From assembly GCF_963675165.1 (NCBI RefSeq), contig NC_087382.1:434001-498000 (forward strand): a DNA stretch of 64,000 bases, given 5' to 3'. This DNA is from Halichondria panicea (lineage: Eukaryota > Porifera > Demospongiae > Suberitida > Halichondriidae). A model generated the notes under the pieces. It did no database searches. It was given only the letters and a program-made list of their open reading frames with translations, and was not told where the DNA came from. Both the position numbers and the translations under genes were made by a program. Numbering within the stretch: the stretch's first letter is position 1; every line of letters begins with the position of its first letter. This document shows, piece after piece, positions 1-64,000 of this stretch.

Positions 1-231
1 CATCAGTAAGCTTCCTAGAAAAGCTGATTTGTTTTACGTCCGTCCCCTCGAAAATGTCCAACTCGAATCTCAAACATGGTATACTTGTGTCCCTGTAGGA
101 AAAAACAAACTGTACAAAATGGTGAACGACATGTGTACTCTTGCTGGGATTCTGGGAAGAACGAACCATAGCCTCAGAGCAACAGGAGCTACCGAGCTAT
201 ACAATGCTGGTGTTCCAGAGAATATCATTAA

Positions 232-1156
232 CCCTTTAACCGTCGGATTCTTAATTAACAGTGAAGTGAAATGTCTGTAAATTCTCTATCGGGTTTCCAG
301 AGCAATAAAATGCCTAGTAACCATATACCAATAGAATGCCCATACAACAAGGAATAAAATGGTGCAACATATGTTGCCATAACAACCACGGTTATTACGC
401 TCATCCGTTTTTATTATTTTAAATGCTCGGCCAGCGGTGAGATAAAATCCAAAAATTTTTTTTTATGGATCAGCCTATCATATAGTATAAAGGCTTGACT
501 AAGCTTGATTTTCACATCATATGAATGTAACAGTGCTAAGATATATCAATTTGAAGTACAATACGTACATGTATTACTATATCGGTGAACGATCTATGAA
601 ATTTACAAGCTCTACATAAAGACTGTTCATTACTGCTAATTCTATTTTAGCTATACTATACTTACTACTGATATTCTAGCTATACTATACTACTTGCCAG
701 AGTCACACAGTTTGCCCTCTCCTGGTCTTTCACCGTCCTGGTCCATAGCTCTAGCGTCTAGGTCCATGTCATGCATGTCCTCAGTCCCAGACAGTTCATC
801 AGCGTCTGGCATAAAGCTGGTAGCCTTTGGGAGGTATCCTACTATCCCCTCTCCTTCATAGGTACTGTCATCACCAGAGGAGACATCGCCATTGCTGTCC
901 TCAAGCTGTTCAAGCACATCGGCACAAGTAAACAACCTAGCCATAGCTCTAAACTTCGTGCGGTAAAATGCTAATGAAATTTTAACATAGCAACGTGGCT
1001 TGGAAAATTCTAGGCTAAATTGCACGTGATTCTATAGCTCTTCCTCTATACAGGGATGTGCGTAGTTCGAGCTACTTCCTAAGTATCGCAGAATTAGAAT
1101 TTCGCAAAAAAAGTCACTATTGCGGGCCACGATCGTGGCCCGTGACGGTTAAAGGG
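232..1156. mobile_element. piggyBac-like non-autonomous element with TTAA target duplication
   Basis: The element is bounded by a 13-bp inverted repeat, CCCTTTAACCGTC at 232-244 and GACGGTTAAAGGG at 1144-1156, with TTAA on both sides (228-231 and 1157-1160). TTAA duplication is the hallmark of piggyBac transposons. The right end also holds a perfect 20-bp palindrome, CGGGCCACGATCGTGGCCCG (1123-1142), absent from the left end. At 925 bp it is far too short for a full transposase and keeps only a transposase-N-terminus-like ORF on the minus strand. It interrupts the recombinase frame between the Ile-Ile and Lys codons. Confidence 0.85.
690..1025 (-). pseudogene. Acidic N-terminal remnant of a piggyBac-type transposase
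   Basis: A 111-codon minus-strand ORF inside the TTAA-flanked element. The more plausible start is the internal Met before ARLFTCADVLEQLEDS. The protein is strongly acidic and Ser/Asp/Glu-rich, as in the disordered N-termini of piggyBac transposases. No DDD catalytic core or C-terminal zinc-binding region is present. It reads inward from the right end, as expected for a transposase gene that has lost its main body by internal deletion. The assignment rests on position and composition, so it is tentative. Confidence 0.5.
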
Positions 1157-1350
1157 TTAAAGAGCGAACTGGGCATCGTTCTTTGGAGTGTCTACGCATG
1201 TACGAGCGTACCAGTGAGAAGCAACAGAATGCCGTGTCCAGAGTTTTATCTGCAAAAAAAGAAACCAGTTTCAATGTGGAGATGACAAAACTGGCAGAAA
1301 ACACAACGAACATGCATTGCAACTCACTCATGCATCTGTTCCAGTCATGA

Positions 1351-2289
1351 ACTTCCATAAATGCCAAGTGAACATCAACTAATACAGTCATGCATGGTCT
1401 ATCGCCGACAGTGGAGCTTCTCTCTACCATTAGTTATGTTATTATGTTACTGGACTACAATCATCTAGCTCTTATAATTATTTTGTTATTCCATTCATTG
1501 TAAATCACAATAAACTGTTATTGTTGTAGTTTGTAGCCCAGAGCAATCTATAGTACCGGTACTACAGCTCATAGTTCCCTGCTAAATACACTCAAATGGG
1601 ATCTAATGCTCGCCTTGTATAAGTTTTGTGATGGGATCAAGATATGGACTTTGCAATACAAGTTGGTGCAGTTATTGACATGCCTATGGGTCATTCCATA
1701 CGAATTCAACATTACCTAATGGCCGGGTGACTTCTCTAGAGTATAATTATGGTGAGGTAATAACACACATAAGAATTTAGGGTTATTTATTTTATGGCTT
1801 TTGAGGTATGGCCATCTGAATAATGCCGACGGTTTCACTCACTTAGTTGTACGTAAAGTACGTAAAGAGAAACAACTTATGATCAGAGTGTTTCCAAGGT
1901 GTATGACTAATATCATCTTGTAGCTTATGTAACATGGTTTCACATGGTATGTTATGCGGCTTCTATTAATTAATTTACTGATTATGGGATACATGTTAAA
2001 ATTGATTTAGATTTTTCTTTGAAACGGCGAATCGAAATTTTTTCCTCGCAAATCCAGACAAAATGGCAAACTGAAAAAGAGGAGGGGCTGTCAGTAGAAT
2101 AGAGTACTGCGCATGCGCAGTGTAAATTGCTTAGCTGAATCAGCAATAATTTTATTGATAAACTGCTGGAGACAAAGGCCACTGCAAAATAATAATAAGG
2201 GAAGCAGTAGGAAATTCCTTCTGAAAAACAGCACGCTCAGTGAAATCTTTATCAGATAATTACTAATCACGTTCGTTTGCAACGAATTA
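1351..2289. other. Non-coding stretch, no gene recognised
   Basis: AT-rich sequence with stops in all frames. It contains a 10-bp palindrome GCGCATGCGC at 2109-2118 (NRF1-site-like) and, close by, a TGAATCAGCA motif that recurs elsewhere in the window. Confidence 0.5.
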
Positions 2290-3054
2290 GAATTGTGAGA
2301 CTTGACCATTTTGCTTCCTGAGTCTCAATTGCAGTGAGAAAGGAACTAACAATTTCGCTTTGCCCGTTACTGTCCACAACAATCATGAGATATAAAGCTC
2401 ATTAAGTCTGTATGTGGCATCAACCATGATAACTTCTGGATAGGAAGCAAAAGTAAATTTCATAATAGGGTCTTGAAACAAAATTCCCGTGAATGTTTCG
2501 TCATCAGCTGTAAAAATTTCAACCGTTGAACCTACATGGATTAAATGATGTTGCTTAATATTTGCTAAAACATACCATCAATAGCTCTCAATTTTGTTAC
2601 AAGAGCATCCACCTATAATTATATATCAGTTTTTGAACCTAGACTGGTTTGCGTGTTGCTAGGACCACGACTTTTCCGATAGATTTACTGTTATTTTAGC
2701 AGTTTCTTATTAACTTTAAGCTTCAGTAATTTTTCAACACCTTCTCTTTCGTTTTCATCAAGTCTTCTTTGTTGAGGAAGGCGATCATAAATGTCCTAAT
2801 AATTTTTATTACGTAAATATAGACAAATCGGGTCATACGTACAAATACTGACATAGATCTACATGTGTTCAACTATGACCATTCACATCAAATACCAGCT
2901 CACAACTAATACCTACGAAATACCTAGTTGTCACGTCTATAGATACCTTATCAACTGCATGGTTATGATCTTCAGATAAATCAGTTACTACAAGGCTTTG
3001 TCTGTCAACGCAAGCGCTCGCGCTCAGTTTAAGCTTGATTCCTGCTTGATTCAT
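2290..3054 (-). pseudogene. ZSWIM/MULE-transposase-like gene, N-terminal and early catalytic part, decayed
   Basis: On the minus strand several pieces follow the order of ZSWIM1/3-like proteins. First comes a FLYWCH/FAR1-like segment with SLVVTDLSEDHNHAVDK (2869-3054). Then IYDRLPQQRRLDENEREG and a Lys/Leu-rich helix follow (about 2690-2800). The start of the MULE-type DDE domain is visible as SYPEVIMVDATYRLNELY (about 2400-2470), then VVDSNGQSEIVSSFLTAIE (about 2310-2375). A frameshift separates the last two. The SWIM zinc finger and the rest of the nuclease fold are missing. Family assignment is by motif memory. Likely a transposon-derived fossil. Confidence 0.6.
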
Positions 3055-3586
3055 TCATAGGAGGTAATGATTCATAGGAGGTAATAACACTTATTATTTT
3101 TATGGTAGTTTAATATGGCTATGAATGAAATACCATAAACCTTTGTTTGCATCTCTGCCCCGTTCCTTCATTTTTATGCTTCTTTCCCCCCAAAACACAA
3201 GTAAAATAAATTGTATAGTAGATGAGACCAGGGTTGGCACCTTCCACACGCTTTGGAATTCGATTCTTTGCCATCTTTAATGTTCTAGAGTCTCTTTTAG
3301 ATAACTGGACACATTTAATTTGTCCTTCTGATAGGACCTAATCTAGGCATCTAGCTCTCCATAGGAAGAGAAACTCTCACCAACTACTAATTCAGCAGCC
3401 ATTAGTTTTGTTAATACATGTACTCGATATTATTTTTGTACCTAAATAATGGGCACTGTGCGAGTTATGCGCATGCGAAATGTTGAGTGCCGGACGAATA
3501 GTATTGCTATAGTGATGTCCGATTGCCAGACGGATAGCCACTGCATAATGAAGATGATGTATATATAATCCTCTAGATTAATATCA
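3055..3586 (+). promoter_or_regulatory. Upstream region and untranslated first exon of gene A
   Basis: No coding frame. The last 120 bases hold GCGCATGCGA (about 3469), a TATATATAA run near 3560, and an exon end followed by GTGAGT at 3587. The same arrangement (donor about 90-120 bp before the DD exon, acceptor CTACAG just before the ATG) is found in genes B, C and D. This supports an untranslated first exon and a 5'UTR intron (3587-3702). The transcription start cannot be fixed from sequence alone. Confidence 0.5.
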
Positions 3587-3707
3587 GTGAGTACAGACTA
3601 GACAGCACTGTATATACTGTAGATCATAATCATTGCACATGCACTCCCAATATAAACTATGCTCATACATTTCACTGCAATATCTTATTCCACACTCTAC
3701 AGAGAAG

Positions 3708-6700
3708 ATGTCTGACTATCTCACAATAGCAGATCTAAACAAAGTGTACCTCGCTACGTTTGAAGCTCGAATCAAGTGGCGAAACATCTTGTTGATGCTC
3801 GAAGTCTCTGCAGCTACAATTAGAAGCATCGGGAAAGAATGGAACAACTATCCTGATGACTGCTATCGTGAGGGGCTGTTGGAATGGCTGAATGAAGGAG
3901 AGAGAAGCTGGAAATCTATGGTCAAAGCATTGTCCAGTCCTACTGTGGGCCACGTTCACATAGCCAGGACCATTGAGAGAGATCATCTACAGTCTAGCAA
4001 TCCTACTGATGTGAAGTCAGAGGGTAAGTACCAATTAAGCATTTGAATGCATATCTCATACGCTTAATTTGTTAATATTTCACTCCCCCACCCACACAAT
4101 ATTCTACAGTTGACCAAAATCACCAGAAGATCAATGAAGATTTGACCATTTTCCTGGACGAGCCACTCGGTAGTGGTGCATTTGGAGCAGTCTTCAAAGG
4201 CAGCTACAGAGGCGATCCTTGTGCTATCAAACTATTACATCAGGTTGCTATGGAGATGCAGACAAATATTCCCGCCACCAAAAGTGAAGATGCTAGCGAT
4301 GCAATTGATCGTGAGAGTAATTTTCTCAAGTCGTTCCAGCACCCAAACGTTGTTCAGTTTTTGTCGACTGCTAAGCACCCCAAATCAGGTGGTACCATCC
4401 TCGTTGTTGAGCTGATGGATTGCAATCTGAGATCTTATATCTCCGGCCTTGGTGAAGAGTCCCTCACTAGCGAATGTGAAATTAGCCTCTCCAAAGACAT
4501 GGCTTGTGGTCTGGCCTACATTCACAGCAAGCAGATTATCCACCGTGACCTCTGTGGCGATAACGTCCTACTGAAGTTTACACTGCCAGTGCCTCTTGCA
4601 AAGATTTCCGACTTTGGTATGTCACGACTATACGATCCCTCCAAGCTTAGCTCCACCCTCACAGCCATTGGTCAGCGTAAAGGGTATCTACCTCCCGAGG
4701 CCTATCAATTAGAAGAAGAGAATTACGATAATAGCCTGGATGTGTTTTCCTATGGAGTGATTGTGGCACAAATTGTTTGCAAGCTAAAGACGATCAAATC
4801 AGCCAAGGATCGATCATTTCATGTTGCCCAGATCCCTCACACACACATGTTGAGGAAGCTTATCGACAGGTGTTTGCAAGAAGACAGGAGAAGGAGACCA
4901 TCTGCCAGGGACATCTGTGAGTCAATCAGATACCGTATTAGAAAAAATGGCGGGTATTATATTTGGCGAATGAGCCGACTTGGCAGTTTTTTAAAAGTTG
5001 GTGTCTCAGGCATGGCTACTACAGTAACAAGTGTTGCAAGGGTGCAGCTAATGCCTCTCACCATGTTTTTGCTTTCGCTCAAAAGTATTAGAGTGTTATA
5101 GAAGAGGTAAATAGTTTGCAATGTGCTTTGATTGTTTTACAAGGAAGGGGTGTCCACAGTTAATAGTGCATACTGATTGTCTTAAAATTAATGGCCTGTA
5201 GCCAAACAGTGAGAGCAAACCTTTGTCAAAGGCATAGTCAGTAGTCTGTGAGATAAGTATTAAAGACAGAATTCAATCACAAAAAGTAGTATCTACAACA
5301 AGCAGTCTAAACAGGACCTCAACAAAGAAGTTAATTCATTCTGCCAGGATCTGGGAGCTCAAAATGGATTCTCTTATACACGTTGGTATTGAGCGCGCAT
5401 GCGCATTACATCCAGGAATAAGAGGTGTATCTGCAAGGTCACAAAAATTAATAATAAAATGAGCTAGCTTCTTTAGCAGCCTCTTGTAGCTAACAAAAAG
5501 CTAGCGCTTTAGTGCAAGGCTAACTCATAATTATGTTGAATAGAGAGTTTGTGCGAACAGATGATGCTATGAAAGATTCTGAAGAGACTGCAACAGCCTT
5601 CAATGTGGGTCAAACTAGCCATAACTCGAGAAAGAAGCTTAGTTTGCTAATCCATGAATCAAAATCCAAGAGAACGTGGCTAGAAGCCTATAGAAGTTGT
5701 TAGTTTTCGTTGCATTGCAACCGTTGAGCAGTTACAGCTGGAACAGACACACACACACACAGTCAGCTTTAGACGGGCGTCGCCGCCCTACCTGAAGGAG
5801 GACAGGAACCAAGCCCATCTACAGTTTTGTTCGATCTGGCCTGTTACGCAATACATATTATGAATCTCATTATTTTAAGTGGGTGTTAGCCAATAGCGAT
5901 GAATATCACTTGTGTTGGTCACGCCTCTCAGTCAATCCAGTGTGTGCAAAATTACCACGTGTAAAGTTAAGTGGATGTGAAAACTGTAGATAAGCTTGGG
6001 TCCCGTTCTCCTTCAGGGAGGGCGGTGACGCCCATCTAAGTCAGCTTTACTGTATCCCTCGTGCGGCTACGCCTCGAGGCATAATAATATTGTGTCCCCG
6101 GAACACTTTAATTTGGCGATCTTTGGTTATTTTCCATGTATTATGAGTTATGCTTAATTACAATTCTAACCGTCAATTTTTCTATGGAACATTTAACTCT
6201 TACTTTAGACGATTTACTGCCAGTGGAGGAAACAAAGATGGAGTCAAAGGACATTCGACCAGTCAACCAGGTACGTACGTGTATAAGATTCCTATTTACA
6301 GCCACAACAACAATATAACTATAACTTAACTGAATGGGTTATTAATTTTGGTCTGTGAGTCAATTGTGTAAAGCATATTAAGCCACTAACTACACTTGTT
6401 GCATTTTGAGTGGGCAGATCAAAGGAAACACTGTGCCAATATCCGCCATATGGCAGGTCAAGCCTTGAACTGTGCCACTATCTAGATACTGGCATAGTAT
6501 GGCTGAAGTTACCTAAAGCCCACCCTCCACCCAGTAACCTGAAACGGTCCCTTTTGTAGTATAACACTGTTAAACAGATTCAGTGGTAGGCAGAAAACGT
6601 TTTTCATGCATCTGGTGCATTCCACAGCCACCACAAGTAGTTGAAACTAGTTGTCCTATAAAAGGAGTGATGTGTACACGGAAAGGAATGCACAAGGAAT

Positions 6701-7793
6701 GCAACAAATCAGTTGTTACACAGCTCACTACTGAGCCAATATATCCCATGTGGCACTGTGCATGTGTTACAACTATAACATAATTTGGAGTGTACTTATT
6801 TCCTGTGTTACTTTACGCTCATTCATTATTCAGGGTCCCCCTCCCAGAGAGTTGAGACCTCCACTCACTCTGAAAGGGAGAAGAGGGAAAGACATGCCAA
6901 TCAAGATGGGCTTCACTGTACAGAGTGTTGTTGTCGGTGACACGGTTTATGTTGGTGGAGGTGGTGGAAGTGGTACAGGCAATGATCATGACATGTGTAC
7001 AGTGATGAAGCTCGAGCAAGATCAATGGACCAAACTACCAGAGTACACTGCCAAGTGGTTCGCTCTGACATCACTCGCTAATCGACTAGTGCTGGTGGGA
7101 GGTCTTTATCCAAGAAACTACAAACGAACCGATCAACTTGCAGTATTTGAGTCAGGGAAATGGACTCACCCGTACCCACCAATGAACATTGCTCGTTCTT
7201 CCTGTGCAGCTATTTCCTTCAACAACCACATCATTGTAGCTGGTGGGGTAAATGATAAAGTTCGTATCTTCTCATCTGTTGAGTTGTTGGACGTGACATC
7301 AGAAATATGGTACATTGCTCAGTCACTACCTAACCCACGATCATCACTAAAATCAACTCTCATTGAAAACACCCTCTACCTAATGGGAGGGCACGCGTAC
7401 GATGGATTGTTGGGTAACACTGGGAGGTTAACCAAGACAGTGCATTACGTCGACCTCAATGAACTCATTGCAAAGGCCCATTCCAACCTGGACACACCTA
7501 CTCTTTGGCAGACCTTACAAGAAGTACCACTCGTGGGATCAGTTCCTCTCAGTATTGAGAGGTTACTATTAGCCGTTGGTGGACGAGACGACAGACAAAA
7601 GAACTTAAGTTTATCGATCCACTTCTACCAGCCTGACACCAGGAAGTGGGTGAAAGTGGGCGAAGACCTGCCTAATGAACGATACAACTGCACATGCTCA
7701 GTACTTCCTAGTGGAGAGGTCATTGTAGCCGGAGGACAGAAACAATCTAGTACTTGTATTCAACATGTGGATTTCTTTTCTATAAGTGCTTAA
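3708..7793 (+). CDS. Gene A: Death domain - TKL kinase - Kelch propeller protein (about 714 aa)
   Basis: Predicted exons: 3708-4023 (DD), 4110-4916 (kinase), 6209-6270 (linker), 6834-7793 (Kelch), all GT-AG, total 2145 bp in frame. Start MSDYLTIADL is chosen because it follows the acceptor CTACAG and is identical in genes B, C and D. The DD (residues about 1-98) has KWRNILLMLEVS and the P-DDCYREGL-EWL helices. The kinase has a Gly loop GSGAFGAVFKG (126-136), AIK Lys146, HRDLCGDNVLL (Asp252), DFG (273-275) and LPPEAY, so catalytic residues are present. The usual Lys/Ala after HRDL is Cys. The C-terminal exon gives six Kelch blades (GG pairs in VYVGGG, LVLVGG, IIVAGG, LYLMGG, LLAVGG, VIVAGG), the ring being closed by an N-terminal LKxRR strand. 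Likely a cytoplasmic signalling protein, by inference. No coiled-coil exon was found. Confidence 0.85.
5101..5770 (-). repeat. Intronic repeat, degraded copy of the TATGCCTCGG element family
   Basis: Within the kinase-linker intron of gene A. On the minus strand 5540-5720 matches the central part of the 30054-30666 element (the stretch around TCTCGAGTTAT and the following TTGC-rich segment). It includes GCGCATGCGC at 5395-5404. Both element ends are missing. Confidence 0.55.
5771..6037. mobile_element. MITE with about 60-bp inverted arms
   Basis: The left arm starts AGACGGGCGTCGCCGCCCT and the right arm ends GACGCCCATCT. The arms pair over about 55-60 bases with few mismatches, including the stretch reading ACAGTTTT next to the loop. 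A related copy lies at 47141-47383. No coding capacity. It sits in the gene A intron just before the linker exon. Confidence 0.7.
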
Positions 7794-7919
7794 TTGTTTT
7801 GGCACTTAATTGTTATAATGTCGTGCATTGAGTTAACAATTAACGTATACATACAATCTTGGTATGGTTACATGTATTTATGTTGTTTCTACAAGACTGA
7901 ATTATTGCAAAAACAATGA

Positions 7920-8125
7920 ATTGAAAGCACCGCGGGTGCTGATGCCTCGGTGGAGGTGCCAAAGCTACATGGCATATAAAGCTACTAATAGCGTTTTTAC
8001 ACACATTATATCATGAAAATTTGATGAACAATCTTGCATAGATAATTTCCATGCAGGTAGAATCCAGAATCGCAGGGAAACTAAAAGAGTGGGTAATGAT
8101 CGACCATGAGTAGCTGCTGATGTCA
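7920..8125 (-). mobile_element. 3' half of a TATGCCTCGG-family element, reverse orientation
   Basis: Begins with the reverse complement of the family's 3' end (GCACCGCGGGTGC hairpin, then ATGCCTCGGTGG) and runs through the stretch matching GTGGGTAATGATCGACC. The 5' half is absent here. It lies about 130 bp after the gene A stop codon. Confidence 0.65.
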
Positions 8126-8331
8126 TCAAAAATAGTAGAAGATAGTAAAATTTTGTAGTTTTTCAGTGTTATCACAGCAATGGAATAAGCATAGAGAATG
8201 TTCTTGGTATCAAAATGTAGCCCATTTATCTGTGTACTTACTACAGAAATTATAAGCTAAGCTATTAATTTTTCAGAAGTTATTACTCTAACTACCTGAA
8301 AACCAGTAAATCATGAATTATAGACACTGTG

Positions 8332-8762
8332 AACATATGTGACAGGCTCTGGGAAAACCAGACTATTGGAGCAGAATTTAGTATTGAGCTACAGCTAAAT
8401 TTATGCCTACAGTATAAAATCTCAAATAAAATGTTATTGATGTATAAGTATCTACAGTCCTTCTACTACCTCTCTGTAAAATCTGATGCTCTAAATCCAA
8501 CTCTTTCCATCGAAACGCTTCGTCCAAAGTTTCGCTATTACCTTATTTTTCCTAATTAAGCAATCTTTGAGAGTCGTTTTTCTCGATACTACATTTTACG
8601 GCTTCGAGTTTCCAACGCGCATGACTCGGGTATGAAACTAGGTATGTGAACACTAAGCATATCATTGTGTAGGCAATGCTCTGCTCTATTATTTGGTACA
8701 TTAATCACACATATTTTAGTCTGCTCCAATAGTCTGGTTTTCCCAGAGCCTGTCACATATGT
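8332..8762. repeat. Inverted repeat carrying a Walker-A-coding segment
   Basis: About 42 bases at 8335-8375 recur inverted at 8720-8760. Read outward-in, both arms encode TGSGKTRLLEQ, a P-loop (Walker A) motif. The minus-strand ORF 8589-8771 continues for 60 codons, but no further ATPase motif follows. It may be a fragment of a helicase or ATPase gene duplicated head-to-head, or the ends of an element. No complete gene is supported. Confidence 0.45.
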
Positions 8763-9146
8763 AAGACCCATAAAGGGATGGTCAGGATACCTAAATTAAC
8801 CATTCAACAATTATCTTATGAAGTCTGAGACCATAGCTGTTTATAAGGTTAGTGATTACCCACTATAACAATTTGCTGTTGTTCTATTAAATGCCCCCAA
8901 ACCCACCACCTTATGTTTTCATGAACATTTTTTGGGATATATATTGTAGCTTATTCATTCACCTACACAATGGTATCAGCACCATTTCTTAGAAAGGTTC
9001 CAATCATAAGATATCAACATTTAAGTACAACCACTCACGCATTTGTGGTAATCTACTCTCTAAGCTGGATGCACTACCTGACATATATACACAAGTAAGT
9101 TTAACTGAGTTCATTTTAATTACATACAGCTCTGAATATTTTACAG

Positions 9147-10824
9147 GGAATTGCTGGTGATGAGTCTGCGATAAGTGACCAGATAAGTGCAAGCTTCAGC
9201 ATGGTTACCGACTACGCATACGACTGGCATAGTGATGAAAGTTTGGTCATGGACCACAGTGACACCCTTACTGCTGGACTTGATCTGTCGGCAACTGATA
9301 GTGTGACACCACACGACGATGGTGATGGTGATGTTGTGCAGAAATTAGTAGCTCGTGAGCCGGCAATTATTAAAACGAGTTGCAGTCCACTTCCAAACCC
9401 TTGTCCTGTCCCAGAAGTGTTCAGTCTAGTAAGAGGGTAATGCTGGCCCTGAGTAGCAACAAGCTTCAGGGGAATACGAAACTGTCATTGATTCGGGAGG
9501 CGAGTCAGTTCTACTACGGTTTATGCCCCAGACCAACTGCAGCAGAATATGACATCATGGCCAAGACTCTAAGTGGCAAGTACCCGAATCTCCGCAGCAA
9601 AATACTCGTAAACGGATGTGACAATGTGAGTTTGAAATGATATTTTGTATAAAAATGCATGTGGTGTTATATACTGATTATACAGATACCCTTATATTCT
9701 ACACACAACATGCAGTACTCTCTTTGACAGCAGTTGAGTATGGCATATCGGAACAAACGAAGGACTTCGACACCAATTCCGAAGAGTAGCAGGTCAACGT
9801 TAGTTGTATTATCTGCAGCAAAACTAGCAGCTAAGGTGGTCAACGGTGATCCTCCAGTTGTTAGAGATGAAGCTGCCTACGCCAGATTTTCGATTCAGTC
9901 CTGAGCACCACAAACTAGCAATGGCTCAAGAATTTGTTCTGACCAAAGAATGTGAATGTTTTATAAACAGTTCGACAGTAACCATCGACACAAGCACAAA
10001 TTCTGATAATACTATCATTTCAGACTCAAGTGATTCATCCGAGTCAACTATCTGGAAGAAAATTGATCATTTTCATCTCTACCACCAAGACCACAGTATT
10101 CTGCTAAGCCGTAATGCCTGATTGAATGACAATCATGTAAATTGTGCCCAATACCTGCTAAAAAAGCAATTCACTCCATCTGCATGGCCTACGGTGCTCT
10201 ATGTTACAACAGTCGCAATATATCAGTCCTCTCTCACAGGAGTCTCTACAAATTTTGCACATTTCTAGCAACCATTGGATAGCTCTGTCTACACTTCAGT
10301 GCAGTACCACAAATTTGATTCCCACTGCATGTCTATACGACTCGTTGTATAGGGGAATAAGCATGGACACTCAAACACTTTTGGCCAAGTTTCTAGCAAA
10401 TGGAACAAGAGACTCAGAGCAACAACTTTCCGTCGCTGTAGCAAATGTGGCACAACAATCAGGCGCTTCAGACTGTGGATTGTTTGCTATTGCTTTCATT
10501 ACGCATTTAGCACATAGCCTAAACCCCTGCTACTGCAATTTCAAACAAAATGCAATGAGAGAGCATTTCTTGAAATGCATTGACCAAGCAACCATGACAC
10601 CCTTTCCGACTAACTCACAAAGAACAGCCAGATTAGCGATAACAAAGGAAATAGTAGAGATTCAATTGTATTGCTACTGTAGACTGCCTGATAATGGCTC
10701 AAAAATGGTTGAGTGTGAGAGCAGCGGGTGTAAACTGGGAGGCTGGTTTCACCTCAAGTGTGTCAATGCTTTCGAAGTGAAGAAAAACAATAAATGGATC
10801 TGTAACAATTGTAGAGGAGTATAA
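9147..10824 (+). pseudogene. SAMD3-like/Ulp1 protease/PHD-finger gene, transposon-associated type, broken
   Basis: An exon opens after TTTTACAG at 9147. A segment near 9480-9625 with SLIREASQFYYGLCPRPT resembles the conserved region of SAMD3-like proteins. An exon at about 9728-9902 (QLSMAYRNKRRTS) and the frame 9846-10121 follow. The frame 10201-10824 codes a C48/Ulp1-type cysteine protease core with NHWIAL (His), LYDSL (Asp) and QQSGASDCGLFAIAF (Gln, Cys). It ends in a PHD finger, from CYCRLPDNGSKMVEC through WFHLKC to WICNNC. Damage: a TGA at 10119-10121 where the frame continues with LNDNHVNCAQYL, and a frame change at about 10200. Ulp1-PHD proteins often travel with DNA transposons. No transposase was identified here. 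Confidence 0.65.
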
Positions 10825-11162
10825 TTTTTATGTACATTTACAATTCACAATGCAATGCATTTTCATTTCACAATGCCCCCTATAATTATACTTTAAATTC
10901 ATAATAATTATACATAATAATTTATATATATAAAGCTATACCTATACTATAGCTATAGACTTATAATTATCAGTATAGCTATAGTGAAACCCATAATAAC
11001 TAGCTAGCTAGCTATAGATCCACTGCACGTCATGCAGGAGAATTTGGAAGAGCTGGAATAAGAAGGACAGCTGGTAGAAGAATAGTTTAAACCTGGAACA
11101 ACATGAACAATGTGTTGCCGTGATGATATAGACTTTATAGAGCTGTTATGGGCCCCTGCAGT

Positions 11163-11308
11163 CCTTGAAATCTTCTGAAATCTTCTAAAATCTCTAAAAT
11201 TATTGAAATCTTCCAAAATCTTCTGAAATCTCTAAAATCTTCAAAATCTCTAAAATCCGTAAAATCTTGTAAAATCTCCCGAATCTCGAGATTTTAAAAT
11301 CCCGTACA
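11163..11308. repeat. Degenerate tandem repeat of AAATCTTCT/AAATCTCT units
   Basis: About 145 bp of imperfect 9-17-bp units (AAATCTTCTG, AAATCTCT, AAATCTTCC), ending at CTCGAGATTTTAAAATC. A chance minus-strand ORF overlaps it (11004-11216), but its composition is repetitive. Confidence 0.7.
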
Positions 11309-11877
11309 CAAATTGTCATAGTGTCGGACCCCTCGTAACATAATTAGTGAAAGTTCAAGTGATGTCCGACCTCCTCTGCCCTCGAAGTACCATCCGTGTT
11401 TCCCCGCGGTTTTAATCGAGGCTTATTTCCAACGTGGGTCTAACATGAATAATTCATGAGAATTGTTTTTGCTGTCTGTAAAAAGTCCTTCAACTTCATC
11501 ACATACTTGTGGCCATTTGGGACACAGCATACTACTTAGTGACACAACCTTAGCTATATCATAGTAGCTAAACTAACACAAGCATGAAAAATCGCATTCT
11601 TTGTTCATAAACTTTGCTACGCCCACTGATTCACCCTTCACTGCACTTCCGCCTTTTCCGATTTCTGGCTTTCTGGATCTGGTCCACGTCCACGTCCTAC
11701 AAGCACATCTTCCTCGTTTATATCTATGGTTCTCTGTACACTGTGAAATCAAAGTGAAGATACTGTAGCCTGGGGATCATTCAGTGAGTGCAGACAGAAC
11801 TGCATGTGTAATGTATTGTACATGATTTAGAGCTGTGCACACCTATGTACGCATTCTCTCTATTCCACACTCTACAG
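11309..11877. promoter_or_regulatory. Upstream region and 5'UTR intron of gene B
   Basis: No gene. A donor GTGAGTGCAGAC at 11784 and acceptor CTCTACAG ending at 11877 define a 94-bp 5'UTR intron like those of genes A, C and D. The sequence AGTGTCGGACCCC near 11320 and ATGTCCGACC near 11360 echoes the GATGTCCGATTG upstream of gene A. Confidence 0.45.
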
Positions 11878-11882
11878 AGAAG

Positions 11883-12198
11883 ATGTCTGACTATCTCACA
11901 ATAGCAGATCTAAACAAAGTGTACCTCGCTACGTTTGAAGCTCGAATTAAGTGGCGAAACATCTTGTTGATGCTCGAAGTCTCTGCAGCTACAATCAGAA
12001 GTATCAGCAGAGAATGGAACAATGATCCTGATGACTGCTATCGTGAGGGGCTGTTGGAATGGCTGAATGAAGGAGAGAGAAGCTGGCAATCTATGGTCAA
12101 AGCATTGTCCAGTCCTACTGTGGGCCACGTTCACATAGCCAGGACCATCGAGAGAGATCATCTACAGTCTAGCAATCCTACTGATGTGAAGTCAGAAG
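11883..12198 (+). CDS. Gene B, exon 1: Death domain
   Basis: Starts MSDYLTIADLNKVYLATF after the same acceptor as gene A and ends at phase 1 before GTAAGG (12199). The 105 complete codons differ from gene A at only a few residues (for example SISREWNNDPDD for SIGKEWNNYPDD), so duplication is recent. The next exon with matching phase on this strand is the kinase exon at 26547, more than 14 kb on across several transposons. Either gene B has a giant intron built by insertions, or this is now a solitary DD exon. Transcript data would decide. The DD is a six-helix protein-interaction fold of signalling adaptors (family knowledge). Confidence 0.75.
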
Positions 12199-13551
12199 GT
12201 AAGGCCACACAAATTAATCTGATTTACGGATTTTCTGGGCCATATTAATTTTTTGCAGAATTCCAAAACCAATTAGTGTTCCAAGTCAGAGGTTAGAATG
12301 ATCTGACTTTTTGTGGTGTATTGTGACTCTGTTTTTTTTCCTGCCACCCTGATCTGTTTTGGGGCCGTGAAACATTCAATTGGTGTGACCATTGGAATGC
12401 ATACCGTATATATGCTTGATCACTCTTGTATAAAGACCACGCTCAAAATTATATCATATAGTAGCGTCCCTATATACAGTCCATTTTCAGTAGCCGCTTT
12501 CAAATAGTGGCTATGCATGTCTCTGCACGTGGCAGCCATATTGATACTGTACTGGTATCTAGACTACTGTGGGGGGCCAAATGAGTCAAAATGCCATGCA
12601 GTTGTGCATGTCTCCCACATTTTCAGAAGTGAATCCTGAATAGGTGTCTTATATTAAATAGGTGTCCTATACACCTGTTTGCATAGACCTTGCTAATCAT
12701 TACCATAAAATCACCATACAATGTTGCTATGCAAACAACACTAAGTAGTTCAGTCTACACTAAGACTCCCGGAAGTGTGTATTATACAGTTCATTTGTTA
12801 ATTTATATGGCCCCTTATGGGAGTTTATGATATTCATAGTTCGCGGTAGTAACAAAAACAGTAACACTTCTTTTGTTAAGGATAACTTTTCATCAGAAGG
12901 TGCCTAACACTATTAAATGATATAGAAATAATTCTGAATAAATAAGCTACTGAATGATATAAAAATAAAGTGGTAAGAAGGAACTGAATAGTTACATTGA
13001 ATGAAAGAAAACTGGTGATATTAATTTTTTCTGTGACTTTGATTTCCGGGAAAATCAGTACTGGGGGTGCTGGACAGATACAGATAGGCCTAGACTATAG
13101 ACAACACTGGTAACTACAAGTAGACCAAATAAGAACACTAATGACCCAGGTTTGACTAAGATACAACAAAGTAAACATTGACAAAAATGAGTAAGTTTAG
13201 CTCTTGCCTACTTGCCACTTGAGTGTCCAGAGTTTCTTGAAACTGCCTAGATAGCTAATAATTATAATGCTAGAAGTTAGTCTTTGCAAAGAAATAAACA
13301 GCATCTGCTTTGCCAATATTTTTTTATAGCAGGTCTTGTGTTCCAGTTTATTGGATATATCCTGTTTGGACTGACTTTGATTTCTGGGCAAATTACATAG
13401 TACTCCCAGTTCTGGATTCTAATTTTCCTGTGGCGAGTTCATGAATACTATATCTACTAGTACTGTGACTCTGGAACCTGGCTTGCACTTCAGGACCTGG
13501 GTATTGATGCTGGAAAAACTGAAATAGTTTATCCAATTCTGATAGTAAACA
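12199..13551. other. Non-coding stretch with repeat fragments
   Basis: No convincing gene. About 12400-12660 matches the ACCGTATATATGCTTGATCA family, also seen at 19200-19420 and 28219-28620. The remainder is AT-rich with stops in all frames. Confidence 0.45.
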
Positions 13552-13604
13552 TAGCCTCGATCCCAGGCCGATCCGTCTCCAATTGAACGCTAGGTCGCCT
13601 ACTA

Positions 13605-14283
13605 GGCCTGGTATTGATTGTATTTGGGCGTGATCTGGGCGTGGTTTTTTAATAAATTGACACTGTAGTACAACAAAAAATGAATCCTCCAACAGTGGTC
13701 TTCAAAAACAGCCTCTGGGGCAGTATACAGCAGGAAATACTTCCCAGAAGACACTTCTTTGGCAGTGGCAACCAAATCTTTGTCGATTCCTTTATTGCTA
13801 CTGAGGATGGCAGCAGAAACACCTCTATTGTTTAGACTCCTGACCTGGTCAATCATGAGTCTCATGATGAGAGATACAAGGGGAGAGACAATTAACAAGA
13901 ACAACACTTTTGTCAACAGGAGGAGCCTTGGTCCTACCTAGCTTGTAGTCGGTAGCAACTGATATAGCAGAGAGACTTGCCATACCCCGTTGGGAACCAG
14001 ATAAACACGTCCCTTCCCTCAAACAGGAGCTTGAGAGCCTGGGCCTGTTCTGCCATGAGAGTGAGGCCATCTTGCTTCAAACAAGACAACGCGTTGCATG
14101 CCATAGCTAGCTAGTTATAAATTGAGAACATGACACGGAGCTACATTACTGTAAGTTTTACGGGAGTAAAATGCCTCTACGTACACCTTTAGTATTACAG
14201 AAAAAAAGCAGGAAACAAAATGTGAAGAATCTCTGTTTTAGTTTCCGGTTCCTGCCACGCCCAGATACAATTAATACCAGGCC
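13605..14283. mobile_element. Nested inverted-repeat element carrying a RecQ helicase fragment
   Basis: Terminal inverted repeats of 28 bp (13605-13632 and 14256-14283) match at 26 positions. The left one begins GGCCTGGTATTGATTGTAT. The element lies inside the MULE-like MITE, whose empty form at 40401-40506 confirms the insertion point. The interior is mostly a RecQ-like coding fragment on the minus strand and has no transposase. This looks like a gene-fragment-capturing (Pack-type) element. Alternatively the helicase piece may come from an autonomous relative. Confidence 0.7.
13688..14104 (-). pseudogene. RecQ-like DNA helicase, N-terminal fragment
   Basis: Starts at ATG (14104-14102). It reads through GLTLMAEQAQALKLLFEGRD, then VFIWFPTGYGKSLCYISCY, which is RecQ motif I with the Walker A Lys. 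After frame changes near 13900-13950 it continues with LLIVSPLVSLIMRLMIDQVR (motif Ia region) and LLYTAPEAVF. Motifs II (DEAH) to VI are missing, as the sequence ends near 13690 inside the element. RecQ enzymes unwind DNA in repair, but this fragment cannot be an active helicase. Confidence 0.75.
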
Positions 14284-14335
14284 GTATTTTTCAACTTCGT
14301 TCTATTAAAAAAAAATCGGCCTGGGACCGAGGCTA

Positions 14336-16208
14336 ATAGTAAACAATGACATAACAGAAGCCATAATTAAATTTACAGAGAATTACTGTACAAGCCACAA
14401 ACAGGGAATTTACTCACTACGATGCAAAACCACAATTACATCATTTGAAGCTCAAATTTATAGTCTTAGTGTAGACTGAGTAGTACTGAGCAATGATGGC
14501 TTCTATATCAAATCAGTCTGCCCTAAGACCCCCAACTTTTCAGTATTTGCAAGACAAGACAGGAAATACATACCACAACACTGTAAAAACAAACATGTTA
14601 TTTTAACACGTGGTAGCGTGTCGTTCGAATGTCTCCTAAAATAGCACACTATACATACGTGTTACTTTATATCAATGTTAAAACAGCACCCGTGTCATTG
14701 ATTTTTGTGTTAAACCAGCATGTATGTAGCATGCATAAATCATGCAATTAGTGACGTTGTTGGCATGTGACTGTGAAAAGATAAATGGAGGTGGCAATTA
14801 AATTATACGTACATTTGATGAAACAGCAGAAAAGGTGATTGAAAATGTACAGGAACATAAAGTATGTCCTGCATGAGTACAGAGTATAATTATTGTTGCA
14901 GCAAATTAGTAGTACCATTGTCCGGCTTCTTCGTTATAAAGTGTTAGAGAAGCTACAACAGAGGCAGGTACGGCCTTCTTGGCAATCGTCTTCGGTGATG
15001 AAATTTCAGGATGGAGCCATGCCTACAAAGGATCGAAATGAAGACAAATGAAGACCATGCACCATACGTATATTGATGTGATGACCATGCCACTCCAATT
15101 GTTGTTTATGTCATAATTATGGGCTATCAAAACATACGCACCACCTTTCGTTTAAATAAAAGGCACACCATAATTACACACAGTGTCTCCCTACTACCTA
15201 CAATAAAGGGGCGAGTCCCAATTTTTGCTTTGCTCAATTTAAGCACCGAGTACCGTACATGTATAGCGAGAACATTTCGCGAGTGCTATTTGGCTCTAGA
15301 GCCCTCAGAATAGATGCTTGCAGTTGTAATATTTCAATGACAGGAAACCACCTACCAAGAATGAAATACCAGTGCGTGCAGTTTTTACTTGGCCTCGAAA
15401 AACACAAAATTTTGCACCTCACACAAATTTTCAGTTACACGGTATATATTTTCTGGCGCTTAGGTTAGAATTACAATGCGCGGCATGAAATCGAAGCTAT
15501 ACAATTGTTAGAATATTCTAAAAGAGTGTTTATAGTTCTTGAGAATAGGGCAGAGCTAACAACGCTACAGTGACCTGGTTGCCTCAAATATTACTGTTAG
15601 AGCCAAGACTAATTGTGATCTATCTATTTTATATCTGTACCCAAAGTAGTACCGAATGTGTATCAGCAGCAGCAGCATACATTTTAGCTTGTTGGTTGGT
15701 TATGGTCGCTCATATAGTTCTACCATTGGAGCTGTACAATTGATTTTATTATAGCCACGTGGAACGGATATATGCACCGCTATGGAATGGGTCGCTAATT
15801 TTATAGTACAAATAGAATGATTTACCATATTATCAAGTTAAGTGCCAAAGTACAGTTGGGTGTGAACATGAACAAGGTGCTGATCAAGCCTGTCCACTGG
15901 GTTGGAACTATATACAGCTCGTCAAAGTCATCCACAAATAACCATAGCCTTTTTCCGTCAATGCCTGCCATTAATACAAACAGGTAGGTATTATCATTTT
16001 CAGTCAACAGCTATAGCCAGAACAACTGCCTGGAGAAACTCACCTAGAAAAACACTTGCTTTACTCCAGTCGAGTCTGGTCATGAAACAATCCTCTTTCA
16101 GCTTTTAAATAACTCCTGGTCCCTCCTTATTTTAGACACTCTATAGTGTAGTCTCCTAGTAGTATCTTAGTAGTATAGGCTACAAGCTGCAGCTGCGAAG
16201 TATAAATA
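14336..16208. other. Non-coding stretch, no gene recognised
   Basis: Near 14579 CACTGTAAAAACA followed by TTATTTTAACACG resembles the ends of the 19649-22525 element and may be a solo remnant. Short ORFs at 15119-15468 and 15822-16108 have no recognisable motif and overlap on both strands. Confidence 0.4.
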
Positions 16209-16468
16209 CAGTAGAACCTCGATTATCCGGCCCTCGATTATCCGGAACTTCGATTATCTGGTCAGACTGATAGATATTTGTGTAGGGTCAAAGTTCAGCT
16301 ATGTTGACGAAAAAGGGGTGTGGTCAGTTGTGCGCATGCGCACTTATACTGATATACAATGCGCATGCGCGCACGCAGTTCAGGTAATCTGTGTAGTGAA
16401 CTGTAAAGCAGCTACAGTGTACAGAATTAATCTGTGTAGTGAACTGTAGCTGCAGGTGTTAGTACAGA

Positions 16469-18206
16469 ATGGCTACTAAGGCTACTAGTGTGAATGGAAA
16501 GAGAAAGAGAGTTGTGCTTACATTGACACAAAAGTTAGAAGTGCTGAGTTTGTTGGACAAATCAGTTTCTTACTCAATTATCTGCTGCAAGTTTAACATT
16601 GGGCGTAGTACTGTGGGTGACATCAAAAGGAACAAAGAGAAAATTCTCCAATTCAGGAAAGATACAGTAGAAATGGGTATGAGACATGAACTGAAATCAA
16701 TGAAGCTTGGTGCGAATGAAAAACTTGACAAAACGCTTTATGTATGGTTTACCCAAAAAAGAATGGAGGACATTCCAATTAGCGGTCCAATGCTGTGTGA
16801 GAAGGCGAAACTATTGTATGAGCAGTTAGAAATAAAGCAGCCTTTTACAAGCCAATGATTCTGCTGCTGACGAATTTGTCTCATCATTTGCTAAATCAGT
16901 TTCAATAGAGAAGCTCTGCCCTGACCAAATATTTAACTGCGATGAGACTGGTCTATACTTCCGTCTTCTACCAGAGAAGACACTTGCTGCATCGTTTGAG
17001 AAGTCTGCCAAAGGACGAAAAAAATCAAAAGATCGAGTTACATTGAATGTATGCTCCAATGCTTCGGGGTCCATTAAGCTGAAACTACACTTGATTGGTA
17101 AATCTATCAAACCAAGATGTTTCAAGTCTCTTAATGTGGATTCCTTACCTGTTAGGTACTCAGGACAGAAAAGTGCATGGATGACGGCTGTTCTCTTTCT
17201 CGATTGGTTTCACGAGGCATTTGTTCCTTATGTTTGTCAAGAACTGATCAAGCTTGGTTTAGAGCCCCGAGCAGTACTTACTTTGGACAACTGTTCGGCC
17301 CACCCACACTCCGACCTGTTAGTCAGTACATGCGGGAAGATAACAGCAATATATTTGCCCCCTAACGTTACATCCTTAATCCAACCAATGGACCAGGGGG
17401 TAATGGAAGCTCTGAAGTTACGGTACAAGAAAAAGCTCCTTCGCAAACTCCTAATTGAAGATGATAGAGGGATTTCAGTGGTCGAGTTCCTTAAAGGTGT
17501 AGATATGAAAAAAGTTTCATATCTTGTTGCTGAAGCGTGGGATGAGATAGATCCCAGTACATTGAGAAAATCTTGGCGAAAAATATTGCCTCTTAGTGGG
17601 ATCACCCAAAAAGAGATTCTCTCCATAACAGCTTCCCATTCTCATCAATCTACTGTTGTATCAAGAATTCTTGGCCCCTTATTTGAGGAGGCCAACCTGA
17701 ATGACGATTTTTTTACGCTCAAATCAGTTGCTGTACCTGAAACGAAGACATACAGCTATGGTTACTCTCAAGGCATTCGTTTTAGACCCAAATTTGTTCC
17801 CACTCTATCAACTATAACCAGTGAGGAGCAGTCCTCCGAGCAAGAATTTCAAGGAGTACTAAAACAAATTAGGTATCAGCTAAGTGAAACTGAAATTCGA
17901 ACTTGGCTTGACAGTGACTTGAATGACCCGGGAATTCAGATGTTGACAGACTCACAGATATGTGATTCTGTGTTGGACGATCCTCACACTGATAGTGAAG
18001 ATGAAGATGAAGATGAACAACCAGTTATCTCTCACAGCGAAGCCGCATTCATGTTCGAGCAATGTTTGACCTGGTTGGAGCATCAACCAGAGGTCAATAC
18101 GTATAACACAACGTGTGTTCGACAGCTACAAACTTTAGCAGCTGAAAAGAGACTAAGCACGATAAAGCAATCTGAAATAACGACGTTTTTTGGACCATGT
18201 ACATAG
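16469..18206 (+). pseudogene. pogo/Tigger transposase with internal deletion and frameshift
   Basis: The first frame (16469-16858) gives a psq/CENP-B-like helix-turn-helix (KRKRVVLTLTQKLEVLSLLD, then FNIGRSTVGDIKRNK) and the start of a CENPB-type DNA-binding domain. The second frame (about 16842-18206) holds the DDE/DDD core: IFNCDETGLYFR (first Asp), LTLDNCSAHP (second) and NVTSLIQPMDQGVMEALK (third), then an acidic tail. At about 16845 the reading frame changes, and the Trp-containing segment normally lying between these parts is missing, so roughly 30 residues were lost. Transposase would cut and paste the element at TA sites. This copy is probably inactive, although all three catalytic Asp codons remain. 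Confidence 0.85.
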
Positions 18207-18298
18207 ATTTGTATAACCTTTTCATATTAAATGAGTCAATGACATGTATCATTTTGGATAAAATTTAATGACACAAACGAATGGTATACTAGAGCTAG

Positions 18299-18670
18299 TC
18301 AGTGTAATGTACTTTTATTATTGACTTTAACAAGTTTGTTCTTCGTCTTTATTACAACACTTTCTTCGCCTGTCAGTTTATAGATACAAGGTACCTCCAA
18401 ACCTCTACCGTATTTTCTTCGCCCGACAACTTCACATTGAATTGTTCCTCCTTGAGACAAGAAAGTGGACATGATCCTACTGGTATTTCTTGGCACATGT
18501 CCAATAACATTTCCACCTTTCTTGACAGACACGGCATTGCGATCGTATGGATTGCTTGGTTCACAAGCAACAGCAACACTTTCTCCAACTACAGGTATCC
18601 AGAAACTTTTAGAGATATGATGGCCTCTTATAACACTGCCAAAAAGGAATATAGCGTCCCTGCTGCTCAT
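18299..18670 (-). CDS. HIRAN-domain protein encoded inside the Tigger element (123 aa)
   Basis: A single open frame from ATG at 18670, inside the transposon's terminal repeats. The sequence matches the HIRAN fold pattern: RGHHISKSFWIPVVGESVAV, then PSNPYDRNAVSVKKGG, VIGHVPRNTSRIMSTFL and CEVVGRRKYGRGLEVPC. HIRAN domains (HLTF/Rad5 proteins) bind the 3'-OH end of single-stranded DNA (established for HLTF). Here the domain stands alone, with a basic C-terminal tail. Unlike the neighbouring transposase the frame is intact. A role in target-site or end handling during transposition is possible but is inference. It could also be a captured host gene fragment. Confidence 0.8.
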   Translation of the reverse strand: MSSRDAIFLFGSVIRGHHISKSFWIPVVGESVAVACEPSNPYDRNAVSVKKGGNVIGHVPRNTSRIMSTFLSQGGTIQCEVVGRRKYGRGLEVPCIYKLTGEESVVIKTKNKLVKVNNKSTLH

Positions 18671-18941
18671 TCTCGACCCTCAGGTTCCACTAAACAGTCA
18701 GCCTGGGCGCCTGTGCATGCATGCGCATGCGCAACACTAAGATAGTGCTGAGTCAGCTACATTTATGGGTGTGGTCTAACACTTAAGTGGGTGTGGTCAA
18801 TATATTCAATTATCCGGCATATTCACTTAACCGGCCTGCTTCTGGAACCAAGGTGTCCGGATAATCGAGGTTCTACTGTATGCTGGTTTGAAATTGTGCA
18901 CCATAATTATACAAAATAACTGTAGAACACTAGAAACCATA

Positions 18942-19150
18942 TACCGTATAGCGAGTAATTTTCATGGGGTAAAATATTCGTTATTTTCGTGGGCAGGCTG
19001 ACCTCCACGAAATTTTATCGTAGGCGTAGCTTATCTGAACGTAGGAATGCCGTGCAGCCACGAGACTAAACGAAATTTTTACTCACGAAAACTACCGCTT
19101 CTCGAGTTGAACGAATTTTTTACCCTACGAAACTTACCCGCTATACGGTA
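18942..19150. mobile_element. MITE of the TACCGTATAGCGGGTA family
   Basis: Ends TACCGTATAGCGAGTAATTT and its near inverse ACTTACCCGCTATACGGTA, with a TA-type duplication. The interior is a long imperfect palindrome around CACGAAA-type motifs. Relatives are at 27768-27942, 36595-36790, 43553-43741, 44042-44250 and 58868-59141. Confidence 0.75.
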
Positions 19151-19648
19151 TGTACATGGATACATTTGTGAGACTAGATGATGACCAATCATTCTAGCAA
19201 AGCTACATGTAGCAAAAGACCGTACGTATCTAGGCACCTATTTATTGTATAAGACACCTATTTATTGACCTATATAATACACTTGTCAGTATAGATCATG
19301 TCAATAGTCGAGGGTTAGCACTTCAGTGCTCTAGTTAAATAGGATTCAATTTACTTCTGAAAATGTGGGAGACATGCACAACTGGCATTTTGACTCATTT
19401 GGCCCCCCATAGACTACAGTAGCAGCTAGCTATAGGTATCAGCTTGTTAGTGCTTTTGCGGGTGTCTCTATTCACTGGACTGGACTACTGAGATGACCTT
19501 TGACCTTGATTGCCACATTAAACTGGCACTAAAAGTGCAAAAATTAAGAAACCACAAGAGTGATATAAAAAAAATGCAGTGCATGCACCAAACTGGACAC
19601 ACGAGCACAGTGGTACATGACTGAGACAAACTGTCTAGACTAGGTCTA

Positions 19649-22525
19649 CACCGTAAAAACAGTTTAGTTAAAATAACCAAAAAAATTAGTTAAAAATTTT
19701 GCAACTGAGGTAACCAATCTTTTTGTTAAAATAACACTCTAAAAAAGGTGTTATTTTAACAACATTAGTTATTTGTAAAATAACAAAATATGAAGTGTTA
19801 TTTTACTGAATTATTATTGGTGTTTCTTACTAATTAATTATGTAATATTAACTATCATTTAGTTAATAGAGAGTTATCCAAGATGTAAATTTAACATTTT
19901 CATTTTGTTAAGACATAGTGAATATTTTTAAAGTAACAATTTAATATTGTATGATACAGTGGTCTATTGTTACCTTTACAATAACAATTAGCTATAATAA
20001 TAATTATAGCATCATAATTATAAGTTGCAAATTATAAAAATGACTCAAATTGGTTCTTAAAACTGAAAATAACGTATACGAGGAGGTAGCACTACGTACA
20101 TGTAATCACAAGAGCGAAAGAGTATACACAGTCATAATGGTGTATACAATAGCTACATGATTAACATGAAGCTAAAGCTTGAATATCAGTAGTGATGGAT
20201 AAATAGGTAGAAGTTTTTCCTGAAACGCTATGAGGAAGGCCAAACACAAACTCTTGAAAAAAGATACAGAGGTCATGCACTGCTTTGCTATTATTCTAAA
20301 TTAAAAACATAGAACAGAGAAAACCATATGAAGATCGCTTTTGATAGGGTTGTCACAGTGCAAAACACAGATTGTTCCACGAAAACGAAAAAGGTGACAA
20401 CACCATCCTCGGCACAAAATTGACCAATCCAGGGAGCATTCTTTCCTTGTTTGGAAGCCACTAGCTCAGGATCTGCAGACATCTGGAAGAAGATATACAA
20501 TCGTCAATAGAACGGGCTCCATTTTTTGTCGCATACCTCATATTCATTGAAAAAATCACCCAGATCCCCCTCTTTCTTTTTTCGTTGCACACAGAGAAGT
20601 TGAAATAACATTTTAATCACAGATCTTTCCTCATCGTCATCGTCACCTAATAAAGGTACAAGCATCCTCTAGTTATATGAAAAAAATACCTACCTTTTGG
20701 CAGCAAGTCTTTTATATCCTTTCGTTTGAGTTTTTCACAGTAGCCAATTACGGCTGGTATCCATTTTCCTGTCCACTCCGCAACAAACGAAGAATACATA
20801 TTTTGCTTTGACAATACGAGCTCTAGTTCTTGTTCAGTCTGCAATAGAAACATGTGACAATACATAAGCACAGTATAACAACATACACTCATGCACATGC
20901 ACACAAAACCGATAGTATAATTATACGCACGACTGCTGTCATCTTTAGAGCTGGAAATTTGGTAACCTTCTGTACCACTGACTCTGTGCTCTTCAAAATG
21001 TATTGCCTGCGATTGTGAAATGTTTTCTTCATAAGAGGTAACACAATGTCTCTTCTAGGATGTTCATTCTCCATCTCATTGGCAAGTGCTTTTTCACTGT
21101 CAGTATTTCCTTCGTCCATAGGTGACACAGCCGGGTAACGTGATGCTAGAATAGAAACCTTTTTAGGGCGACCACGCTTTGTTGGAGGAGTTTCGTCAGA
21201 TGGAGAGGCTATGCGTTTACGGCCTTTTTCAACATTATAGACTCTATCCATCATTTTTTTCCGCCAAGATCCCTATAATTACGAATTGACATAATTATAA
21301 ACTTACAGGTTTATTAAAGACTTACAAATGGTGCTGCTCCAGAGTCAGCCATAAATGGGTGTTTTTCGACTAGCTGTTTGGCGACCTCTCCAATAAACAC
21401 CATCGTTGGTTGTTCCAGGTATGCGTATACATGCGTCACCAGATCTCTTACGATTTCATTCCGAACTTCAGGATTAAGGGATTTTTCTTTAATAGCAGCC
21501 ATGATGGTTGGTTTCCACTTCTGAGGAATAGCAAAATTGTCTGTAGAGATACTAGACACTTTTGGGGTAGATGATTGAGAACGTCTAGGCACACTAGATT
21601 GAGTCCTCTGGGGTGTAGAATCATTTACTCGACTACTGCTATCCACTGCGGATGAGACAATCAAATCCTGTGTACAAATATGCATCGTTAAAGCAGTAGC
21701 TAAGTACACAACAGATAACATACTACTTACGGTAGAGACAGGTAGTTGTACGCCTATCTGTAGCCTCACCAGCTTCTTTACAACACCTAGTGGCTTAACC
21801 AACTCCTTAATGTCATTCTCTGTCAGCTCTAGAAAAGCCTCTCCATCAATTTCATTATCTACAATTGAAGGTAAAAAAAAATATAGTTTTAAATAGCTAA
21901 AAGCTAGATTAGTTTTACACCAGAAGTGGGAAGCAATGAATTGATACAGTATTTTAAGTGGGTGTTGACCAAATAGGTAGTAGTCTATTATTTAAGTGGA
22001 AGGTGGTATTTTTAACGGTGGCAGTGTAGAGATCTACATAGCTAAGTGTTGTGAGTATTGACTTAAGTGAATATACCTTCAAACACTTCACAATATGAAT
22101 CTTGCACTCCTTTTTCCTCCAACCATGATGAAAGACCAGTAGCAGACAAATTTTTCACATCCATTAGGCTATACAGCATCTAGCTCTAGCTCTCGAGCTA
22201 GCTAAAGTTAAAAGAAAGAAAATGTGGCAGCTGCCCTTGCAGCTGTCAAACATGTGCAATGATGTCACTTTTGTCAAAATACATAATTATACATGTTGTT
22301 ATTTTGTGAAAATGTTTTTGAAATAACTGGGCCACAATTGTGATTTTAAGACATACGTAGTATATTAACACTTTATCTCAGTTTTAGGAAACACGACGTT
22401 AAAATAACAACATTTCTAAAAAATAACCATAATCTGTTACATTCACAAAAATGTTGTCAAAATAACTACTTTAACAAGTGTTGTTTTAACAGTATACAGT
22501 AGAATTAACAAACATTTTTACGGTG
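19649..22525. mobile_element. TIR element enclosing a SAMD3-like gene
   Basis: Ends CACCGTAAAAA (19649) and TTTTTACGGTG (22525), each flanked by TA (19647-19648, 22526-22527). Both 200-bp subterminal regions are packed with GTTAAAATAAC/GTTATTTTAAC motifs in both orientations, typical of transposase-binding subterminal repeats. The only gene inside is the seven-exon SAMD3-like gene on the minus strand. No recognisable transposase is present, so the element is either non-autonomous or belongs to a type whose protein is the SAMD3-like product (inference). Confidence 0.7.
20291..22164 (-). CDS. SAMD3-like protein, seven exons, apparently intact (about 448 aa)
   Basis: Exons on the minus strand: 22164-22077, 21858-21731, 21667-21326, 21272-20931, 20838-20694, 20646-20537, 20482-20291. 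Junctions are GT-AG, phases agree, and the total of 1347 bp is in frame. The N-terminus (MDVKNLSATGLSSWLEEKGV, then EIDGEAFLELTENDIKEL) is a SAM domain. Next come a Ser/Pro-rich linker, a conserved region (RDLVTHVYAYLEQPTMVFIG, then VAKQLVEKHPFMADSG and GSWRKKMMDRVYNVEKGRKR), a basic KRGRPKK patch and a C-terminal block ending FYVFNLE. This order is that of the 'SAMD3-like' proteins abundant in fish, cnidarians and sponges, whose function is unknown. SAM domains mediate protein or RNA contacts. Confidence 0.8.
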
Positions 22526-22527
22526 TA

Positions 22528-23501
22528 GGATCAATACATTTATCACGGCATGCAAAGAAGCCTAGAGTCTTAGAAGTATGGCATGACTATCCCAGGGCCG
22601 TAGACAGCAGGGGGGGGGGGCAGTTGCCCCCCTGGCATTTCTAGATCTGCCAGAAGTACTGTGAAACATGCCCAATGCATTTACATGTATACCGCAACCC
22701 TCGTGAAAATAAGGACATCTTGAATAAACACCCATCCCCTCTTTTGCTTCGAAGTTGTTGCACAAGGGTAATTTGACTCGATTATACGCCCACCCAGAAT
22801 GTAGAGTTTGAGCATGCGCAGTAGCTAAATGCCACATGTTCACTCCGAAAAAGCAAGTTTTAGGTAGTATATCTATACTCCTTGCTGGACTAAGATCAGA
22901 CATATAAGTTTCTCTGTGTGGATCTGTTTGCCCTTGAAGATGTATACAATGTATATGCAGGGAACAACTATTCTTATTATGCGGAGAAAGGGAGCAATTA
23001 ACAAATCTGAGAACAAGATATCAAAGTCATCACCCAGGCAAGGTTACCTTGCCTTGGTTTTCTGAAACAAAGTACCTGGAAACAAAGTACCTGATATATA
23101 GCTCTGTAGGAGTATGACCTACCATCCTTTGGGAAGTTCCTGCTGCTACGATCTGACAAGCAACGAATGGAGTCAGAGTTACTTCTTCATGTTCATTCTT
23201 ACTCATGCATTAGTTTATAACATTGTTGTTGTCAATGAAATGTTCATACTGAAATGAAAATAAAAGAATTGTCATAGATTTAAGCCTCGATTTGAGGCCG
23301 CGGGTGGGCGTATATTTGAATGAAAACTCACCATTCGCGAATAAACGCCCAGTCCCCAGTCCCCTAGCTAAAAAGCCTAAACTTCTTGCAGAAAAGGATG
23401 GGCGTATTTTCGCGAGGGTACGGTAGAGTCTAATGGTATTGAAATGTGGGCAGGGCTAGTAAAAGTTTTCAGCTGTTAGTTTTGACTTGAGAGTGAAGTA
23501 T
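22528..23501. repeat. Repeat-rich non-coding stretch
   Basis: A G/C run at 22602-22625 and two related pieces with GGGCGTATA/TATACGCCC and TTCGCGAGGGTA/ACCCTCGTGAAAAT motifs (22685-22800 and 23275-23430), which look like fragments of one MITE family. No gene. Confidence 0.45.
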
Positions 23502-23935
23502 CTATCGAAGGTGGGCCATTTCAAAGCCTAGGCAGACGATTGTAGTAGAAGTGCCGGAGTAAGTTTGTGCGGCAAAAGTTATTAAATTGTCTGACGACCT
23601 GGTAGTCCCCGTAGCAACTGTAGCATTCTTGGATATATCGAATCTGCTTGAAGGATTTTTGTACGAGTTGATAAAAAACATAACGTCCGCCAGCTCAAGG
23701 TGGTACATGAGTGGGAGAATGTTTAGGTAGACGAGTCGTTCCTTATAGGTCATATAGGAGATGTGGTTTGGGGAAGGAAAACTTTGTGGCTCTCCTTTGT
23801 ATTTTTTCTATATGTCTTTGAGCAGCATTGGTCGCCAGAGTTGAGATCCATACGATAGCTGAAATCTCACTAAGGAAATGTAGAGTTGTTTCTTAGTTTT
23901 GATCGAGTTGGTAGAAGAAAAGTTCTTTTCAGAAG
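23502..23935 (-). pseudogene. LINE reverse-transcriptase C-terminal fragment
   Basis: The minus strand carries KTKKQLYISLVRFQLSYGSQ, then LWRPMLLKDI and SYMTYKERLVYLNILPLMYH. This is the segment after the catalytic fingers in jockey/CR1-like LINE proteins. A frame change near 23770 and absence of the RT core show it is a dead fragment. Confidence 0.7.
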
Positions 23936-23939
23936 GCCT

Positions 23940-25800
23940 AACACCAAGGGCGTATGAAGAGAAGAGGGCATGCAACTACATGCTATCAAATTACAAATGG
24001 GAGGGGCGTGTGCACTAAAAATAGACAAGCCACGATAGAATTAATTCGTCAATCCAGCTAGCTAGCTGTACTGTACTGTTGGGTAGGGTTAGCCACAAAG
24101 GTCAACAAGTGGAAGAGAAGGATGCCCTCTTCTCTTCATACGTCCTTTCTAAGGCTTCAGCTGATATAGAGTTGTAGTGGGCTCCCATTTCAGATCTGAT
24201 TGCACGAAAAGTCCAAGATCTTCAGATAGTACTTTATTCATGATCCAGCCAGTGTGCAGGGTTCTCGTCAAAAGGGCGTTAAGAGGCGTGGCGCCTTGCT
24301 TCAATTATTGGGCGCCGTCTTAACGCCCTCTTATAATGACCACATGGTAGCTATAATCATAGATAGTAGAGGAAGGGGATTGGAACGCAGGCAATTAGCA
24401 CTCTTTCCCACCAGAGGAGGTTGGCCACGCGTCATCAATCATATGACATTCCTAATGTCTCTGCTCACGTTTCCATAGATACCGAATAACCGTAATAAAA
24501 AAGTTATGGATACTCTTGCTTTGCTAACTTGTAACACCGCACTAGCTGTGTCTGTTGTCTGGCTGGACCAAGACTATAGGGTGGAGTATAGTTCAGCGGT
24601 GCTGTATGCAGCTTGAATTGTACTGGCTGGCAAGAATCTAGTAAACACTGTATGCACTGATAACTTGCCAGAATAGAGGGGATCGGGTTGGTTAATGAAA
24701 GTTTTATATCAAAAGAAGCCAGAGAGGCACATAAGGTTTGCTTTCAGTCTAATGACCGTGCAACGTCAGCTAGAAGTTTACATAGAACTCACTGTCAATT
24801 TTTGTGCCAGCTCAGCAAAAAAAAGTGGTGCACGTGATCGTCTCCAACCTCCTCTGATTTCACACGGACAGTCCGTGTTGCAACCTCAATTATAGCCGCG
24901 ACCATGGATGCAGCTTGAAGCGCTGAGCTTGCAATAAACTTTTTTATGCACTAATGGCAGTTTATGCTAAACTAAAAGCTTGAGGAAGCTTATAATTATG
25001 CATAGACAACAATAAGCAATCAATAAAAGGTATAAGCATGGTCTAAACATAATGAATTATAATTATGTTCTTCCAGTGATTTCTCAGTCCAAGTTCTTGC
25101 CACACATCGACACTGCAGTGACAAATCAGAGCATGAATACAAAATCTAATGAGCAATAATAATTATGGACATTGATCTTTAATAATTATTGCCGAGTCTC
25201 GAATATAAACTCAGTTAGTTATAGAGAAGCTCCTCTGCAAAGATGGCTAGTGGAAATCAACAAATCGGCCAATAACTCAAGAAGTATGATATCCCCACTT
25301 CCAATATATATAGCTGAAGCAATAAAATACCATCATATGTACTACTACTGTGAACATTCATTTGCAATTCATAAGTCAGTTCTTACCCCATGCACAATAA
25401 AAAGAAGAAGCTAAGTGTTGTAAAATCTTCAAATTTTGTGTACTACCAAGAGTGAACATCAAGTAATAATGTTTCATTTTGTACCTAGCCATACCTCAAG
25501 ACAAATTTTAGGGCTATTCGTATCCTCTCATGACCTCAAAATCAATAAAATCACACCTCAAGGTGTCTATTGGTTGCTGCACGCACTGTCCCAAAGGCCT
25601 TACGTTGCAAGCATAAGCTCACGTGATCTCGTTTCCAATCCCCTTCCTCTACTGTCTATGCTATTTTTTTAGGCTAAAACACTTCTAGTATAGCTAGCTT
25701 TCTAATAGTCAACATATGAGTCCAGTAGAGATTTATTTTTCTGCTAGCTAGAACCCTGATGTGTATGTGGAAGGTTAAGCAGGTTGTCAGGAACAAAAGT
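23940..25800. other. Non-coding stretch with a strong hairpin and a repeat shared with 51 kb
   Basis: At about 24265-24335 AAGGGCGTTAAGA and TCTTAACGCCCTC form a hairpin. 24535-24690 (from CTAGCTGTGTCTG to CCAGAATAGAGGGG) recurs at 51137-51295 with about 80 percent similarity by eye. The rest is AT-rich, and no gene is supported. Confidence 0.45.
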
Positions 25801-26125
25801 TCATTTGTATACTTTTGGATTCGGTAAAATAGAGCGACCTCCTGTTACACTCCAATTAAGAATTTTGTCGATATCCGACTGTAGCTTGTTGACATCCTCC
25901 CCGCAGTGGATAACTCTCGAATATTTTGTATCGTCAGCAAATAGGTGCACTTTAGAGTACTCTACACAGTCTGGCAAGTCATTAATAAAAACCAGAAATA
26001 ACAGGGGGCCAAGAATGCTCCCCTGAGGCACTCCAGAAGTAACAGGAACAATTGACGAATGGTTCCCATTTACTAAAACCATTTGTTTTCTGTTAGAAAG
26101 ATATTCCCAGAGCCATTTCCAAGCG
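25801..26125 (-). pseudogene. LINE reverse-transcriptase core fragment
   Basis: The minus-strand frame contains [17 protein letters not shown], then [26 protein letters not shown] and HLFADDTKY. The FADD box holds the two catalytic Asp of RT domain 5. Both ends are truncated, and the upstream residues of the long ORF (to 26211) are chance sequence. It belongs to a CR1/jockey-like non-LTR family. Confidence 0.8.
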
Positions 26126-26546
26126 TTCAATATCATACTATATTGTAAACTCTTCTCTATGATCATAATTATAATTATACTGCACGCACAGCATCGTGTG
26201 CAAACCCTCACCAGCCGAGGGTTTGCACTTTAGTGCTAGTAGGTCAGAGGTCATTCCAGTCCAGTGAATAGAGATACCCTTGCTTTTGCAGAGTTTATGA
26301 AAATCACAAACTTAAAAGTGTTTGAATTAGCTGGGGCTAATAAACACCTCTCAAATTGTAGCCTCCTCTGCTAGAAAATGAAACATTAGTAGTCATGGGG
26401 GGGGTGTGATCATACTGAGCATGTAACTCCTCCCCCACGAAGAACATAGCCTCTAATCAAGCATATTGCTTAGTTTGTTAGTTGCTATAATATTTCACTA
26501 CCTTACACACTTCCCGACCCACATGCACATACACAATACTCTACAG

Positions 26547-29500
26547 TTGATAAAGATCGCCACAAGATCAATGAAGATTTGACCATTTTCCTAGACAAAC
26601 GACTTGGTTGTGGTGCATTTGGAGCAGTCTTTAAAGGCAGCTACAGAGGCGATTCTTGTGCTATCAAACTATTACACCAGGTTGCTATGGAGATGCAAAC
26701 AAATATTCCTGCCACCAAAAGTGAAGATGCTAGCGATGCCATTGATCGTGAGAGTGATTTTCTCAAGTCGTTTCAGCACCCAAACGTTGTTCAGTTTTTA
26801 TTGACTGCTAAGCACCCCAAATCAGGTGGTACAATCCTCGTTGTTGAGCTGATGGATTGCAATTTGAGATCCTATTTCTCCAACCTTGATGAAGAGTCCC
26901 TCACTAGTGAATGTGAAATTAGCCTCTCCAATGACATGGCTTGTGGTCTGGCCTACATTCACAGCAAGCAGATCATCCACCGTGACCTCTGTGGCGATAA
27001 CGTCTTGCTGAAACTTACACGATCAGTGCCTGTTGCAAAGATTTCCGACTTTGGCATGTCACGGCTATACGATTCCTCCAAGCTTAGCTCAACCCTCACA
27101 ACCATGGGTCACCGTAGAGGGTATCTACCTCCCGAGGCATATCGATTGGAAGAGGAGAATTACGATAATAGTCTGGATGTGTTTTCCTATGGGGTGATTG
27201 TGGCGCAGATTGTTTGCAAGTTAGAGACGGTCAAATCAGCCAAGGATCGATCAATCCATGTTGCCCAGATTCCTCACACACACAGGTTGAGGAAGCTTAT
27301 CGACAGTTGTTTGCAAGAAAACGTGAGGAGGAGACCATCTGCCAGGGACATCTGTGAGTCTATTAGATACGTATATAGCCCATGACAATTTATGTGTTTT
27401 ACACTTTCGAAAAAATTGTCCTATTTAATTCTTACTTAGATGCTTCACTGAAAAGAGTCTCAGACCCAGTGGAGGCAACAAAGAGGGAATCAAAGGACAC
27501 TCAACCAGTCGAGAAGGTGCGTACATGCAGTGTGTGAATGTTCCTAATTACAGCAATAATGAGTACTGTACTAATGCATTCGCGCACGGGTGCTGTCTCA
27601 TTGGGTCAAGTTGTGTGTAAGCCTCTATAACTACTGTAACAGTTCATTTGTGTTGAGCTTGACCTTCATAATCTTGTCATAACTTCTCTGAAACTCAATT
27701 ATACGATTGTATTTCTTGTTAAAAAGCGCTTCCATCCGAAAGAGCTGATAGCATTTTTCTTGAAATCCATCGTATAGCGGCCGGGTATATTTCGCGGAAT
27801 GACTGTTAAAAATTTTGCGGATCAGCCTTTCTGCAGCATGCATGCATGCGATATTAAATCCGTGGGTATAAATGTTCGCAGTACATGTACATAACGAAAA
27901 CCGCGAACATTTATACCCTCAAAGTATACACGCTATACAGTACTTGTCAACCCAGTTAATGAAGCCATTTGACCACAAAACCACTTAGACTTTACACATC
28001 CTTTTGAGTATACTTCGTTTTGTGGATATGCCTATAATGACGTTAGTAGATATAAGAGAGAGGGTTTGGAAACAAGGCTTCCTCGTGGTATAATTTGTGC
28101 TTCCCCGTGGTTTAATTGAGGCTGTGTTAGAGGCACAAAGAAAATAATAAATTTGCGGACTAGAACAAATACAGTTAGTGTCTGTGAGGGCGAGTAGCGT
28201 TGTTTGAGGTGCTGTATGTACCGTATAATTATGCTCAATCAGAGGCCGCTCTTGTATAAAGGCCGCACTCAAATAGTAGCCTCCCTTGCTAGCAAAATGA
28301 AACATTTAGTAGCCGCTCTCAAATAGTAGCCTCAGTAAACTTTGACTCTAGCATTCTGCACGTGGCAGCCCAAAAAAATTATTACTAGCAGCTAGCTACA
28401 TGTAGTAGCTACAAGTATAGCAGCTTGTTAGTGCTTCACAAAGACTTTCTCATGGCAGAGTTCAAGTTTATGCAGGTGAAAGCAACTTTTAATGACAAAC
28501 TAAATTATCTGGAGCTAATAAACGCCGCTCTTGAACAGTAGCCTCTCTAGAATTGTAGCCTCCTCTTCCAGCAAAATGAAACATTTAGTAGCCGCGGCTC
28601 CTGATCAAGCATATACGGTATTAGTCTCGATCCCAGGCCGCACTTCCCACTTCACTTAGGGAAGTGGGCCTGGTATCGACTGCTTGCGCATGCGCTAATA
28701 TCCCCCCGGTATCTGGGGGCTTTGGATAACATCGTAAATGCTCAGTAAAACTATGACATCACAACGAACGGAAGTGGATTGAAGGAAGTAGATAGAAAGT
28801 TCGATTGAAGGTTTCTAGCCCATCGGATAGCATTCTCTGATAGCTATACCCTTAGCCTGCTATGTTAACAAAAGACTCACAGCCTGCAACAGTGTGGATG
28901 ACAATCGTCTGAACGGAGCGAAAGCTGACAAGAGCCTATATGGACAGACCACGCCCATTTAACATTAACTTTGGTGAAAGTCTACTATACTACTGCTACT
29001 GATTCTATCAGAAGAAAATAGCTGTACAACAAACCTACGCAGCTCTGTCTCTAGCTAGCTAGCTATATAGCTCTGTGTATGACTTTTAGGATATTTTCTC
29101 TGATGAATTCTGTATTATAGGAAATTTTCCGGGAAAAAATATCCAATAATTTGGCGCATGCGCAAGCAGTCGATAGCAGGCCTTTTCTATGAAGGCCGGT
29201 AAAGGAGGCTAATACGGTATTAGTTATTACATGGCTATGAGTGCCACAAGCTGTTTATTGGCCCGGTAGTAGATTGTGGTCAAGGTCCTTTATAGGCCCG
29301 AGATCATTATCTACTATAGACGGGTAGTAATTTTAAATTTTTCTCTGTTTTTAGGGTACTAATTTTGGCGGATTTGTAGCAAATTCATTACCACAGTATA
29401 TCTCAAAAGATGTACAAGTATGAGTTTTAAGGTTGAATGGAAAGTTTGGAGAGATACAGATGAAAAAAGGGCTAGCTTGCTTAGCATACTCTCAAAAGTA

Positions 29501-30105
29501 CATTACATTATACAAAGTACGTTAGAAAAAAACTTTTATTTTTTAATGAGATTCATAATTTTTTAATTACGTTTTATTATTAGCGTGTACTTAATTTAGC
29601 GTTAATTACAAATTCGCTCAAATTCGCTCAAATTAGTATCCGTTTATAAAAGTAACAATAAGGTATGTAAAAAGAGCAGGAAGTGTAGCATGTGGAGAAG
29701 TTACAGAGGATTGAAAAGTGATACTTTCACAATAATGATGGACCCTGGATGTGATGTCACAGGCAATTAGTGCTTATTAAATTCCTTGTTGTGTTGTACT
29801 AATTGAAAATGCACATACTCTTGTACTCTAGTACATAACCGTCTGATGACTCGTACACTAGTAACGACTATCATACCACGCATTATATATAGGTTAGCAA
29901 ATGTAAAGTCTGTTACTAAGTGCTTTGACATAATTATAACACTTACTGTACATGAGTGTTGATCCGTTATAATCGTACTGTACATTCTAGTGGACTGGTG
30001 GGCATCGCCTCTTAAGCTAATTAGAGAAAGTGATTTAGTGTGCATACAATTATTATGCCTCGGTGCGCATGCGCAAGCTAGCGAGGTATACGGTAGTGTG
30101 TTTGT

Positions 30106-30137
<32 letters not shown>

Positions 30138-31645
30138 ACACTGTTACCTCAAGGATGAATCAAGTGCAAGTAAGAGTTTCTATAGGCTTCTAGTCATGTT
30201 TACTTGGATTTTAATTCGTGGATTTGCAAAATAATGCTTCGTTCTCGAGTTATGCCTAGGTTTGCTTACTTGGAATGCCATTGCAGCCTTTTCAGAAGAG
30301 CACGTAGTCAAACTTGTTTACCAAGTGTTGCTACTCTACTTAGTAGTTAGCTCTGTACTAGAACGCTAGCTATTGGTAGCTGCAAGAGTGAGAAGAGAGC
30401 TGCAAGGCTCTGCTAATGCAGCCATTAAATTTTATACTTGAACTTTTGCCATCAATCGTTTTTAACAACAATCATGGTCGATCATTACCCACTCTCTGAG
30501 TTTTTGCATGCAGCAAAAACAATTTAAATTTTGTGTACACACAATTTAAACAATTTAAATTTTGAAAATTAAATTGTTTATCATGTGCATAAAAGCTATA
30601 GTTAGTAGCTTTATGTTATGTAGCTTTGGCATCTCCACCGAGGCATCAGCACCTGCGGTGCTTTCATTGCTACAAGTAACACTCGCTTGTTAGTAGACAC
30701 TATCCTAATTACATGCACTCATTCATTATTCAGGGTCCCCCTCCTAGAGAGTTGAGACCTCCACTCACTCTGAAATGGAGAAGAGGAAAAGACATGCCAA
30801 TCGAAATGACCACCTCGGTACAGAGTGTTGTTATCGGTGACACGGTGTATGTTGGTGGAGGTGATGCAGACAATGAACGTGACATGTGTACAGTGATGAA
30901 GCTCGAGCAAGATCAATGGACCAAACTATTAGAGTACACTGCCAAGTGGTTCGCTATGACATCACTCGCTAATCGACTAGTGCTGGTCGGAGGATATGAT
31001 ACAAGAAACAAAAAAGTCAGCAATCAACTTGCTGTATTTGAGTCAGGGAAATGGACTTACCCGTACCCACCAATAAGCATTGCTCGTTCTCACTCAACAG
31101 CTGTCTCCTTCAACAACCACATCATTGTAGCTGGTGGATGGGATGATAATGGACGTACCTCCTCTGTGGAGGTGTTGGACGTGGTATCAAAAATATGGTA
31201 CATTGCTCAGTCACTACGAAACCTACTATCAGTACTGCAATCAACTCTCATAGGAAACACCCTCTACCTAATGGGAGGGTTTCATCACACTGGGGCAACC
31301 AAGAAAGTGCACCACGTCGACCTCAATGAACTAATTGCAAAGGCCCGTTCCAACCTGGACACACCCACTCTCTGGAAGACCTTACAAGAAGTACCACTCG
31401 TGTTGTCAGCTCCTCTTAGTATTGGGAGGTCACTACTAGCCGTTGGTGGACAGGACGACATATTGAATCAAAGTTCGTTGATCCATCTCTACCAGCCTGA
31501 CACCAGGAGGTGGGTGAAAGTGGGATACCTGCCTACTGCACGATACAACTGCACATGCTCAGTACTTCCTAGTGGAGAGGTCATTGTAGCTGGAGGACAT
31601 GTACAGACAAAAGCATATTCCGTTGACTTCTTGCAATTAAGTTAA
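26547..31645 (+). CDS. Gene B, exons 2-4: TKL kinase - linker - Kelch propeller
   Basis: Exons 26547-27353 (kinase, 807 bp, phases 1-1), 27440-27516 (linker, 77 bp) and 30734-31645 (Kelch, 912 bp, stop TAA). The acceptor CTCTACAG, the donor GTGAGT after GACATCT and the phases are as in genes A and C. The kinase keeps GCGAFGAVFKG, AIK, HRDLCGDNVLL, DFG and PPEAY. The second Gly of the loop's GxGxxG is preserved, while Ser is replaced by Cys. The Kelch exon has all six GG pairs and no frame breaks. Joined to the DD at 11883 the model is 2112 bp and in frame (703 aa), but that requires a 14.3-kb intron. If not joined, the gene would be a DD-less kinase-Kelch. No coiled-coil exon was found in the 3.2-kb linker-Kelch intron. 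Confidence 0.8.
27768..27942. mobile_element. Degraded MITE of the TACCGTATAGCGGGTA family
   Basis: Ends TCGTATAGCGG and CGCTATACAGTA with an interior ATTTCGCGG/CCGCGAACATTTATACCC pairing. It lies in the linker-Kelch intron of gene B. Confidence 0.6.
28219..28620. mobile_element. MITE with TACCGTATA-ATGCTTGATCA ends
   Basis: The left end TACCGTATAATTATGCTCAATC and the right end GATCAAGCATATACGGTA are inverse of each other apart from small changes. The interior repeats the phrase AAATAGTAGCCTC several times. Partial relatives lie at about 12400-12660, 19200-19420 and 26330-26470. Confidence 0.65.
28621..30053. repeat. Intronic repeat region in gene B
   Basis: 28624-28675 is a fragment of the CCCAGGCC MITE family. 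GCGCATGCGC occurs at 28686-28695 and 29154-29163. About 29329-29640 (from TCTGTTTTTAGGGTACTAATTTT) has an inverted relative at about 37850-38040. 29963-30053 is a conserved intron segment also found before the Kelch exon of gene F (61545-61640). Confidence 0.5.
30054..30666 (+). mobile_element. Complete TATGCCTCGG-family element with a defined empty site
   Basis: Begins TATGCCTCGGTGCGCATGCG. It includes a GT microsatellite and the block around TCTCGAGTTATGCC, and ends CACCGAGGCATCAGCACC then GCGGTGCTTTCAT. The 3' terminal AGCACC-GCGGTGCT forms a hairpin. The homologous intron of gene F (61631-61653, ACAATTATTGCTACAAG) shows the unoccupied site, so the insertion added no clear long target duplication. 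Other copies are at 7920 (partial), 38086, 50404 and 58455. Confidence 0.75.
30095..30138. repeat. GT dinucleotide microsatellite
   Basis: TGTGTTTGTGTGTCTGTG followed by an uninterrupted GT run, within the TATGCCTCGG element. Length differs among element copies. Confidence 0.85.
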
Positions 31646-32714
31646 TTGTTTCACTTTAATTTACATTATAACAAATTTAATTAGTCAATGATTTATTAAT
31701 GTTTTTTCGAGAAATGCTTTTCTAATAATTATATGCAAAAGTTGTTTTGTGTGATAAATAATGTAAAACGAGTGTTGCAAGCTGCACTGTGCTAATGCCT
31801 CTCGCCATGTTATCCTTTTGCTCAAAAAGTATTAGAGTGTTATAGTAGGGAGAATAAGCTTTTTCTATAATGCATTTTACACAACCTATAGATGTAATCA
31901 CTTCTACTAATTTTAATGTATACGTACATGAATCTATTGTATATGGTAGGACCTTAAGAAACAGAACAAGGAACAACGAATAACAAGCCATCTGTGATTG
32001 CACGATACTTTATTGACAGTGTGTACTGAAGCTTAAAGGTATAGGATTGTTATAATGATTATCATGGTATACATGACATTGAATTCGTTATAAATAGGAG
32101 CTCCCAGTGTTTTAATAAGGTGTGACTTGGGAACAGAGAACACGTATCTGTCATGGAAATTTCTACGACAGCACCATGCATGTTGACTCTCTTAGTAGTA
32201 CACAGGCATGTTTAAGATATGGAAAGTCTGTTTCAAACCCGGCAGGTAATTAATCCTATACTATACTTGATCATGACAGAGGTCTTTGTTATAATTTTAT
32301 ACTGATAATGCTCAGAGAATAAAGGCTTGGTGGAGTATCCTCAAACGATGGAATAATTATGGCGTTGTAAGGATAAATCTTTTTAAGGTACAGTATAAAT
32401 GATGTAATACAAATATGCCAGCATGCATCCTTACCTCTTCTGATTGCTATATACACATGCAGTATAACTTAAAGCATGCATGACCGAATAGCGCCCTATG
32501 CAGTATATAGCCCTATGCAGTATATAGTCCTATATAATAGTACATGATTTAGAATCCGCTCTTATTTCCCGGCTATAATTACACTAGCTGTTACTGCATG
32601 GTTTTTAGATAGCCCTGCATATCTTACTTTAATAAATTGCATCACAGATCTAAAAAATTATTATTATTTGGACACAAATATGCATGTAAATACAATCGAG
32701 TCTTACGCATGCAG
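31646..32714. other. Non-coding stretch after gene B
   Basis: 31740-31850 (GTGTTGCAAGCTGCACTG, then TATTAGAGTGTTATAG) is related to 5025-5105 in gene A and to 46540-46600. No other coding signal. Confidence 0.4.
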
Positions 32715-33459
32715 GGTTTGCAAGCCAAGGGTTTATTTGATGAGACTGATCCACTACAGCTGTGAGTTTTATTATAGGGCACACTATATGGCCAGTTGGT
32801 TGTGGAAGCTAATCATTGCTAGCCTTTAGGAAATGTTTGCGTTTGGCATTCATGGACGTACTTCAGAAAGAGTTAGACGAAATTGTTGTAGATTGGACTA
32901 TGTTAGGAAACAGAGACATCTTACGTCTCCTTGTGGAATCCCTGAGAAGCTATTCAACCTACCTGAACTATATGGTAATACATTATACATTTATTACGGT
33001 ATACACTCATAATGATTCATGATCCTCGAGCCAGAATTGCAAAATTATAGTAATTATAGATTTGAGGTAGGATCGTTTTTTTAATTGCGGCCGCCTCGCT
33101 ATTTCCGGCTAAGCTGACTGTCCCAAGGAAGGCCGGATAAACGAGAGTCTACTATATATATATATATACACATATGCATGTATATATAATTATAGCTATA
33201 AGCTATACTGTAATACTTTTGCTCACATGTCTAATTATATACACCATGCACTCCAGGAGCAAGAAACCAGCTCAAACTTGTACGGGTACACGAAGCGCGC
33301 TACATACGTGACAAATACACTGAAGAGCCTCCTACACCTGCTGATGGGGATTTTCTACGACAGGCTAGATGTGTGATACACCAGTATAATATGCCTACAA
33401 ATGTAAAAGAAGCAATCAAGTTTTATATTAATTTGTGGACAATTTTAGAAAATGAGTAA
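32715..33459 (+). pseudogene. C-terminal part of an integrase-core-like transposon protein, frameshifted
   Basis: Three pieces with matching splice phases: 32715-32761 (GLQAKGLFDETDPLQ), 32830-32974 (KCLRLAFMDVLQKELDEIVV, then in another frame SPCGIPEKLFNLPELY) and 33257-33459 (RVHEARYIRDKYTEEPPTP to the stop TAA). The order and phrases match the C-terminal part of retroviral-integrase-like 'integrase core domain' proteins common in fish and cnidarian genomes (recognised by family memory). One frame change lies near 32924. The catalytic DDE core is not present upstream, so this is a truncated relic. Confidence 0.65.
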
Positions 33460-33626
33460 TATTTTTAGCTATGTAAACCAATGCATGACATGAAAAGTGA
33501 TTAATGGTCAATGTCATTAAAGTATATAATTAATGAACTGAACGCATGACATAATTATATGAATGAGTCATCAAAGTGTACAGTTATATTGTGTGTCCTA
33601 CAGGCTAACCATCCTCAACCTGTATG

Positions 33627-34289
33627 TATCAAAACTAAAAAACATTTGCAATGTGAACGTTGCTAGGATTGCCAGGAAAAGAAAAGCGCGAAAAAGCGAA
33701 GAAACAAGAAATTCGGCGAGTGCATAACTCCAATCCGTTACAACGTCATGAACATGTACTGTTTCAATAAGTTATATAATTATTATTTTTGTTTTGGTAC
33801 TTTTCCTGGCCAATCCTTTCACATTGCTTATAATTAAGTGTTGGATGTGTGGGTGGAAGTATTTCAAGTTTATTCATGACCAGACCCACTTTCAAGAAGC
33901 TACATGTAACTACTTCTACCACAATGAGTACTGTGTATACTTTGTTCTTTTTTATCAGTGGAAGGAACACAAATAGTGTATAGAAAGTGAATTATTTGAA
34001 CCATTGTTTCACTGTCCAAAGGTGTATTCTTATGTAGACCTGTCACTTTTATGTGTGAATCCTTATTTGTTATTGTATTTGCAATAACTGTGCATTTTAA
34101 CCAACCTGTATTTTGATTCTAATATTTCTTATCAATAGTAGGCCACTCAGCTGTACATGTTCATGACGTTGTAACGGATTGGAGTTATGCACTCGCCGAA
34201 TTTCTTGTTTCTTCGCTTTTTCGCGCTTTTCTTTTCCTGGCAATCCTAGCTAGCAACGTTCACATTGCAAATGTTTTTTAGTTTTGATA
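33627..34289. mobile_element. Inverted-repeat element with about 135-bp arms
   Basis: The left arm is 33627-33759 and the right arm 34153-34289, nearly perfect inverses. They differ by a 4-bp CTAG duplication in the right arm. The outer ends read TATCAAAACTAAAAAACA and its inverse, compatible with a TA target. The 390-bp interior has no conserved coding sequence. The right arm abuts the kinase pseudogene. Confidence 0.75.
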
Positions 34290-34338
34290 TAATTATATGA
34301 TTCAGGACTAATTTAGGAAATTTTAGACGTATATATAC

Positions 34339-35146
34339 AAGGACATTTGCTGGTTTTACATCAAGGTGGATTGTTGGAGGATTAGAAGCGTGCATATATC
34401 GCAGAGCTTGAGCTACTTGGAATTCAATCTGCACCTTAGTCAATAGTGACATCTGAACGCAATTGAGGAGTTTTTATAATAATTCTACAAAATGCACGGA
34501 TACACTAGTAGTATTATTATGCTATCCTATTACGTGTCCTGTATATAGTACTAATTACAATAGCATGTACAAATTAAAGATAAAGACTAATATTATACTA
34601 ATGCAAGTGACAGAGTACATTTCTCTTATTAATAAATGACAAAATCAAAAAATAGAAATTGTAAGCAGAATTTCATACTGTGTATAGCAACTTACTCTTG
34701 ATGAGTCAAAAATTAGCATATGCAGATTTTTGCCATTGACTAAGTTGGTGATGATTAGGAGCCTCATCTCTTGGATAATAACTCCCAGTATAGTGAGAAT
34801 ATGTTGGGATGCTGTACACGCCTATATATATATAAAATAGGAAACACGACTTAAAATTGTGTTCATGTATTTTGGATAATAACTCCCAGTATAGTGAGAG
34901 TATGTTGGGATGCTGTACACTCCTATATATAAATATAGGAAACACGACTTAAAATTGCGTTCATGTATTAATTTCTATATATATATATACCCATATACAG
35001 CAATCTCCCTTGAAACTGCGTCTGAGAGCCCATGCATATGTCCCCCTGGCAAGATTTTAGCAGCAACTAAAGTAGAGTCTACCCCTCCATAATAGCACGA
35101 TGGACTCTACTCCAAAACTCCCTCTTCCAAGCAATCGCACTTCTCT
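34339..35146 (-). pseudogene. TKL-type protein kinase, N-lobe to catalytic loop, decayed
   Basis: Minus-strand pieces in kinase order: EVRLLGRGSFGV (Gly loop, about 35105-35145); DSTLVAAKILPGG (Lys strand) and SREIAVYG (helix C Glu) at about 35000-35090; VQHPNI and LLIITNLVNGKNLHMLIF at 34687-34828; QVAQALRYMHASNPPTIHLD and VKPANVL (catalytic HxD) at 34339-34452. Frame changes are seen after the Gly loop and after the HPNI motif. The activation segment and C-lobe are missing. It differs from the sense-strand kinases (HLDVKPAN against HRDLCGDN), so it belongs to another TKL lineage. Confidence 0.7.
34771..34969. repeat. Direct tandem duplication of about 100 bp within the kinase pseudogene
   Basis: 34771-34868 and 34872-34969 both begin TTGGATAATAACTCCCAGTA and end GTTCATGTAT, with a handful of differences. 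The duplication copies the acceptor and start of the HPNI exon. Confidence 0.8.
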
Positions 35147-36594
35147 ATAATGAATCAGTAACATGCATGCAATAACTATATTGTTACTGTCACGCTGATG
35201 CTGCCTATATAGCTGTTATATTAAACAGTATAATTATAGAGCAAATACTTGATATAGTCTACAGGCAAGCGGCTACAGAATAGCTATAGCTTCATTTGCT
35301 TCACTCTCAAAGTCTGCCTCACAAAAACATTGAAAGTTTACTCCACTGCACTAGCACCACTCGTACCAGATGACTTTAGCTCTGTTACTTGAGCACTACT
35401 ACAACCACTGGCGATAGCACTGACGGAGTGTCACATTCAGGAAGGGCTGATCCTACAGTCACTTCATTATACCTATAAAATTATAAAAAATTATACACAT
35501 ATAAATTATACAGTCTTTAAAAAATACAGTTATTGACCAATCACAAGGTTTGTATGGAATATGTACAGTGCATGATACCGAGGTTTGAATGCACTGTATA
35601 TCCCATACAAAAGTGTTTTCTTGCCCATGACTACACTGTTGCTATGACTAGCTTGCATGGCATAATTTATAAGAAGAGCAAATAGCTAGAATACCTATGA
35701 AATTAGTTCTACCATAGACTACAGTGCCTTCAGCTTTGAGAGTAAATTTAACCACAGAGTGAGTAGTTGTACTTAAATGTATCTCAAGATTGGAACATTT
35801 CTAAGAAATTGTGCTGGTGCCATTGTGTAGGTGAATAAATAAGCTACAACCTTATTTGAAAATATTTCCCCAAAAGTTGTTGTAGTGGGAAATCATTTTA
35901 GGTAAAAATGTGGGTGATCGTAAAATATATGTGTAACATGAAATATCTCCGGAACTAAAGTATTTCTGGACAACTTTTTTATATCAAAAGATAGAAAATT
36001 TCTTAACAATTAATGTGCAAAAACAGTTAGACCTTAGCTGACAAATTTGCTTGAGTTCCATCGCTAAGCGAAAAGGCACCTAAAATATCCCATAATTGAG
36101 TATTAATCAATACGTGTACTTATGTAAGCTATACGTAACCATGCATATGTTAGCTAAACTATTCAGGAATGTTATGCCAAAGTTCCATACCTTAGCCGAA
36201 AACAATTGGTCTTTTCCATCGCTAAGCGATTGTCCACTATAGAAAAATGTTGGTGTTTTATAAACCACCACATACCCACCACCTTTGGTTGCCATGGAAA
36301 TATTTTTGGATATGTTTTAGATAATTTGTTCACCAACACAATGGTATCATCATATTTTCTTAGAAATGTTCCAATCTCAAAACATTTACATTTATGTACT
36401 AACACGTACCAAATTGCGTTTATTTACTCTATAGACTAAAGGCACTGTATAGGTGTTGCATGGCTATTCTTTGTAACTGTACATTTGTGTATTTAATAAT
36501 AGTTGCTAGTACTAGTACTTCATCGCTATAAAGCTTTGGCGCCGCCTCCACCGAGGCATCAGCACCCGCGGTGTTTACGTATACATCTACAAGT
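35147..36594. repeat. Inverted pair of a repeat also found at 8.9 kb
   Basis: 35795-35880 (TGGAACATTTCTAAGAAATT to GTTGTAGTGG) is the reverse complement of 8880-9003. A diverged copy in the opposite orientation lies at about 36250-36380. On the minus strand the latter reads IGTFLRKYDDTIVLVNKLSK and KVVGMWWFIKHQHFS, and parts of this are preserved at 8.9 kb, suggesting an old coding repeat I cannot name. 36528-36572 is the 3' end of the TATGCCTCGG family. Confidence 0.45.
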
Positions 36595-36790
36595 GCCGTA
36601 TATATAGCGGGTTATTTTTGTATGGTGGAATATTTCATATTGTAGAGCATCATACGAAAATTTAAACTACGAAATTATTCTACCGCAGTAGATTCAACAT
36701 CGCTATCCGGGCTGTAAAATACGAAATATTCAAAAATTGGTTGTTCGTACGAAAATTTGCACCAATGAAAATTACCCGCTATATACGGTA
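36595..36790. mobile_element. MITE of the TACCGTATAGCGGGTA family
   Basis: Ends GCCGTATATATAGCGGGTTA and AATTACCCGCTATATACGGT with inverse complementarity. It lies about 50 bp before the Kelch pseudogene exon. Confidence 0.65.
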
Positions 36791-36841
36791 ACACTTGCTT
36801 GTTAGTAGACACTATCCTAATTACGCTCATTCATTATTCAG

Positions 36842-37765
36842 GGTCCCCCTCCCAGAGAGTTGAGACCTCCACTCACTCTGAAATGGAGAAGAGAAAAAGC
36901 ATGCCAATCAAGATGGGCTACACAGTACAGAGTGCTGTTATCGGTGAGACGATGTATGTTGGTGGAGGCAATGACATGCAATGACATGTGTACGATGATG
37001 AAGCTATAGAGCAAGATCAGTGGACCAAACTACCAGAGTACACTGCCAAGTGGTTTGGTATGACATCAGTCGCTAATCGACTAGTGCTGGTGGGAGGACG
37101 CGTACGTGATACAAAAAACAACACACCTAGTGATCAACTTGCAGTGTTTGATTCAGAGGAATGGACTCACCCGTACCCACCAATGAAGATTGCTCGTCAA
37201 TCCTCAACAGCTGTTTCCTTCAACAACCATATCATTGTAGCTGGTGGACGTGATGATAAAGGACGTACCTCCTCTGTGGAGATGTTGGACGTGGCATCAA
37301 GAAGATGGTACATTGCTCAGTCATTACCTAACCGACGATCAGAACTAAAATCGACTCTCATCATAGGAAACACCCTCTACCTAATGGGAGAGTGGAATCT
37401 CACTAAGACGGAAACCAAGACAGTGCTCCACGTCGACCTTAATGAACTTATTGCTAAAGCCCTTTCCAATTTGGATACACCCACTCTCTGGCAGACCTTA
37501 CATGCAAGAAGTACCACTCGGGTTGTCAGCTCCTCTCAGTATTAGGAGGTCACTATTAGCCGTTGGTGGACAAGACGACAGAGACAACCCAAGTTCGTCG
37601 ATTCACCTCTACCAGCCTGACACCAGGAGGTGGGTGAATGTGGGAGACCTGCCTACTGCACGATACTACTCCACATGCTCAGCACTTCCTAGTGGAGAGG
37701 TTATTGTGGCCGGAGGACAGATAGATAAGCCTATTAAAATCCAAACTGTGATTTCTTTTCCATAA
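36842..37765 (+). pseudogene. Kelch-propeller exon with three frameshifts
   Basis: Homologous over its whole length to the Kelch exons of A-F, including the acceptor CATTATTCAG. Breaks: one base lost near 36900 (AAAAAGCATG where paralogues have AAAGACATG), a disturbed stretch at 36970-37005 with a stop, and a 4-bp insertion at about 37500 (TTACATGCAAGAAG against TTACAAGAAG). No DD, kinase or linker exon precedes it between 31.7 and 36.8 kb, so it is an orphan duplicate. Blades 2-4 are still open (36988-37545). Confidence 0.85.
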
Positions 37766-39239
37766 GTGCTTAGTTTTTTTCATACCCTTTGTCTTATAAT
37801 TAACGATCTTGAGGTTAGAAAAGCTTCTAGCTGCTGAATTTCGATGAACGAGTACTAATTTTAGTGCATTTGTAATTAACACTAAATTAATTACGCGCTA
37901 ATAATGAACTCAAAAAATGCTTTTTTTTTCTTCCTAATGTATACTTGTACATTTGTATACTGTACTTTTGAGAGTAGGCTAAGCAAGCTAGCACTTTTTA
38001 CACTACAATTCTGCCAAAATTAGTACCCTAAAAACAGAGAAATATCTGAATTACTGCACGTCCACAATTGCAATAGTACATAATTATGCCCCAGTGTGCA
38101 ATCGCTTGAACAAGCGAGGTATACCGTAGTTAGCCTTTATCCCAGGCCGCACAGGGGAGGCCAGTAAAGGAGGCTAATCATAGTGTGTGTGTCTACCCGT
38201 GTGTAGACTACTACAGCTGCATGCTTGCATGGAACAATGATGTTCGTCATATTTTAATTCCTGGAAATGCAAAAGTTTGGTTCTCGAGTTATGCCTAGTT
38301 TTGCTTACTTGGAATGCCATTGCAGAATTAAGAGTGCGTATTATAATTATAGCAAAACTTGTCCACCGAGTGCATAGTAATCTCCTAGTAAATGTTAACC
38401 GTGAGTCACGGCGTAACGTTTTTAGGGGTGTGGTAATTGAACGATGACATCTGATTCTAGCTAGTCGTTCGCATTCAATGTTCAGAGCTGCTCACTGCAC
38501 ATTGATAGGAGACAATCTCTTCACAAAATCATCTAAATAGAGACAATATATAGTCGAGTTGATCCTCTTCACTTGCACTCTTTACTCATTGTTACAAATT
38601 CTGTGCGTTGTGTCATCTAATTATGTGCAAACGTCTTGACAAGATGTGACGTTACTGTGTAGAGGTATCAGTAGTCTGACACTCTTCTCACTCTTTGTCA
38701 TTATACACATTACAATTTCACTGTTGATAACTCGTGGAAGGTGCATGTATATATGCAAGTCAGAAGGCTGAGTTAGGTCACTCACCTACATTCTCCATTT
38801 GGCATTTCCTTCCCGCATAGATATAACTAATTCACTATCTACGCCTTAATAAAGCGTACATCCTTATAATGTTACAATCGTTCTCAGGCCTTACTCTACC
38901 TCAAACTTGTCCAGGTTAACCACCTTGGCACACTGGCATACACTTGTCCTTCCAAGAAATAGCCTAGCAGAACGATCTTATCCTTTACCCCGGGATAAGG
39001 TTCCTTATACCCCGGCGTAAGGGTGATCGTTACCATGGAGTAAAGGTTTGGTAATGTTGTTACACTTGGTTTGGTTTACCATACGGGCTAGCTACGCCCT
39101 TGGGCTTGGTGGGTTTACTGCCATAAATCCCTAGCTAGAACCATGCATATAGTAACATAACTTGATTTATAATTGCATGTACACAAAAATAATAATTACG
39201 AGTTTATTATAATAATCGTTCCATAGTAAACAGTGACAG
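37766..39239. repeat. Repeat region after the Kelch pseudogene
   Basis: 37850-38040 is an inverted relative of 29329-29640. 38086-38345 is a 5' part of a TATGCCTCGG element, itself holding a 47-bp CCCAGGCC mini-element (38133-38179). 38980-39030 has GGATAAGGTTCC/CCCCGGCGTAAGGG near-repeats. No gene. Confidence 0.5.
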
Positions 39240-40826
39240 GATAGACAACAACTACCTCAAGTTGAACCTACACAAATGCTGTTACTTAACATTCTCTAAA
39301 AAGCGTCACCCTACTTCACCTGCATGATGTACCCCTTGTTGTTGGCGACTCTCATGCCCTTAATGAAAGGGATAACTTTTGCTACCTGGGAGTAAACTTC
39401 TCATCTGATCTCACATGGTCTTACCACACATATATAATTTGCAATAAAAGTCGCGGATTACTCTACAGGACCTTTTACAAATTCTCAAGCCCTGTTACAC
39501 TCAGCAAACTATACATAAATCACTGATTCGACCACACATGGAGTATGCCAGTCCTGTGTCACTGTGGGATCCTTTTCTTGCCAAAGACATCAAGGCAATA
39601 GAGGATGTCCAAAAGTTTGCCCTCAGGGTCTGCACCAAGTCATGGCGCTCTAATTACAATGAGCTACTTGACTACTGTGACATACCTACCATGGCTAGCA
39701 GAAGAAAAATGGCAAAGCTATATGCCTACTATTATTTGACAAGGTTAGTACCCAACCAAACCTGAACTGGCAAACCCCTGCTTACCCAAACCGTTATCGA
39801 AACCCCATGCAGCTTTAAAACCCTTCACAAGAACTAACTATTTTAAAAACTCGTTCTTCCCACACACAATAGCGAGTTGGAACTAACTAATGACCCCACC
39901 AATGTCAACTCTCAGCTGGCCGGCTTCAAATCCCTATACTAATGGATATAATTATAAGGAACTTAAATGTTGCACACATGTTACTGGCAGTGCCTGTTTT
40001 GTCTTGTTTTCTGTGTGTGTACAGATATATGTAGGTACATGCAGGATTGGTATTACAGCTCCTATTGCTATTTTCCTGTTCCTCAAAACTGGGTGTCGTA
40101 TGCACATAATGGGATATATCCTCATCATGCATGTATTTTCATATTCTAGACCAGATAGTTGACTCTTCATAGCATGTACCTTTTGTACTTCAGTTCCCTC
40201 TCCTGCCTTATACACTGTATAACACATGTAGCGAGTAATTTTTTAATTCCATAAATTTGAACCAGCCATAAAAATGTGTATGCATAGAACAAGGTGGCAC
40301 TGCTCTGTAAAAATTAAAATAGCCAATTCACTAGCTTACCCCACTACTACACCTATATAATTTATATTGTAGTAGGCCTATTAACCATCACTCTCCATGC
40401 TAGCCTCGACCCCAGGCCGATCCGTCTCCAATTGAACGCTAGGTCGCCTACTAGTATTTTTCAGCTTCGTTCTATTAAAAAAAAAATCGGCCTGGGACCG
40501 AGGCTATCTTCATGCATGCATGCACAGGTGCTTTGGTATTGTCTATACCACCTCCTACACAATACGCTCTCTGCTACTCGTGTGTCTGGTGTTTTCTCTT
40601 ATCCCTTGTTCAAAAGGTCATGTAACGACCCTCCTAAACCCATTGAGTAGAAGACACTTCTACTTCAAAAGATTGGTCAAACTCTGGAACCCTTTTATAG
40701 ATCTCTCTCACTCGATGTCAACTATCAAGAATCAACTCTACAAATATTTCTGGGACAGTTTTCTAGAACGCTTTGACCAATCAATCATCTGCACTTATCA
40801 CCTAGTTTGTCCCTGTTGCTCTGTAT
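39240..40826 (+). pseudogene. LINE reverse-transcriptase C-terminal fragments
   Basis: 39240-39540 reads NYLKLNLHKCCYLTF, then YLGVNFSSDLTWSYHTYI in shifting frames, and 39538-39765 reads RPHMEYASPVSLWDPFLA, then DVQKFALRVCTKSW. A further C-terminal piece at 40590-40826 contains KRLVKLWNPFIDLSHSM and CTYHLVCPCC. These match the thumb and Cys-rich tail of non-LTR retrotransposon proteins. Stops and insertions (including the MITE at 40401-40506) show decay. Confidence 0.7.
40401..40506. mobile_element. 106-bp MULE-like MITE, uninterrupted copy
   Basis: TAGCCTCGACCCCAGGCCGA at the left end and TCGGCCTGGGACCGAGGCTA at the right. Flanks TCTCCATGC and TCTTCATGC form an imperfect 9-bp target duplication. 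It serves as the empty-site form of the 13552-14335 locus. Confidence 0.8.
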
Positions 40827-41195
40827 AACTGTATAAATTATTTAGGTGTTCCTTCTAGGAACTTCCTGTCAGTATGATCTTAATTTCTCACCCATCACAA
40901 ATTATTCACCCTGTCTAAATGTAAAGTCATACTGTAAAGCATCGATTATTATTATAAGCTCGATGCTGGTAAGAGGCGGAGACAATCTGAAAAAGAACAC
41001 AAGCTAGCCACGATCAAGCCTTGACGGTGTATTTGTTTTCATGGTGTTGCTATAATTATATAAATCTTCCAGTGTCTATAATTATTTTATGTCAAACAGC
41101 ATCATAGCTACTCATTAATATTCAACAATAATTGTTTTTTTGAATGATGAAACATGTGATGACAAAGTGAGTGAGGGCAAAGTGGGAAGAATAAT

Positions 41196-41363
41196 CAATA
41201 ATTGTATATTGCGCATGCGCTTGAATTTAAAGCGCATGCGCAGCATACAATTATTGCGAAAGAAGGCGTGTCTTATAGGAAAACTTTGCCGGCTCCCACT
41301 CGCACTCACTGTTGTATCATTTTGTTGATCAGAGAAGAATCTGTAGCCTCTGGATTATTATCG
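41196..41363 (+). promoter_or_regulatory. Promoter/first untranslated exon of gene C with a 61-bp palindrome holding two NRF1-like sites
   Basis: 41196-41256 is a near-perfect palindrome (CAATAATTGTAT at the left, ATACAATTATTG at the right) containing GCGCATGCGC twice (41211-41220, 41232-41241). It is followed by GAAAGAAGGCGTGTCTTATAG, whose core GGCGTGTCTT recurs upstream of gene F (57530-57545). The untranslated exon ends at 41363 before GTGAGTGC. Confidence 0.55.
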
Positions 41364-41449
41364 GTGAGTGCAGACACAACTGTTTTATATTAGATGAGTT
41401 TTTCCTCGTACATTTCATTGCTTATCTTATTCCATACTCTACAGAGAAA

Positions 41450-44400
41450 ATGTCTGACTATCTCACAATAGCAGATCTAGGAGATCTATATATAGCTACG
41501 TTTGATGCTCGAATTAAGTGGCGAAACTTCTTGCTGGTTCTTAAAATATCTTCAGATACAATAGACAGCATTGGTAAAGAATGGAGCAACAATCCTGATG
41601 ACTGCTATCGTGAGGGTTTGAAAGAATGGCTGAAAGGTGGGGAGAGAAGCTGGGAAAATGTTGTCAAAGCTTTGTCCAGTCCTATTGTGGGCCACGTTCA
41701 CATAGCTAGGACCATCGAGAGAGATCATCTACAGTCTAGCAATCCTACTGATGTGAAGTCAGAGGGTAAGTACCTAACTACCTTTGCATGGAATGCATAT
41801 TTCATATGCTCTTTGTTAATATTTCACTTCCCCACACACACACACACACATAGTTGACCAAAATCGCCAGAAGATCGATGAATATTTGACCGTTTTCCTA
41901 AACAAGCCACTCGGAAGTGGTGCATTTGGAGCAGTCTTCAAAGGCAGCTACAGAGGCGATCCTTGTGCTATCAAACTATTACATCAAGTTGCTATGGAGA
42001 TACAGACAAATATTCCTGCCACCAAAAGTGAAGATGCTAGCGATGCAATTGATCGTGAGAGTGATTTTCTTAAGTTGTTCCAGCACCCAAATGTTGTTCA
42101 GTTTTTGTCAACTGCCAAGCACCCCAAATCAGGTGGTACAATCCTCGTTGTTGAACTGATGGATTGCAATCTCAGATCCTATTTCTCCGGCCTTGATGAA
42201 GAGTCCCTCTCTAGCGAATGTGAAATTAGCCTATCCAAAGACATGGCTTGTGGTCTGGCCTACATTCACAGCAAGCTGATTATCCACCGTGACCTATGTG
42301 GCGATAACGTCTTGTTGAAACTTACACGATCATTGCCTGTCGCAAAGATTTCTGACTTTGGTATGTCACGGCTATACGATCCCTCCAAGCTCAGCTCCAC
42401 CCTCACAGCCATTGGTCACCGTAGAGGGTATCTACCTCCCGAGGCCTATCGATTGGAAGAGGAGAAATATGATAGTAGCCTGGATGTGTTTTCTTTTGGG
42501 GTGATTTTGACGCAGATTGTTTGCAAGTTGGAGACGATCAAATCAGCCAAGGATCGATCATTCCATGTTGCCCAGATCCCTCACACACACAGGTTGAGGA
42601 AGCTTATCGACAGCTGTTTGCAAGAAGACATGAGGAGGAGACCATCTGCCATGGACATATGTGAGTCTATTGTGCATGATAAATTATGTGTTTTATGCAT
42701 GTGTAGATTTTATTTTAGATGCTTCACTGACAAGAGACTCGGACCCAGTGGAGACAGCAAAGAGGGAGTCAAAGGACACTCAACCAGTCAAGAAGGTGCG
42801 TACATGTAGTGTGTGAATGAGATTCCTAATTACAAACAACAGTACTGTACCTTAGGGTCCTGTTTCGTTTCTTTCGTAGACTGTATACATAATTATAGTT
42901 GTCCACTGCTATACAATTATGATAATTTACTATAATTTAAAGATTTCCACCAACGTTCCCCTGTACAGGCACACAGGGAACAGATGGAGCACAAAGATGC
43001 TGAGCTGGTCAGGAGAGACGCCATCATTCAACAACAGAGACAGGTGAGACGAAATGCACCACTCTAATTATTATTGCAGAGCTATAGTAGAAGCTTTGAT
43101 CTGTACTGTACATTCTGGGGGGCGAAAACTATAACAGTTTCTGTATAGGCTTCACATTCTCTTGGATTTTGATTCCTGGATATGCAAAGTAAAGCTTCTT
43201 TCTCGAGTTATGGCTAGTTTGACTCACATTGAAGGGTGTTGCAGTCTCTTCAGAATCTATATAATTATGGTAGAGTATCTTCTGTTCGCACAAACTTTTT
43301 ATTCAACATATGAGTTAGCCTTGCACTAAAGCGCTAGATTTTTGTTAGCTTCAAGAGTCAGAAAAGAGCTGGCTGCAAAGCTGACTGCCAGAGTGCTAGT
43401 GGCCATTGCAAACTTTAACCTATTGCGGATACACCCCTTTTTCTGCGCATGAGCATTGAATTCCATGTGTGAGATCCTGAGACAGAATGCAATTTCTTCT
43501 AGGTCCTGGTAAGCCACGAAACACTACAATGCTACCACGTCATGTATATAGATACCATACGTATAGAGGGTAATTTTCGTGGGGCAACATTTCGTGGTTT
43601 TTGTGGCTAAAGTTCTGACCACGAATATTTTACCCAGCGACCTCGCCTATACCCTTCCCAGCAGTGCAAGCAGCAGCCACGAAGATAATGACTATAAATA
43701 TTGCTCAACCACGAATATTTTGCCCCACACGCTGTATGGTACTCTTCTCTAGGAAATGCAAAATATACTTTGTAGATCTGCATGTAAAGTCTATTTGCGT
43801 TGAGTTTGGTCCCGGAAGTTATGTGGTCAATTATGGCTTTGTTTATGCTTTATGTGGTTGACAAGTATGCCACATGGAAAATGCTAACTTTTGCTGGTTA
43901 CAGTTTTTCAGCTCAACAGCATAATTATAATATAGTTAGACACTAGTTGATAAGATCTACATGGGAAGTACATGGGAAAAGTGCCTCAGAGCAGGTATAC
44001 TATAGGACTTAGTATACCTGCAACTTACTTAGTATACCTAGTACCGTATAGAGGGTATATTTCGAGGGTATAAATGTTCGTGGTTTTCGTGGATTAGGCA
44101 TGAACCGCGAACATTTATACCGCAAATTTAATATTCCATGCATGCATGCCGCAAAAAAGGCGCTATTCCACGAAAATTAAATCCACGAAAACCTTTCTAA
44201 AGGCACATCCGCGAAAATTTATACCCTCGAAATATACCCGCTATACGGTATTCCGTTGTGTATTGTAGTCAAGCCTTGAGGGCAAGGTTTGCGCATGCGC
44301 ACTAGTATCTAAACGAGTTAGACACTGTTTTGTCGGTGTCACACACACACACAAACACACTACCGTATACCAACGCGCATGCATGCACACCGAGGCAAAA

Positions 44401-45501
44401 TTATACACTTTTCACACCACTATACTTTTTAGATCATAGATCATTGTAATGAGCATTCAGACCAATTAATCTGCCAAATCTGAGAGATTAATAATTCAAT
44501 GCAGCTTGCAGCAATCGTTGTTACAAGTAACACTCGCTTGTTAGTAGACACTATCCTAATTACACTCATTCATTATTCAGGGTCCCCCTCCCAGAGAGTT
44601 GAGACCTCCACTCACTCTGAAATGGAGAAGAGGAAAAGACTTGCCAATCAAGATGGGCTTCTCAGTACAGAGTGTTGTTATCGGTGACACGGTGTATGTT
44701 GGTGGAGGCAATGCAGATGATGATCGGGATGTGTGTACAGTGATGAAGCTCGAGCAAGATCAATGGACCAAACTACCAGAGTACACTGCCCGGTGGTTCA
44801 CTATGACATCACTCGCTAATCGACTAGTGCTGGTGGGAGGACTTGACACACGAAACAACAAACGAACCAATCAATTTTCTATGTTTGAGTCAAGGGAATG
44901 GACTCATCCGTACCCACCAATGAACATTGCTCGTTCTTCCTCAACAGCTGTCTCCTTCATCAACCACATCATTGTAGCTGGCGGGGATGATGATAAAGGA
45001 CCTACCTCCTCCGTGGAGGTGTTGGACGTGGCATCAAGAAGATGGTGCATTGCTCAGTCACTACCTAACCCACGATCATCACTGAAATCAACTCTCATAG
45101 GAAACACCCTCTTCCTAATGGGAGGGTTCGATCACACTGATTGGGCAACCAAGACAGTGCACCACGTCGACCTCAATGAACTCATTGCGAAGGCCCTTTC
45201 TAACCTGGACACACTCACTCTCTGGCAGACCTTACAAGAAGTACCACTCGTGTGGTCAGCTCCTCTCAGTATTGGGAGGTCACTATTAGCCATTGGTGGA
45301 CGGGACGACAGAGTCAACCCAAGTCCATTGATCCACCTCTACCAGCCTGATACCATGAGGTGGGTGAAAGTGGGAGACCTGCCTACTGCACGACACAGCT
45401 GCACATGCTCAGTACTTCCTAGTGGAGAGGTCTTAGTAGCTGGAGGACAGACCAACCCATATCGTAATATTCAAACTGTGAACTTCCTGTCAATAAGTTA
45501 A
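41450..45501 (+). CDS. Gene C: Death domain - TKL kinase - coiled coil - Kelch protein (about 731 aa)
   Basis: Exons 41450-41765 (DD), 41854-42660 (kinase), 42719-42795 (linker), 42969-43043 (coiled coil, 25 codons, phases 0-0), 44581-45501 (Kelch). Total 2196 bp in frame, no stops. 5'UTR intron 41364-41444. The DD is more diverged (ADLGDLYIATFDARIKW). The kinase has GSGAFGAVFKG, AIK, HRDLCGDNVLL, ISDFGMSRL and LPPEAY. The coiled-coil exon (REQMEHKDAELVRRDAIIQQ) is almost identical to one in gene F and suggests dimer formation. The Kelch exon has six GG pairs. An AATAAA lies near 45605. This is the most complete member of the DD-bearing type and a good reference model for the family. Confidence 0.88.
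43553..43741. mobile_element. MITE of the TACCGTATAGCGGGTA family
   Basis: Imperfect inverse ends ATACCATACGTATAGAGGG and GCTGTATGGTA, with an interior ATTTCGTGG/CCACGAATATTTTACCC pairing. It lies in the coiled-coil/Kelch intron of gene C. Confidence 0.6.
44042..44250. mobile_element. MITE of the TACCGTATAGCGGGTA family
   Basis: Clean copy: left end TACCGTATAGAGGGTATATT, right end AATATACCCGCTATACGGTA. It lies in the same intron as the 43553 copy. 44291-44400 adds GCGCATGCGC and an inverted 5' end of the TATGCCTCGG family. Confidence 0.75.
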
Positions 45502-45673
45502 TTGGTTTCACTTTTAGTATAACAATATTTAATTTTCCATGTTGAGAAAGCTTTTCAATTGTATTCATTGTGTTGGGATTGTGTAGTTAATATAATATTG
45601 TGCAAAATAAACAATGACATGAGTTTGTTCATACACATTGTGAGAATAGACAAAACAGACAAAATTATGAGTG

Positions 45674-46389
45674 TCATAACAAGTTTAGGTTCTTGTCCAA
45701 GGGTAGGGTGGACACCTTCTCCCAGAATCCAAAGTCTATCTCCTCTTCCGAGTCAGACAGTGAGGGGTGGGGCTCGGGAACTGAGGGGTTAAAGAGTCAC
45801 ATGGTCATAGTTGTACTAAGTGAAAGTTTGAGGGCTTAGGAGTAAGGGGTGAGAAAATTGCATTATTAGACAAAGGGACACCTGCATAACTAACTACACA
45901 TTATACACACGTACCTTGTTCTTGATGAAGATTCCTCAGTAGCCCCTGTCCATGGACCCATGTCTTCAGACTGTCCCTCACTGCTTATAGGCTGCTCACC
46001 AGACTGGAGGTGGGCTGGGTGTCAGGGGAGTTTTTAGTCTCTGATGACAGACCCTTTTCCATACTGCTGAGGTCTGTTAGCATCTGAGTGCCCAGTTTAC
46101 GTGAGGCCCCTCTCTTAGCAGCATAGTAGGCCTAAAAGTGTGTGTGTGTGTGGGGGGGGGGGGTCGTACATGATTGTAGATTGCATACCTTCAAATACAT
46201 TACAGGGAAACACACATCATGTGCTGAATAGGACACACTATAGCTGACCTTGAATGACTTTAAGGGACTCTACAAAGTATGACACAAATGCATTTCCAGC
46301 TAATGTACTCCGTACCTGTACCTTCATTCTCAGTGCCTCTTCTTGTCTCCTCAACAAAGCTCTCCTCCATTTCTCAACACATGGCCAGG
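45674..46389 (-). pseudogene. Convergent coiled-coil gene, copy G1, decayed
   Basis: Minus-strand exons with GT-AG borders: 46389-46316 (EKWRRALLRRQEEALRMKVQ), 46131-45915 (AYYAAKRGASRKLG, then TDLSSMEKGLSSE) and 45780-45674 (LSDSEEEIDFGFWEK, stop). Relative to copy G3 the middle exon has lost 14 bases, which puts a TAA in frame. The protein is charged, helical and acidic. I cannot name it with confidence. It lies tail-to-tail with gene C, 170 bp from its stop. Related copies lie in the same position after genes D and F. Confidence 0.55.
45808..45914. other. Short intron of copy G1
   Basis: Contains ACACGTACCTTG at its upper end, the splice donor of the minus-strand exon. No other signal. 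Confidence 0.35.
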
Positions 46390-46997
46390 CTGAAAATGGC
46401 CGCACTACTGGGGGCAAAGGTCAGGGGTGAAAAAACCAAACAATAGCACAGAAGACAATCAATCAGTCGATCTAGAACAAGCGTACAGACAACGAGACAT
46501 GTATCATGTATTTTACTGCACTACTTTACTGCACTTATATAACGAGTGATGCAAGCTGCACTGTGCTTCTCGCCATGTTTTGTTTCGAGGCCATGACAGT
46601 GCTTGTATTTAATACATGTAGAGTAAGTAACCTATCTTCGCCAGACACCTATAATCTGCGGCTATTGCACGAAGTACAACACAATTTTGCACAAAACTAA
46701 CTACATGGATCTACAGATGGGTAAAAAAGTAACAGCTCCCCAAAATTTGGAAAGAATAACTTGCTTGCGGACGGAATGGTGGTCATGAGAAATGAACTGC
46801 CGAATGTATCGATAATCGTCAGTGAGACATTTATCTCCGTCTTTGCACGCTTACCAAGCACTGAAACTACCAATGCAAACAAAAAAAAACTAACAATGCT
46901 TCTTGGCACAACTCTAACTAGTGAGCACTACTTGCAGCGTTAGCTGCAGATCGAGCCCCACCCAGCTAGGCATGACGAAAATTTTGCAAAAAAATAG

Positions 46998-47112
46998 TGC
47001 TGATTCAGCAATAATTGTGCACATATCTTCAGGGCGGCCTGAAATCGAGGCTAATCCCAGTTTTATTTGCCACAATTATTGCTGAATGTGCACAATTATT
47101 GCTGAATCAGCA
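46998..47112. mobile_element. Small inverted-repeat element with 26-bp perfect arms
   Basis: Arms 46998-47023 and 47087-47112 are exact inverses. The left arm begins TGCTGATTCAGCAATAAT. The arm starts with a palindrome resembling the MAF recognition element (TGCTGA-TCAGCA). The motif also occurs near 2134, 47605 and 57482. Confidence 0.7.
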
Positions 47113-47140
47113 TTAGTTTTTTTAGGCCAAGTCGCTTCCT

Positions 47141-47383
47141 AGTCGGGCGCCGCCGCCCTCTACCCTTGCCCGGAAGGAGGTCGGGAATCAAGCCTATCCA
47201 CAGTTTTGTTCTGTTGTTGGAATTCCAACAATTCCACCAGCTCCAATCAGATTGCAGTATCTCAAGGGGATTGATCACACCCACTCAACTGTACCACGTG
47301 TGAATTTTGCACACAGGCCAGAACAAAACTGTGGATAGGCTTGATTCCCGACCTCCTTCAAGGAGGGCGGCGGCGCTCGACTA
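47141..47383. mobile_element. MITE, second copy of the 5771-6037 family
   Basis: Left arm starts AGTCGGGCGCCGCCGCCCT, right arm ends GGCGGCGGCGCTCGACT. The arms pair over about 80 bases including AACTGTGGATAGGCTTGAT. No coding capacity. Confidence 0.75.
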
Positions 47384-47530
47384 GTCGCTTCCAGTCCTAG
47401 CAGTGATAACTTGAAAAAACCTACCGAATTTTTCGATTTTCGTCAGAACGTACCGATCCTCGTTTTTGTCAAACTACACAGCTAGAGCTAACTGACACAA
47501 GCTGAGTACAATCTAGATAGAGTGCAGTAT

Positions 47531-47724
47531 AGAGTGGAGCAATTCCCAGAATCAGGCGACCCTGCAAAGCGGAGCTACACTTGTTTCTTTGTGAGGGTTG
47601 TAAGTGCTGAGTCAGCAATATTCTAGCTATAAGCGCTAGTATATAGCGCCTATAACAACCTCAAAAAGAAACAAGTGTAGCTCCGCTTTGCAGGGTCGCC
47701 TGATTCTGGGAATTGCTCCACTCT
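47531..47724. mobile_element. 194-bp MITE with about 65-bp arms
   Basis: Begins AGAGTGGAGCAATTCCCAGA and ends in its inverse. The arms include AAGCGGAGCTACACTTGTTT. The loop contains TGCTGAGTCAGCA (47605-47617). It abuts the truncated end of the LINE at 47732. Confidence 0.8.
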
Positions 47725-47731
47725 GTTAGCT

Positions 47732-49180
47732 CTAGCTGCTAACGGTATATATTCTGCTGAATTTTAGACTGATATTAAACAGGTGGCTAATAACAGGACA
47801 TAGGGCCTCAGAACAAGTTTTTAGAATCTTTGGACCGATGCCGTCTAGCCCCGTTGCCTTGGAAGGATCCAGACGGGACAAAGCTGCGAGAACATCTGAT
47901 ACTGTAATATCTATATCGTTTACAACTGAGGATGGTTGGTTAGGTAGAAGCTGGACGGGAAGAGCTTTCGAGTGAACAGACACAAAAAAGTTATTGAAAA
48001 GGGATGCTTTGTCCAGGTCAGAGGTGACCAAAGTAGATTCATTGTGCATGCATGGCGCTCAGTAGCCCATCCGATCTTGAGGTGCTTCTTATGTACTTGA
48101 AGATTTTATTACTGTTGCTAGAGGCAAATTCACTGACAAGTCTAGATTCATATAGTTGGCTTTAGTGACAAACATGCATGTGAGAGGAAAGTTCTTGATC
48201 TGCTCTTTCTAGTTTATTGATGTTATTAGGTGTTCCGATGAGCCTCGCTTTCTTTCGTGCCGAGCGGACTCTATTGATGAGATGCTCGTTTGAATTATAC
48301 CACATTGGGTAATTTTTCCTGGCTCTGAGCTTGACTGTGGGGGCACACTGTTGAATAGCTTCTTTGATAATTGAACTGAGCTGGTTCCAGATATCTTCCA
48401 CGTCAAGACAGGACATAATCCCTGCGAAGTCGTAGTTGAATAGATAGTCTACCAAGCGTAAATAGTCTAGTCAATGGTATATCTAGTTTTTGAGGCAGCT
48501 GAAGAGATTCTGGCGTGTGTTGATAGCAGAATTGAGACTAGATGATGGTCAGTGTTGAGTCTAGGTATTTGGGAGGCATTGACAGTGTTTACAGCTTCGG
48601 GTGTGTTTGTGAGCACTAGATCTAGGCAATTGCCTTTAGAGTGAGTGGGACCCGTGACTAGTTCGAGTGACTAGTTGGGTAAGGTTGCAGTCAAAGACAA
48701 AGTCGCAGAAGAGGTTAGATGAAGCACAGTTTCCTGATAGTATAGGGGCCAATTAATATCTGGAAAGTTAAAAATCTCCAATTAATGAGTATGATGCTGT
48801 GATTGCAGGCCAATTGCGAGATAACCGAAATAGAGTCAGTTAATTTGCAAAACTCAATTATTAGGAGGGAAGTACGTAACACAGACAATGTAGCCAGTTT
48901 GAATCACTTCTGCAGCAACGATTTCCAGGTTAGGAGGGAAAACGATAGGTTTGGTAGGAATAGAATTGTGGACAGCTAGAAATACACCTCCATGCACCTC
49001 TCGAGTCTCTATCTCTGCGAAAAATTGAATAGTCATAAGGTAAAATTTCATTGTTCGTGATGGAATTGTTGAGCCAGGTTTCTGTAATGCCTACTATATT
49101 GCGTATCGGGGAGGGATAAGTAAATCCATGATTGAAAGATCAGTAATTTGTTCACTATACTAGACTCTACGTAAATTGAT
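47732..49180 (-). pseudogene. LINE element: endonuclease and N-terminal reverse transcriptase, decayed
   Basis: Minus-strand order: an APE-type endonuclease with GGVFLAVHNSIPTKP and VCVTYFPPNN (48854-49051), then ILIGDFNFPDINWP and TDHHLVSI. A linker follows with KLRARKNYPMWYNSNEHLIN (48162-48455). The RT start (47732-48049) reads SLFNNFFVSV and DPSKATGLDGIGPKILK. The RT core with FADD is missing, as the sequence stops at the adjacent MITE. Several stops interrupt the frame. It is a CR1/jockey-like element. Confidence 0.75.
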
Positions 49181-49747
49181 TGAGTAGATCTGCAGTTGTG
49201 ATAGATCTAGTCACTTGGGGTTGGAGTTGCTGGGAGATACCTCCGACGAATTTGTTTGCTCAGGTGGCAGAGGTTCGTCAGTCTGCTCTGATTGATCACC
49301 TTGTACTCGAAGTTGATAACTTCGCCACAGGGGTGTTCTGTGACGATTTACCTATAGTCTCGCACCAGCCCCGATTAAAATGTTATCGACCTAGCGTTAA
49401 AATAAAAAACATCCGGGGATGGCTGTGCAAGACTAATTTACCTGATTGCGACATTTTCTTCATTCCTGGATCCGCCCCTGGTTGCGATGATCTTACAATG
49501 ACATGTGATGCGGAATGAAGAATGAAGAATGAAGATGCTGTAGGGCTCTCGATTATATTATCAGTGAGTGCAGACATCTAGATAATTATCTATGGTACAG
49601 ACACTGACATGCACTGACACTCACTGTCACTTGCACTGTGTACTTTATAATAGATGTAAGTTATGTACATGCTTGATACATGTATAATTATGTTGATACT
49701 TGCACTTTGTTAGATAAAATTATTCCATACATTTATATACACAGAAA

Positions 49748-52700
49748 ATGTCTGACTATCTCACAATAGCAGATCTTAAGAAAGTGTACTTAGTCACGTT
49801 TGATGCTCGAGTTAAGTGGCGAAACATCTTGCTTGTTCTGGATGTATCCCCGGCTACTATCAACAACGTAGGTACGAAATGGCGTGACAATCCTGATGAC
49901 TGCTATCGTGAGGGACTGTCAGAGTGGCTAATAGGTGGAGAGAGAAGCTGGGAAGATGTGATGGGGGCTTTGTCCAGTCCTATTGTGGGCCATGTTCACA
50001 TAGCCAGAACCATTGAGAGAGACCATGTACAGTCTACTGGTGCAAGCCATCTCACGACTCAAAAGTTCCAGGGTACGTACCAATATAGCACTGTGCGTGT
50101 AATATCGATTTTTCGCATTTTTGTATTTTAGATGGTTCACTGACAGGAAGCTCGGACACAGTAGAGGCAATGAAGAGGGAATCAAAGGACACTCAACCAC
50201 TCAAGAAAGTTCGTACATGTATAGTGTGTGATTGAGGTTCCTAATTTTAGCCACTGCAATCATTATTACCCGAGGCGCATGTGGGCGGCCACGGGTATAG
50301 TAGTCGTCTCGTGTGTCTGTTTGTGATTTCTGAGCCTGCTCACATGGATGCCACAGCAGTACGTTTACAGCATGGATAGCCTTCCAACATAAAGTTACTA
50401 GTTATGCCTCGGTGTGCATGCGCAAGCGAGGTATACGGTAGTGTGTTTGTGTGTCTGTGTAGACTGCTATAGCTGCTCAAGGATGAATCAAGTGCAAGTA
50501 AGAGTTTCTATAGCTAAGGCTTCTAGTCATGTTTACTTGGATTTAATTCGTGGATTTGCAAAATAATGCTTCGTTCTCGAGTTATCTCTTTCCTTGGCAA
50601 TCTGTTGTAGAAATTACAACAATGGGTAAGGAATCGTTATGATGAATTAGATGAAGTTGTATGTGAGCTCCTCCCTGACAAACAAACTGTAGTCTAGGTA
50701 ACCGCCTTATCAGTCAAGTAGGCTAAAAATCTGTGTCCTTTGATGTAAGCTTTGATGTCTCTTTGTGCATATGTAGTTATAAAAAAAAAAAAAAAAAAAA
50801 AAGAAACCTTTGACTAGCTAGGAAGAGTAGCAGCAGTAGTAGTAGCAGTGCAAGCAGGACTAGACTAGATTAAAAAGTTGATGGAAAGAATAACTGACCG
50901 TTCGGACGTCACCTGGCTGCCAGACTTTCATCTGGACTCTTCCCCCTGAGTAGCTGGCCTTTCTCTAAGCCACAAAACTGAGCAAGAAGCTGAAGAAGCA
51001 GCTAGACAGAGACATGTACCTAGCCTTGAGAATTGGGAGGCGTGGCTCAACTAGTTAGCCCAGCCCAGAGGAATTGTTACCGTGGGTACTGAACAACCGT
51101 AGAAGTAGGGCTACCCCTGGCTTTACTGAATTAACTAGCTGTGTCTGCTGTCTAGTTGGACCAGATTTAGCTAGATAATGGGGTAGAGAATAGTTGAGCG
51201 GTGCTGTGTGTAGCTTGAACTGTACTGGCTGGCAAGAATCTAGTAAGCACCCTATGCACTGATAACTCGTCAGAATGGAGGGTATGTTCTAGGGATCTGG
51301 ACAGCTGTACATCCAAAGGAGCCAGGGAGTGCCAATCATCTTCTCCCAGTCTCTGACACGCTAAACAAAAGGAGCTAGAACTGGGAGTCCCAGCTAGAAT
51401 TGCTAGCCGGATCTAGACTAATAGAATGACATGGAGGAGTGGTGAGGCCGGATCCACACTAATTGATCGACCTAAAGACGCTCCTGTTCCAGATTTCACG
51501 AATGGCAAGGAAAGGGTTATGCCTAGTTTTGCTTAGTTATACTTGGAATGCCATTGCAGCCTTTTCAGAAGAGCACGTAGCCAAACTTGTTTACCGAGTG
51601 TTGCTACTCTACTTAGTAGTTAGCTCTGCACTAGAACGCTAGCTATTGGTAGCTGCAAGAGTGAGAAGAGAGCTGCAAGGCTCTGCTGACTTGCAGCCAT
51701 TAATTTTAGGCTTGAACTCTTGGCATAGATCGTTTTTAACAACAATCATCGTCGATCATTACCCACTCCTTAAGTTTCCCTGAATTTTGCATGCAGTAAA
51801 ATTAAAAATGTTCATCATGATAATTATAATCAATGTGTGTAGCTTAGTAGCTTTATGTTATGTAGCTTTGGCACCTCCACCGAGGCATCAGCACCCGCGG
51901 TACTTTCATTTTAATAGTGGCATGCAGATTTATGCTTCGTTGTCGAATAAAAGCTAAGAAGCTTGAACTTGCACATTTGCCACAGAGGTTAGTAGGCAGC
52001 TTTAATTCGAGGCACTATTTACAGCCATGAAACATTATTCAAGGGAAGAGACTCCGGGCTTCTTTGCTGGCTACTACATGTGAGCCTACTTCGGTCCCAC
52101 TGCATGCAATAACCGACACCTGGTATCCTACTTTTAACACTCCATGCAGGCCTGCTCTGCTGTGATGTCCCAATCTGAGCTGCTCTGACCTTCCCGTGGC
52201 CTCAAGAGTCTCTGAGTGTTTTCTGAGCCTTCGTTGCTGCATGAGTGTAGCCTAAATAACGGTCCAGGACTCCCAACCCAGATCTCCAAGTGCATGTCAG
52301 ATTTGTATTAACATTTTAGGTTGCTTCTTTCTGCTGGCTCTGCCCTAATCCTATAGTCTTAGTGTATGTCTGACCATGCATCACTACCATTTTCAAAGCC
52401 TTTTATCATAGCGTTCAAATCTTATTTTCCTCTGTATAGTTTAGGTAGTTGCTGCTAGGCTCTTCCGTGTTCATGTACGTACCGTATCATTACCTGTTTG
52501 GTTGTGAGACGTAAAATTAGCCAAGGGTTAGCACTTAGCGGGTACAGTAGTCCGTTTTGGTATTTGTGAGGTTTCAAGCTAAAGGGGTCCAAATAGCGAG
52601 GGTTTACTATAATAATTTATTATACAATATCTTATGCACATGTCAAACTAATGCCCCACCCTGGATAGGTGGGGATTAGACCAATCAGCTGCAAATAATT

Positions 52701-54892
52701 ATCAGGATTTTGGATATGGGGGGGGGGAATTGGGCAAATATTAAAAATGTATATAGGAGCGGCGAAGTCATCAGAATTATAGCAGTACAAATGAATCTAC
52801 CAGATCCTTGGGGGCGGGCGAATTACCCCCCTCACCTTCCTCCCCCCCCCTCAATGCAGCCCTGATTATGTAGATCTACGTCGAATAAAGGTCGCGTGTT
52901 AGAGCTAGGCAACGTGCAAGTTCAAGCTTTTTAGCTTTTGCTCGCTTTTATACACAACGAAATTTTAACATCGAAATCTGCCACATTTAAAACTGTTGTG
53001 TGGAGGCTATCCATGCTATAAACCCAGTGTGGGCAGTCCAACATCTCTAGTACTGCATGCCCATGCTCATTTTCACCCTTCTACCACTCTTCTACCCTCA
53101 CACGACTTTCCCGATACAGGCTACATATATTTATCAAGCTGGCTGCTGTAAAGCTTCTTCTCCTTTTTTCCTAACTCTATATACGTCTATTTCTTTCTTT
53201 ATTCCTCCAATTAATACCGTATTTTATCTCATTGAACAAATAACACACTTATTAAACGATTGTGATAAAGAACAGAAAGAAAGAAAAAGGAGAGCCTGTG
53301 TAGAGGCTATAAGATCTACCACATTTGTACTAAAACTAAAGCGCTTCAACTGACACTTGAGATTATATGAAACACAGTACACCGATGAGTTGCACAATCT
53401 TAGCTATTATGAAGTACTAAAGATATCATAGTGTGAAAAAAGAACGTTTTGTATTTTCACAGAAGTCTCTTTTCCAACTGATGCTTATCATTAGGGGGCA
53501 TGAGAATGACGTTTTAGGGGGGCTCTGAATATCTTGCAGTGATCATAATTCATGACCCATTGTTTCCTGCGTGTGCTCAGCCGTAACACGGATTAGCATA
53601 AAAGCTCTCAGATATCATTTGACGCTACTTCCGTTTCCAATCCCTCTCCCTTTTTAATGGTTATTTGCAATAAATGCTCTAAAATAGACTCGGAAGCTTA
53701 AAACTGGGTGTGTGGTCACTGGTCAGTAATTAGCAAATTGCTGATGGAGATGATGTTTCGAGGAAACACAACTTTCTTATTTTGACCAAGTTACCCGGCA
53801 AAACTGAAGCCTCGTTTCAAGGGCGAAAAACAGATAGTTTTTTAAGCTTCACTGCGGATGCAATGTAAAAACATTACGTGCACCTAGGAGTCGCCTCTTC
53901 AGCTAAATAGAAAAAGTGATTTATTGTACATGCACAACACCTATTAGTAGACACTTCATTATTCAGGGTCCCCCTCCCAGAGAGTTGAGACCTCCACTCA
54001 CTCTGAAATGGAGGAGAAGAGGAAAAGACATGCCAATTAAGATGGGTGGCTCGATACAGAGTGTTGTTATCGGTGACACGGTGTATGTTGGTGGAGGTGC
54101 TGCAGACAATGATCGGGATGAGTGTACAGTAATGAAGCTCGAGCAAGATCAATGGACCGAACTACCAGAGTACACTACTAAGTGGTTCGCTATGACAACA
54201 CTCGCTAATCGACTAGTGCTGGTGGGAGGACGTGATCCACTAACCAAAAAAAAACTAATAAACTTGCAGCCTTTCATTCAGGGAAATGGACTTACCCGTA
54301 CCCACCAATGAACATTGCTCGTCATTCCTCAACAGCTGTCTCCTTCAACAACTACATCATTGTAGCTGGTGGACAAGATGATAAAGGACGTACCTCCTCT
54401 GTGGAGGTGTTGGACGTGGCATCAAGAAGATGGTACATTGCTCAGTCACTACCTAACCCACGAGCAGTACCAAAATCGACTCTCAATGTCATAGGAAACA
54501 CTCTCTATCTAATGGGAGGGTATAATCAGACGGGGATGACGATCAAGACTATGCATTACGTCGACCTCAATGACCTCCTTGCAAAAGCCAAATACAACTT
54601 GGACACACCCACGCTATGGCAAATGACACATGATGCACCCCTCTATGTATCAGCTCCTCTTTGTGTTGGGAGGTCTTTATTAGCCGTTGGTGGATGTGAC
54701 AACAAGGGTAACCCAAGTTCATCGATCCTCCTCTACCAGCCTGACACCAGGAGGTGGGTGAAAGTGGGGGACCTGCCTACTGCACGATACCACTGCACAT
54801 GCTCAGTACTACCTAGTGGAGAAGTCATTGTTGCCGGAGGACAGACAAAACGTTGCATTCAAACTGTGGACTTCTTCTCTGTATGTTCTTAG
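49748..54892 (+). CDS. Gene D: Death domain - Kelch protein lacking the kinase exon, one frameshift
   Basis: Exons 49748-50072 (DD, ends phase 1), 50132-50208 (linker, starts phase 1), 53967-54892 (Kelch). 5'UTR donor at 49564. The DD exon joins the linker directly after a 59-bp intron, with no kinase sequence between, and the phases still agree. The DD is clear (KWRNILLVLDVSPATINN, then REGLSEWLIGGERSWEDV). The Kelch frame breaks at a run of nine A (54246-54254). Up to there it reads VLVGGRDPLTKKK, and after it, in the other frame, NKLAAFHSGKWTYPYPP, so one base is missing. The remaining blades are intact to the stop. It could be a recent pseudogene, a sequencing slip in the homopolymer, or slippage-tolerant. 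An AATAAA follows near 54933. Confidence 0.75.
50404..51907 (+). mobile_element. TATGCCTCGG-family element split by another insertion
   Basis: Starts TATGCCTCGGTGTGCATGCG and ends with the GCACCCGCGGTACTTTCAT hairpin end. Its middle is interrupted at the GTTAT of TCTCGAGTTATGCC by the 50586-51515 element. It lies in the linker-Kelch intron of gene D. Confidence 0.75.
50586..51515. mobile_element. 930-bp insertion with GTTAT target duplication
   Basis: Flanked by GTTAT at 50581-50585 and 51516-51520, and by short imperfect inverse ends CTCTTTCCTTGGCA and TGGCAAGGAAAGG. Inside are an A20 run (about 50779-50800), a CAG/TAG trinucleotide patch, and the segment shared with 24535-24690. A short frame WVRNRYDELDEVVCELLPDK near 50610 is too short to assign. 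Confidence 0.65.
51908..53966. other. Remainder of the linker-Kelch intron of gene D
   Basis: No convincing exon. It has G and C homopolymer runs at about 52718-52726 and 52842-52850, and short chance ORFs (for example 53057-53353) without motifs. No coiled-coil exon like that of gene C was found. Confidence 0.4.
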
Positions 54893-55828
54893 CCATTTTG
54901 TATTGTTTTACTTGTCAGCTAGAATTGTGATTGTAAATAAATTATAGTATTACAAACGACGTGTGTTATGTTATTGTTTTACTTGTTATGTCTTTCCATG
55001 AGTTAATACAATTTTTTTCACCTACATAGCATGTGTACGCTTTCGAATAACGGATAAAACCAATAATTATAATTATAGTTCTTGCACCATACAACTTGCA
55101 ATATTGTCCGTTATTCATGCAGACGTTCCACTAGCTAGCTGTCTATCATGTGCCTGCACAATTGGTACAATAATTATGCAGGCACATTAATTTAATTATT
55201 GCAGTGACTATATATAGGCTGATTTTTATTGAAATTGAGTGTATTAAGAAGAACTACCATTTTTTATAAAAAATCTCGTGAATTGCACCTTCCAAAATGT
55301 GTGAATACCTGATAACACTATTACCATTACTATGTTATGTGCGTTAACTGTGACCAAAAATGACTTATCTTCAACAACAGTTTTGAAAATGCTGCATGCC
55401 TATTGTAAGAAGGCATCATTGCATGGTATCAACTAGAAACTAGGTGGATATTTGGTGTGAACTCATTCTAGCTCCGATTACAGAAAAAAATGCTCAAAAA
55501 ACGTGATTTGAATGCTTACTGTACAAAATTTGTGATAGCAGCCCTAAATATCCAGCTTATTTCTATTGCACTGTAGTAAGAGCTTTCTTTTGATACTAAG
55601 ATTCGATCCCAGGCCGAGTTTTCGCTTTTATAACGGTTAGGCGAACAAAAAAGCGAAAACTCGGCCTGGGATCGAGGCTAGTAAATAGCAAGCTAACGTA
55701 CACAACAATACAGTAACCATGGCAACGATGTTATCATCCTGATCCATTTTATGTATACAATATGAATCCTGAATAAAACATACACCATGACAATGAATTG
55801 GATTGCAATGCCACCTCATGGCCTATAC
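54893..55828. repeat. Intergenic stretch with a long hairpin MITE
   Basis: 55603-55680 is a foldback of the CCCAGGCC family: TTCGATCCCAGGCCGAGTTT pairs with AAACTCGGCCTGGGATCGA around a 20-base loop. 55140-55190 contains a TGTGCCTGCA/TGCAGGCACA hairpin. No gene. Confidence 0.55.
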
Positions 55829-57430
55829 TTATTGGTGAAACAGCCTATTCTGAGTGTCCTTTATCGAATTACATTGCCACAGACACAGACAATAATAGTT
55901 CTTGGTTGGGGTCTTGTTCGACAATAGGGTGGACGCCTTCTCCCAGAATCCAAAGTCTATCTCCTCTTCCGAGTCAGACAGTGAGGGGTGGGGCTCGGGA
56001 ACTGAGGAGTTAAAGAGTCACATGGTCAGAGAAATGAATCAACCAAATGAAAATACGTTGATGAAATTGGAGAGTGCAGTACATGTACTTGCAAAACACG
56101 ATGACCCTTTACCTAGTATGCTCCAATAGTGACATATACATTACAGGACCTTTACCTAATCTGCTCCAATAGTGAGAGGTACTTCTCTTTGTACTCATCT
56201 CTCTCCCTCAGCACACGGGCCACCTCCAGCGCCACCTCCAGCCTCGACACATGCTCTCCGCTAACATCCCCCGGTATCACTGGAGGATCCTCCTCAAGGT
56301 CCTTATGTAACTTTTGAACATCGATCTCGGTGAATCGGGCTCTTGCAAAGCAGACGCTGAGGACTCGACAGTCGCCTTGTCTGTGTGTGGCAGGAGGAGT
56401 GAGGGGGCGTGTGTGGTGTGTGTGCAGAGACAAGGGTAACTAATGCAATCAAGAACCCAATAAAAGTGAAGGTGAGCTCAGCAGCTGCAAAAGAGCCATT
56501 GAGCACATAAGTTCTGCGTTTCACTTGTTTTCTAAATGACGGACACTAAAAGCTTTCTTATTAGGCACTCTTCAATTATAAGCGCTCATATCGTTCCTGG
56601 GATGATAGGCACCTCTGCTTAATAACACACGTCTACGTGTATACAAGTCAACAAAGCTCTCAGAAAGAGACCTACAATGTGTATAGTTGTCTGACATGCT
56701 ATCACTCACTTTTCCAGCATCAGTTCCTCATTGTCTATAATGATCTGATCCACTCCGGGTGTGTTGCTACTGCTGGTTGCTAGGTGGAGGTCCGCTAGTA
56801 AGCCTTCCTCGTTGGGATCAAAGTCCACCTCACCTGGTTGGTACAAATCCTCAGGTCTGGTAGGGAGGGAAATACATGAACAGTAATAGTGTACCTGAAT
56901 TCTGGCTAAAGCAATAACATTATTATAACTCTACAAACACAAACACATCTTCAAAACTATACATGTAGCAAAGGCAATGGCTTCAAGCAACTCCACTATA
57001 ACACAAGCACTGGCAAAGGTCAAATACTCGTGTCATTATAGGCCGTGACAGTGCTTGTAATACATGTACTCACGCACTCTTCAACATCATAACAATTTCA
57101 AACACATTTCTGCTATTCCGGACCATCCAAACAAATCAAAGCCCCCCATACATACAGTGTAAATGTTGGCAGTACGTACATATCCTATAGAGAAGCTCCC
57201 CCCTCACTGGATAGAACCTGTTAGGCTAATAACAACACTACCACTCACTCATCATCCAGTGTGTCATCAGACTCTGCATCTTTACCACAGCTTCGTCATG
57301 TCCTGATTGGCCAGGAACTCGCTCTCCTCAGCAATGGTCTCTTTCCATGGTCCTGGCTATGTCACTGTGGTCCACTATAGGACTGGACAAAGCTTCCACC
57401 AAATACAGGCAATAGTTTGGCCAACTTCCT
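55829..57430 (-). pseudogene. Convergent coiled-coil gene, copy G2, with a Death-domain-like relic at its 5' end
   Basis: Minus-strand pieces: DD-like VEALSSPIVDHSDIARTMER followed by a stop (57328-57430); 56856-56710 (PEDLYQPGEVDFDPNEEGLL, then VDQIIIDNEELMLE); 56380-56156 (RLEVALEVARVLRERDEYKE, then KYLSLLEQI); 56001-55829 (LSDSEEEIDFGFWEKAST). Borders fit GT-AG. The ARVLRERDEYKEK helix resembles the RH2 region of JIP3/SPAG9-type JNK scaffold proteins (MARVLxERxxYKE), and IIxxNxxLLEK resembles their leucine zipper. This is suggestive only. The DD relic matches the ALSSPIVGHVHIARTIERDH end of the plus-strand DD exons, so the two gene types share a module. Confidence 0.5.
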
Positions 57431-57575
57431 CCATGCTTTAAGTGTCAGACTACATTTTCTTTTTCTTGAAAGCATGTGGTTTGCTGATTCAGCAATATTT
57501 TTGCGAGATTGGAATTCTTTATACAAAAGAGGGCGTGTCTTGTAGCTTACAAAATAATGCAGAGATAAGATTAGA
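57431..57575. promoter_or_regulatory. Candidate bidirectional promoter between G2 and gene F
   Basis: 145 bp between the DD-like relic on the minus strand and the ATG of gene F. It contains TGCTGATTCAGCA (57482-57494) and GGGCGTGTCTTGTAG (about 57531-57545), the latter shared with the gene C promoter (GGCGTGTCTTATAG). Confidence 0.45.
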
Positions 57576-60500
57576 ATGGCTGCAATGTTTTCAGCTCTTC
57601 GAGATGACGCTAACTTGAGGGAGTTTGTGCTGGAGAATGTGGAGCACTTTGGAGAGGAGAGAGTTCTAGGAACTGGCTCCTATGGCTCTGTTCAAGAGGT
57701 CAGTCACTGCATGCTCTGCCGGTTTCTGTGCACTGTCTCTAGTGTATCTGCTAGCTATTCAAGTGTGACTGCCTCCATGCACAGGTGAAGATCAATGGTG
57801 AGGTGTATGCAGCCAAGAAGATCCATGAGGTTCTCCTGGAGACGGACGAGCATGGTGGAGTGGCCAACATAGATGGGAACTACCACCGAGAGTGTCGACT
57901 CATGGCTCGCATCCGTCACCCCAACATCACCCAGTTCATTGGGCTGTGTTTCGTGACTGGCTCTCGACTTCCCCTCCTGGTCATGGAGAGACTGGACTCA
58001 AGTCTGGACGATCTCCTGGAGTCCACCCCCAACATCCCCCTCTCTGTCTGCCAGTACATTCTGGTCTGTGTGGCCCGAGGGCTGCTCCACCTGCATCGTG
58101 AGTCTGTGGTCCATCGTGACCTCACTGCCAAGAACGTCCTGCTGACGGTATCTCTGAGAGCCAAGATCACAGACTTTGGTAACTCTCGTATCGTGAATCT
58201 GGAGCCTGGTCGACTGGCCAGGACTCTGACGAGGCTTCCTGGGACACTGGTGTACATGCCGCCCGAGGCCCTCTCTGACAGAGGCCACAGTGTGTACGGA
58301 CCCAGTCTGGACGTCTTCTCTTTCGGAGTGCTGCAATTGTTTGCACTCACACAAGTATGTGTGTGGTTACTGATACTCATTGGTAGATTCCATGGTTATT
58401 ATTATACCTGTACTCACCTGGCTGCCATAGCACTGCGTTTACACAACAAGTTATTATGCCTCGGTACGCATACACAAGCGAGGTATACTGTAGTGTGTGT
58501 GTGTGTAGACTGCTACAGCTGCTCAAGGATCAATGAAGTGCAAGTAAGAGTTTCTATCTTGGATTTAATTCGTGGATTTGCAAAATAATGCTTCGTTCTC
58601 GAGTTATGCCTAGTTTTGCTTACTTGGAATGCCATTGCAGCCTTTTCAGAAGAGTCCGTAGCAAAACTTGTTCACCGAGTGTTACTACTCTACTTAGTAG
58701 TTAGCTCTGCACTAGAACGCTATAGCTATTGGTAGCTGCAAGAGTGAGAAAAGAGCTTCAAGGCTCTGCTGACTTGCAGCTATTAAATTTAAATTTGAAC
58801 TTTTGGCATCGATCGTTTTTAACAACAATCATCGTCGATCATTACTCACTCTTTGAGTTTCCCTGTTACTGTATAGCGGGTATATTTCGAGGGTATAAAT
58901 TTTTGCGGATGGACCATTACAAAGGATTTCACGGATTTTATTTTTGTGGTCTGACTTCCAGCCTTCTGGCGCATGCGCACATCAACATGCAGCTGTACCT
59001 CCACACCGTTAGCCTCGAATCCATAATACTGAACACGCCTACTATTCATAAATTTTCGTGGGTATAAATTTTCGCGGTACAGGCTCAAATCCGCGAAAAC
59101 CGCGAACATTTATACCCTCGAAATATACCCGCTATACGGTATTCTGGATTCTGCATACATGCAGCAAAATTAAAATGTTGATCATGATCAATGTGTGTAT
59201 AAAAGCTAGCTATTATGTAGCTTTGGCACCTCCACCGAGGCATCAGCACCCGCGGTGCTTTCAATTAATTTCTTTCGTCGTATAAAAGCAGGCACTAAGA
59301 AGCTTGGACTTGCACGATGGCTGGCTCTACCGCGACCTTTATTCGAAGTAAAGCACCAGCTAAAGTTATCGTTTACCGGTCTCTGTTAAAAGTAGTTTGT
59401 TGTTTGTAATAAACTGAACAGTCCTCTGGTTTCATAGATATAGCACTTACGTACATTCCTTTGTAATGGAGTGTAACCTTATCCGTATTGTGGTATTGAA
59501 TATGTTGGGTAGATCCCCTAAATGGTTGACTTTGCCTTTTAAGATGTAGCCTCGGTCCCAGGCCGGAAGGGGGAAAAGTACGGCCGGGTATACCTATTGC
59601 ATGGGTAATAGTGCGCTACTAATTTACTCTCCGTAATCTGGAGAATCCCCTTTGTCTTTCGTTGTAAAGCACTTAGCCCTCTATTACGTTGGTCCAGGAG
59701 GCCTGCACACTTAGTCTGAAGAGGCTCTCATCATTGTCATCAACCTCTATGATGGTTGTATGGTCGGGATGTCTGATTCTGTACATGCAGGCTATAATTA
59801 TGGTGTTCCCAACTGCTACTTGCGAACCATTATAGAGGTAGATGACATTGATGGCCACTGTTCCCTACGTGTGTCAGACAATCCTAGTATGAGTCCTATG
59901 CATACTTACTACATATAGTATAATGGGATGCAGTATTTATATAGCCTGTGTCTCCAGAGGATCCTTATATTGGTTGCGTGCATAGAGCATTTATGTCCGG
60001 GAGGATCCTGCCATTGGATGCCATACTTGCATCAGAAAAGTTGAACCATGCAGGAACGAGGCTATACATATGATATTATGAGATTTAGCGCCTAGGCAAA
60101 TTGTATTTGCCTGGGCAATTAAATGACACATGTACGTACATATATGTACATACATGCAATCATGACACTCAGTATTGACATGCTCTTCTACTCCAGGTGT
60201 TTCCAGGAGATCTCCTTGCCCCCACGTACAGCGACCCCAACAACCCAGACCACCTCCTGGCTCGCTCAGAGTTTGAGCGTCGAGGTCCCTACACGGCTCT
60301 CCTTGAGAAGAGTATGGTGGGCGGACGTGAACACCTTCTGTTTCGTCTGGTGAGGGAGTGTCTGGCCAACACTCCAGAGAAAAGACCGGCCACCGCTGAG
60401 CTCCTCTCGTCTCTGGAGGAGGTGGGGAGGGAGATGGACGGAGAATTGCTCCAGCTGGACATTGCACGAGTGAAGACTGCCAGGACCCTCAGGGCAAAGG

Positions 60501-62645
60501 AGAAGAGGATAGAGGCTCTACAGGTGAGTCCAGTCCAGTGAGCTAGTGGGTGCAAGGGTCTGACACTGCAAGCTGTACTCTGTTCTCAGAGAGAGATGGT
60601 CGAGAAGGACAGGATATTGGAGAGGAAAGACGAGCAAATAGTACAAAAAGATGAGCAATTAACTGAGAAAGATGCACTTCTGGCACAAAAAGATGACCAA
60701 CTGGTGCAAAAAGACAACCAACTTGAACAGAAAGACGCACTTCTAGTAACAAAAGATGTTCAAGTAGCCGACAAAGATACTCAACTTGCTAGACAGCAAG
60801 AGGTCAGCAGAACCATATTACCAACTATTTTGTATGTTGATCCAACCATGCAATTTGAATACAGATATTGAATAGTGTCCGTGCCACCAAAGATGGTATG
60901 ATTGCTGACAAGGACAGACAACTCAGTGAACAAGAGTCAACAATCATTTCCCAGAGAGAGGCTGCTCTAGTTGAGAGGGACGCTCTCTCACAGGTATTAT
61001 AGTAGTCACCAAATGTACACACTCTTATACTCTAGTACTGTACAAGAGTGTAGAATTGTCCACTGCTACAATAATAATATTTACGTCTGTGTTTTGATTT
61101 GAAGATTTCTACCAACGTTCCCCTGTTTTCACTTTATTCAGATATTGAATAGTGTCCGTGCTAATGCTGCCACCAAAGATGGTGTGATTGCTGACAAGGA
61201 CAGACAACTCAGTGAACAAAAGTCAAGGATCACTGATCTCATTTCCCAGAGAGAGGCTGCTCTAGTTGAGAGGGACGCTCTCTCACAGGTATTATAGTAA
61301 TCACCAAATACACACACTTTTATACTCTAGTACTGTACATGAGTGCAGAATTGTCCACTGCTACAATAATATTCATGTCTGTGTTCTAATTAGAAGATTT
61401 CCACCAACGTTCCCCTGTACAGGCACACAGGGAACAGATTCAGCACAAAGATGCTGAGCTGGTCAGGAGAGACGCCATCATTCAACAGCAGAGACAAGTG
61501 ACACGAAACGCACCATTATAATAATTATTGCAGAGCTATAGTAGAAGCTTTGATCCGTTATAATCGTACTGTACATTCTAGTGGACTGGTGGGCGTCGCC
61601 TCTTAAGCTAATTAGAGAAAGTGATTTAGTGTGCATACAATTATTGCTACAAGTAACACTCGCTTGTTAGTAGACACTATCCTAATTACACTCATTCATT
61701 ATTCAGGATCCCCCTCCCAGAGAGTTGAGACCTCCACTCACTTTGAAATGGAGAAGAGGGAAAAACATGCCAATCAAGATGGGCAGCTCGGTACAGAGTG
61801 TTGTTATCGGTGACACGGTGTATGTCGGTGGAGGCAATGCAGTCAGTGATCGTGACGGATGTACAGTGATGAAGCTCGAGCAAAATCAATGGACCAAACT
61901 ACCAGAGTACACTGCCAAGTGGTTTGCTATGACGTCACACGCTAATCGACTAGTGCTGGTGGGAGGACTTGACACACGAAACAACAAACGAACCAATCAA
62001 TTTTCTATATTTGAGTCAGGGGAATGGACTCATCCGTACCCACTAATGAACATTGCTCGTTATTCCTCAACAGCTGTCTCCTTCAACAACCACATCATTG
62101 TAGCTGGTGGGGTTGATGGTAAAGGACAAACCTCCTCTGTGGAGGTGTTTGACGTGGCGTCAAGAAGATGGTACATTGCTCAGTCACTACCTAACCCACG
62201 AGCAGTACTGAAATCAACTCTCATAGGAAACACCCTCTACCTAATGGGAGGGTTCGATCACACTAGGAGGGCAACCAAGACAGTGCACCACGTCGACCTC
62301 AATGAACTGATTGCAAAGGCCCTTTTCAACCTGGACACACCCACTCTCTGGCAGACCTTACAGGAAGTACCACTCGAGCGTTCAGCCCCTCTCAGTATTG
62401 GGAGGTCACTATTAGCCGTTGGTGGAGCGAACGACAAAATCTTAACAAGTTCATCGATCCACCTCTACCAGCCTGACACCAGGAGGTGGGTGAAAGTGGG
62501 AGATCTGCCTACTGCACGATACTACTCCACATGCTCAGCACTTCCTAATGGAGAGGTTATTGTAGCCGGAGGAGAGACAAACGCTGATTACATTCAAACT
62601 GTGAACTTCTTGTCAATAAGTTTAATTGTTTTGTTTTGTACATAA
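57576..62645 (+). CDS. Gene F: TKL kinase - coiled coil - Kelch protein (about 840 aa), intact
   Basis: Eight exons: 57576-57698, 57785-58354, 60197-60523 (kinase); 60590-60802, 60865-60993, 61142-61288, 61423-61497 (coiled coil); 61707-62645 (Kelch). All GT-AG and phase 0 throughout, total 2523 bp, no stops. The kinase has GTGSYGSV, VYAAKKIHE (Lys), HRECRLMARIRHPN, VVHRDLTAKNVLL, KITDFGNSRI and MPPEAL, so it looks active, and it is clearly diverged from the A-C kinases and split by two introns. The coiled coil begins as seven-residue QKDxQLx repeats. Exons 60865 and 61142 are tandem duplicates (ILNSVRA, then DKDRQLSEQ). The last coiled-coil exon is nearly that of gene C. The Kelch exon is like those of A-D. 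There is no DD. Probably a dimeric signalling kinase with a propeller sensor (inference). Confidence 0.88.
58455..59263 (+). mobile_element. TATGCCTCGG-family element in the kinase intron of gene F
   Basis: Starts TATGCCTCGGTACGCATACA and ends GCACCCGCGGTGCTTTCAA. It contains a nested MITE at 58868-59141. It separates the two kinase-lobe exons without affecting splice sites. Confidence 0.75.
58868..59141. mobile_element. MITE of the TACCGTATAGCGGGTA family, nested
   Basis: Left end ACTGTATAGCGGGTATATTT, right end AAATATACCCGCTATACGGT, TA on both sides. Comparison with the 50404 and 30054 elements shows it was inserted after TTTCCCTG of the host element. Contains GCGCATGCGC at 58969-58978. 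Confidence 0.75.
59264..60196. other. Rest of the kinase intron of gene F
   Basis: 59548-59590 holds a TAGCCTCGGTCCCAGGCCGG end of the MULE-like MITE family. The remainder has short chance ORFs only. The intron ends CTACTCCAG before exon 60197. Confidence 0.4.
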
Positions 62646-62894
62646 TTTGTCATGTTAACAACAACAATAATTATACATGATGTTTTTTCATGTTGTGAGA
62701 AATGCTTTTCTATCGTATAATCATTTTTCCAAAAAATTTCACTGTTTGTTGGGATTGTAAATTCTGGAAAAAACAATGACATGCATGCATGAGTTCGTAC
62801 ACATTATAATGTTTGCCCTGGATTGTAAAAGTAGTCGTTAAGAATATGACAATGATAGAATAGGCCGCAAAAACAGACAAAATGTGTGACAGTG

Positions 62895-63853
62895 TCATAA
62901 CAAGTTCAGGTTATTGGTTGGGGTCTTGTCCGAGGGTAGGGTGGACGCCTTCTCCCAGAATCCAAAGTCTATCTCCTCTTCCGAGCCAGACAGTAAGAGG
63001 TGGGGCTCAGAAACTGAGGGGTTAAAAAGTCACATGGTCATAGTCATACTGAGTGGAAGTTTGAGGGCTTAGGAAGTGGCGAGAAAGTTGAAAGTACTTG
63101 TAACACTACTATACTGGCTAAAAGAAGAAAAAAAATGTCTTACGATGAAAAGTACATTGTGACTACTAGAATAATCGTAAGGGTCAGCCTTTTGCCGTTG
63201 GATTAATTTTCACTGCACGCCATCATGTATTACTTACTTACATTATAGTAATACTAGAATAGAGTAAGTGATACCTTTTGTGGAGAGTGAGAGCTGCTGA
63301 GCTTTGACACTCTCCAGGAACTTGTCAAAGTCCTCCTCGTCCTGAGTCAGTGTTCTGTAGCCAGGATAAACAACACATGGACACATTCAAACTGGTAGTG
63401 TGATGAAGGGTCTGGTACACGTACTGTACAATGTCATGTACAAATATTGTGAGCTAGTGTTCTCAATTGACACATGTTTCCCTGTACACACCTAAACTGC
63501 GTACATTGAAGCATACCTTGTATACAAGTGCATGTACATACAGACTAGTAAGCATGCTAGGTTCCCATTCTTTGTACTGTACATTCAATAGTACGCAGTC
63601 GACTCATTGCACTGCATAACTACACATTATACACACGTACCTTGTTCTTGATGAAGGTTCCTCAGTAGCCCCTGTCCATGGACCCATGTCTTCAGACTGT
63701 CCCTCACTGCTTGTAGGCTGCTCACCAGACTGGAGGTGGGCTGCATGTAAGGGCTGCGTGTCAGGGGAGTTTTTAGTCTCTGATGACAGACCCTTCTCCA
63801 TACTGCTGAGGTCTGTTAGCGTCTGAGTGGCCAGTCTTAGCAGCATAGTAGGC
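62895..63853 (-). pseudogene. Convergent coiled-coil gene, copy G3, decayed
   Basis: Minus-strand exons: 63853-63642 (TDLSSMEKGLSSETKNSPDT, then SSEGQSEDMGPWTGATEE), 63354-63275 (TLTQDEEDFDKFLESVKAQ) and about 63010-62895 (LSGSEEEIDFGFWEKASTL, stop). A 17-base loss near 63830 relative to G1 shifts the frame of the first exon. The TLTQDEEDFDKFLE exon was not found in G1 or G2. Same tail-to-tail position with gene F as G1 has with gene C. Function unknown. Confidence 0.5.
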
Positions 63854-64000
63854 CTAGAGGTGTGTGTGTGTGTGGGGGGGGGTCGTACATTGCACACCTT
63901 TAAATACATTACAGGGAAACACACATCATGTGCTGAATAGGACACACTATAGCTGACCTTGAATAACTTTAAGGGACTCTACAAAGTATGACACAAATGC

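Follow-up and report, generated by a model that had tools for sequence, protein, structure and literature searches.

Tandem arrays of Death domain, kinase and Kelch modules in the sponge Halichondria panicea: a candidate family of cell-internal recognition receptors

Several neighbouring genes in a stretch of 64,000 nucleotides (the window) appear to join a Death domain (DD), a kinase and a Kelch propeller, and the locus raises the question of how such genes are built, how far the architecture is repeated and what it may recognize. The first-pass annotation had judged it against vertebrate proteins, which was the wrong frame, the host being the sponge Halichondria panicea.

Modular gene structure of the window

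Copies within the window were located by self-BLAST. They include six Kelch exons, all on one strand, four of which are intact (genes A, B, C and E) and two broken (at 36.8 kb and in unit D). The first-pass annotation was right about the six Kelch copies and their common strand, but its division into five genes and one pseudogene becomes four intact and two broken copies, as unit D is frameshifted. The features are listed by position in the window, with strand and basis.

3708..4023, +, gene A DD exon, 316 bp, ends in phase 1 (homology; no Pfam match)
4110..4916, +, gene A A-type kinase exon, 807 bp, 1-1 (Pfam, gene model)
6209..6270, +, gene A linker exon, 62 bp, 1-0 (gene model)
6834..7793, +, gene A Kelch exon (Pfam, gene model)
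11883..12198, +, DD exon assigned to gene B, link doubtful (self-BLAST, gene model)
26547..27353, +, gene B A-type kinase exon, 807 bp (Pfam, gene model)
27440..27516, +, gene B linker exon, 77 bp, 1-0 (gene model)
30734..31645, +, gene B Kelch exon (Pfam, gene model)
36842..37762, +, Kelch pseudogene with changes of frame and a stop after 55 aa (self-BLAST)
41450..41765, +, gene C DD exon (gene model, Pfam below cut-off)
41854..42660, +, gene C A-type kinase exon, 807 bp, 1-1 (Pfam, gene model)
42719..42795, +, gene C linker exon, 77 bp, 1-0 (gene model)
42969..43043, +, gene C coiled-coil exon, 75 bp, 0-0 (gene model)
44581..45501, +, gene C Kelch exon, reference of the variability map (Pfam)
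49748..50072, +, unit D DD exon (self-BLAST)
50132..50208, +, unit D linker exon, directly 3' of the DD (gene model)
53967..54892, +, unit D Kelch exon, interrupted by a frameshift near 54.25 kb (self-BLAST, Pfam scan)
57334..57474, -, DD exon fragment, antisense (self-BLAST)
57576..58354, +, gene E E-type kinase exons 1 and 2, 57576-57698 and 57785-58354 (gene model)
60197..60523, +, gene E E-type kinase exon 3 (gene model)
60590..61497, +, gene E four coiled-coil exons, 0-0, 60590-60802, 60865-60993, 61142-61288 and 61423-61497 (gene model)
61707..62645, +, gene E Kelch exon, 100% identical to the Kelch of RefSeq P0025 (gene model)

The gene models of A, B, C and E are open and have GT-AG borders, and the proposed shared phases were recovered in them: the DD ends in phase 1, the A-type kinase exon is 1-1 (and exactly 807 bp in A, B and C, as had been claimed), the linker is 1-0, coiled-coil exons are 0-0 and Kelch starts in phase 0. 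In the region around the window (C6, 400-658 kb), where all modules above the thresholds lie on the + strand, all 13 DD exons end in phase 1, each of the 11 linkers recognised there carries a phase-0 GT donor, and eight of nine A-type kinase exons measure exactly 807 bp; the ninth match misses its first residues, and no proper acceptor was found for it. Together with the genome-wide order given below, these models and phases bear out the idea of a tandem family of phase-compatible, exchangeable exon modules. The full four-part order that had been proposed (DD, kinase, coiled coil, Kelch) is present within the window in unit C, but not in the others: no coiled-coil exon was found in A or B, no kinase exon in unit D and no DD in gene E, which has a different, multi-exon kinase that is 35% identical to the A-type. 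The DD exon assigned to B lies 14.3 kb upstream of the B kinase, with a DDE transposase gene in between, and may belong to a broken unit.

Family size and module order in the genome

The locus is part of a larger array. Between 419 and 657 kb of C6 there are 13 DDs, nine A-type and eight E-type kinases, and 22 Kelch places (including two short fragments, two split copies and one cut short). A genome search for the same architecture, which the first-pass annotation had suggested, recovered at least 125 Kelch copies (the best 125 of 446 candidates, all used in counting order) and at least 59 DD-kinase-Kelch groups among the matches used. For DDs, the best 150 of 597 candidates were scored and 119 of 151 matches entered the order count; for kinases, the best 142 of 773 were scored and 115 of 142 entered it, the weaker matches being dropped. 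A DD is followed by a kinase on the same strand in at least 104 cases, with a median gap of 130 bp, and all 103 gaps measured with a 5 kb limit are 2.0 kb or shorter, compared with 14.3 kb for the DD assigned to B. In arrays on C1, CARD-like modules precede Kelch in 12 of 12 cases, with a same-strand Kelch within 2.7 kb. Large tandem arrays in this genome join signalling parts (DD, CARD-like or kinase) to a Kelch propeller. The family size is a lower bound; equal-scoring Kelch copies occur (C6:501400, 659785 and C28:12827), and such copies inflate the counts. The possibility that the repeats are haplotype copies was rejected, most of the Kelch copies being 75-82% identical to A.

Signalling modules and their linkage in one protein

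The amino-terminal modules are of four kinds: DD plus TKL-like kinase; DD alone; a second kinase; and a CARD-like module with a further domain. Pfam assigns Pkinase at 129-133 bits in A, B and C and Kelch_1 at 67-85 bits in A, B, C and E, and the catalytic K, HRD and DFG motifs are recognizable by eye in all four of these genes. The nearest solved kinases include EGFR (74.8 bits), CTR1 (67), CERK1 (67), LIMK1 (64), B-Raf (62), IRAK4 (62) and ALK (61.5), and since EGFR is the best match the TKL label is not settled. The DD of C scores 13.6 bits against a Pfam Death cut-off of 22.6, and A, B and D give no Pfam Death match; the DD identity of the window copies is drawn from a homologue, found with the DD of A (E 9.9e-16), which exceeds this cut-off with 34.6 bits. 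Genomic copy L033 has a second, strong Death domain (54.1 bits) ahead of the same kinase. An AlphaFold (AF2) model of the DD built from 23 sequences is poor (pLDDT 47).

The CARD-like module itself has no Pfam match and is so named from its relatives: P0132 scores 18.2 bits for CARD, below the 23.9 cut-off, and the model of P0121 has a pLDDT of 88-94 over residues 21-100. Fold matches to this model include the CARDs of ARC, NLRC4 and NOD1, at E values of 0.07 or more (none below 0.001) and with phosphatase ectodomains ranked among them. Pfam detected no NACHT/NB-ARC, LRR, BTB or BACK domain in 20 window ORFs or in P0001, P0010, P0020 and P0025, and A, B, C and E have no membrane-span-like stretch, the highest 19-residue hydropathy being 1.5.

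The domains had been predicted to form one polypeptide, and database proteins agree: among the best 120 of 521 RefSeq-type matches, at least 14 (P0001-P0014) contain DD, kinase and Kelch in one chain, and genomic copy L034 has DD and kinase in a single uninterrupted ORF of 415 aa. Twelve of the 14 proteins span 99% or more of gene C; eleven of these are 77-82% identical to it and P0010 is 53% identical. A strict pattern finds the short coiled-coil motif in eight of the 14. Among the 120 listed cluster representatives none is 90% or more identical to A, B or C, the best full-length identities being 77, 79 and 82%, respectively.

Variability and selection on the Kelch propeller

Kelch variation occurs at equivalent positions in all six blades; the first codons of the Kelch exons hardly vary. 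A per-blade set of sites, made up in each blade of a strand residue or two and the loop that follows GG, contains 27 of the 30 most variable Kelch columns, and the observed contrast was reached by none of 305 circular shifts (one of 305 for the strand pair alone). The set used in the circular-shift test was picked after the entropies had been seen, and a held-out version was run as dN/dS on paralogues from the same genome. Mapped by blade alignment to KLHL12 and IVNS1ABP, together with the ligand contacts of Keap1, the equivalent variable positions are those that we take to line the ligand pocket of Keap1-type propellers.

For the held-out comparison, sites were chosen from 26 non-C6 proteins, and dN/dS was estimated by a simple counting method in 12 Kelch copies of C6 (14 intact copies, less two near-identical ones); C6 and C1 copies are paralogues and not independent. 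The held-out face has a dN/dS of about 1.3-3.5 versus 0.46-0.62 elsewhere in Kelch, a ratio that may be exaggerated by misalignment, gene conversion or clustered mutation, because the variable sites also have higher synonymous rates (0.26-0.41 versus about 0.15). In particular, dN/dS is 3.53 for the top 12 sites and 1.92 for the top 24 (bootstrap 1.23-2.99), with 0.6 and 0.54 for the rest; when offsets were learned on three blades and applied to the remaining three, the ratios were 1.5 and 1.41 versus 0.62 and 0.55. For all 54 per-blade sites the bootstrap interval of pN/pS is 0.99-1.90 and includes 1. The kinases have a dN/dS of 0.27 and 0.29, and the DD 0.31. This pattern suggests, at the level of sequence, that the presumed ligand face has been diversified by positive selection while the framework and the signalling modules have been conserved. 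The confinement of selection to the presumed Kelch pocket lends independent support to the earlier idea of a sensor-to-signal protein.

Relation to known systems

The array resembles the Keap1/KLHL proteins (BTB-BACK-Kelch) in its Kelch propeller, with variable positions that correspond to the substrate face by blade alignment and by the Keap1 contacts, but differs in having kinase, DD or CARD-like amino-terminal modules, with no BTB or BACK found, and very many copies with a diversified face. IRAK/Pelle kinases likewise have an amino-terminal DD and then a kinase, an arrangement present here by order and by the homologue at 34.6 bits, the window DDs being below the cut-off. IRAK4 is among the nearest solved kinases; the array kinase, however, matches EGFR, CTR1, plant receptor kinases, LIMK1 and B-Raf at least as well, and the array carries a Kelch sensor on the same chain. 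NOD-like receptors (NLRs) share a DD or CARD amino terminus, a variable carboxy-terminal sensor and an expansion in sponges, as in Dysidea avara according to the accessible part of PMC12909245, whereas the array has kinase and Kelch, and no NACHT or LRR was found in it. A kinase followed by Kelch is also the order of the kinase-Kelch proteins P0069 (Dysidea avara), P0068 and P0070, the last with a coiled-coil-like stretch; they are 27-34% identical to the array, are not known to be expanded or diversified, and start their kinase within about 30 residues of the amino terminus, which leaves no room for a DD.

Proposed function and alternatives

On balance, we think it fairly probable that the array encodes cytosolic recognition receptors, a family that has expanded in this lineage and can exchange its signalling ends, its likely role being in innate immunity. 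As in a diversified germline immune receptor family, many tandem copies are found together with signs of positive selection at the inferred ligand face. In each unit a signalling module leads, through a linker that may include coiled-coil exons, to a Kelch propeller of six blades. The Kelch face would bind a microbial or host-derived ligand, the coiled coil would cluster the chains, and clustering would activate the kinase or nucleate DD/CARD signalling, by analogy with innate-immune receptors.

The array looks like an undescribed family of cell-internal recognition receptors: the accessible portion of the open-licence PMC literature yielded no account of a sponge family that combines kinase and Kelch, or DD, kinase and Kelch. 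Sponges are described as lacking bona fide Toll-like receptors (PMC6208332, accessible part), and in the literature available in part, microbe discrimination in sponges is largely discussed via NLRs and SRCR proteins. If the receptor reading is right, an early-branching animal would have a further recognition repertoire, with a propeller in place of leucine-rich repeats, that combines its many Kelch copies and their diversified presumed binding face with DD, CARD-like or kinase ends. The small number of named variable sites makes ligand screens and structural studies immediately feasible.

Alternatively, the array may encode diversified proteins that regulate the sponge's own proteins or act as substrate adaptors for them, with a KLHL-like logic in which a kinase replaces the ligase arm and every Kelch face has an endogenous partner of its own. 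Endogenous binding partners are known for KLHL proteins and for Keap1; KLHL12, KLHL3, Keap1, IVNS1ABP and designed Kelch proteins are among the solved Kelch chains nearest to those of the array. We regard this as unlikely, however, since Pfam found neither BTB nor BACK in the window ORFs and the four proteins scanned, ends of the DD and CARD type are commonly seen in immunity and cell death, and a family of at least 125 copies whose pocket dN/dS, as sampled on C6, exceeds 1 is more readily explained by a target that keeps changing than by partners that stay the same.

It is less plausible still that duplication and relaxed constraint on exposed loops produced the pattern, with many units non-functional and the apparent selection an artefact. 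Such a history would agree with the two broken Kelch exons among six, the recurrence of equal-scoring copies, the raised synonymous rates at the same variable sites and the failure of A, B and C to find a match of 90% or more among the 120 listed proteins; yet the Kelch framework (0.43-0.62) and the kinases and DD (about 0.3) are under purifying selection, and the held-out pocket exceeds 1, with a lower bootstrap bound of 1.23 for the top 24 sites. A self/non-self (allorecognition) or symbiont-tolerance system acting through the same diversified Kelch face would suit the very many similar germline copies and the pocket diversity, but direct cell-surface recognition is unlikely for proteins (A, B, C, E) in which no membrane-span-like stretch was found, and we give this system little weight.

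Possible combinatorial splicing

Phase-compatible borders make combinations of amino-terminal modules and Kelch exons possible, and we tentatively raise the idea that the arrays are combinatorial, one amino-terminal module, whether CARD-like, DD-kinase or second kinase, being spliced to any of several downstream Kelch exons. One locus would then make a matrix of signalling ends by recognition ends. RefSeq isoforms of LOC135352306 have this form, and may be real or a mapping artefact: X3 and X4 have their first 485 residues in common and differ in their Kelch exons; X3 and X5 have their last 334 residues in common, with CARD-like and DD-kinase amino-terminal modules; and the join in X3 spans about 17 kb and skips two Kelch exons, of which one belongs to a complete DD-kinase-Kelch unit. 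P0043, which has 436 amino-terminal residues in common with P0025 (gene E) and another Kelch under another gene name, was set aside as a case of shared splicing, as a recent duplicate explains the shared amino terminus. On C6, P0030 and P0032 display the same pattern of module and Kelch sharing as the LOC135352306 isoforms.

Organization of the array

The window spans positions 434001-498000 of contig C6 (7,592,338 bases) of the 131-Mb genome. ORF listing, Pfam scans and self-BLAST place on its + strand four Death-domain-type (DD) exons, three single-exon (A-type) kinases, the divergent, multi-exon (E-type) kinase of gene E and six Kelch exons; one DD fragment is antisense. Four genes can be modelled without stops and with GT-AG introns (A, 714 amino acids; B, 703; C, 731; E, 840). 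The exon phases in the modelled genes are 0-1 for the DD, 1-1 for the kinase, 1-0 for the linker, 0-0 for the coiled coil and 0 for the start of Kelch; linker exons are 62 or 77 bp long, and the kinase exons of A, B and C all measure 807 bp. The pattern of lengths and phases reaches past the window: in C6:400-658 kb, 8 of the 9 A-type kinase exons are of this length, every one of the 13 DD exons has a phase-1 end, and each of the 11 linkers that were recognised ends at a GT donor in phase 0.

The borders and phases per module that the first-pass annotation had described are thereby confirmed. Its count of five Kelch genes and one pseudogene stands for the placement of six exons on one strand, but not for five intact genes, the Kelch exon of the broken unit D being frameshifted. 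Likewise, the order DD-kinase-coiled coil-Kelch applies to gene C, the only one in the window with all four modules; gene E has no DD; and the DD exon assigned to gene B is present, but separated from the kinase by 14.3 kb that include a DDE transposase gene. The mobile-element-like neighbours are:

Window 16463-18203, putative intron of B: a pair of overlapping ORFs resembling a Tigger/Jerky-type DNA transposon (the second matches DDE_1 at 134 bits; the first looks DNA-binding by eye)
Window 9120-10821, between A and B: ORFs including an Ulp1-type protease (Peptidase_C48, 32 bits; PHD finger slightly below cut-off), possibly part of a mobile element

Modules joined in one protein

In a protein search with the full gene C model, the best 34 matches (P0001-P0034) are all from the demosponge Halichondria panicea. 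The first 14 (P0001-P0014, of 120 listed from 521 matches) are models with the kinase and Kelch families, each scoring above 1260 bits; BLAST alignments cover at least 99% of gene C in 12 of them and 59% in P0005 and P0009. All 14 also match the DD query, and 8 contain a coiled coil by a strict pattern. At locus L034, DD and kinase share a single 415-aa ORF, in which a short intron-like stretch is left open. The earlier proposal of domains on one chain is borne out by these data: DD, kinase and Kelch are predicted to form one polypeptide in database models of paralogues, which are automatic predictions. P0025 is close to gene E (93.6% identity over 840 aa; Kelch 100%, kinase exon 99.5%). The best full-length identities among the listed representatives are 77% for A, 79% for B and 82% for C. 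As the database entries were grouped at 90% identity, none of the listed matches can represent a protein of A, B or C.

The Death-domain slot

In the Pfam scan the DD of gene C scores 13.6 bits as Death (cut-off 22.6), and those of A, B and D have no Death match. The DD of A, however, finds a copy at C3:8275384 (E = 9.9e-16) that scores 34.6 bits. Locus L033 has a distinct, strong Death domain (54.1 bits) upstream of an A-type kinase 92% identical to that of A, and in L035 (C28:38301-39950) one ORF contains both a strong Pfam Death domain (65.5 bits) and a DD of the window type, with an A-type kinase after it. Because of this homologue and these two arrangements, the position before the kinase is a Death-domain slot. 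The AF2 model of the DD has low confidence. The C6 array may have an unplaced copy in contig C28 (94,770 bases).

Family size and module exchange

The genome contains at least 125 Kelch copies (all 125 scored among the 446 candidates matched), mainly at C1:15.48-17.39 Mb and C6:0.42-0.80 Mb. A genome-wide search for the DD-kinase-Kelch architecture, proposed earlier as a check, found at least 59 groups in that order among the matches listed, besides Kelch alone (55, partly E-type or CARD-like units, whose N-terminal modules were not among the queries), DD-kinase (40), DD alone (11), kinase-Kelch (8), kinase alone (4), DD-Kelch (3) and others (3); these counts cover only the matches listed, and some module partners may be missing. 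On C1 (18,138,809 bases), 15.48-16.13 Mb (-) and 16.7-17.39 Mb (+) are mirror-image blocks of the family with several equal-scoring pairs, pointing to an inverted duplication of large extent or to haplotypes that were not collapsed.

RefSeq isoforms lead to a third N-terminal signalling module (N-module) of about 384 residues, with 15 copies of at least 85% identity over at least 240 residues; a same-strand Kelch exon follows 0.9-2.7 kb after all 12 copies in the C1 arrays. Its start is modelled as CARD-like, an assignment supported by a relative with a sub-threshold CARD score (18.2 bits) and by a structure model resembling the CARDs of ARC, NLRC4, NOD1 and Apaf-1 (Foldseek E at least 0.07, with some unrelated matches too). 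C-terminal parts are exchanged as well in database proteins: P0021 joins DD-kinase to C2 domains, P0134 (LOC135337711) a window-type DD to a dynamin-family GTPase, and P0071 an E-type kinase to a GTPase. Starts of Kelch exons, about 61 codons only, occur at:

C6:643330-644592 (L027)
C6:545491-545658 (L017)

P0071 links the start at 643 kb to an AIG1-like GTPase, so the C-terminal sensor is exchangeable too.

Variability and selection on the Kelch face

Across 44 distinct Kelch exons, of which 14 are genomic copies on C6 and 30 come from database proteins, column entropy averages 0.55 bits, but certain columns exceed 3 bits. Counted from the last G of the strand-ending GG in each blade, offsets -16 and -15 average 2.23 and 1.53 bits of entropy and +1 averages 2.45; means for +2 to +7 lie between 0.85 and 2.09, that for +8 is 1.17, and none of the remaining offsets from -24 to +15 is above 0.67. 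All blades exceed 1.8 bits at one or both of -16 and -15. Aligned to KLHL12 and IVNS1ABP, this pair comes after the blade's conserved R, and the variable loop comes after the GG. Equivalent positions in Keap1 include Ser363, Arg415, Ser508, Ser555, Ser602, Tyr334, Arg380, Tyr525 and Tyr572, which form the Nrf2-binding ring.

With sites picked on 26 non-C6 proteins and dN/dS measured on 12 C6 exons, face values are 3.53 (12 sites), 1.92 (24; bootstrap 1.23-2.99), 1.59 (36) and 1.29 (54) versus 0.46-0.6 for the remaining Kelch sites, the exact face ratios being unreliable because synonymous rates are raised there too. For the whole per-blade set of 54 sites, the pN/pS bootstrap runs from 0.99 to 1.90. 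It is the contrast between face and rest, not the exact ratio, that constitutes the result. Training the offsets on three blades and testing them on the other three gives 1.5 and 1.41 versus 0.62 and 0.55 for the rest. The signalling parts have dN/dS of 0.27 (A-type kinase), 0.29 (E-type kinase exon) and 0.31 (DD), and no columns above 2 bits in small sets of 7, 7 and 8 copies, respectively; the 12 C6 Kelch exons have 11 such columns of 306.

Pairing of N-modules and Kelch exons

Automatic models can give one N-module different Kelch exons, as in RefSeq LOC135352306:

C1:17339184-17340329, CARD-like module
C1:17341191-17342123, Kelch of isoform X4
C1:17347620-17350781, separate DD-kinase-Kelch unit, between the Kelch exons of X4 and X3/X5
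C1:17357528-17358466, Kelch of isoforms X3 and X5

On C6, the automatic model P0030 splices an N-module located at 590.6 kb to the Kelch exon at 621.0 kb; in the automatic model P0032, an N-module at 525.7-526.5 kb is combined with a Kelch at 556.2 kb or its upstream near-copy. The first codons of the 44 Kelch exons are nearly invariant, so junction reads may land on the wrong Kelch, which would yield just such mixed models. We consider it unlikely that the arrays are combinatorial, with one N-module spliced to several Kelch exons.

Possible mode of action and relation to known families

The models of A, B, C and E have no membrane-span-like segment, and the proteins are therefore probably cytosolic. 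The kinase catalytic motifs, read by eye, are complete. The Kelch face would act as a ligand-binding surface, the coiled coil, where present, may serve as a clustering device, and the signal would leave through the DD, CARD-like or kinase ends. A study of Aplysina aerophoba and Dysidea avara gives no more than a hint: in each table a single 'Kelch motif containing' gene, possibly a relative of the present family, falls strongly upon exposure to microbial patterns (PMC6208332). The word Kelch is absent from the main text of a hologenome paper on Stylissa and Xestospongia (PMC4772301); the families that differ by niche in Mycale grandis include Kelch-type and kinase ones (PMC11000336).

In Pfam scans of 20 window ORFs and of P0001, P0010, P0020 and P0025, neither BTB/BACK nor NACHT/LRR was found, which sets the family apart from KLHL proteins and NLRs, respectively; what it clearly shares with IRAK is the domain order. 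Among the matches listed, DD-kinase-Kelch occurs in H. panicea only and the DD-kinase part also in three further records (P0035, P0039, P0051). Kinase-Kelch is also present in Dysidea avara (P0069) and two further sources.
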